Source: an uncultured Prevotellaceae bacterium
GTDB lineage: Bacteria > Bacteroidota > Bacteroidia > Bacteroidales > Muribaculaceae
Assembly: GCA_946410125.1 (NCBI GenBank)
Contig: CAMJZF010000022.1
Coordinates: 1-32,125, forward strand
Length of the DNA stretch: 32,125 nucleotides
Direction of reading: 5' to 3'
Part shown: positions 1-32,125 of the stretch, one piece after another
Layout of the letters: every line of letters begins with the position of its first letter
How positions within the stretch are numbered: the stretch's first letter is position 1
Made by a program: the position numbers and the translations under genes
The notes under the pieces: model-generated
The model's input: only the letters and a program-made list of their open reading frames with translations
What the model was told of the DNA's origin: nothing
The model's database searches: none

Positions 1-339
1 GGCTACGCTCTGGTTAAGATCAATCAATCCCATCTCCTGCATTTTCAGTGCACCAATGGCAGTGAACTGCTTGCTGATGCTGGCGATATTAAATGCCGTG
101 TTTCCATCGATTTTCTCGCCGGTTGCCATATCGGCAATTCCAATGCCTTTGTCATATATTGCCTTTCCATTCTTGGCAATGAGCAATGCTGCACCTGGCG
201 AGTGGGCATCATAATGGGCGTTCATCAAGGAGTCGATGCGTGTCTCTATCCTCTTTGTGTCAATGCCCTTGGCATTTAGCCCCAAGGCAGCACTTAATGC
301 GGCTATCATTATAAAGGATTTTATTAAATTTTGTTTCAT
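1..339 (-). CDS. Serine hydrolase, beta-lactamase/class C PBP-like (3' part cut by window)
   Basis: I read this 113-codon gene start directly on the minus strand; the gene runs off the left edge. The N-terminus (MKQNLIKSFIMIAALSAALG) is a hydrophobic export signal, probably cleaved after LNA at residue 23. The family signature follows: SPGAALLIAKNGK near 47-59 and the catalytic SxxK as S87-I-S-K90 in the context NIASISKQFT. This is the beta-lactamase-related serine hydrolase fold (PF00144), which includes D,D-peptidases, esterases and class C beta-lactamases. Which substrate it uses cannot be told because the YxN and KTG-type motifs lie outside the window. It is divergent from porX and has its own promoter box at 368-375. 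Family call is firm; exact activity unknown. Confidence 0.88.
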   Translation of the reverse strand, partial: MKQNLIKSFIMIAALSAALGLNAKGIDTKRIETRIDSLMNAHYDAHSPGAALLIAKNGKAIYDKGIGIADMATGEKIDGNTAFNIASISKQFTAIGALKMQEMGLIDLNQSVA

Positions 340-367
340 GAGTAATTGTTTGTTGGTATTTTATGTG

Positions 368-375
368 CAAATATA
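368..375 (-). promoter_or_regulatory. -7 promoter box (TATATTTG) for the serine hydrolase
   Basis: On the minus strand this reads TATATTTG, a perfect match to the Bacteroidetes TAnnTTTG -7 consensus. It lies 28 nt before the hydrolase ATG, leaving a leader of roughly 20-25 nt. Confidence 0.65.
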
Positions 376-430
376 CTCATTTTTTTGGGACCTTGGAACA
401 ATAGCCCTTTTTTACATCACTTTTATTTAT

Positions 431-438
431 TATCTTTG
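431..438 (+). promoter_or_regulatory. -7 promoter box (TATCTTTG) for porX
   Basis: TATCTTTG matches TAnnTTTG exactly, 22 nt before the chosen porX ATG at 461. It places the transcription start near 444. It rules out the longer open frame that begins at 236, because that start would be upstream of the promoter and inside the divergent hydrolase gene. Confidence 0.7.
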
Positions 439-460
439 TAACATAAAAAATAAAATCATT

Positions 461-2014
461 ATGAGTAAAGAATTAATCCTTTGGGCCGACGATGAGATAG
501 ACTTGCTCAAGCCCCACATACTTTTCCTCAAGAACAAGGGATATGAGGTTGTGACGGTAACCAATGGCCGCGATGCACTTGATGCCATCGCTGCCCAGAA
601 CTTCAATCTCATTATCCTCGACGAGAACATGCCCGGTATAAGCGGGCTCGAGGCATTGCAACAGATAAAGATTTCTCAACCCAATGTCCCGGTTATTATG
701 ATTACCAAGAGCGAGGAGGAGAACATTATGAATCAGGCCATTGGCAGCCAAATCGCCGACTATCTTATCAAGCCCGTGAACCCCATGCAGATTCTACTGT
801 CAATAAAGAAGAATCTGCACAGCGACGCTCTGGTGGCACAAAAGGCCACAAGCGACTACCAGCAGGAGTTTATGAAGATAAGCCATATGATAGCGTCGGC
901 CCACTCGATTGAAGACTGGTATGAACTTTATGCCACACTGGTGAGATGGGAACTCACCCTCACGAGTGCCGATACTGGCATGGGAGAAATGCTCAAGATG
1001 CAAAAGAATGAAGCCAACGGCATGTTTGCCAAGTTCATAAAGCGCAACTACGAGGGGTGGTTTGAGACCGACAATCACCCTTTGCGTAGCAACGAGGTGT
1101 TTAAGACGCATATTTTCCCGCATCTGGATAACGGTGAAAAGGTTTTCTTTATCGTCATCGACAATTTCAGGCTCGACCAGTGGAAGACTATCAGTCCGTT
1201 GCTGAGCGATTATTTCAATATTGACGAGGATGGCCTCTACACTTCTATCCTGCCCACGGCAACCCAATATGCCCGCAATGCCATCTTCTCGGGACTGTTG
1301 CCAGTGGATATCGAGAAGATGTTTCCCGACCTATGGGTCGATGAAGATGAGGAAGAGGGTAAGAATGTCAACGAGGAACCGTTGGTAATGACAATTTTAG
1401 AGCGATACCGCAAGCCCTATAAGTTCTCTTACAACAAGCTCAACGACTCTACCGCCGGTGAACGGTTGTTGCAGAATTTCGCGTCGCTTGCTAAGAATGA
1501 CCTCAACGTGATAGTTTTCAATTTCGTCGACATGATGTCTCACTCCAGAACAGAGTCGAAGATGATTAGAGAGCTTGCCAATACCGACGAGGCTTATCGC
1601 TCGCTCACCGTTTCTTGGTTCAAGAACTCCTATGCCTTTGAGATTTTCAAGCAGATTGCACAGCGCGGAGCCAAGGTTGTGATTACTACCGACCACGGCA
1701 CCATCAAGGTGGACAGTGCCGTGAAGGTAATTGGCGACCGCAACACCAACACCAATCTGCGTTACAAGGTGAGCAAGAATCTCAGTTACAATCCTAAGCA
1801 GGTCTATGAAATCAAGAATCCCAAGAAGGTGGGACTGCCGAGCCCCAATGTGGCATCGACCTATATTTTCACTACCAACCGCGATTTCTTCGCTTATCCC
1901 AACAATTATAATTACTACGTGCAATACTTCCGCGACACTTTCCAGCATGGCGGCATTTCGATGGAAGAGATGCTGGTGCCCATCGTTACCCTCTCGCCTC
2001 GCTCTGGTCGTTAG
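461..2014 (+). CDS. porX: PorX-type response regulator with PglZ/alkaline-phosphatase-like output domain
   Basis: 517 residues, the usual PorX length. Residues 1-120 are a receiver domain: acidic pair D10/D11, phospho-acceptor D54 (ILDENMPG), T82 and K104 of the KP turn. The rest is a PglZ-type alkaline-phosphatase-superfamily domain with metal and nucleophile motifs visible at D234 (FIVIDNF), T266-T268 (TATQYARNAIFSG), D411-H412 (TTDHGT) and H496 (QHGGISMEEM). In Porphyromonas gingivalis PorX works with the PorY kinase and SigP to control the type IX secretion system, and its PglZ domain is a zinc-dependent oligonucleotide phosphodiesterase. There is no DNA-binding domain. The start at 461 is chosen from the promoter at 431 and from homology, since the receiver begins at once (MSKELILWADDE). 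No type IX genes are in this window, so the regulated output here is unknown. Confidence 0.93.
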   Translation: MSKELILWADDEIDLLKPHILFLKNKGYEVVTVTNGRDALDAIAAQNFNLIILDENMPGISGLEALQQIKISQPNVPVIMITKSEEENIMNQAIGSQIADYLIKPVNPMQILLSIKKNLHSDALVAQKATSDYQQEFMKISHMIASAHSIEDWYELYATLVRWELTLTSADTGMGEMLKMQKNEANGMFAKFIKRNYEGWFETDNHPLRSNEVFKTHIFPHLDNGEKVFFIVIDNFRLDQWKTISPLLSDYFNIDEDGLYTSILPTATQYARNAIFSGLLPVDIEKMFPDLWVDEDEEEGKNVNEEPLVMTILERYRKPYKFSYNKLNDSTAGERLLQNFASLAKNDLNVIVFNFVDMMSHSRTESKMIRELANTDEAYRSLTVSWFKNSYAFEIFKQIAQRGAKVVITTDHGTIKVDSAVKVIGDRNTNTNLRYKVSKNLSYNPKQVYEIKNPKKVGLPSPNVASTYIFTTNRDFFAYPNNYNYYVQYFRDTFQHGGISMEEMLVPIVTLSPRSGR

Positions 2015-2055
2015 GATTTATGCCATTTGGGTGATGTGTTTACCGAAAAAAGCAT

Positions 2056-2063
2056 TAACTTTG
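2056..2063 (+). promoter_or_regulatory. -7 promoter box (TAACTTTG) for ychF
   Basis: TAACTTTG matches TAnnTTTG exactly, 41 nt after the porX stop and 40 nt before the ychF ATG. It indicates ychF can be transcribed on its own. Confidence 0.65.
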
Positions 2064-2103
2064 CACTTCATTTAATAACGAACAAAAAATACATTATATA
2101 ATT

Positions 2104-3204
2104 ATGGCACTTCAATGTGGTATTGTGGGACTGCCTAACGTGGGCAAGTCCACCTTGTTTAACTGCCTGTCGAACGCTAAGGCGCAGTCGGCAAATTTCC
2201 CTTTCTGTACAATAGAGCCTAATGTGGGCGTGATAACGGTTCCCGATGAGCGACTCAACAAGCTTGCCGAGCTGGTGCATCCCGCTAAGATTGTTCCAAC
2301 CACGGTCGAGATTGTCGACATTGCCGGACTGGTAAAGGGCGCGAGCCGAGGTGAAGGATTGGGCAACAAGTTTTTGGCTAACATTCGTGAGACCGATGCC
2401 ATAATTCATGTGTTGCGATGCTTTGACGATGATAACATCACTCATGTTGACGGCACTGTTGATCCAGTGCGCGACAAGGCTGTAATCGACACCGAGTTGC
2501 AACTGCGTGACCTTGAGACGATAGAGAGCCGCATAGGAAAGGTTGCCAAGATGGCTGCCGCAGGCGACCGCGATGCAAAGGTTCAGTACGAGGTGCTCAA
2601 GCGCTATCAGGAGGTGCTGAGTCATGGTAAAAGCGCGCGTAGCGTAACTCTCGAAACCAAAGATGAAGAGAAAGTTGCTCACGACTTGTTCCTATTGACC
2701 AACAAGCCGGTGCTATATGTGTGCAACGTCGACGACGAGAGTGCCGCCACAGGCAACGCCTATGTCGAGGCGGTGCGCGAGGCTGTGAAAGACGAGAATG
2801 CCGAAATTCTTGTAGTGGCAGCGCAGACCGAGAGCGACATAGCCGAGCTGGAGACCTATGAGGAGCGCCAAATGTTCCTTGAGGAAATAGGACTGAAGGA
2901 GAGTGGAGTGAACCGTCTCATCAAGGCCGCTTACAAATTGCTCGACCTTGAGACATTCCTCACTGCCGGCCCCAAGGAGGTGCGTGCCTGGACCTATCGC
3001 AAGGGCAGCAAGGCACCGCAGTGTGCCGGTGTTATACACACCGACTTCGAGCGTGGCTTTATCCGTGCCGAAATCATCAAATATGAGGATTATATCCACT
3101 ATGGCAGCGAGGCGGCAGTGAAAGAAGCTGGCAAGATGCACATTGAAGGCAAGGACTACGTGTTCCAGGACGGAGATATTGTAGTCTTCCGATTCAACGT
3201 GTGA
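2104..3204 (+). CDS. ychF: Redox-linked ribosome-binding ATPase YchF (OLA1 family)
   Basis: 366 residues, full length for YchF. The G1 P-loop is GLPNVGKST at residues 9-17. Switch II/G3 is DIAGL at 72-76, followed by the glycine-rich GASRGEGLGN. The family-specific G4 position is NVDD at 208-211, in place of the NKxD of true GTPases; many YchF proteins have E at the last position, so D is a mild variant. A coiled-coil helical arm lies between about 130 and 200, and a C-terminal TGS domain follows from about 280 (FLTAGPKEVRAW ... FQDGDIVVFRFNV). YchF is a cytoplasmic ATPase that binds ribosomes and is linked to stress and translation control. The A-rich leader before ATG 2104 fits Bacteroidetes translation starts. 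Confidence 0.96.
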   Translation: MALQCGIVGLPNVGKSTLFNCLSNAKAQSANFPFCTIEPNVGVITVPDERLNKLAELVHPAKIVPTTVEIVDIAGLVKGASRGEGLGNKFLANIRETDAIIHVLRCFDDDNITHVDGTVDPVRDKAVIDTELQLRDLETIESRIGKVAKMAAAGDRDAKVQYEVLKRYQEVLSHGKSARSVTLETKDEEKVAHDLFLLTNKPVLYVCNVDDESAATGNAYVEAVREAVKDENAEILVVAAQTESDIAELETYEERQMFLEEIGLKESGVNRLIKAAYKLLDLETFLTAGPKEVRAWTYRKGSKAPQCAGVIHTDFERGFIRAEIIKYEDYIHYGSEAAVKEAGKMHIEGKDYVFQDGDIVVFRFNV

Positions 3205-3212
3205 TTATTCCG

Positions 3213-3245
3213 GTTGCCGTTAAACGTTTATCGTAGCACGGCAAC
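3213..3245. terminator. Candidate bidirectional stem-loop between convergent ychF and cotH-like genes
   Basis: Perfect 8-bp inverted repeat GTTGCCGT (3213-3220) / ACGGCAAC (3238-3245) between the two convergent stops. The 17-nt loop contains the palindrome TAAACGTTTA. There is no clear T-run, so termination is plausible rather than shown. Confidence 0.4.
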
Positions 3246-3268
3246 TGAGAACTGCCAACTGAAAACTC
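3241..3268. repeat. Heptamer repeat array, NNAACTG family (4 units)
   Basis: Four units in perfect 7-base register: GCAACTG, AGAACTG, CCAACTG, AAAACTC. The array ends 1 nt before the stop codon of the minus-strand CotH-family gene and overlaps the right arm of the stem-loop at 3213-3245. Confidence 0.7.
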
Positions 3269-3269
3269 C

Positions 3270-5039
3270 TTACCGATTGCCGAGCAGTATATCATATATT
3301 GCAGTGACGTCGGCACTGGTAACATGGCCGTCGCCATTGATGTCGCTGGTGCTCAGGAAACTGTCATTCCCAGTCAGTAGGTAATCATAGATGGCAGTGA
3401 CATCGGCGCTGGTGACATAGCCGTCGGCGTTGACATCGCCTGTGGGAATGCGCCATTGCTCATCAAGCCAGTTGTATTTGTTGTGTAAATAGTTCTTAAA
3501 TAAATCTCGGTCATAGAAAATGCCAGCATTACCATACAGTGGCCACTTTACAGCATCGCATTGAGCTGCTTGGGAAATTTGGTCAATAAAGCTGTCAATA
3601 AAATCATCAATACCATCGTAATGTTGCATGCTAAAACGCTGCCAATGCTTCCTAACCACTTGCTGAAAATGCGGGAATTTGGCTATCTCAGCAATCCACG
3701 TCAGAGAGTAGATAGGACTGTCGTAAATAAATTTGTTGGAATTACCACGACCAAAAGCGTTGCCGAAGTCCCATACAGGCCCAAATAACATCTTTGTGCT
3801 CGCTCCTTTTTCCTTATGCCAGAAACAGCTACCGTGGAAAGACTCGGTATTGTCAAGTAACTCTTGAACAATATAGAAGCAAGCTAAAGTGTCGACATCG
3901 ATATATTTTTCCCAACTATTGTCGGCCTTATCAGCTACATAGATAGTAGAGTCGGTAGTGTTGATTAGATCGGTTAGGTAGATACGTTGCTCGTCGCTTA
4001 GGTTTTCTGGCGATTTATAGGTAGAGTTAATAAATTGCCAGTTGCCTTCAATTGTATGAATTTGACCTTCATCTTCATAATAATTGTCAATTTCTACCAG
4101 CCATCCTCCGGTAATAAGAGTACTGTCGGTCTCATAGTCGGCTTGCTTGGTCACGTTTACTCGGTTAGGTTCTACACGAATTGTCTCGGTGAGCATATAA
4201 AGCCCAATATATTCACCATTTAACACCACTTCCACTGGTTGTTGAGATGGTGTCCATGCCAGTCCAATTCGTCTACTTACTTCAAAGCCCACAGTGTTTC
4301 GTAGGAACCCTAAATAATCATCGGCATTAGCCATCAGTGCCCAATGCTTGTTAGGATTCATTCCTAATAGTGCTGTCTTCTTGTCAAGTTTGATGCGATA
4401 GGGCTTTTTGTCGAAGTGGGTCCAAGTATAGTTTCCGCGTCCGCGAATCTGCATAAGTTGTGGAGCATCGGCAGACCCAATACTATTGATGCCCTCAATA
4501 CCCATATTATCAATATAATAATCGGCATAGATATATTCATCTTTTGAGGTTATAGGAATAGAATAATCTGTATTTATGAACATCACTGGAAGAGTTCCTG
4601 AATAGGATGATGAATCACCAAGCTGCAACCAGGCTCCAGATGCCAAGTTGTTTCCACTGTCGGGAGTGAACACCCATCCCACAGGGATGGCGAGATCGCA
4701 AGTAGTGGTGTGCTTCTCGTTTCGTGAGGAGATGGTATTCATTAGGTTCGGAAAAGTCTCATTTAAAATTCCATCGGGAATGGTGGTCTCGGCAAAGCAA
4801 TATTGATATATTTCGGATACTGTATTGGGGATATTGATACTCCAATAGTTGTTACCTTCACGAGTCATAGTTATTACATAGCTTTCGGAATTAGAATAAC
4901 TGCCAAAAACAAACTTCACGTGAGAGAACTGTGGGAGTGAGTTGTTGAAGTAAAACTTACCCTTAGGAATGTCAATCGCGCTGGCTCTAAAAGTTACTAT
5001 TATGAACAAAAGGATACAAATCTGGCTGATTTTTTTCAT
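3270..5039 (-). CDS. Secreted CotH-kinase-family protein with C-terminal dockerin-like repeats
   Basis: 589 residues from the chosen ATG. A signal peptide (residues 1-21, probable cleavage after RASA) is followed by an N-terminal beta-rich region (about 25-90, FYFNNS ... GNNYWSINIP) that resembles small starch-binding-type modules; that resemblance is inference. The CotH domain (PF08757) spans about 160-470: RGRGN 199-203, KKPYRIKL 211-218, LLGMNPNKHWALMA 224-237, LRN 246-248 and WDFGNAFG 423-430. CotH proteins in spore formers are atypical protein kinases that phosphorylate surface proteins. The C-terminus holds two EF-hand-like dockerin type I repeats (534-555 and 566-586, DVNADGYVTSADV and DINGDGHVTSADV). 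The longer open frame to 5210 is rejected because it runs back into the upstream glycosyltransferase; the signal peptide begins at 5039. It is last in the radical SAM-GT4-CotH unit (28-nt gap), so the substrate may be a surface protein or glycan made by this locus. Confidence 0.88.
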   Translation of the reverse strand: MKKISQICILLFIIVTFRASAIDIPKGKFYFNNSLPQFSHVKFVFGSYSNSESYVITMTREGNNYWSINIPNTVSEIYQYCFAETTIPDGILNETFPNLMNTISSRNEKHTTTCDLAIPVGWVFTPDSGNNLASGAWLQLGDSSSYSGTLPVMFINTDYSIPITSKDEYIYADYYIDNMGIEGINSIGSADAPQLMQIRGRGNYTWTHFDKKPYRIKLDKKTALLGMNPNKHWALMANADDYLGFLRNTVGFEVSRRIGLAWTPSQQPVEVVLNGEYIGLYMLTETIRVEPNRVNVTKQADYETDSTLITGGWLVEIDNYYEDEGQIHTIEGNWQFINSTYKSPENLSDEQRIYLTDLINTTDSTIYVADKADNSWEKYIDVDTLACFYIVQELLDNTESFHGSCFWHKEKGASTKMLFGPVWDFGNAFGRGNSNKFIYDSPIYSLTWIAEIAKFPHFQQVVRKHWQRFSMQHYDGIDDFIDSFIDQISQAAQCDAVKWPLYGNAGIFYDRDLFKNYLHNKYNWLDEQWRIPTGDVNADGYVTSADVTAIYDYLLTGNDSFLSTSDINGDGHVTSADVTAIYDILLGNR

Positions 5040-5067
5040 CTTGGTATATTTTATTAGACGTTTTTTA

Positions 5068-6150
5068 CTATTCAAGTACTTCCTTGTAAACATCAAGCGT
5101 TTGCTTGGCGATGTTGTCCCAATTGTAATTTGAGAGGTCGTACTGTTGTAGCTTGAACTCCTTTTTAAGAGCATTACCAATTCCATTAGCGAGAGCATCG
5201 CTGTTGGCAACTTTCACATAGTTGTCATTGGGGAGCTCAATAAGATGTGTCGCGGGAATGTCCGTTACAACGAGTGGCAACTGGTAACTCATAGCTTCGA
5301 GCAGAACAAGAGGGAATCCCTCGTTGACCGAAGAAAGAACATAGAGGCGGGCGTGGCTATAGAGCTGACGCAAATCTTCACCCTGAGTATATCCGGTGAA
5401 GATTACCTTGTCGTTCCAATCGAGTTTCTTGAGTTGCTTGAAATAGCTGTTGTCATGGTCGCTGGCACCTGCAATCACCAAGTGCTCAACCTCATCAAGT
5501 TTGTTGACCGCTTCTACAAGATATTCAAAACCTTTCTCGGGTGTGAGCCTTCCTACCGATAGGATGAAGCTGCGAGGCTGTAAATTAAGTCGTCGCAGTA
5601 ATCCGGTACTTCGTCCAATCTTTGTCTTATTGATGCCATTTGGAATGAATACCGACTTGGCAAGAACCCTATCGCTGAATTTTTCTCGTTGAAAACTATT
5701 AACGAATATAATCTTAGTGGCGTAGCTAAGAGAAATTTTCTCCGATAATTTCAGGATTGCCCTGCTTATCCTTCCCCACTTCTTGTGCTCGTAATTAGGA
5801 CTATGATAGGTTAGAATGATGGGAATGCGGAACAGCTTGAGAAGAGGGGCAAACATACCTGGACCAATGTTGTGGATGTGTACTGCATCGGGGCGATGGA
5901 AGATGATGTGGATGCAGGCAAGAAAAGTGTGGATTACAGCCTCCAGACCCTTGATGCGGGTAGAAGGCAGGTCGACATACTCGGTGTTTTTGAACTTGCG
6001 TGCCGACACCTCGGTGAGATAGGGCTTGCGGCGATAGATGCGCAGTCGGTAGCTCTTGTGCATGCGAGTGTAGATGTTCTCGCAATGCATCTCAACACCT
6101 CCTTGTACACCTGGAAACCCTCTAACTCCTATCACCGAAATGATTTTCAT
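5068..6150 (-). CDS. GT4-family glycosyltransferase
   Basis: 360 residues, two Rossmann-like halves of the GT-B fold. The N-terminal half starts with the loop IGVRGFPGVQGGVE (7-20), typical of the DUF1972/rhamnosyltransferase-like branch. The C-terminal half carries SVGRLTPEKG (198-207) and the retaining-enzyme EX7E motif E277-E285 (NEGFPLVLLE). It should add a sugar from a nucleotide donor to a growing lipid-linked glycan on the cytoplasmic face of the inner membrane; donor and acceptor cannot be read from sequence. It lies 32 nt after the radical SAM gene and 28 nt before the CotH-family gene, without a promoter box between, so the three are probably co-transcribed. Confidence 0.92.
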   Translation of the reverse strand: MKIISVIGVRGFPGVQGGVEMHCENIYTRMHKSYRLRIYRRKPYLTEVSARKFKNTEYVDLPSTRIKGLEAVIHTFLACIHIIFHRPDAVHIHNIGPGMFAPLLKLFRIPIILTYHSPNYEHKKWGRISRAILKLSEKISLSYATKIIFVNSFQREKFSDRVLAKSVFIPNGINKTKIGRSTGLLRRLNLQPRSFILSVGRLTPEKGFEYLVEAVNKLDEVEHLVIAGASDHDNSYFKQLKKLDWNDKVIFTGYTQGEDLRQLYSHARLYVLSSVNEGFPLVLLEAMSYQLPLVVTDIPATHLIELPNDNYVKVANSDALANGIGNALKKEFKLQQYDLSNYNWDNIAKQTLDVYKEVLE

Positions 6151-6182
6151 CAGTGCCTGTCTCTCTTAGTGATTACAAAATG

Positions 6183-7190
6183 TTAATCCCAGCAAATGTC
6201 TTTTCCCTGGCGAATGCGCCATTTGTTCTTGATGACCCACTTGATAGGAATCCAGGGGCGACGCACCATGTCGTGGCGCTCGGTAACAATAAAGGCGCAG
6301 TTGCGGTCGCACTCCTGCACTTTCTTGAGTGCCTCTTTTGCCTTGTCGCTATTCATGATTTCCTCAAAGCTCTGTTCCTTGATGTTACCCATTATCCATT
6401 CCTCGCCTGAACCGTTGCAAGGCGACACGTTGCCCCACGGGTCAATGAAAAAGAAGTCGGTCAAGGCGCCACAAGCAGGACGGTAACCGGGCTTGTCACC
6501 ACGCAGGCGTCGATGAATAGAACGGTTAAAGTAGGCGCGACCGTAGTCCTTAAGGCGGTCCTTAAGGTGACGGCGCTTGCTTGTGAGCATTGCCTTTACA
6601 AACTCTTCATGTTGCTTAAGGGCATCTTCACTCACTATCTCGTTATCATCCTTGTGAAAATACCAAGAGTTGTGGACTGCCGAGTTGCCAAGTTCAACGT
6701 CAAGAGCCACACACAGCTCATATAGCCAAATGAGGTCTTTGTAGTTGTCTGGTGAAATTACTACCGAGAAACCAATGTTCTTGCATTTTGTTTTCTTGAG
6801 TTCAAGCATAGTGCGCAAGGCATGGTCAAAGCCGTTGACCAATCCTCGTTTAGTATCATTGATTTTAGGTAGTCCTTCCACGCTCACGCGTATAAGTATA
6901 TTGGGATATTTGTTGGCAAGCTCAACAATCTTCTCGGTATTGTAGCCGTTAGTGCTCAATTCTAAGAGCGCTGATTTGGGGTACAAAATCTCGAAAATCT
7001 TGTCTATGTCTTTGCGTATGGTGGCTTCTCCACCTGTTATGTTGATGCGCAGTCCATCGGGCAACTTCTCGTAGTAAGATGCATCAATTTCCTCCTCTGG
7101 CTTAGTGGGAAACTTCCAAATGTTACACATGTTACACTTGGCATTGCACCTGAAAGTTGTGATAAGACTGCCTTGAACAGTACTCTTCAT
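6183..7190 (-). CDS. Radical SAM protein with SPASM-type C-terminal domain
   Basis: 335 residues. The radical SAM [4Fe-4S] motif CxxxCxxC is C15, C19, C22 (RCNAKCNMC), with the SAM-binding GGE at 53-55 and a barrel to about 220. The C-terminal part has a SPASM/twitch-like cysteine set: C240, C258 (DPWGNVSPCNG), C294, C298 and C333, which can hold one or two auxiliary clusters. SPASM enzymes modify peptides, enzymes or sugars; relatives occur inside bacterial polysaccharide clusters, where the substrate is mostly unknown. No short precursor peptide gene is evident beside it, so a glycan, sugar-nucleotide or protein substrate is about equally possible. It heads a three-gene unit with its own promoter at 7320-7327. 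Confidence 0.92.
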   Translation of the reverse strand: MKSTVQGSLITTFRCNAKCNMCNIWKFPTKPEEEIDASYYEKLPDGLRINITGGEATIRKDIDKIFEILYPKSALLELSTNGYNTEKIVELANKYPNILIRVSVEGLPKINDTKRGLVNGFDHALRTMLELKKTKCKNIGFSVVISPDNYKDLIWLYELCVALDVELGNSAVHNSWYFHKDDNEIVSEDALKQHEEFVKAMLTSKRRHLKDRLKDYGRAYFNRSIHRRLRGDKPGYRPACGALTDFFFIDPWGNVSPCNGSGEEWIMGNIKEQSFEEIMNSDKAKEALKKVQECDRNCAFIVTERHDMVRRPWIPIKWVIKNKWRIRQGKDICWD

Positions 7191-7319
7191 GTAACGTCGT
7201 TATTATAGATATATCTAATATAATATTAACTCACAAAACACTTAATTTATTGTGCCAAAAGGAATAAATAAATATCTGCAAGTCTACTTGCCAATTACTC
7301 TATTGACAAAAATAGCGTG

Positions 7320-7351
7320 CAAAGTTACAAGAAAAATGACTACACGCCAAA
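7320..7351 (-). promoter_or_regulatory. Promoter (-33 TTTG, -7 TAACTTTG) for the radical SAM-GT4-CotH unit
   Basis: Minus strand: TTTG at 7351-7348 and TAACTTTG at 7327-7320, with the two boxes starting 24 nt apart, the classic Bacteroidetes -33/-7 geometry. Transcription would start near 7313, leaving an AT-rich leader of about 120 nt before the ATG at 7190. No convincing structure was seen in that leader. This is the best-formed promoter in the window. Confidence 0.75.
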
Positions 7352-7383
7352 TTATATTATTAGAAAATGATAAAGTGTAAAAA

Positions 7384-8583
7384 TCAGAGTCTGTAGATTG
7401 TTGAAATAAACTTCAAGTGTTCATCAGGAGAAAAACGCCTGCATGATGTCTTCTTGATATTATAGCGGTTCCATTCAATAGAGAAGCTCCTATCGAGAGC
7501 TGTGATTAATTCCTGTCGGTTGCCAGAGGTGAAAATGATGCCATTGCCATCATTAATCAGTTCTGTGATGCCTCCAATGCGTGCACCAACAACCGGAGTG
7601 CCAGCGCAAAGCGACTCAATTACACTAAGAGGGTTGTTCTCATACCACTCGCTGGGGACAACCGAAAAACGTGCCTTGCTGAGCAACTGGGCAACTTGTT
7701 GTGCATTTTGATGACCGAGGAATTGAATATTGCTTAGGTTTTTATATTGCTCCTCAAGTTTTTCCCTTAATGGCCCGTCACCGGCTATTTTAAGGGTGTA
7801 AGGCAATTTAGATGCAACATCCAGTAATGTTTCCACTCCCTTTTCGAAAGAGAGACGCCCCACGTAGGCATAGTAATTCTCTCTTTCAAGGTTTAGCGAG
7901 TTGAATAGCTCAATTTTTGTGGGGTCGATGTGATTACACACCACATGAAGTTTTTCGGGGGAAAAACCATCTTTTTTCATTTTGCTTGCCATGAATTGGC
8001 TTGGGCAAATGAAAGCATCGGTATAGTGTTCAAGCACATTTCGGTTCCACTTAAGGGCCTCAATATAAGCCATAGCACTGGCTGCAAGGCTGCCCTTTAG
8101 GCAACGATTCTTGAGCACATGCATCTTGCCGCGGCCTATGCATTTCTCACATGGCTTGCCATCGAGAAGGCAGGCATAGGATGGGCAAACTAACTTATAG
8201 TCATGCAAGGTCCACACCACGCGGCATCCACGTCTCTTGGCAAGTTTTGCAAGAATGGGCGAGAGATAGGAGTGGATGTTGTGAAGATGCACGATATTGG
8301 GCTTGAAGTCATCAAGTATCTTGTTGAAAGATGATTTTATATCTCCTAATCCCATGATGCGCATGAATGCATGCACTTTTTTTGAAATGCCACCTGTCAT
8401 GTCTACTTGAGATGCATAGTAGCCGTTCCAGCCAGTATCAACATTTTCGGAATAGCCCATGGCAAAAACTGCCACTTCGTGACCTTTTTCCTTGAGCAGT
8501 CGCTCCAGATTCATTGCCACCACGCAGTCGCCGCCACGTGGGTAGTAAAACTTGTTTGCTATGAGGATGCGTTTCTTTTTCAT
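7384..8583 (-). CDS. GT4-family glycosyltransferase with a cysteine cluster
   Basis: 399 residues from the chosen ATG. The donor-side loop is FYYPRGGDCVVAMNLERLL (12-30), followed by HLHNIHSYLSP (99-109) and TLHDYKLVCP. A cysteine set (C133, C138, C145, C148, C161) sits in the middle of the first half; it is a recognisable feature of one GT4 branch and could be structural or bind metal. The second half has YVGRLSFEKG (240-249), AGDGPL and EX7E at E315-E323 (ENNPLSVIE). An upstream in-frame ATG at 8637 exists, but the -7 box at 8594-8601 lies downstream of it, so translation should begin at MKKKRILIAN. Role: adds a sugar during assembly of the glycan encoded here. It is divergent from the beta-helix gene. 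Confidence 0.92.
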   Translation of the reverse strand: MKKKRILIANKFYYPRGGDCVVAMNLERLLKEKGHEVAVFAMGYSENVDTGWNGYYASQVDMTGGISKKVHAFMRIMGLGDIKSSFNKILDDFKPNIVHLHNIHSYLSPILAKLAKRRGCRVVWTLHDYKLVCPSYACLLDGKPCEKCIGRGKMHVLKNRCLKGSLAASAMAYIEALKWNRNVLEHYTDAFICPSQFMASKMKKDGFSPEKLHVVCNHIDPTKIELFNSLNLERENYYAYVGRLSFEKGVETLLDVASKLPYTLKIAGDGPLREKLEEQYKNLSNIQFLGHQNAQQVAQLLSKARFSVVPSEWYENNPLSVIESLCAGTPVVGARIGGITELINDGNGIIFTSGNRQELITALDRSFSIEWNRYNIKKTSCRRFSPDEHLKFISTIYRL

Positions 8584-8593
8584 GCCGATTGTG

Positions 8594-8601
8594 CAAAAGT
8601 A
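8594..8601 (-). promoter_or_regulatory. -7 promoter box (TACTTTTG) for the GT4 gene
   Basis: Minus strand TACTTTTG, an exact TAnnTTTG match, ends only 10 nt before ATG 8583. The predicted leader is very short. It decides the start choice, because the alternative ATG at 8637 lies upstream of this box. Confidence 0.65.
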
Positions 8602-8685
8602 CACATTTTTTCTGGTTACCGAAAGAGAAAGAACCATTTATTAATCTTTCATGCTCAAAATAAGTCAAAAAAGAAAGTTTTTTAT

Positions 8686-8693
8686 TATTTTTG
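8686..8693 (+). promoter_or_regulatory. -7 promoter box (TATTTTTG) for the beta-helix gene
   Basis: TATTTTTG matches TAnnTTTG and ends 10 nt before ATG 8704, again implying a nearly leaderless message or initiation at the second ATG (8713). Confidence 0.6.
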
Positions 8694-8703
8694 CAAAAAC
8701 AAA

Positions 8704-10350
8704 ATGAGAAACATGAAAAATATAAGATACAGTTTTGCCTTTTTGGCAATAATAGTTATTGCTACTGCCAGTGCAATGGCACGCACGGTAGAGATAAAGA
8801 TTAGCCAGTGCCCTAAGCCTTATGTTGAAAACCTAAGGAAAACGGTAGCAAAATTAAGCAATAATGATGAGTTTGTACTTGATTTTGATAAACCCGGTAA
8901 ATATGAATTTGATGGCTCTATCAAGTTCAGGTGTAATACGACAATTAAAGGATTGGGTCCTAATGCCACCAAGGTGATTGTGAGAGAAGGCTTTAATTCA
9001 GGAAAAAGCAAAATGAATGACGACACTTTTTTGGCATTTCATGGAAGCTCAAGTAAAAAAGTGAAAGTTGAAATTAAAAATGTTAGTTTAGAGTTAGCAC
9101 AACACAATGGCATCTTATGGGAGAAGGCCGCTAAGCTCCAAGTAAAAGTGTGGTATGGTGATGGTGTGTTAGTTGATAACGTTGTTTTTAAGTCAAGAGA
9201 CGCAGTCTTGACCAATCTTGACTTGAGGGAATGTGACAATGTTATAGTTCAGAATAGTGAGTTTGAAAATTACAACAATTGTGAGGCTGGTGGTTGTCTT
9301 TGGTCAAGAGGAAGTCAGAAGAATATAATTGTCAGGAATAATGTTTTTCGAAAATATGGTCATGACGAGGTTCTTGCTTTCTGGGGTGGCCGCAGTAATA
9401 GTAATGAGATTACCCAAATGAAAAATATTACCATTGAAGGTAACGATTTCTATTTTGGCAATAAAATTAAATCGAAAAACATTTTCAGTAAAGCTGTTTT
9501 TATTTGTATTTATCATTTTAAAGAGGATATTTTTAAAGTCCATAACAAATGTGATGTGGATAACATCGTGTTTAAAGACAACTCCATCACCATTGATGAT
9601 GTGGTGGCTCGTGACATTGCCTTTTTCTTTGATTCTCTGGCCGAAGTCGGGAAAATAAAATTAATTAATAATAAGATTACCAATACTACCAAGACTTCAA
9701 CTACATCAAATTATTTGAATGACATAACCCTACAGGCCTCTGGAAATGTTAAATATCCTATTGTTATTAATGACAACACTGTTGAAAATCATGGTGAAAT
9801 CCTTGGTTACGGCAATAATAGCGGATATACATTTGTGTCGTTAAAGGATGTTGATGTGAGTATGGAAGGAAATGTTGTGGAGAGTGATTATGGCGTGGGG
9901 TTTTTATGGTGCCATGCAGGCTCAATGAACATTACACTGCTTAATAATAAAGCTTCTAACTTGTATAAAACAGGTATTCTTGGGTCAAGCGAGGGGGATA
10001 GTAAGGTGATGATTACTGCAAGTGGTAACACATTTAGTGGTGACACACGAATAACTTGCAAAAATGTCAAGGATTTACAATTAAACTATAAAAATAACAC
10101 TCTGAATAGTACGGGCTATCATTTCTTCTTGCAGGAAGGTGCTGAGCAAACTTCAATTAATTTTGAGAACAATATTGTTAATTCTTTAACAGGCAAAGGT
10201 AAAATCTTTGCTAATTATAGTGGTAAACAATGTGATTTCAGTAATGTGAATATATCAAACAATACATTCAATGGTCTTAAAAAGGCCGACATTGTAGAAC
10301 CACTTAATAAAGCAAGAAATATTCAAATTAATAATAATATTTACAGATAA
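8704..10350 (+). CDS. Secreted right-handed parallel beta-helix protein
   Basis: 548 residues (545 if translation starts at the second ATG, 8713). A signal peptide covers about residues 1-26, with probable cleavage after ASAMA. From about 60 the protein is built of repeating short strands rich in asparagine and valine/isoleucine, such as NVIVQNSEFENYNNCEAGG, NIIVRNNVFRKYG and NITIEGNDFYFGN, the asparagine-ladder pattern of pectate-lyase-like parallel beta-helices. Such proteins are polysaccharide lyases, hydrolases, epimerases or plain binding scaffolds; catalytic residues could not be assigned. It resembles the periplasmic modifying enzymes of exopolysaccharide loci, such as the AlgG/AlgE type, by position and fold class only. 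The gene is visibly more AT-rich than its neighbours. GT2 follows 13 nt later, so the two are probably one transcript. Confidence 0.82.
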   Translation: MRNMKNIRYSFAFLAIIVIATASAMARTVEIKISQCPKPYVENLRKTVAKLSNNDEFVLDFDKPGKYEFDGSIKFRCNTTIKGLGPNATKVIVREGFNSGKSKMNDDTFLAFHGSSSKKVKVEIKNVSLELAQHNGILWEKAAKLQVKVWYGDGVLVDNVVFKSRDAVLTNLDLRECDNVIVQNSEFENYNNCEAGGCLWSRGSQKNIIVRNNVFRKYGHDEVLAFWGGRSNSNEITQMKNITIEGNDFYFGNKIKSKNIFSKAVFICIYHFKEDIFKVHNKCDVDNIVFKDNSITIDDVVARDIAFFFDSLAEVGKIKLINNKITNTTKTSTTSNYLNDITLQASGNVKYPIVINDNTVENHGEILGYGNNSGYTFVSLKDVDVSMEGNVVESDYGVGFLWCHAGSMNITLLNNKASNLYKTGILGSSEGDSKVMITASGNTFSGDTRITCKNVKDLQLNYKNNTLNSTGYHFFLQEGAEQTSINFENNIVNSLTGKGKIFANYSGKQCDFSNVNISNNTFNGLKKADIVEPLNKARNIQINNNIYR

Positions 10351-10363
10351 TAAATTTTGAAAG

Positions 10364-11317
10364 ATGTCTCAACCAAAGGTCTCTATAATTGTTCCTGTAT
10401 ATAACACGAGTCAGTATTTGGAAAGATGCTTTCAAAGCATTGTGTCTCAAAATTATAAGAATGTTGAGATTATAATTATAAATGATGGCTCTACCGACAA
10501 CTCCGGGGAGGTCGCCGAGATACTTGCTGCCTCAATAAATAAGGCAGTTGTTATACATCAAGTGAACCAGGGACCAGCTTTGGCTCGTCAAGCAGGATTG
10601 TTATGTGCCACAGGTGATTATATTTTATTTATAGATAGCGATGACTCATTAGAGCCTGATGCAGTTGATTTTTTGGTTCACAAGATAAGTTCGGGACAAT
10701 TAGATGCAGTGTTTTGCGGTTTTAACCGGGTAATAGATGGGATAAAGTACCCTTCTCCACCAAGATCTGTTGAAGGTATTTTAAGTAGCGAAGAGATGCT
10801 TAAATTATTGCTTGAGCCGGAATTCTTATATATAGCATGCATGTGCTTTAGTAAAAGAGAATTATGGCAAAAGGAAATGCTTGGTGCAAAAAAAGGAATG
10901 CCGAGTGAAGACGTGTTGACCAACATAAAGCTTGTGCTTAAGTGCAATAGGGTAGGAGTGTATGATAAAAGACTCTATAATTACTATCAAGTGTCAACTT
11001 CATTGACGATGACAGGTCGATATTTCAAGCAAGCATTATGGCATACATATTTTAAAGAACTGGCAACAACGCTCAAAGAAAATGTTATAGACAATAAATT
11101 TGATGATCAAATCAAGATTAATGAGATTCATACATTTAGTTTTTATATAGATAAAATTGTGAAAGATGAGTGGTATAATCAAATCTTGAACTATGATGTG
11201 AGCCGATATCCTCGCAAAATTAGAGTGTTGCATACTTTGCTTCAATGGCCATGGCTACTGCACCTGTGTGTGAATGGGAACCGCTGGCTGAAGCGCAAAA
11301 TGGGAAAAGTAATATAG
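10364..11317 (+). CDS. GT2-family glycosyltransferase
   Basis: 317 residues. The GT-A fold is clear from KVSIIVPVYNTSQYLERC (5-22), donor-binding D41 in IINDGSTDNS, GPALARQAGL (70-79) and the metal-binding DSDD at 91-94. The C-terminal part after about 220 has no clear catalytic motif and may contact the acceptor or membrane. GT2 enzymes of this kind are inverting transferases using nucleotide sugars in capsule or O-antigen assembly. It is the second gene of a plus-strand pair with the beta-helix gene and shares its AT-rich composition. Its stop is 3 nt from the stop of the convergent SGNH gene. Confidence 0.93.
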   Translation: MSQPKVSIIVPVYNTSQYLERCFQSIVSQNYKNVEIIIINDGSTDNSGEVAEILAASINKAVVIHQVNQGPALARQAGLLCATGDYILFIDSDDSLEPDAVDFLVHKISSGQLDAVFCGFNRVIDGIKYPSPPRSVEGILSSEEMLKLLLEPEFLYIACMCFSKRELWQKEMLGAKKGMPSEDVLTNIKLVLKCNRVGVYDKRLYNYYQVSTSLTMTGRYFKQALWHTYFKELATTLKENVIDNKFDDQIKINEIHTFSFYIDKIVKDEWYNQILNYDVSRYPRKIRVLHTLLQWPWLLHLCVNGNRWLKRKMGKVI

Positions 11318-11320
11318 AAA

Positions 11321-12214
11321 TTATATCAGACCTAATGATTCTTTTATCATGATTTGAGTCATAAGCGTTGCCCCGTCATCGTTAAGATGATCGGAGTCGT
11401 TGAAATATCGATGGCGATTGTTGAAGAACAACGGATGGCATCCGTAATCTTTTAGCATTACGTTTTGTTGGCGGCAAAAATCATTCATCCATACCTGGAA
11501 TGGTGCAGTCACTTCAAGGGAAGGAGCAATATAGACATAGAGCTTTATATCGTTTTCCCTGCAGGTCTTAATTATTTCCTCAAAACATTTAACTTGAATA
11601 GAATTAGTCTCAAAATCAGTGAAATTGATGATTGCTGTGTCGGTGAGATTTCCGTATAGTGGTTCATATCCATCGCAGTCATGAATGGGTATTGTGTGAG
11701 CTTTTGCCATCCATGTGAGCGTAGAGTTAAGGCGGTAGAGGTTACTGTAAAGCTTAGATTTCAGTTGCCAAGTTCCATAGTCATTAATATAGTTGGTAAG
11801 TGGCTTGTTGAGACCGTAAAAGTGCTTTATATCATCTATGCTATTGTTAAGCCAGACACTGGTGACCATCGCTGCGCAAGCATCAAGAATGACAACTTGC
11901 GGCTTGCACCGCTCGAGAGTCGATTGCAAAACAATCATTGCGTAGTTCATTCCATGTCCATCAATGCCTGCATTATAGGCTGTCATTCCAGTGCTGTCGG
12001 CAATCATCTTTGGCTGGAAAGTGTGACGTGCCCTTGAAGAGCCGAGGATTAGTACATCACATTTCTTCTTGAACAGTGCCTGAAAGGCATCGGTTTGCAG
12101 AGTGCCCACCTCAGGAGTGTTCATGAGCATCTTGTTCCCGATGAGCCCAGCTGCTATGTCGCATAATGCTACAACTGCCAAAATAATTATTATGTTGATA
12201 ATAACCCTCTTCAT
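11321..12214 (-). CDS. SGNH/AlgJ-like acyl-transfer partner of the MBOAT protein
   Basis: 297 residues. The N-terminus has one membrane helix (about 4-26, mostly I/V/A/L), so the protein is anchored with its domain outside the cytoplasm. SGNH block I is LGSSRAR (57-63, likely nucleophile S60), block II is NAGIDGHG (81-88), and the terminal block is D273-S-D-H276 (FNDSDHLNDDGA). This is the SGNH-hydrolase-like fold of AlgJ/AlgX/DltD-type proteins, which move acetyl or other acyl groups from an MBOAT protein to a polymer outside the membrane. The MBOAT gene lies 9 nt upstream in the same operon, which supports polymer O-acylation. Acyl group and polymer are not known. Confidence 0.85.
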   Translation of the reverse strand: MKRVIINIIIILAVVALCDIAAGLIGNKMLMNTPEVGTLQTDAFQALFKKKCDVLILGSSRARHTFQPKMIADSTGMTAYNAGIDGHGMNYAMIVLQSTLERCKPQVVILDACAAMVTSVWLNNSIDDIKHFYGLNKPLTNYINDYGTWQLKSKLYSNLYRLNSTLTWMAKAHTIPIHDCDGYEPLYGNLTDTAIINFTDFETNSIQVKCFEEIIKTCRENDIKLYVYIAPSLEVTAPFQVWMNDFCRQQNVMLKDYGCHPLFFNNRHRYFNDSDHLNDDGATLMTQIMIKESLGLI

Positions 12215-12223
12215 GATTGTTTT

Positions 12224-13669
12224 TTAGAATTGTACATAGATGAAGCTGTTGCTTTCGAGCGCTCCAGTGAGGATGATGAAAACAATAGTTAATGCTATGC
12301 AAGTAATACTTATCGGTATGGATTTTGAATGCATGAAGAGTGGCCGGCCATGATATTCATCTTTATACTCCTTGTATATCATAATGAGTATTGACAAAAT
12401 GCCAAATGTGAATAAAGGTACAGTTGCTTGAAGATATGGTATGCCCCAGTCACTTGAGAGCCATTTGCGCCAGGCAATGATGATGTCGCTATAAGAATTG
12501 GCTCTGAAGTACATCGCTCCTATGCAACAAACCATGAAATTGATGGCGATGCGCAGGCTCTTAAACCAAGTAGCATTTTGGAGTGTTTCATGTTTTTCCT
12601 CCAGCTTGACTCGAGGCGTCTTCATAATACGTGACACAATCACCCATAACCCATGGTGAGCGCCAAAGATGATGTATGTCCAGTTGGCACCATGCCAGGC
12701 ACCGCAAATTATGAAAGTCACCATCACGTTGAAGTAAGAGCGCAGCTTGCTGCAACGGCTTCCTCCTAATGGTATGTAAATGTAGTCGCGCAGCCATTGT
12801 GAGAGCGAGATGTGCCAGCGTCTCCAGAAATCGCCACCGTTGACAGCAAAAAAAGGCTGCATGAAATTCTCAGTCACCTTCAGTCCCAAAAGCCTTCCCA
12901 CACCTATTGCCATGTGGCTGTATCCGGCAAAGTCGGTGTACATTTGAATTAGGTAAAGGATTGAAGCCAAAGCTATTGACGAGGCGTTGTGATGTGAAAT
13001 GTTGTTGAAGACAGCATCGGTATAGGGTGCTATGCGGTCGGCAATGCAGGCTTTCATGAAGAATCCCCACAAAATCCTCAACGAACCGTCCTTGATATTA
13101 TCGGGAAGCAGCCGCCTTGTTTTGCCGAGTTGAGGCAAGAATGTTGAAGCTCGGTCGATGGGCCCTGACATTAATGTTGGGAAAAACGCTACATAGGCAG
13201 TGAAACTCACGATGTCTTTCTCGGCTTGTATTTTGCCATTCTCCACATCAATAATGTAACTGATGAGCTTAAATGTGAAATAGCTGATGCCAAGCGGAGC
13301 TATAATGTTGAGAGACCCGGCATTGACTGTCAGGCCTATAGACGTGAGAAACAGTGATAATTCACTAATGAAAAAGTTCAGATACTTGAAATAAACAAGT
13401 GTTGCAACACCAGCACAAATACCTGTTACCTTAAGCCATTTGGCTTTTGATGGGAAGTCGTTTTTATTGTTTTTTATCCCTATGGCAAGGGCGTGGAATA
13501 TAGCAATGATAACAATGAATAATGCAAGCAGCTTAATGCTGACGTAGCCGTAAAAAACAAGTGATGCGATTGCGAGCCATGCGTTTTGACAGCGACAGTT
13601 TCTTATTAAGTAGTAAACAAGAAATACTGCCGAAAAAAACAACCAGAATTCTATAGAATTAATTAGCAT
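12224..13669 (-). CDS. MBOAT family O-acyltransferase (AlgI-like)
   Basis: 481 residues with about 10-12 hydrophobic segments. The AlgI-type MBOAT signature is plain: FWRRWHISLSQWLRDYIYIP (281-300) and the active-site histidine H326 in GAWHGANW (323-330); FFPTLMSGPIDR (162-172) is also typical. Such proteins carry acyl groups, usually acetyl from acetyl-CoA, across the inner membrane for O-acylation of an exported polysaccharide. It pairs with the SGNH protein 9 nt downstream, the AlgI/AlgJ arrangement. It lies 25 nt after the polymerase-like gene in the wzx-wza-wzc operon. Confidence 0.93.
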   Translation of the reverse strand: MLINSIEFWLFFSAVFLVYYLIRNCRCQNAWLAIASLVFYGYVSIKLLALFIVIIAIFHALAIGIKNNKNDFPSKAKWLKVTGICAGVATLVYFKYLNFFISELSLFLTSIGLTVNAGSLNIIAPLGISYFTFKLISYIIDVENGKIQAEKDIVSFTAYVAFFPTLMSGPIDRASTFLPQLGKTRRLLPDNIKDGSLRILWGFFMKACIADRIAPYTDAVFNNISHHNASSIALASILYLIQMYTDFAGYSHMAIGVGRLLGLKVTENFMQPFFAVNGGDFWRRWHISLSQWLRDYIYIPLGGSRCSKLRSYFNVMVTFIICGAWHGANWTYIIFGAHHGLWVIVSRIMKTPRVKLEEKHETLQNATWFKSLRIAINFMVCCIGAMYFRANSYSDIIIAWRKWLSSDWGIPYLQATVPLFTFGILSILIMIYKEYKDEYHGRPLFMHSKSIPISITCIALTIVFIILTGALESNSFIYVQF

Positions 13670-13694
13670 GGCTTAATTTATTAAGTGGTAATCT

Positions 13695-14996
13695 TTATGA
13701 CGGTTGCTTCTCTTCGGCTTCCTTTTCCCATGACAAGAACAGGAATGTGAACAAGACATAACAGAAATTGGGATATGACCAGAAATCAGCATATAGCAAG
13801 AGTATGAAAAAGGCCAATGCAAAGAAAGCTTGCATATTTATATTGCGTTTTGGGTATAGAGAAGGTTTTATTAATAGAAGAGAGAGAAAAAAGATAATAT
13901 ACCAAATGGCTCCAATGATTCCAAGTTGAAGCAAGGTGCTCATTATCTGTGGGTTGGTGCCTTTTAACAGCCAGTCATACTCATTAAAGAAGTCGGTTGC
14001 TTCAACAATTTTTCCGTGCTTGAAAAGGCTGATTCCAAATCCCATTAATTCGTGGCCCGGATGAGCCTCAAAAACCATTGGAACTATAGACAGCTTGGCA
14101 ATGCGAGGAACGTCAAGCGTTCTGTCATAGTTTTTTTCGGCATATTCTATGGCTCCTTCCAAGTCATCAAGGTCGGCATCAAGGTATTCCTCAAAGAATT
14201 CGCTATCTATTCGTAATTTCCCTTGAGTGTCATCAACGGTAGATGAATAGAAATAATTGCCTACCGCAACTAATATAATAATTACTGGAGCAAGGAATGT
14301 CATGCGGATGACGTACTTACGGTCAATTGGCATCAGCAGGATAAAATAGGCGATAATGAGTCCAAAACTGATTTTCGTCTCGTTTAGAAATGTTGGGAAA
14401 AGCAGTAAGATGAGAGTCCAGTTTTTATATAGCGACTGCAGGATATTGTTACGGTCGATGCGCTTGTTGAGCAGGTAGAATGAAGTGTAGTAGACGGTAA
14501 AGCTTAAAATTCCTGAGAACCAATTACCCATAGTGCCACCAACATGATCGTCGGCACCATATTGAAAAAACTGGAAAAGAACGGCAGGAACCTGCAACCA
14601 TAAGAAAATGTACAACTGCTTGTCAAGAGATTTTACAAAGAGGTCGTGACGATATTCCGTTTCCCAGAAGTAGCGCAGAATGGGAGGCAGAAATAAAACA
14701 GGGAAAAAGTATCTCAAGCCATTGAGCCACACAACGAGGCTGTCGTTGTTTACAATGAATCCACTTATTGCGGCTATAATAAGTAAAGAACCGATTAATA
14801 TAATATCGACTGGCTTGCGAACGGTACATAATGCAAGGAACAGCATTATCAAATCGACAACCAGTTGGGAAAGCGTTGTCAAGGGACTTACAGTGTCGGG
14901 ACCAAAAATCAGGTCGCTCACGAAGCCTGTGCACGTGGCAAGCCAGAAGCCAATGAAAAAGAGCCTTTGCAGGATGAATCGTTTCTCAAATTTCAT
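13695..14996 (-). CDS. O-antigen polymerase/ligase-like membrane protein (Wzy candidate)
   Basis: 433 residues, about 10-12 hydrophobic segments and one large soluble loop (roughly residues 240-330, rich in D/E, ... ADLDDLEGAIEYAEKNYDR). This layout, along with the position beside wzx, wza and wzc, fits a Wzy-type polysaccharide polymerase or an O-antigen ligase. These families have few conserved motifs, so the call rests on topology and context. It would join repeat units on undecaprenyl diphosphate at the periplasmic face. It follows wzc by 63 nt and precedes the MBOAT gene by 25 nt. Confidence 0.75.
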   Translation of the reverse strand: MKFEKRFILQRLFFIGFWLATCTGFVSDLIFGPDTVSPLTTLSQLVVDLIMLFLALCTVRKPVDIILIGSLLIIAAISGFIVNNDSLVVWLNGLRYFFPVLFLPPILRYFWETEYRHDLFVKSLDKQLYIFLWLQVPAVLFQFFQYGADDHVGGTMGNWFSGILSFTVYYTSFYLLNKRIDRNNILQSLYKNWTLILLLFPTFLNETKISFGLIIAYFILLMPIDRKYVIRMTFLAPVIIILVAVGNYFYSSTVDDTQGKLRIDSEFFEEYLDADLDDLEGAIEYAEKNYDRTLDVPRIAKLSIVPMVFEAHPGHELMGFGISLFKHGKIVEATDFFNEYDWLLKGTNPQIMSTLLQLGIIGAIWYIIFFLSLLLIKPSLYPKRNINMQAFFALAFFILLLYADFWSYPNFCYVLFTFLFLSWEKEAEEKQPS

Positions 14997-15059
14997 GATT
15001 CTGGCAGTTGAAAAGTGTTAGGTTTTACTCCTTTAATGAAACAGTATAAGCTATGGTGG

Positions 15060-17387
15060 TTATTTCTCCTTGCCGTAGCCGTAGCCATAACCAGCCGAGA
15101 GGCGTGGGTTACTGTCGTTGAGCACCACGGCGGCATTGTTAAACTGCTTGCGTGCAACCACATCGTTGAAGTACTTGACGAGGTTGCGACGGGTGTGGTT
15201 GGCACGGGTGACAAAGAGTGTTGTGTCGCCAAACTTAGCCAGCGAGAATGTGTCGCTCACCATTGCTATTGGTGCCGAGTCGATGATGATGATGTCGAAT
15301 CTTTCACGCAGCTGGTCAATGAGTTGCGGTGTGCGCTCTCCAAGAAGCAATTCCGAGGGGTTGGGAGGTACCGGACCTGCCACAATCACGTTGAGGTTCT
15401 CAACATCGGGAACTTTTTGAGTGATTTGCTCTATTGTTATGTCAGAATTAGACAAGAAGTTGGTCACACCTGGATTCATTTTAAGATTTAGCATGTTGGC
15501 AAGCTGCGGGCTGCGGATGTCCATTCCCACAAGAGCCACCTTCTTGCCAAGCAGCGCAAATGAAGATGCAAGGTTGGTACTTATAAACGACTTGCCCTCA
15601 CCACTGATAGAAGAAGTGACAAGCACCACTTTGTCGTCTTTCTTTGTCATGAGGAACTGAACGTTGTTGCGCAGCAGGCGGAACAGTTCGACAATCGACG
15701 AGGTCTTTCCTGGCTTGACAACCAGTGAGTCGTGGTGGCGATTGTGGCATATCTCTCCCAAGACGGGTGACTTGGTGAGGTCTTGCAATTCGTCTTGAGT
15801 GGTGAACTTGGTGGTAAACAGGCTCTTCAGGTAGAGGAAGAGAATGGGCAGCATCAATCCTGCTATCAGCGCAACGAGCAGCACCACGGGGATGTTGGGT
15901 GCTACCGGCTTGCTCTTGGCATAGGCATGGTCAACGATTTTGCCCTTTGGCGTGGTGGCGGCAAGAACAAGCGCATTCTCTTCACGCTTTTGCAACAGGA
16001 ATGTGTAGAGGGAATTCTGGATGCCTTGCTCGCGGTAGAGGGAGCGTATTTCCCGTTCCTGAGTAGGCACTTGACCCATTTCGCCTTGCGATTGTGCACT
16101 CACTTGATTAGCTTTTTCGATTTGAATCTTCAGCGCATTGAGCGAGTTGTTTACACCTTTGCGTATGGTCTCGCGCATAGCGTTCATCTGCTGGTCAAGT
16201 TCCCTGAGCACCTCGTTGTCATCCTTGGCACTCTTGGCAAGTTCGGCACGACGCATGGCAAGTTCGTTGAAGGCCCTGATGGAACCCGATGCCGCAGTGG
16301 AGTCGGCTTCAAATGGGATGTAGGAGTGTCGATTGCGAGGGTCGCTGATGAAATCGTTGATGAGTCCTATAATGCGATATTTCGACTCAAGGGCTACAAT
16401 TTGGCTTTCGGCTTGCTCTTGGCGGGCAATGCTGGTCTTGGTTTGAATGCCCACATCGGCCATGTTGTGGCTGCGCTTGTAGGCCTCGATTTCAGCCTCA
16501 CTGCCGGTGAGGTCTTTGTAGATAAGTCCTAATCGGTCCTCAATAAACTTGGCTGTATTCAATGCCTGCTCATCTTTCTCCTGTTGTCCACGTTCATTAT
16601 AGAAACGAATCATGGTGTTGAGCATGTCCTTGCCCCGCTTGATGTTAGGAAGATTGATGTCCATGTAAATGGCATTGCTCTTCTTGTTGAGCACCTTAAT
16701 GGTCATGTCTTCCATGATTTTCTCGGTACGCAGCAGGTTGCCTGTAACGTTGGTGCTGATGGTTACTTCTTCGCCGGGCTTGTAAAATTCGGTAGTCCTT
16801 ATCTGGTAGGTGCCGTATGGAGTTCTTACGTTGGTGGGCAGGGTCTGGTCGGTTGCCGTGGCAAGAGTCTTGAAAAATCCCTTCTTGACATTAATGTCGG
16901 CTTTGCCGTCTTCTTTGATTTTCACCTTGAACGTCATGCCAATCGAGAGGGTGTCGAAGAGTTGCTCAGGAGCATCAATTTCGATAGGAGAATCTTTATA
17001 CAGTTCTTTCCTGTTTAAGAAACTCTTGCGCTCGGTGTACAGGCGGTTGAGCTTGAGGTCCTTGACCATCTTGTTGCAGATGTCTTGTGAAGCCATGACA
17101 ACTACTTCGTCGTCAACGCTTGCACCACCACCGCCTATCGAAAGACTCTTTAGCAACGAGGCACCGGCACTGCTGGCATCGTCGTCTTGTGCAACGAGAA
17201 CTGTCGACATTACAAGGTATTTTGGCTGTACGTACTGCAAGTACACTATCGCAAGACCTATGCATGCGATAAGTGAAAGCACAAAGAGCCACCAGTATCG
17301 TTTATATTTATTGAAAAGACCTCCCATGTCGATTATTTTCTCGCCCTGGGAATTGTTGATGTTATTCTCGTAGGATTTGTTACTCAT
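15060..17387 (-). CDS. wzc: Polysaccharide co-polymerase with tyrosine autokinase domain (Wzc-like)
   Basis: 775 residues. A cytoplasmic N-terminus is followed by the first membrane helix (about 34-51), a periplasmic Wzz-type domain with long coiled-coil/GNVR region to about 480, and a second helix (about 500-520, VVLLVALIAGLMLPILFLYL). The cytoplasmic BY-kinase domain has Walker A SGEGKS at 595-600, Walker A' VGMDIR at 620-625 and Walker B ending at D703 (IIIIDSAP). The tail is a short alternating GYGYGYG with Tyr 767, 769 and 771, the expected autophosphorylation cluster. Wzc controls chain length and polymer export through cycles of phosphorylation, docking to Wza. No separate phosphatase gene is in the window. 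The wza gene precedes it by 44 nt. Confidence 0.95.
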   Translation of the reverse strand: MSNKSYENNINNSQGEKIIDMGGLFNKYKRYWWLFVLSLIACIGLAIVYLQYVQPKYLVMSTVLVAQDDDASSAGASLLKSLSIGGGGASVDDEVVVMASQDICNKMVKDLKLNRLYTERKSFLNRKELYKDSPIEIDAPEQLFDTLSIGMTFKVKIKEDGKADINVKKGFFKTLATATDQTLPTNVRTPYGTYQIRTTEFYKPGEEVTISTNVTGNLLRTEKIMEDMTIKVLNKKSNAIYMDINLPNIKRGKDMLNTMIRFYNERGQQEKDEQALNTAKFIEDRLGLIYKDLTGSEAEIEAYKRSHNMADVGIQTKTSIARQEQAESQIVALESKYRIIGLINDFISDPRNRHSYIPFEADSTAASGSIRAFNELAMRRAELAKSAKDDNEVLRELDQQMNAMRETIRKGVNNSLNALKIQIEKANQVSAQSQGEMGQVPTQEREIRSLYREQGIQNSLYTFLLQKREENALVLAATTPKGKIVDHAYAKSKPVAPNIPVVLLVALIAGLMLPILFLYLKSLFTTKFTTQDELQDLTKSPVLGEICHNRHHDSLVVKPGKTSSIVELFRLLRNNVQFLMTKKDDKVVLVTSSISGEGKSFISTNLASSFALLGKKVALVGMDIRSPQLANMLNLKMNPGVTNFLSNSDITIEQITQKVPDVENLNVIVAGPVPPNPSELLLGERTPQLIDQLRERFDIIIIDSAPIAMVSDTFSLAKFGDTTLFVTRANHTRRNLVKYFNDVVARKQFNNAAVVLNDSNPRLSAGYGYGYGKEK

Positions 17388-17431
17388 GTCGCGTTTGGTG
17401 AAAATGATGCCTGAAGTGGGTTGCCGATGGG

Positions 17432-18241
17432 TTATTTAACTGCCAGTGCGATAACCAATGAAGTCACTATTGATACTGCTCCCATGATGGTAGAAATTAC
17501 TGAGAGCTTGAATGCGTTGTTTTGATTATACTTGGAGTTGTCGATGCGTATTTGGTTAGGTTCGACATATACAACGTCGTTTTGCTGAAGGTAGAAATAT
17601 GGCGAAGCAAAAATGTTGCTGTCGGCAAGGTTCATGCGGTGATAGGTCTGCTTGCCTCCTTCTTCACGGATGACCAACACATTGCCACGCTCGCCAAACT
17701 CGGTCAAATCGCCTGCCGAGCTCAAGGCATCGAGCAAAGTGAATCGCTCGCTGTCAACACGAATTCGGTGGGGATTTTTTACTTCTCCCATTACGTTGAT
17801 ATAGAACCCCAACAGTTCAACTCTCACGAATGGGTCTTTGACAGTCTGGCTCACTCGGGTAGTGATCATCTGTTCGATTTCTTTAGCGGTCTTGCCCAAC
17901 ACGTTAATCCTGCCAAGAACGGGCATTACAATGTCGCCTTCCTTGTTGACTATGTAGGTTTGCCGGCGGGGATTGGATTGCGTGCTCATGTCACCGCGGC
18001 GAGCTGCATTGTCTTGCGGCTGGTTGAACATCGCCGTTGCTTCGGGAACGGCCGACGACACTGTTATCAACAACTCATCGTCGGGAACTATTTTTATGTC
18101 ATAGCCCGAGCCTTGTGGCATGACCCCACTGGGGGAGTCTCCCAGGTTGCGGAAGTAGGAGAGAGTGTTCTCGGTAGCAGTCTTACAGCTTGTGAATGCA
18201 AGCAACATGGCTGCAAGTATTATTAAATTTTTAATCTTCAT
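17432..18241 (-). CDS. wza: Polysaccharide export outer-membrane lipoprotein (Wza-like)
   Basis: 269 residues. A lipoprotein signal ends at C19 (LLAFTSCK). The poly-export domain begins near 45 (YDIKIVPDDELLITVSSAVPE) and an SLBB-type beta-grasp region follows from about 150 (FYINVMGEVKNPHRI ... LLDALSSAGDLTEFG). The C-terminus ends with a hydrophobic helix (about 248-268, VISTIMGAVSIVTSLVIALA). In this family such a helix can insert in the outer membrane, as in E. coli Wza; an inner-membrane role is also possible in Bacteroidetes. It forms the export channel for the polymer together with Wzc. It is shorter than E. coli Wza, as is usual for Bacteroidetes versions. Confidence 0.92.
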   Translation of the reverse strand: MKIKNLIILAAMLLAFTSCKTATENTLSYFRNLGDSPSGVMPQGSGYDIKIVPDDELLITVSSAVPEATAMFNQPQDNAARRGDMSTQSNPRRQTYIVNKEGDIVMPVLGRINVLGKTAKEIEQMITTRVSQTVKDPFVRVELLGFYINVMGEVKNPHRIRVDSERFTLLDALSSAGDLTEFGERGNVLVIREEGGKQTYHRMNLADSNIFASPYFYLQQNDVVYVEPNQIRIDNSKYNQNNAFKLSVISTIMGAVSIVTSLVIALAVK

Positions 18242-18290
18242 CTTTTTATGTGATATATATATTTATAAATTAACGTTTGTCCTGCTTCTA

Positions 18291-19730
18291 TTATTGTTTG
18301 TTGTAGCCTGTTTTTTGAAGTATTTTGCCTATTAGTTCCTCGCGGGTCCCTTTTGGTATGGAATAATATGATAAAATGCAGGCGGCAATCATGTAAACAA
18401 TCAATCCCCACCAGGCGTCGACCAGGTAGAATGGAATTGCCCCGATAGGTATTAGCACAGCAGCAATAATGGAGCTGGTGTAGAGCGACAGTTTGAAGTA
18501 TCTTTTCATGTCATGGAGTCGGTAGATGAAAAGTACTAAATAGGTGATGATTGATGTGATGATGGCTCCATAAACACCAATATACTTGACAAGCACAAGG
18601 TTGCACACAAGATTCACAACCGCCGCAAGGAAAATAGCCGGCAGTGTGCGGGGCGTATCCTTGGCACACTGATAGCCCATGTCGAAAAATGCCGATAGGG
18701 CAAAAATCACCGCCGAAATGCCCATGGGATATAGATAGTTGACACTTTCTTGATAGTTGGCATCAACAATTACAGGATAAAACAGTTTCAGGGTGAAGGT
18801 GTAGGCGGTGAGCAGGATTGCGAGCACTCCAATGTAGGTGTTGAACATCTTGGAGAAGAACTTGTCCCGGTCTTGACTGTTATACTGCAAGATGGCGGTT
18901 TCTTGCCATGCTTGATAGAATATGGTTGAAAGTGTGAGGATAATGCCATTGAAGCGGAAGGCTACGGCATAGATCCCATTTGCGTCAATGCCAACGAAGT
19001 GGTTTATGAACCATCGGTCGCTGCTGCCCGTAAGCCACCAGCACAATGAGCCGGGCAGCAATGGAAGTGAATATTTGAGTATGTCGCGGCCCGCCTTGCC
19101 AAGGTCGATGTTAAACTTGAAATAAGTGGCAAAGATGTGCAATTTAAGCTCAAGAAACATTATTGCCACAAGCCGGGCAAGGATGTTGGCAAGGAAAATG
19201 CCTTTAATGCCTAAGCCGGCAAAAGCCACCAGCACAATGCTGAACACCCCAATTCCTATCGACGAGATGATGCCTGCCGCCACAAAGTCTTTGTTGTTGC
19301 CAAGTCCGCGGGCCACTTGGGTTATGACTTCAAAAAACGACATCGCCAGCAGCAGTAACAGGCAATACCACAAGTAGCCTATGCTGGTGAACATTGCCAG
19401 CAGGAATGTAGCCACGAGCGACACCATCACGCTTGTCAACAGCGTGCGGTAAATAAAGGTTATGATCTTGCTGCGCTCTCTTTGGTCCTGGGTTTCGAGA
19501 AGGAAACGAAATGCCCCGTCACGCAATTGAAGGGTTGCCAGTGGCATGATGAGAAAAATCACTGTCAGGCACAGGTCGTAGTAGCCAAAGTCGCCGGTGT
19601 TCTTCACAAAGAAGGTGTACAGGGGCACCATCGCAAATGTGATGATCTTAGATCCCAAATTTCCGATGGCATAAATGCCCAAGTCTTTCAAGAACTTAGA
19701 CGATCGCTCTTGTGTCTTATCTTGTGTCAA
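18291..19730 (-). CDS. wzx: Polysaccharide flippase (Wzx/PST family)
   Basis: 479 residues from the proposed TTG start, with about 12-14 hydrophobic segments. The opening FLKDLGIYAIGNLGSKIITF is typical of Wzx/MATE-like polysaccharide transporters. It would flip undecaprenyl-linked repeat units to the periplasm. Start choice: an in-frame ATG lies at 19799, but a perfect -7 box occupies 19756-19763, downstream of it, so that ATG would not be on the message. TTG at 19730 (or CTG at 19733) follows an A-rich leader of about 20 nt and keeps the cytoplasmic N-terminus (TQDKTQERSSKF). It is first gene of the six-gene operon wzx-wza-wzc-wzy-MBOAT-SGNH. Product call is strong; start is inferred. Confidence 0.9.
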   Translation of the reverse strand: MTQDKTQERSSKFLKDLGIYAIGNLGSKIITFAMVPLYTFFVKNTGDFGYYDLCLTVIFLIMPLATLQLRDGAFRFLLETQDQRERSKIITFIYRTLLTSVMVSLVATFLLAMFTSIGYLWYCLLLLLAMSFFEVITQVARGLGNNKDFVAAGIISSIGIGVFSIVLVAFAGLGIKGIFLANILARLVAIMFLELKLHIFATYFKFNIDLGKAGRDILKYSLPLLPGSLCWWLTGSSDRWFINHFVGIDANGIYAVAFRFNGIILTLSTIFYQAWQETAILQYNSQDRDKFFSKMFNTYIGVLAILLTAYTFTLKLFYPVIVDANYQESVNYLYPMGISAVIFALSAFFDMGYQCAKDTPRTLPAIFLAAVVNLVCNLVLVKYIGVYGAIITSIITYLVLFIYRLHDMKRYFKLSLYTSSIIAAVLIPIGAIPFYLVDAWWGLIVYMIAACILSYYSIPKGTREELIGKILQKTGYNKQ

Positions 19731-19755
19731 CAGTGTCTTATTTTTATAAGCGGTG

Positions 19756-19763
19756 CAAAGATA
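19756..19763 (-). promoter_or_regulatory. -7 promoter box (TATCTTTG) for the wzx operon
   Basis: Minus strand TATCTTTG followed by C, an exact consensus match, placing transcription start near 19750. It is the likely promoter of the whole wzx-to-SGNH operon. No UpxY-like gene or obvious inverted repeats for promoter inversion were seen around it. Confidence 0.7.
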
Positions 19764-19871
19764 CGCAGTTTTTTTTAGATTTATCGGTCTTGACGGCAAA
19801 AAAGCAATATCTAAAACGGAACTATATCGAATAAAAAGCCATGAAATATCTGATTGTAAATAAAAAATATA

Positions 19872-19879
19872 TATTTTTG
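19872..19879 (+). promoter_or_regulatory. -7 promoter box (TATTTTTG) for the acyltransferase gene
   Basis: TATTTTTG lies inside the longer open frame that starts at 19841 and 31 nt before ATG 19910. It therefore favours 19910 as the true start. Confidence 0.6.
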
Positions 19880-19909
19880 CACCAGCGTTACGTTAAGTTT
19901 TGTTTCGGT

Positions 19910-20965
19910 ATGACGATATTAAGTGACGAGTATGTAAAGCACAACAGCGGAGCAATTGACCTGCTGAAATTAGTACTGGCGATATTAGTGGTAGGCATTC
20001 ACACCACGCCGATGGGTTTTGGGTGCCGACCATTGTTCCGTGTAGGCGTTCCGCTGTTTTTCATGATTTCGTCCTATCTGTTTTTCCTCAAGCAGGGGAC
20101 TTGCGCAACGGCCCTTGAGCGCAGGAGGCAGCTGGTGAGGAGCGTGAGGCGCATCATGAAGCTGTATCTCTTTTGGTTCGTAATACTGTTGCCTGTAACG
20201 TTGCGAATAAGGTTTTTCTCGAAACAGCAAGACTTTGATATATGGGTCGACGGTGTGCAAAGGTTCTTTTTCGACAGCACCTTCTTGGGGTCGTGGTATC
20301 TGATGGCATTGGTTATAGGCATTGCCGCCGTGTGGTTCTTAAGCGAGAAAAGGGTTCATGATATTTGGATTTTGGCATTGGGCATTTTATTGTATGTTTT
20401 GTGTTGCATGACCAGCGTTTATCGCCCTCTCGTTGCCAATGTCCCCTGGTTGGAGCAAGTTTTGATACCTTTTGAAACGGTGATATTGTGTCCTCACAAC
20501 AGCTTTGCCGCGGGAATTCTTTTCGTGGCAACCGGAAAGATGCTGGCACAGCGTTCGTTTCACATTCCCAATGCTGTGTTGATAACGATGGCCCTGGCGT
20601 TGACAGTTCTGCTCTATGGTGAGCATTACGTGGTGAAAAGCCTGTGCGTGGTAACCAGTGATGATTGCTATCTCATGCTGCCGCCACTGTGCCTGTGCCT
20701 GCTGGTGCTGGTGGGGCAGAACACCAAGCTAAAACTGAATTTCGACACAAGGCCTCTTAGGGCATGTTCCACAATCGTTTATTGTTCTCACATTTCGGTC
20801 GCTTATTGCCTGAACATTGTGCTCAACCGTTTTGTGGAAAAAGAATCTGCAATTTATTATGTGTTATTATTCTCTGTAACTCTGTCGCTTGCATTGTTGC
20901 TCAGTTATGTTTTGCTGAGGCTTGAAAAGCGTGATTCTCTACATTGGCTCAGGTTCTCTCATTAA
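19910..20965 (+). CDS. Acyltransferase family 3 membrane protein
   Basis: 351 residues with about 10 hydrophobic segments. The first helix has the family arrangement D17-x13-H31 (DLLKLVLAILVVGIH), followed by FRVGVPLFFMISSYLFF, which together mark Acyltransferase_3 (PF01757). These proteins transfer acetyl or other acyl groups to sugars, lipids or peptidoglycan at the inner membrane; OatA, OafB and WcaH-locus acetylases are relatives. The gene is divergent from the wzx operon and stands alone, so it may act on the same polysaccharide as a second, independent acylation system. The start at 19910 is chosen from the promoter at 19872. Confidence 0.86.
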   Translation: MTILSDEYVKHNSGAIDLLKLVLAILVVGIHTTPMGFGCRPLFRVGVPLFFMISSYLFFLKQGTCATALERRRQLVRSVRRIMKLYLFWFVILLPVTLRIRFFSKQQDFDIWVDGVQRFFFDSTFLGSWYLMALVIGIAAVWFLSEKRVHDIWILALGILLYVLCCMTSVYRPLVANVPWLEQVLIPFETVILCPHNSFAAGILFVATGKMLAQRSFHIPNAVLITMALALTVLLYGEHYVVKSLCVVTSDDCYLMLPPLCLCLLVLVGQNTKLKLNFDTRPLRACSTIVYCSHISVAYCLNIVLNRFVEKESAIYYVLLFSVTLSLALLLSYVLLRLEKRDSLHWLRFSH

Positions 20966-20995
20966 TTCAAGTATAGGAAGTAACCGAACCTTGAA

Positions 20996-21038
20996 GGTTT
21001 AACGGTTAACGGTTACAGGTTAACGGTTACAGGGTTAA
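20996..21038. repeat. Heptamer repeat array, GGTTAAC/GGTTACA family
   Basis: GGTTTAAC (8 nt), then units in 7-base register: GGTTAAC, GGTTACA, GGTTAAC, GGTTACA, GGGTTAA. It lies in the gap between the convergent acyltransferase and glutaminyl cyclase genes and joins directly to the next array. Confidence 0.75.
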
Positions 21039-21041
21039 TTG

Positions 21042-21076
21042 TGCATTGTGCATTATGCATTATGCATTATGAATTA
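21042..21076. repeat. Heptamer repeat array, TGCATTR family (5 units)
   Basis: TGCATTG, three TGCATTA and TGAATTA in perfect 7-base register. The same family recurs at 22085-22182 and 31360-31394. Confidence 0.75.
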
Positions 21077-21110
21077 AAAACTAAAAACTGATTACTGACA
21101 ACTAATAACT
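21076..21110. repeat. Heptamer repeat array, NNNNACT family (5 units)
   Basis: AAAAACT twice, GATTACT, GACAACT, AATAACT in perfect 7-base register. The array overlaps the 3' end of the minus-strand glutaminyl cyclase gene: the stop codon (21102-21104) and the last codons lie in it. Confidence 0.7.
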
Positions 21111-22070
21111 GTAGATGACATTGGCTACGGTTTGCCCCACTGCTTTGAGCACTCCCTTGTCAATCCAGTGCAGCGTGTCGTCGATAGTGTGCCATCCTGC
21201 AAAGAAACCTGTGTCGCTGTCTTGACGTGTATCGATAATGTCGATACACTGGATTCCCATCTTATTGACTACGATATGATCGTCGGTGATGGCACCGCCC
21301 AGATTGCTGTCAAAGTAGTTGCCATAGCCACTCTCACGGGCGATATTCCACACCTCATTGACTACGCTTGGAGCATATTGCATCGACATGATTTCCTTAC
21401 CAAACCGGGCGCCTTTAGCTCCCACCATGTCAAGGAGTATTCCAAACCGTGCCGAATAGCCTGTTACATGAGGATTCTTTGCCCAGTATTGAGTGCCCAG
21501 AGCCCAGGAGTCCTCGTTTTCATTCTCTCCCCAATCTTCGGCATCAACAAGCAAGATGTCAACACCTATGTTTGGACGGTTGTCTTTCATGATGTGGGCC
21601 AGTTCCAGCAATACTGCCACTCCGCTGGCGGCATCGTTGGCTCCCATCACTGGCTCTTTGCGCTTGGCGGGGTCGGGGTCATTGTCAGCCCAGGGACGGC
21701 AGTCCCAGTGGGCGAGCAGCAAGATGCGGTTATCGCTGGCGGGATTGAAGGAGCCTATAAAATTCTTGATATTTAGCGTCTTGCCATCAAATGTGGTAAC
21801 CTGTGCTTCCTGCACGATAACGCTGTCGCAAGTCTCGCTGAGCGACTGTTCGAGCCATTGTGCACACTTGCTGTGGGCGGGTGTGCCAGGCACGCGAGGC
21901 CCGAAATCGCACTGGGTTTTCACAAGGTTGTAGGCATTGTCGCCACTGAAATCAACGGTGACGGTTGCGGTTGTGCTTTCACTCGATGCGCTGCTGTCGC
22001 TCGCCTGCTGTTGTGACTTGCAACTCAAGAGGGCAACTAAAGCTAAAGATAAGAAAAGAATAAATCGCAT
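21102..22070 (-). CDS. Glutaminyl cyclase, M28-fold zinc lipoprotein
   Basis: 322 residues from ATG 22070. A short lipoprotein signal ends at C17 (ALLSCKS), then a low-complexity S/T/Q linker. The M28/glutaminyl-cyclase fold follows: AHWDCRPWADNDPD (120-133), zinc ligand D146 in GANDAASG, the acidic pair E178-D179 (DAEDWG), SWALGTQYWAK (188-198), DDH at 263-265, and W293-H294 (GWHTIDD), the equivalent of the Trp-His pair of animal glutaminyl cyclases. It converts N-terminal glutamine of exported proteins to pyroglutamate in the periplasm. Plain aminopeptidase activity is less likely given WHT. An alternative ATG at 22088 lies in the heptamer array and would add six residues before the signal. 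Its stop is inside another heptamer array. Confidence 0.88.
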   Translation of the reverse strand: MRFILFLSLALVALLSCKSQQQASDSSASSESTTATVTVDFSGDNAYNLVKTQCDFGPRVPGTPAHSKCAQWLEQSLSETCDSVIVQEAQVTTFDGKTLNIKNFIGSFNPASDNRILLLAHWDCRPWADNDPDPAKRKEPVMGANDAASGVAVLLELAHIMKDNRPNIGVDILLVDAEDWGENENEDSWALGTQYWAKNPHVTGYSARFGILLDMVGAKGARFGKEIMSMQYAPSVVNEVWNIARESGYGNYFDSNLGGAITDDHIVVNKMGIQCIDIIDTRQDSDTGFFAGWHTIDDTLHWIDKGVLKAVGQTVANVIYSY

Positions 22071-22084
22071 GTGATATAAATAGA

Positions 22085-22182
22085 GCATTAAGAATTATGC
22101 GTTATGCATTATGAATTGTGCATTATGAATTGTGCATTATGCATTGTGCATTATGCATTGTGCATTGTGCATTGTGCATTAA
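22085..22182. repeat. Heptamer repeat array, GCATTRT family (14 units)
   Basis: Fourteen consecutive units in unbroken 7-base register: mostly GCATTAT and GCATTGT, with GAATTAT, GAATTGT, GCGTTAT and terminal GCATTAA variants. The array fills nearly the whole gap between the nadB stop (22183) and the glutaminyl cyclase start (22070), and begins at the base after the nadB stop codon. Confidence 0.85.
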
Positions 22183-23775
22183 TTAAAGCTTTAGGTCTTC
22201 TTCGTTTTTGGGCTTGGGAGGATAGTCGATGGTGTAGTGCAGTCCTCTTGACTCCTTGCGCTCCTTGGCCTGGCGCATAATCAGGTAGCCCACGTTGATG
22301 ATGTTGCGCAACTCGCAGATGCGACGGCTCACGGTACTCTCCTTGAAGAGTTTCTCGGTCTCTTCATAGAGGATGTCAAGGCGGTTCCATGCGCGGTCAA
22401 GACGCAGGTTGCTGCGCACAATGCCCACGTAGGCGCTCATTATCTCGCCTACCTCTTTCTCGCTCTGGCTGATAAGCACCATTTCCTCGGGATGCTGGGT
22501 CCCCTTGTCGTTCCATTCGGGGATGTCGGTGCGATAGTCGTAGTGGTTGTGGCAAGCTATGGCATGACGAGCGGCTGCGTCGGCATAGACTACAGCCTCA
22601 ATCAGTGAGTTGCTGGCAAGGCGGTTGCCTCCATGCAGACCGGTGCAGGAACATTCGCCCACGGCGTAGAGTCGCTCAATCGATGAGCAGGCATTAAGGT
22701 CGACTTTAATGCCACCGCACAGGTAGTGTGCAGCCGGCACTACAGGGATAAAATCCTTGGTGATGTCGATGCCTATTTCAAGGCAGTGCTTGTAGATGTT
22801 GGGGAAGTGGTGCTTGGTCTCCTCGGGGTCCTTGTGGGTCACATCAAGGAACACATGGTCCTCGCCACGCTGTTTCATCTCGCTGTCGATGGCGCGTGCC
22901 ACCACGTCGCGGGGGGCAAGCGACAAGCGTGGGTCATACTTTTGCATGAATTCCTCGCCGGCAAGATTCTTGAGCACTGCACCGTAGCCGCGCATCGCCT
23001 CAGTGATGAGAAATGCGGGACGGTCGCCTGGATGATAGAGGGCGGTGGGATGGAACTGGATGAATTCCATGTCTTGCACTGTGCCTTTGGCACGATATAC
23101 CATGGCAATGCCGTCGCCTGTGGCGATAAGCGGATTGGTAGTGGTGTGGTATACCGCTCCGGCACCACCTGTTGCCATAAGGGTTACGCGCGAGAGGAAA
23201 GTGTCGACCTTTCCTGTGTCCTGATTCAAGACATAGGCTCCATAGCACTGTATGTCGGGAGTGCGGCGGGTTACAATTTTGCCAAGGTGGTGTTGTGTAA
23301 GTATTTCAACAGCAAAGTGGTTGTCAAATATGTCAATGTTTTTGTGAGCTTTTACTGCCTGGATGAGCGACTCTTGAATCTCATGCCCGGTGTTGTCGGC
23401 ATGATGCAGGATGCGGAATTCGCTGTGGCCGCCTTCGCGGTGCAGGTCAAAGTCGCCCTTTTCGTTCTTGTCGAAATCTACGCCCCAGTCAATAAGGGCC
23501 TTAATCTGTTCGGGAGCCTTGGTGACAACTTGCTCTACGGCTTTGGGGTCGTTGAGCCAGTCACCAGCTACCATAGTGTCATGAATGTGTTTCTCAAAGT
23601 TGTCAATCTCCATGTTGGTGACACTTGCTACGCCTCCTTGAGCCAGGTCGGTGTTGGCTTCATCAAGGGTGGTCTTGCACACTAAAGCCACCTTGCCTGT
23701 GCCGGCAACTTTCAGGGCAAAGCTCATTCCAGCCACGCCCGAACCTATAATTAGATAGTCATATTTGTAAGTCAT
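22183..23775 (-). CDS. nadB: L-aspartate oxidase (NAD biosynthesis)
   Basis: 530 residues, normal for NadB. The FAD-binding dinucleotide motif is GSGVAGMSFAL (12-22). Substrate and FAD regions characteristic of the succinate dehydrogenase/fumarate reductase flavoprotein family are present: DLAQGGVASV, HREGGHSEFRILHHADNTG, MEFIQFHPTALY, RDVVARAID and GLHGGNRLASNSLIEA. NadB oxidises L-aspartate to iminoaspartate, which NadA condenses with dihydroxyacetone phosphate to quinolinate. HREGGHS with no quinol-oxidase C-terminal features supports NadB over FrdA/SdhA. nadA and nadC are not nearby. It starts 32 nt after the PBP gene stop with no promoter box between, so it is probably read through from the PBP promoter. 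Confidence 0.96.
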   Translation of the reverse strand: MTYKYDYLIIGSGVAGMSFALKVAGTGKVALVCKTTLDEANTDLAQGGVASVTNMEIDNFEKHIHDTMVAGDWLNDPKAVEQVVTKAPEQIKALIDWGVDFDKNEKGDFDLHREGGHSEFRILHHADNTGHEIQESLIQAVKAHKNIDIFDNHFAVEILTQHHLGKIVTRRTPDIQCYGAYVLNQDTGKVDTFLSRVTLMATGGAGAVYHTTTNPLIATGDGIAMVYRAKGTVQDMEFIQFHPTALYHPGDRPAFLITEAMRGYGAVLKNLAGEEFMQKYDPRLSLAPRDVVARAIDSEMKQRGEDHVFLDVTHKDPEETKHHFPNIYKHCLEIGIDITKDFIPVVPAAHYLCGGIKVDLNACSSIERLYAVGECSCTGLHGGNRLASNSLIEAVVYADAAARHAIACHNHYDYRTDIPEWNDKGTQHPEEMVLISQSEKEVGEIMSAYVGIVRSNLRLDRAWNRLDILYEETEKLFKESTVSRRICELRNIINVGYLIMRQAKERKESRGLHYTIDYPPKPKNEEDLKL

Positions 23776-23807
23776 AATTGTACAGATTGTTGTTGATGAT
23801 GATGATA

Positions 23808-26351
23808 CTATTGTTGATTTGGACTTTCAACGGCTGGCGTGGGTTGAGGCTGCTCGGGAGGAGCTTGCTGCTGGTTCTCCTTGCTGCCGTTTATGTCATT
23901 TTCTACCATGTTGCGAATGTACTCTGAGTTGTCAGGACCACCGTCGGCCGAGTTTTGATGTGGAATGCTGTCGTCGTAAGGCTGATAAGTTCCAGTAGCC
24001 AACGAGTCGACATATTCATTGACATTCTTCAGGCTATTGCTGCATGCCATGACTGTTCGGTCAAGTTCGTGATCGGCAGGAAATTCCTTGCGCAGGTAAC
24101 TGAAATTGCGGTTTGCCAGTACTTTCTGTAAGAAAAGTCCCACAATGGGCAATGCCACTCGGCTACCTTGGCCCTGGGCGGTGCGGAAGTGAATCTGCCG
24201 ATATGAACCGCCTACCCAGGTGCCACACACAAGGTTGGGGGTAATGGCCACAAACCAAGCGTCGGTGTAGTTGTCGCTTGTGCCGGTCTTGCCGCCAATT
24301 CCCACTCCGCTCACATAGTTGTTGAGGGCTTGCCCGGTGCCGCCGGCATCACAGCACACCGCCTCAAGCATTCGTCTCATGGAGTAGGCCTGATTGTGCG
24401 ATAGCGCGCGGCTGGGGTCGTTGAGTGAACGGCTGTTGTATATTTCTTCTTTCTCGCCTTTCTTGTTGGTGCGGTAGATGCGTGTCACGAGCACCGGGTG
24501 CTTGGGCTGACCGTCATTGACCACTGTGCCGTAGCAATTCACCAACTCAAGCAAGTTAACATCACTTGAGCCGAGGCACAGCGATGGGGTCTCGTCAAGA
24601 TTGGATTTTATTCCCATGTCGTAGGCCGTTTGCGCAACTCGTTTCACACCCACGTCGTTGCCCACTTTCACGGCAATGATATTGTTGCTTCGAGCCAGTG
24701 CGGCACGCATGGTCATGGTTTGGTTGGAGAATCGTCCACTGGCATTCTTGGGCTCCCACAGTTTCGATTGTCCCGACTTAGCGTCGCGGTCCATAAGTGG
24801 TGTGGTGAGTGGCGAGTCCATATACATGTCACATGGGCGGCGGCCCTCCTTCAGGGCGGCACTGTAGACAAAGAGCTTGAAAGTGCTGCCTGGCTGGTGC
24901 TGGGCTCGCACGTTGTCATATTGCCAGGTATTGTAGTCGACATCTCCCACCCAGGCTTTTACTTCGCCCGTGTGTGGGTCCATGGCAATGAAGCCGCAGT
25001 GCATCTTGTGAAGCATGTACTTGATTGAATCGATAGGGCTCATGTTGGCATAGTGTCCGCCGTTATAGTCAAAGAGCTTCATGCGATGCTTTTTGTTCAT
25101 GTAGTGTTCTACCGAGTCAAGATTCTCGTTAAACTTTGCCATTAGCTGGCGGTAGATTTCGCTGCGCTCTATCTTGTCGGTAATGAAGTTTTCCAAGACA
25201 TTGCCTTTAGCGTCTACCCAGCATGGCTTGTCGCCCCATTCTCGGTCAAAGTTTTGCTGAACTATACGCATCTGTTGTGTCACAGCTTGCTCGGCATAGC
25301 GTTGCATGCGGGTGTCGATGCTGGTGTGTATTTCCAGTCCGTCGCGGTAAAAGTCTACGTCATTGTCTTCGCACCAGTCACGCATTTCTTCAACTACTGC
25401 CTTGTGGAAGTAGGGGCATTGATTGTTGTTCTCGGTTTCGGGAGTATATTTAAGATTGAGCTTGCGCTTCGACAAGCGGTCGTATTGCGACTGAGTGATG
25501 TCGTTGTGTGACAAGGCATTGCTTAACACGGTATTGCGACGCTCAAGGCAACGCTTGGGATGCTTGAGGGGATTGTAGAGCGAGGTGCCCTTGAGAATGC
25601 CCACAAGCATGGCGCTCTGCTCGGTCTTGAGCTTGGCGGGAGTGGTGTTGAAGTAGGTGCTTGCCGCTGTCTTGATGCCAAAGGCTTGATTGCCAAAATC
25701 GACAGTGTTGGCATACATTTCCAAGATTCTCTCTTTGTCGTAGAAAGCCTCAATTTCCGAAGCGAGAATCCACTCCTTCATTTTCATGATGATCATCTTC
25801 ACGCCGGGAATGTAGCACAAAAGCCCACCGGTGTATTCTCTGGTGCGCATCTTGAACATGTTCTTTACCAGCTGCTGGGTAATGGTAGATGCTCCGCGTG
25901 GACGGCGATGCACGATTAAATCTTTGAGTGCACCGCCCATGCCATGAAAGTCAATGCCCCAGTGGCTGTAGAATCGCTCATCTTCGGTATCAATGAGCAG
26001 CTTAAAGAACATAGTGTCGACCTCTTCATATTTCACCGGAGTGCGGTTCTCTTTAAAGAATTTGCCAATCTGCTTGCCGTCGGCACTGTAAATGTAGGAC
26101 GCATTATAAGGGCGAGGTTCCATGATGTCGTGTAACGACGGCGACTTGCCAAAGAGCCACAAGAAGTTGACGTTTATGGCAATGAGCAAGAGCAGGAAAG
26201 TGACAAAAAGGGTGCACATGGCATAAAACGCCTTTTTATACCAGGGCTTGCCGGCATAAAGGCCTTTATACCATGCGTTGAAGCGCTTGTAGCGAGCCCC
26301 TATGGCGTGCCACAATGTCACTAACTTGTGCCATATATTGTTTAGTATCAT
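23808..26351 (-). CDS. Class A penicillin-binding protein (transglycosylase/transpeptidase, PBP1a-like)
   Basis: 847 residues. One membrane helix lies at about 42-66. The GT51 transglycosylase domain has the catalytic glutamate in EDERFYSHWG (E123), RGASTITQQLVKN (152-164) and ILEMYANTVDFG (209-220). The transpeptidase domain has SxxK S489-T-F-K492 (QPGSTFK), an SNN motif and KTGTSDNYTDAW. The C-terminal tail is Q/P-rich and disordered (from about 820). It polymerises and crosslinks peptidoglycan outside the inner membrane. Its promoter box lies at 26377-26384. The reading frame is intact and of standard length for Bacteroidetes. Confidence 0.96.
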   Translation of the reverse strand: MILNNIWHKLVTLWHAIGARYKRFNAWYKGLYAGKPWYKKAFYAMCTLFVTFLLLLIAINVNFLWLFGKSPSLHDIMEPRPYNASYIYSADGKQIGKFFKENRTPVKYEEVDTMFFKLLIDTEDERFYSHWGIDFHGMGGALKDLIVHRRPRGASTITQQLVKNMFKMRTREYTGGLLCYIPGVKMIIMKMKEWILASEIEAFYDKERILEMYANTVDFGNQAFGIKTAASTYFNTTPAKLKTEQSAMLVGILKGTSLYNPLKHPKRCLERRNTVLSNALSHNDITQSQYDRLSKRKLNLKYTPETENNNQCPYFHKAVVEEMRDWCEDNDVDFYRDGLEIHTSIDTRMQRYAEQAVTQQMRIVQQNFDREWGDKPCWVDAKGNVLENFITDKIERSEIYRQLMAKFNENLDSVEHYMNKKHRMKLFDYNGGHYANMSPIDSIKYMLHKMHCGFIAMDPHTGEVKAWVGDVDYNTWQYDNVRAQHQPGSTFKLFVYSAALKEGRRPCDMYMDSPLTTPLMDRDAKSGQSKLWEPKNASGRFSNQTMTMRAALARSNNIIAVKVGNDVGVKRVAQTAYDMGIKSNLDETPSLCLGSSDVNLLELVNCYGTVVNDGQPKHPVLVTRIYRTNKKGEKEEIYNSRSLNDPSRALSHNQAYSMRRMLEAVCCDAGGTGQALNNYVSGVGIGGKTGTSDNYTDAWFVAITPNLVCGTWVGGSYRQIHFRTAQGQGSRVALPIVGLFLQKVLANRNFSYLRKEFPADHELDRTVMACSNSLKNVNEYVDSLATGTYQPYDDSIPHQNSADGGPDNSEYIRNMVENDINGSKENQQQAPPEQPQPTPAVESPNQQ

Positions 26352-26376
26352 TTCTTATTATAACATATAGAGGTTG

Positions 26377-26384
26377 CAAAATTA
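26377..26384 (-). promoter_or_regulatory. -7 promoter box (TAATTTTG) for the PBP gene
   Basis: Minus strand TAATTTTG followed by C, an exact TAnnTTTG match, 25 nt before the ATG. It probably drives PBP-nadB and perhaps the cyclase. Confidence 0.6.
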
Positions 26385-26433
26385 ATAAATTACTTAAAAC
26401 TATAGTCCAAAAAACACTTAAAATTGTATCTTA

Positions 26434-26477
26434 CAGCCAAAAAATGAAGAAAAGGAACACTTCCAATTCTTCATTTT
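26434..26477 (-). terminator. Intrinsic terminator after the trypsin-like protease gene
   Basis: Long hairpin: AAAATGAAGAA (26441-26451) pairs with TTCTTCATTTT (26467-26477), an AA/AA internal loop follows, then GGAA/TTCC with a CAC loop. On the minus strand the right arm runs into seven consecutive T, 13 nt after the protease stop. It separates the protease transcript from the PBP promoter just downstream. This is the clearest rho-independent terminator in the window. Confidence 0.82.
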
Positions 26478-26490
26478 AGTGAATGATAAG

Positions 26491-27096
26491 CTATTCAACA
26501 TGTGGCATGAAGCGCCTGATATGGCTGGTCTTGAATGCCCAGCACGAGTTCTGCTCCAGCTGTAGTGGCAGGGGGGCAAGATCCTTGGCATTGACATCGG
26601 TTCGCCCCATTGTAATCATGCCATAAACTTTACCGTCTTCATCAAAGATTGGGCATCCACTGCAGCCGTGTGTTATATGGTCGACCGAGGCGATGCGCAC
26701 GTGGCCCGCCATGTCGCGGTCTTTGATAACAAGCCCTTGTGTGGCAATTTGCCGAAGTCCGTCGGGTTTATATTGCCAGCAAAGGATGTTGAGATGGTCG
26801 TTGGGATTAGCGTCATTGTCAGCTAACGAGAGGGGACTTTTTAGCCCGGGGATAGGGTATAGTGCCACATCAAAGCCTGTGCGGTCATCGGCGGGTACAA
26901 TTTTTGGTATCCAGTTCTCAAACTGGAGTGGATGGAAATTATTGCCGTTGCGCACATAATGGGTGATGGGGGTGTCAATCACATGGCCTGCGGTGACAAG
27001 ATAGCCGTCGATGCAAAAAGCCGTGCCGGCAAAGGAGCGCACGTTGCCAAATTGGCGAAAGATTGGCATCACGTAGGGTATTATATTTTGGTCCAT
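26491..27096 (-). CDS. Small trypsin-like serine protease without signal peptide
   Basis: 201 residues, a single chymotrypsin-fold domain. The triad is readable: H38 (VTAGHV), D76 (GFDVALYP) and S146 (HGCSGCPIFDEDGKVYGMI). The oxyanion segment is GCSGCP where most family members have GNSGGP, so two cysteines flank the nucleophile. No signal peptide, PDZ or membrane segment is visible, so the protein appears cytoplasmic, unusual next to the secreted HtrA/DegP relatives. It lies 64 nt after the FtsX-type permease and ends at a strong terminator. A weak -7-like box (AGAATTTG, 27130-27137) may give it a promoter; otherwise it is read with the permease. Target unknown. Confidence 0.8.
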   Translation of the reverse strand: MDQNIIPYVMPIFRQFGNVRSFAGTAFCIDGYLVTAGHVIDTPITHYVRNGNNFHPLQFENWIPKIVPADDRTGFDVALYPIPGLKSPLSLADNDANPNDHLNILCWQYKPDGLRQIATQGLVIKDRDMAGHVRIASVDHITHGCSGCPIFDEDGKVYGMITMGRTDVNAKDLAPLPLQLEQNSCWAFKTSHIRRFMPHVE

Positions 27097-27160
27097 AGAA
27101 CTTGCTATATTGATTTAGTGCTAAAATAGCAAATTCTGTGCCAGTATCGGGCGATGGCTG

Positions 27161-28381
27161 TCATTGCAGGCGACGGCGCATGATGGTACTGGTCACGAGC
27201 GATGTCACGAAACCTATCGCAGCCACAAGCAGCAATACTATCAAGATATCGGTCCACACCACTTGTACGGGATAAGAACTTACCACCACTTGCGACGGGT
27301 CGGCACTGAGTTTTAACCACCCAAAGGTCTGCTGTCCAAGGCACAGTAGCAGTCCCAGGATTATGCCCAGTACAGCTCCGAGCATGGCAATCAGCCATCC
27401 TTCGGCCACAAAGATGCGTGTAATCTGCTGATTGGTGGCACCAAGATGCTGAAATGTAGCTATGCTCTCATCTTTCTCTATGATAAGAAGCGACAGGGTG
27501 CTGATGACGTTGAAGGTGGCTATGATCATGATGAAAGCCAGCAACAGGAAGGTTACCCATTTTTCTACATTCACCATGCGGAACGATTCGGACTGTTGCA
27601 TGAGCCGATTCTTCACTAAATAGCTGTCACCAAGCATTTTTTCCAGTTGCTTCATCACCGAGGTCTCGTTGGCGCCGGGCTGTAGTTTTATCTCTATTTG
27701 TGTGGCTTGGGTGTCGTAGTCAAAAAGGTTGCGTGCAAAATCAAGGGGGACAAAGATAAGATCTTGGTCATAAGAGTTTTGCTGTACTTGAAAGATTGAC
27801 GAAACAAACAATGAGTCACACATGAAGGCATCAATAGGGTTGGCGATGTTGACTCGTCCCACGCGTTTGGGCGCATAGAGCTGCAACATTCGCAAGCTGT
27901 TGGCTCGTAGGCGAAGGTTCACGGCAGGCCCTATGCCCACAACGGCAAAACTCGACACATCATCTTTCAAGGCATAGTAGCCATCAACGATTGTGCTGTC
28001 TATGGCATTGATTTTGTGATAGTTGGCGGGAACGCCTTTTAGCCTGACGGGCATTTGATAGTCGGCATATATGGCAAGAGCCTGGTCTTCAAGCACTGGC
28101 ATTGCCATTGCCACACCATCTGTTGTCTTTATAGCTTGGATTACGCTGTCGGCATCGGCGATGGTCTTGCCGTGAGCAGGCATGATAGCCACTTGTGGGT
28201 CGAGGCGAGCCAGGCGGTCTTGTATCACACCTTTGAAACCATTGAAAACGCTTAGCACACACACGAGTGCGGCGGTTGTCACCACCACTCCACAAATGGA
28301 AATGATGCTGATGATGTTGACTGCGTTGTGAGCCTTTTTAGATTTTAGGTAACGCAGTGCTATTTTCAATGGCAGTGACAC
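27161..28381 (-). CDS. FtsX/LolC/E-type ABC transporter permease
   Basis: 406 residues with the four-helix MacB/FtsX layout: one helix near the N-terminus (about 22-47, IISIISICGVVVTTAALVCVLSVFNGF), a large periplasmic domain (about 50-265), then three helices (WVTFLLLAFIMIIATFNVISTLSLL; WLIAMLGAVLGIILGLLLC; ILIVLLLVAAIGFVTSLV). The start RYLKSKKAHNAVNIISIIS is typical of LolC/LolE-like lipoprotein-release permeases. No ATPase gene is adjacent. It follows rbfA with a gap of 104 nt that contains a heptamer array, an order commonly met in Bacteroidetes. Lipoprotein release is the best guess but the substrate is not proven. Confidence 0.88.
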   Translation of the reverse strand: MSLPLKIALRYLKSKKAHNAVNIISIISICGVVVTTAALVCVLSVFNGFKGVIQDRLARLDPQVAIMPAHGKTIADADSVIQAIKTTDGVAMAMPVLEDQALAIYADYQMPVRLKGVPANYHKINAIDSTIVDGYYALKDDVSSFAVVGIGPAVNLRLRANSLRMLQLYAPKRVGRVNIANPIDAFMCDSLFVSSIFQVQQNSYDQDLIFVPLDFARNLFDYDTQATQIEIKLQPGANETSVMKQLEKMLGDSYLVKNRLMQQSESFRMVNVEKWVTFLLLAFIMIIATFNVISTLSLLIIEKDESIATFQHLGATNQQITRIFVAEGWLIAMLGAVLGIILGLLLCLGQQTFGWLKLSADPSQVVVSSYPVQVVWTDILIVLLLVAAIGFVTSLVTSTIMRRRLQ

Positions 28382-28389
28382 GTCTTTTT

Positions 28390-28424
28390 AAGTATTAAGT
28401 TGTAAGTGTTAAGTAGTAAGTGAT
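28390..28424. repeat. Heptamer repeat array, AAGTNNT family (5 units)
   Basis: AAGTATT, AAGTTGT, AAGTGTT, AAGTAGT, AAGTGAT in unbroken 7-base register. It sits 8 nt before the permease ATG in the rbfA-permease gap. Confidence 0.75.
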
Positions 28425-28485
28425 AGAGCCATGAGTTTTTGAAGAAAATGCACTTAAAACATATTACTTACTATTTATTTATTGC

Positions 28486-28821
28486 TTATTTCTTTAGCAG
28501 TTCGTCGATGTGCTCGATATAGTCGAGTGAGTCATCTACATAGAATACCAGTTCAGGGGTCTTGCGCAACTGGTTTCTTACTCGTTGGGCAAGTGTGTAG
28601 CGTATCGTTTTAGTATTTTGATTCACGCCATCTACAATTTCTTGGGCACGTTCGCTGGGAAACACGCTCAGGTGTACGCGGGCAATGCTCAGGTCGGGCG
28701 ACACGCGCACATTGCTAACACTCACTATCACGCCACGCATCTTGGCGGTGTCTTCGCGGAATATCTCGCTTAAATCTTTTTGGATTAGTCGCTGTATTTT
28801 CTGTATTCTTGTTGATTCCAT
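28486..28821 (-). CDS. rbfA: 30S ribosome-binding factor RbfA
   Basis: 111 residues from the chosen ATG, normal for RbfA. It opens MESTRIQKIQRLIQKDLSEI, matching the family start; the KH-like core contains VSVSNVRVSPDLSIARVHLSVFP and ends in the family pattern LRNQLRKTPELVFYVDDSLDYIEHIDELLKK-type helix. RbfA helps mature the 5' end of 16S rRNA and is needed for cold adaptation in E. coli. A longer frame to 28848 is rejected because the promoter box at 28846-28853 overlaps it. It is first in a unit with the FtsX-type permease. Confidence 0.95.
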   Translation of the reverse strand: MESTRIQKIQRLIQKDLSEIFREDTAKMRGVIVSVSNVRVSPDLSIARVHLSVFPSERAQEIVDGVNQNTKTIRYTLAQRVRNQLRKTPELVFYVDDSLDYIEHIDELLKK

Positions 28822-28845
28822 AAATGTTACTATTACTAACTTATG

Positions 28846-28853
28846 CAAAGGTA
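28846..28853 (-). promoter_or_regulatory. -7 promoter box (TACCTTTG) for rbfA
   Basis: Minus strand TACCTTTG followed by C, an exact consensus match, with a leader of about 20 nt to ATG 28821. It rules out the upstream ATG at 28848. Confidence 0.68.
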
Positions 28854-29029
28854 CTGCTTTTTTGTGAAATTACTACCATAATAGTGCTCTTTTTCGAGGC
28901 TTTCAATGGAGTAAACCTTTTTACCTGCTCTTGCGGCACTACCATGACTGATATATCTTATCTATAATCAAAATAACCACTTATGTTGTTTTTTTGGGCA
29001 TTTATGCTCAAGAAACGGTAAAAATGCAC

Positions 29030-29037
29030 TATCTTTG
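29030..29037 (+). promoter_or_regulatory. -7 promoter box (TATCTTTG) for the membrane protein gene
   Basis: Exact TAnnTTTG match; transcription would start near 29043, just before a G-rich hairpin (29051-29070). Confidence 0.62.
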
Positions 29038-29135
29038 TACACCGCCAAGACGGGGGCGTTTTTTCTCCCGTGTGTTCTTGTTTCATCACAAGGTGCGGTG
29101 AGAAAGAGAGTAATAGTAACAATTTTCCAAGACGA

Positions 29136-30623
29136 TTGAGCGATAACAAGATAAATAGAGCAGGCAACAGTCTGGGCAGCAAGGGTTTGTTGTTGCTTTT
29201 TGGTGAAGTGATGGCAATGGGGCTGGTGGGCGTCTATTCATCCACGCATTTCTCATTTGGCAACTCGATGAGTATAGTAATTGCCTTTGCTGTCGCTTAT
29301 CTTGTACCGCGTTTCATCTATTCAGGCAGCAAGGTGTCTTGCCGCTGGGGACAATGGACTCTGCTGCTGGCTGCCACAGCTCTGTCGGTTTACGCGATTT
29401 GTGAGTTTATAGCTTGGACTCCTGTTGCCGGATATTCACTGGAAATTCCTTATTTGACCGATGATAGTGAGGCTTATTACCGATGGGCTTTGTCGCATTA
29501 TGACGGTCGCTTCCCGGCTCCTGATATTATATATTCTGGCTTGCCAATCATTATGTTGGGGCTATGGAAGGTTTTTGGAGTAAATGTGGTGTGGCCTATG
29601 GCCCTCAACATCATGTTTATCCTTCTCACTATGGTGATGACTGGCAAGATTGCTCACCGCCTGCTAAGCCATCGTTTCCCTTCGGTCAATCCCGTTAACA
29701 TTGTGGCAAGCGCAATGTTGATGGTTGCATTGCTGGGGTTCTTTGTAGCACAGGGCATGAGAATTCAGAAGGAGAGTTATTGCTCACTGGGCTTTACCAT
29801 GGTTGCCTATGCCTTTGCCGGAATGACTGTATCTACTCTTAATAAGAGAGATAGGTACCGAGACCTGGTAATCTTCCTTGCTGGAACACTCCTCGTGGCT
29901 TTTATAAGAACCAATTTCGTCTACTTTATTTTTGTTGGAGCGGTAATGATGTCGCTTGCCGGCAAGTGTGCACGTTGGAAGCAAGGGATGCTGATGGCAG
30001 TCGTGGCACTATCCATCACATTCCTGTTTAACTACTTGTTCAGCTATACTATTGAACATCAGCTCCTTATTCTTGAGGGTGGCAAGGTTATGGCTAATGA
30101 TTTTGAATTGGGTAAAACCCAGCAGCCTTACCAAAACATCATTGGGGACTATTATTTCTATCCACAATGGAAGCGAGTGCTCATGCTGCCCATCACAATG
30201 GGTGTTCAATACATTATTCCTTTCCCTTGGATTTATGACTATAGCAATGCTACTGTCATGACGTTAATCCTGCACATGAGATTTATGTGGTATTTTGCGG
30301 GAGGAATGTGCCTTTTCTATTATTTATATTTAGCTGTTGTCCGTTACAAAACGTTCAGTCTTGGCATTTGGGCATTGTGGCCAGTGGTGATTTTCGTCTT
30401 CTTGGCATTTGCCACTGGAGGTCTCGTGGGGCGCTATTTCTTGCCCATTCAGCCCTTGTTTATAGTAATTGCACTGTATGTGATACTCCTTGTCAGGGAG
30501 GGACATTGCCGCCGGGCGTTCACTATTGGAATGGTGATATACTTGATTGTTCTTTTCGCAACATTTTTCTTCTGTTATTACACTCACGTCGGCTTTCTGA
30601 GAAGTAATAACTTGATATCTTAG
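29136..30623 (+). CDS. Multi-spanning membrane protein, possibly GT-C-type glycosyltransferase
   Basis: 495 residues from the proposed TTG start and about 11-13 hydrophobic segments. After the second helix the loop TDDSEAYYRWALSHYDGRFP carries acidic residues at the position where GT-C (ArnT/PMT-like) enzymes place their catalytic aspartate; that is a topological resemblance, not a firm family match. It may alternatively be a plain DUF membrane protein. Start: no ATG occurs until 29211. GTG 29070 is open but its first 20 codons look non-coding and overlap a G-rich hairpin. TTG 29136 follows an A-rich stretch and gives MSDNKINRAGNS before the first helix. It stands alone on the plus strand, convergent with the methyltransferase. 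Confidence 0.7.
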   Translation: MSDNKINRAGNSLGSKGLLLLFGEVMAMGLVGVYSSTHFSFGNSMSIVIAFAVAYLVPRFIYSGSKVSCRWGQWTLLLAATALSVYAICEFIAWTPVAGYSLEIPYLTDDSEAYYRWALSHYDGRFPAPDIIYSGLPIIMLGLWKVFGVNVVWPMALNIMFILLTMVMTGKIAHRLLSHRFPSVNPVNIVASAMLMVALLGFFVAQGMRIQKESYCSLGFTMVAYAFAGMTVSTLNKRDRYRDLVIFLAGTLLVAFIRTNFVYFIFVGAVMMSLAGKCARWKQGMLMAVVALSITFLFNYLFSYTIEHQLLILEGGKVMANDFELGKTQQPYQNIIGDYYFYPQWKRVLMLPITMGVQYIIPFPWIYDYSNATVMTLILHMRFMWYFAGGMCLFYYLYLAVVRYKTFSLGIWALWPVVIFVFLAFATGGLVGRYFLPIQPLFIVIALYVILLVREGHCRRAFTIGMVIYLIVLFATFFFCYYTHVGFLRSNNLIS

Positions 30624-30651
30624 ACCATAGTTGTCCAATAACGTGTTGCCG

Positions 30652-31293
30652 TCAATGCGTTTTCTTATACAAGACGGTTAACCCGTCGCGCAGTGGCAGG
30701 ATTACCGTCTCCACTCTTGAGTCGTTGGCAACCAGGTTGTTAAAGTCGAGGATGCCACGTGTTTGGTCATCCATCTTTTTGCCGTGAAGGTCGGTAACCT
30801 TGCCGTCCCACAGGGTGTTGTCGGCAATGATGAATCCGCCGGGCTTCACGTGCTCAATGACAAGGTTGAAATAGTCGACGTACTGTCGCTTGTTGGCGTC
30901 AATAAACACTAAGTCGAACTCGCCACCGAGTTTTGGCACAATTTCTTTACAGTCGCCAATGTGGAGTGTGATGCGGTTGCCAACCGGCGATTTCTCAAAG
31001 TGGCAGCGAAGGAAATCTTCTAATTCGTCTTCAATTTCAATTGTGTGGATGCGGGCATCGTCGGGCAGTGCCTCGGCAAGGCATTGCGTGGCATAGCCCG
31101 AGTAAGTGCCTAACTCAAGCACACGCTTGGGACGTATCATGCGCACGAGCATCTTCAACACACGCCCCTGCAGATGCCCAGAGCACATGCGCGAGTAAAG
31201 CAGCTCTATGTGAGTGTCTCGGTCTAATTCATGCAGATAATCGGGTTCGGCATCAATGTGAGCTAATATATAATCTTCAAGTTCTTGAGTCAT
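30652..31293 (-). CDS. SAM-dependent O-methyltransferase (family 3, COMT-like)
   Basis: 213 residues, usual length for the CCoAOMT/catechol-type family. The SAM-binding motif I is VLELGTYSGYAT (98-109 region of the ORF start frame, near residue 58), the acidic loop IHTIEIEDE follows, and the metal-binding region is FDLVFIDANKRQYVDYF with PGGFIIADNTLWDGKV, including the DAxK and DNTLW signatures. These enzymes methylate catechol-like hydroxyls using Mg2+. The bacterial substrate is not known. It is 83 nt downstream of aroQ in the same direction, with heptamer and GAGAGG repeats between, and has no promoter box of its own, so aroQ-OMT co-transcription is likely. Confidence 0.92.
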   Translation of the reverse strand: MTQELEDYILAHIDAEPDYLHELDRDTHIELLYSRMCSGHLQGRVLKMLVRMIRPKRVLELGTYSGYATQCLAEALPDDARIHTIEIEDELEDFLRCHFEKSPVGNRITLHIGDCKEIVPKLGGEFDLVFIDANKRQYVDYFNLVIEHVKPGGFIIADNTLWDGKVTDLHGKKMDDQTRGILDFNNLVANDSRVETVILPLRDGLTVLYKKTH

Positions 31294-31307
31294 AGTTTAA
31301 CAGAATT

Positions 31308-31360
31308 GAGGGGAGTGGTGAGAGGGGAGAGGTGAGAGTGAGAGGCGAGAGAGGTGAGAG
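31308..31360. repeat. GAGAGGN low-complexity repeat, mostly 7-base period
   Basis: Purine-rich tract: GAGAGGG, GAGAGGT, GAGAGT, GAGAGGC, GAGAGAGGT, GAGAG after a looser GAGGGGAGTGGT start. Units vary between 6 and 9 bases, so the period is less strict than in the other arrays. It joins directly to the GCATTRT array at 31360. Confidence 0.6.
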
Positions 31361-31394
31361 AATTATGCATTGTGCATTATGCATTGTGCATTGA
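31360..31394. repeat. Heptamer repeat array, GCATTRT family (5 units)
   Basis: GAATTAT, GCATTGT, GCATTAT, GCATTGT, GCATTGA in 7-base register. It overlaps the 3' end of aroQ: the stop codon at 31377-31379 and the last four to five codons (SMHNA) are repeat sequence. Confidence 0.75.
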
Positions 31395-31805
31395 GTCAAG
31401 GGCTTCGATGGCAAGGCGGTAGCTGTCGAGGCCAAAGCCGGCAATCACACCCTTGCAGGCGGGAGCAATAGCCGAATGGTGGCGCTCCGGCTCACGGCAG
31501 TAAACATTGCTCAAGTGCACTTCTACAGCTGGTGCCGGCACGGCACGCAAGGCATCTGCTATTGCCAGGCTGTAGTGGCTGTAGGCTCCGGCATTAATCA
31601 CAATGCCGTCGGCATCAAATCCCGCACGTTGAATTTCGTCGACGATGCTTCCCTCGATGTTGCTCTGGAAGAAGGTGAATTCCACATCGGGATAGGCGGT
31701 GGCAAGCAGCTGCAGGTAATTGTCGAGCGATTTAGTGCCGTAGATGTCGGGCTCTCGTTTCCCCGTGAGATTGAGGTTTGGGCCATTTATGATTGAAATC
31801 TTCAT
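31377..31805 (-). CDS. aroQ: Type II 3-dehydroquinate dehydratase
   Basis: 142 residues, typical for AroQ. The active-site loop INGPNLNLTGKREPDIYG (5-22) includes the family's arginine and catalytic tyrosine (Y21/22). QSNIEGSIVDEIQ, NAGAYSHYSLAIADAL and VEVHLSNVYCREPERHHS follow in the family order. The ring dehydration 3-dehydroquinate to 3-dehydroshikimate is step three of the shikimate pathway. The final residues DSMHNA extend past the usual helix and are encoded by a GCATTRT heptamer array, so the C-terminus seems to have been altered by repeat insertion. Its own promoter box is at 31857-31864. Confidence 0.96.
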   Translation of the reverse strand: MKISIINGPNLNLTGKREPDIYGTKSLDNYLQLLATAYPDVEFTFFQSNIEGSIVDEIQRAGFDADGIVINAGAYSHYSLAIADALRAVPAPAVEVHLSNVYCREPERHHSAIAPACKGVIAGFGLDSYRLAIEALDSMHNA

Positions 31806-31856
31806 GATAGTATTGTTCTAAAGAGTTGTTTATTGACCAACGTTGATTACACGTTA

Positions 31857-31864
31857 CAAAGTTA
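31857..31864 (-). promoter_or_regulatory. -7 promoter box (TAACTTTG) for aroQ
   Basis: Minus strand TAACTTTG, an exact match, with a TTG about 22-25 nt upstream as the -33 element. Leader to ATG 31805 is about 45 nt. Confidence 0.62.
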
Positions 31865-31978
31865 ATGATTTGTTTTTAAAAAACAACAACTTGATATATA
31901 GAAAAGTGAGTGTTATTAGTCATGGCAGTTGTTGACCTTTTCTTTTGAAGGGGTATTGATTCTTTAGAGAATAATGAT

Positions 31979-31986
31979 TACCTTTG
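31979..31986 (+). promoter_or_regulatory. -7 promoter box (TACCTTTG) for the AlbA_2-type gene
   Basis: TACCTTTG followed by C, an exact match, with TTG at 31956-31958 as a likely -33 element. Leader of about 38 nt holds two overlapping inverted repeats before ATG 32031. Confidence 0.65.
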
Positions 31987-32030
31987 CATTATTAACCCGA
32001 ATCGGTCATTAGGGTTTAAGAGAGCTTAAA

Positions 32031-32125
32031 ATGATTACCAAGAAAAAGGGCTATATAGAGCAACTCATCGAGCAGGGAGAGCACGAGCATCAGGATTTTA
32101 AGTACCAAATCACTGACGCACGCAA
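32031..32125 (+). CDS. AlbA_2/Schlafen-type putative DNA-binding ATPase-like protein (5' part only)
   Basis: 31 codons before the window ends, read directly: MITKKKGYIEQLIEQGEH then EHQDFKYQITDAR. The GE-x-x-x-QDFK opening followed by an expected RKIA helix is typical of Bacteroidetes proteins annotated as AlbA_2-domain or helix-turn-helix ATP-binding proteins (Schlafen-related, PF04326). With so few residues this is a tentative family match. It is preceded by its own promoter and a structured leader. Confidence 0.65.
   Translation, partial: MITKKKGYIEQLIEQGEHEHQDFKYQITDAR

Follow-up and report, generated by a model that had tools for sequence, protein, structure and literature searches.

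The window, which is the whole stretch of 32,125 nucleotides analysed here, contains a series of tandem heptamer tracts and one short inverted partner, located as follows (evidence in brackets).

3241..3268, minus strand: AACTGNN array of about 3.7 units by TRF (TRF, lag-7 counts, ORFs, Pfam)
20991..21038, plus strand: GGTTAAC/GGTTACA array, G-type (TRF, period scan, ORFs)
21038..21076, plus strand: ATTRTGC array (family A) in the middle of a convergent gap (TRF, period scan, lag-7 counts)
21076..21110, minus strand: ACTRANA array (family B) (TRF, direct reading, period scan)
22084..22182, minus strand: ATTRTGM array of 13-14 units (TRF, period scan, ORFs)
28386..28425, plus strand: AAGTNNT array (family C) (TRF, period scan, orthologous gaps)
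28463..28479, minus strand: short inverted partner ATTACTTACTATTTATT (sequence, predicted fold)
31308..31360, plus strand: GAGAGGN tract, G-type (TRF, lag-7 counts, orthologous gaps)
31360..31394, minus strand: ATTRTGC array (TRF, ORFs, direct reading)

TRF reports period 7 or 14 at every heptamer tract named in the original prediction, with spans of 3242-3267, 20999-21038, 21038-21076, 21075-21111, 22085-22181, 28388-28421, 31308-31351 and 31362-31393. In coordinate order, the lag-7 matches are 14/21, 25/36, 26/28 and 21/28 for the first four tracts and 73/91, 20/28, 31/46 and 23/28 for the last four. No more than 1 in 1000 dinucleotide shuffles attained the best lag-7 score of any of the five window gaps, and tandem heptamers are thus confirmed at all the named places. 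The tract at 3241-3268 is the weakest (3.7 copies, 14/21) and GAGAGGN the loosest, with a lag-7 score of 14.5 and a lag-9 score reaching 10.5 in the same gap.

The array at 3241-3268 stops at the stop codon of a minus-strand CotH/dockerin gene (3270-5210), and its inward strand is the minus strand, which reads AGTT. According to the ORF calls, this gap (3205-3269) and the gap at 20966-21101 are convergent. In the latter, the GGTTAAC/GGTTACA array lies 25 nt past the stop of an acyltransferase gene (19841-20965), and the family B array, which prolongs the family A array with the 7-nt register unchanged (read by eye over 21038-21110), overlaps the stop codon of an M28 peptidase gene (21102-22088). 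The array at 22084-22182 occupies the entire gap from the M28 peptidase gene to a FAD-binding (probable nadB) gene (22183-23775), past whose stop the sense strand reads AATKCAY. The family C array abuts the start side of a minus-strand FtsX/MacB-type gene (27161-28381) and lies 60 nt away from the stop of rbfA (28486-28848); ATTACTTACTATTTATT sits near that stop, and folding predicts its pairing with the AAGTNNT array at a z of only -1.63. GAGAGGN adjoins the start of an O-methyltransferase gene (30652-31293), and the 31360-31394 array overlaps the 3' end of a type II dehydroquinase gene (31377-31805), its inward sense strand being AATKCAY. The claim that the tracts lie immediately 3' of minus-strand genes holds for those at 3241, 21076-21110, 22085-22182 and 31360-31394, but not for 28386-28425 (start side) or 31308-31360 (nearer a start).

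In order to obtain a period spectrum, intergenic stretches with 30-nt flanks were scanned (threshold 14) in 810,898 bases of the same genome, including the window and amounting to about one third of 2.38 Mb. Tandem-repeat calls number 29 at period 7, 11 at period 14 and 2 at period 21, while the other periods give 0 (5), 0 (6), 1 (8), 8 (9), 9 (10), 3 (13) and 5 (20); three mononucleotide-shuffled sets of this sample gave zero calls. The sharp excess of period 7 over 6 and 8 that had been predicted is therefore present (29 vs 0 and 1), and period 7 also leads among intergenic tandem repeats in relatives and in a broad contig sample, periods 5, 6 and 8 being rare. A smaller component with periods 9, 10 and 20 also exists in the own-genome sample. 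The predicted intergenic bias and multiplicity of word families were both borne out by the period scan and word comparison: 50 of 71 arrays with period 7, 14 or 21 overlap called ORFs by less than 60%, in a sample of which about 91% is called coding.

The words differ among species yet share a partly genome-specific vocabulary. Word pairs at most one substitution apart make up 24% of 921 pairs within a genome and 11% of 6435 between genomes, compared with 3.8% for letter-shuffled words. Words can switch within one array with the 7-nt register intact (by reading: window 21038-21110, L083, L368:2535-2640), and variable columns are position-specific in 16 of 43 arrays (p<0.05). The self-structure of words is the same as that of their letter permutations (mean fraction 0.43-0.44), and their purine asymmetry is near the binomial expectation. 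tRNA anticodon loops were considered as a source of words, CTGATAA being presumably the Ile-GAU anticodon loop. They ranked at about 1% among column permutations in set 1 (post hoc), but the words that the viral set newly contributed showed no such match (p 0.64 for exact matches, 0.21 within one), and the candidate was rejected.

With one genome per species compared, differences between relatives are differences between species. In sister species the same gap holds very different arrays, and in 13 relatives one gap between the same two genes has both arms in 3, one arm in 2 and no heptamers in 8. The AAGT core of family C is constant and its NN altered in the orthologous gaps L071, L072 and L076 (partly L075), and the array is not present in that of L079; the GAGAGGN tract is common to L075 and L076, i.e. 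two of four orthologous gaps. The scans of viral contigs (viral_contigs) covered at least 80 loci each, and the analyses took in 160 and 147 loci; these were chosen by word (G-rich words in the second set), a selection that biases both the frequencies of words and the G-C contrast among them.

Arrays are fitted to gene edges with a fixed strand. In roomy gaps of the own genome, 17 of 29 arrays touch a stop edge, against 5.5 in simulation. Arrays at most 12 nt from a stop edge most often lie -2 to +2 from the ORF end. Arrays mostly within ORFs were excluded, as were those whose AGT-ACT or G-C difference is zero and, in the edge test, those in contact with both edges or with none; duplicate loci were removed via shared 25-mers or flanks, and the remaining arrays and their p-values are partly non-independent. 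Read 5' to 3', the AGT-type strand leads from the adjoining ORF edge inward in 81 vs 10 cases at stops and 44 vs 5 at starts. Where stop codons close both strands the polarity persists (18:1 and 15:1), and this speaks against an artefact of ORF calling. Among the new loci listed, polarity by G-C is 64:18 at stops and 24:10 at starts, and start-edge polarity by AGT-ACT is not significant (8:3, p 0.11); in divergent gaps the start-edge polarity is weaker (6:3). Ordinary ORF edges lean slightly the same way in some sets: at stops the ratio is 413:311 in the viral set but 190:200 in the own one, and at starts it is 358:403 in the viral set but 316:152 in the own one.

Family A (ATTRTGM) is also fixed in orientation, but it has the C-richer strand inward, so “G-rich” is not the general cue; its ATTRTG strand points outward in 25 of 26 arrays at stops and 8 of 12 at starts. 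As in telomere-type repeats, polarity is fixed and both 3' ends carry one type of strand, and family A deviates in base content, not in fixity. The fixed orientation of each main family to the ORF edge, together with the partly genome-specific vocabulary, does not support the proposal that the arrays are written independently of sequence. No age gradient from edge to centre was found (38 vs 47 of 99 arrays, p 0.39), nor any clear relation between contig GC skew and word orientation in the own sample, where 14 of the 17 family B arrays have their word on the minus strand irrespective of skew, contig orientation being arbitrary. With edges ignored, orientation relative to transcription in co-directional gaps gave an unclear pattern, and the asymmetry test of single arrays gave 10:10 in the convergent class.

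Neighbouring arrays are mostly inverted complements with the G-rich arm first. After deduplication there are 45 inverted, 9 direct and 25 unrelated pairs and 1 tie (before it, 64 inverted, 24 direct and 30 unrelated). By consensus word, 32 inverted pairs are G-first, 4 C-first and 9 even; by majority per source, inverted leads direct by 25 vs 6 and G-first leads C-first by 21 vs 2; whole-array scoring of noncoding inverted pairs gives 26 G-first and 6 C-first. The new loci listed add 31 inverted and 3 direct pairs, with G-first in 31/31. Pairs of unrelated words are also G-first (19/19; 9/10 among the new loci listed), indicating that arm-arm pairing is not the whole cause. Restricting the count to the own and related genomes leaves no excess of inversion (7 vs 5), and 32 of 38 own-genome arrays are single. 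Inverted pairs often take up all the space between the stop of one gene and the start of the next, and in the phage-type contig L273 they sit between co-directional structural genes. The two arms have a core in common and often differ in variable letters. The idea that one arm arises from the other by fold-back copying was rejected. Consensus words at most one substitution apart make up 43% of 112 comparisons between arms (with the inverted word), against 27% of 2866 between other related arrays of the same source (taking the better strand), a modest difference, and the arms do not have more 7-mers in common than those other arrays (mean 4.3 vs 5.5). Edge polarity at both edge types and inverted G-first pairing are regularities that go beyond the original prediction.

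Since the word varies by species, the length stays at seven and the run usually points inward, the gap-filling heptamer runs of many bacteria and some viruses suggest one directional writing process. Taking together the exact 7-nt register, intergenic placement, abutment on ORF ends, inward strand polarity and G-first/C-last pairs, we tentatively read the tracts as heptameric STRR-type arrays produced by one DNA-level process, the directional addition of heptads to 3' ends of DNA at intergenic ends. An array would grow on a 3' DNA end pointing away from the flanking gene, its last seven nucleotides being copied repeatedly, either because the end slips and realigns or because a short template is supplied in trans. 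Extension would take place during repair of intergenic breaks or gaps, like telomere-type break healing, and each round may displace more of the native spacer, with purifying selection on the ORF setting the limit. Two healed ends joined face to face would yield an inverted pair, and one healed end a single array. Ku is absent from all 37 genomes searched, so end joining would need another route. Also counting against this reading are the missing age gradient, the inward C-richer strand of family A, the 6 C-first pairs under whole-array scoring, the differing variable letters of the two arms, the weaker start-edge polarity at divergent gaps and in the new loci, the 10:10 result for convergent single arrays, the slight lean of ordinary ORF edges, and the lack of excess inversion in the own and related genomes. 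A bolder version, which we regard as improbable, is that bacteria and some phages have a telomerase-like, non-RVT_1 activity adding genome-specific heptamers to intergenic ends, with spacers progressively replaced by face-to-face, ORF-bounded arms.

Replicative slippage of the ordinary kind, favouring steps of 7 nt in neutral DNA, with selection at gene edges sorting orientation, is a possible if somewhat doubtful alternative. No additional enzyme is required; mismatch repair is expected to miss 7-nt loops, and MutS_I has matches in 34 of 37 genomes, the own genome among them. A neutral simulation of duplication plus mutation matches the column pattern in part (26 vs 50 of 164 arrays), and the weak bias of ordinary ORF edges has the same sign in some sets. 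However, slippage predicts neither the edge polarity, nor the G-first inverted pairs (31/31 new cases listed), nor the genome-specific vocabulary, and the rarity of periods 5, 6 and 8 is unexpected under it. The hypothesis is already published, as was the 7-nt polymerase step of the original prediction: 7 nt was suggested to be the contact length of the polymerase (Mrazek et al. 2007, as cited in PMC4679880 and PMC4692102). A function at the RNA level, in which the arrays form the arms of hairpins or terminators between cistrons (a 5-bp helix and a 2x2 loop every 7 nt) and selection maintains their orientation, appears unlikely. The predicted folds of L375 and L369 do show 2x2 loops separating helices of 5 bp; all 200 shuffles of window 20966-21115 fold less well than the native sequence (z -2.96), as do those of 31294-31394 (z -3.92, owing to the ATTRTGC part only), z is -2.66 for L369 and -2.25 for 3200-3270, GC-rich hairpins lie between arms at several loci (by eye), and the position of the L273 pairs would suit such a role. 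On the other hand, L375 (z -0.73), 22084-22182 (z -0.07) and L380 (z +1.38) fold no better than shuffles, arms have mostly cores in common, most own-genome arrays are single, and single arrays and unrelated-word pairs have the same polarity.

Candidate enzymes and elements were each searched in 37 genomes, of which 23 (the own one and 22 others) belong to the genus, and none of RVT_1, Y-family IMS, MutS_I, Ku and Y1_Tnp tracks array abundance in the genomes compared, abundance being judged from two word patterns only. A dedicated reverse transcriptase or retrohoming element writing heptamers off RNA templates would account for the trans vocabulary, the 3'-end polarity and the position-specific variable columns, and this part of the original prediction is nevertheless highly improbable: RVT_1 has 0 matches in the own genome (84% complete) and in the array-rich drafts G008, G009 (94% complete), G011 (93%), G015 (99%) and G021, and it is present in 16 of 37 genomes, including the array-poor G003, G004, G012 and G014. 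In this RVT_1 search, the reverse transcriptase gene expected of a DGR, retron or group II writer was thus not found in the own genome or several array-rich relatives. The predicted writing process is accordingly supported in part, in its sharp period of seven, its many words, its intergenic bias, the differing arrays of sister species and the register kept across word changes, but not in its sequence independence or its reverse transcriptase or retrohoming element. A second high-scoring IMS gene in G000, G008 and G011 has no counterpart in the equally array-rich G001, G009 and G010. The carriage of arrays by a single dispersed mobile or REP-type palindrome is just as improbable, and unlikely as a general account. 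The core GCGGATGCC lies between or beside arms in G009, G024, G025 and G035, 14 of its 20 noncoding matches have an array nearby (G009, G024, G035; one site counted twice), and 34 of 37 genomes have Y1 transposase matches. Nevertheless, these include the array-poor G004 and G012, GCGGATGCC has 0 noncoding matches in the 810,898 own-genome bases, and no REP or GTAG-tagged palindrome was found to carry the arrays (only the G009-type core being sought), whose centres differ within the same gap.

Directional heptad addition invites comparison with eukaryotic interstitial telomeric repeats and fusions, which have a G-strand 3'-end polarity, face-to-face G-first/C-last pairs and a fixed unit length. 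The arrays here are alike in polarity, face-to-face pairs and fixed unit length, but their words vary among species and inside one array, and RVT_1 was not found in several array-rich genomes; we know of no telomerase in these array-bearing bacteria. The cyanobacterial STRR of Calothrix and Nostoc are degenerate tandem heptamers, intergenic and with several families per genome. The arrays here likewise have exact 7-nt units, are mainly intergenic and comprise several degenerate families per genome, but they occur in Muribaculaceae-type Bacteroidales, with other words and with inverted G-first pairs. These pairs are described here beyond the earlier STRR picture; no published account of their polarity was found in the literature searched, mostly without subscription papers. 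Three tandem heptanucleotides are recorded in Calothrix PCC 7601 (PMC4692102).

TAACTGA direct repeats, the same word as family B here (ACTGATA), were reported from Beggiatoaceae, cyanobacteria and five Bacteroidetes, with 147 of 170 sets directed at a start codon, in keeping with the edge rule (PMC4679880, as for what follows). Some of these genomes mix other heptamers into the same gaps, two Cyanothece strains differ by mostly 7-nt indels, and the repeats, with only one inverted set in the main genome, are read there as a start-codon or translation signal, whereas the rule here extends to stop edges and unrelated words. The GGGAATC / GGGGAYT heptamers of Xanthomonas and Nostoc are intergenic, abut ORFs and lie “almost exclusively” nearer the 5' neighbouring ORF, whatever its orientation (PMC4692102), a polarity identical to that found here; they are interpreted there via G-quadruplexes, for which most words here are too G-poor. 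The earlier records from cyanobacteria, Xanthomonas, Beggiatoa and Bacteroidetes have stood as separate curiosities (translation signal, quadruplex, slippage). A single edge rule, with a fixed strand inward from a start or a stop, unites them and points to one directional process, and the question “why seven?” becomes open to experiment.

Every tract named in the original prediction proved to be a tandem heptamer, and by direct reading and a repeat scan the heptamers of the window fall into five word types:

21076-21110 and 3241-3268 (the latter as AACTGNN): tandem heptamers of ACTRANA type
21038-21076, 22084-22182 and 31360-31394: tandem heptamers of ATTRTGM type (family A)
28386-28425: tandem heptamer of AAGTNNT type
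20991-21038: tandem heptamer of GGTTAAC/GGTTACA type
31308-31360: tandem heptamer of GAGAGGN type

Read along 21038-21110, the word drifts from ATTATGC through ATTATGA, ATTAAAA and ACTAAAA to ACTGATT with the 7-nt register unbroken, so the two “families” there are one array. The flanking genes are ordinary by Pfam (CotH/dockerin, acyltransferase, M28 peptidase, FAD-binding, FtsX/MacB, RbfA, O-methyltransferase, type II dehydroquinase), the FAD-binding gene being, from its domains, probably nadB. Rfam gave no match at gathering thresholds anywhere in the window.

In our own sample (window plus loci L031-L070 of the same genome, 810,898 bases; the draft is 84% complete and one third of it was read), intergenic five-letter matches exceeded mononucleotide shuffles 5.1-fold at lag 7, 5.2-fold at 14, 4.7-fold at 21 and 2.9-fold at 28, and only 1.2–1.9-fold at lags 4, 5, 6 and 8. 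Discrete intergenic calls numbered 29 at period 7, 1 at 8, 8 at 9, 9 at 10 and none at 5 or 6. In relatives (80 loci among the matches listed, 1.48 Mb) there were 37 calls at period 7, 6 at 14, 7 at 21, 2 at 6 and 3 at 8, with 7, 4, 8, 5 and 8 at periods 9, 10, 11, 18 and 22. From the broad contig collection viral_contigs, a first set (160 loci among the matches listed, picked by two words, calls counted more than 400 nt away from the picked array) gave 106 at period 7, 20 at 14, 9 at 21, 3 at 5, 1 at 6, 4 at 8 and 8 at 11; a second (147 further loci among the matches listed, two other words, picked arrays counted) gave 234 at period 7, 37 at 14, 1 at 5, none at 6, 6 at 8 and 5 at 9. The expected excess of period 7 over 6 and 8 is present in all four sources. 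Lags 9, 10 and 20 reach 3.0–3.4-fold over the shuffles in the own sample, and a second, smaller intergenic repeat set with periods near 9–10 and 20, to which the TTCCTTTAA units of relative L073 belong, is left unexplained by a 7-nt process.

The main new result is the polarity of the arrays at ORF edges. By gap configuration, own-sample arrays number 17 (minus-minus), 14 (plus-plus), 10 (convergent) and 1 (divergent), compared with 178, 117, 84 and 88 gaps. Among the 29 with a free gap of at least 40 nt, 17 touch the stop edge versus 5.5 simulated and 6 the start edge versus 2.6; for 36 arrays of relatives the values are 8 versus 3.4 and 6 versus 3.5. In all sources, arrays within 12 nt of a stop edge most often begin -2 to +2 nt from the ORF end. 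From 423 deduplicated arrays, those touching exactly one ORF edge were scored on the inward strand (5' to 3' from the edge into the gap). By AGT minus ACT, 81 were inward and 10 outward at stops, and 44 and 5 at starts (24:3 and 22:2 in own and related genomes; 57:7 and 22:3 in the remaining sources). By G minus C, with family A excluded, the ratios are 81:23 and 48:8; family A is equally fixed, with CAYAAT inward in 25 of 26 cases at stops and 8 of 12 at starts. ORFs were called greedily by length, which may bias polarity because stop-free arrays can be absorbed into an ORF; arrays with a stop codon in every frame of either strand gave 18:1 at stops and 15:1 at starts. Single arrays scored by gap side gave 110:39 by AGT minus ACT, and 10:10 in convergent gaps. 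At array-free edges the rule is absent or weak (AGT:ACT inward at stops, own sample 190:200, related genome G009 93:83, fetched loci L092-L150 216:173, viral_contigs 413:311; at starts 316:152, 122:116, 290:218 and 358:403). The window arrays, read directly, conform:

CotH stop: AGTT inward
Acyltransferase stop: GGTT after the stop
M28 stop: AGT inward
Probable nadB and dehydroquinase stops: AATKCAY after the stop
Starts of two minus-strand genes: AAGT and GAGAGG inward

The far end of 22084-22182 adjoins a start edge and is necessarily outward there.

After deduplication, neighbours separated by less than 150 nt form 45 inverted, 9 direct and 25 unrelated pairs and 1 tie. Judged by consensus word, 32 inverted pairs start with the G-rich arm, 4 start with the C-rich arm and 9 are even; whole-array scoring of noncoding inverted pairs gives 26 G-first and 6 C-first. 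Unrelated-word pairs were G-first in 13, 4 and 2 cases by distance class and C-first in 0. Within own and related genomes alone the inversion excess is not significant (7 versus 5), and all 7 inverted pairs are G-first. The pair and edge rules were fixed before being applied to the second viral_contigs set, from which 26 seen or duplicated arrays were dropped. Among the matches listed, it held at least 31 inverted, 3 direct and 10 unrelated pairs and 1 tie, G-first in 31 of 31 inverted and 9 of 10 unrelated pairs, with edge ratios of 64:18 (stops) and 24:10 (starts) by G minus C, a contrast sharpened by picking loci with G-rich words, and 34:5 and 8:3 (p 0.11) by AGT minus ACT.

Several loci carry further features. 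L273, with phage head/tail genes by PHROG (Neck1, head maturation protease, major head protein, major tail protein), has inverted AGT-type/ACT-type arrays at 3678-3746, 9382-9439 and 11616-11687, the first occupying the whole gap between two co-directional ORFs. Related genomes G009, G024, G025 and G035 repeatedly carry a core, GCGGATGCC or the complementary sequence, that lies next to heptad arms or separates them (L368:2525 and 11259, L369:12372, L371:7683, L375:3488, L376:195, L395:3929, L402:3571); it has no noncoding match in the own-genome sample. L183:85-1480 holds at least 4 copies, arranged as two pairs 100 bp apart, of an intergenic unit with CTTTGCGT/CTTAGCG-type repeats and GCGGATGCCAATTA.

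The words of viral_contigs arrays are highly diverse (GC-rich CGGCTTT and AGTGGGC among them). A separate comparison of 122 arrays had 60 distinct consensus words. Word pairs at most one substitution apart make up 24.1% within genomes (n=921) versus 11.1% between genomes (n=6435; label permutation p 0.008), and 3.8% for letter-shuffled words. Mismatches cluster in particular columns in 16 of 43 arrays (p<0.05), and a neutral duplication-plus-mutation simulation yields 26 strong cases where 50 of 164 arrays show one, roughly half. The abundance of two words varies strongly inside one genus: across 37 genomes, ATTRTGM-pattern matches range from 0 to 421 and ACTRANA-pattern matches from 0 to 562. 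G009 has 13 period-7 calls in a 100 kb sample, and samples of G004, G012 and G029 (29, 74 and 74 kb) have none, with one period-21 call in G012.

Orthologous gaps differ in their arrays. The gap 3' of probable nadB, compared in 20 relatives, holds a long AATGCAY array resembling that of the window in L079, a 10-nt remnant in L075, a GTTTAGA array in L080, an array switching from AAGGTTA to GAGAATA in register in L083, a short AGTTTTC-like stretch in L076 and 9-nt repeats of TTCCTTTAA units in L073; none was seen by eye in the remaining relatives. Of the 5 orthologues of gap 28382-28485, L071, L072 and L076 keep the AAGT core, L075 keeps it in part and L079 does not have it; the two variable letters beside the core differ between orthologues. 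By eye, the AAGTNNT array and C-rich repeats of L072 and L076 are separated by an inverted repeat rich in GC (GGGACGA...TCGTCC), like a terminator between two arms. For the gap 3' of the orthologue of 2104-3204, 29 of 30 loci were read (own and query genome counted), and the next gene is also conserved in 13. There, G009, G024 and G018 have TTAGGNN, a centre and CCTAANN from stop codon to next start, G006 only the CCTAANN arm and G021 only a TAGTNNC arm; heptamers are absent in 8 of 13 (G002, G007, G017, G019, G020, G023, G025 and G026), G025 having repeats of a different period. The other loci read, own genome among them, have a different downstream gene.

A reverse transcriptase, originally proposed among possible writers, is not supported by the distribution of RVT_1, which has no match in the own genome (84% complete draft) or in array-rich G008, G009, G011, G015 and G021, and is found in some array-poor genomes. 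Ku had no match in 37 of 37 genomes searched. MutS_I and Y1 transposases each match in 34 of 37 genomes and Y-family polymerases in 32 of 37; all three are widespread and fail to distinguish array-rich from array-poor genomes. A second high-scoring Y-family gene occurs in array-rich genomes (G000:C55, G008:C187, G011:C5) and is missing from the other genus members searched, array-rich ones included; G004 has two fragments.

We tentatively favour a strand-specific process acting on DNA ends that face the gap middle, in which the 3' end at intergenic breaks or gaps would be extended by heptads, because such a process predicts that single arrays point inward, that pairs stand face to face, that native spacer is lost and that the process halts at ORF edges. 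It has no candidate enzyme, which is a real gap; so are the weak similarity between the two arms and the failure to find a growth gradient along arrays. Slippage by seven nucleotides with orientation sorted later by selection is nearly as likely. Slippage alone would leave arrays in either orientation at random and set neighbours in direct arrangement. The p-values are guides only, because arrays that share a genome are not independent; the effect keeps its direction from source to source and in the data collected once the rule had been set out.

Orientation could also be set by selection for hairpins. In predicted folds, pair loci can form RNA helices of 5 bp with 2x2 loops every 7 nt, and only a subset is predicted to fold better than shuffles (z in the window: 20966-21115, -2.96; 31294-31394, -3.92, in its ATTRTGC part; 3200-3270, -2.25; 28382-28485, -1.63; 22084-22182, -0.07; elsewhere: L369, -2.66; L368, -1.92; L375, -0.73; L380, +1.38). 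This explanation is unlikely, as it would not give single arrays and unpairable arms one common polarity.

Part of the edge rule has already been reported for GGGAATC/GGGGAYT in Xanthomonas and Nostoc (PMC4692102), and in 147 of 170 sets TAACTGA was found to be aimed at a start codon (PMC4679880). In the portions consulted, each of these papers gives pieces of the edge rule, which are not joined there.
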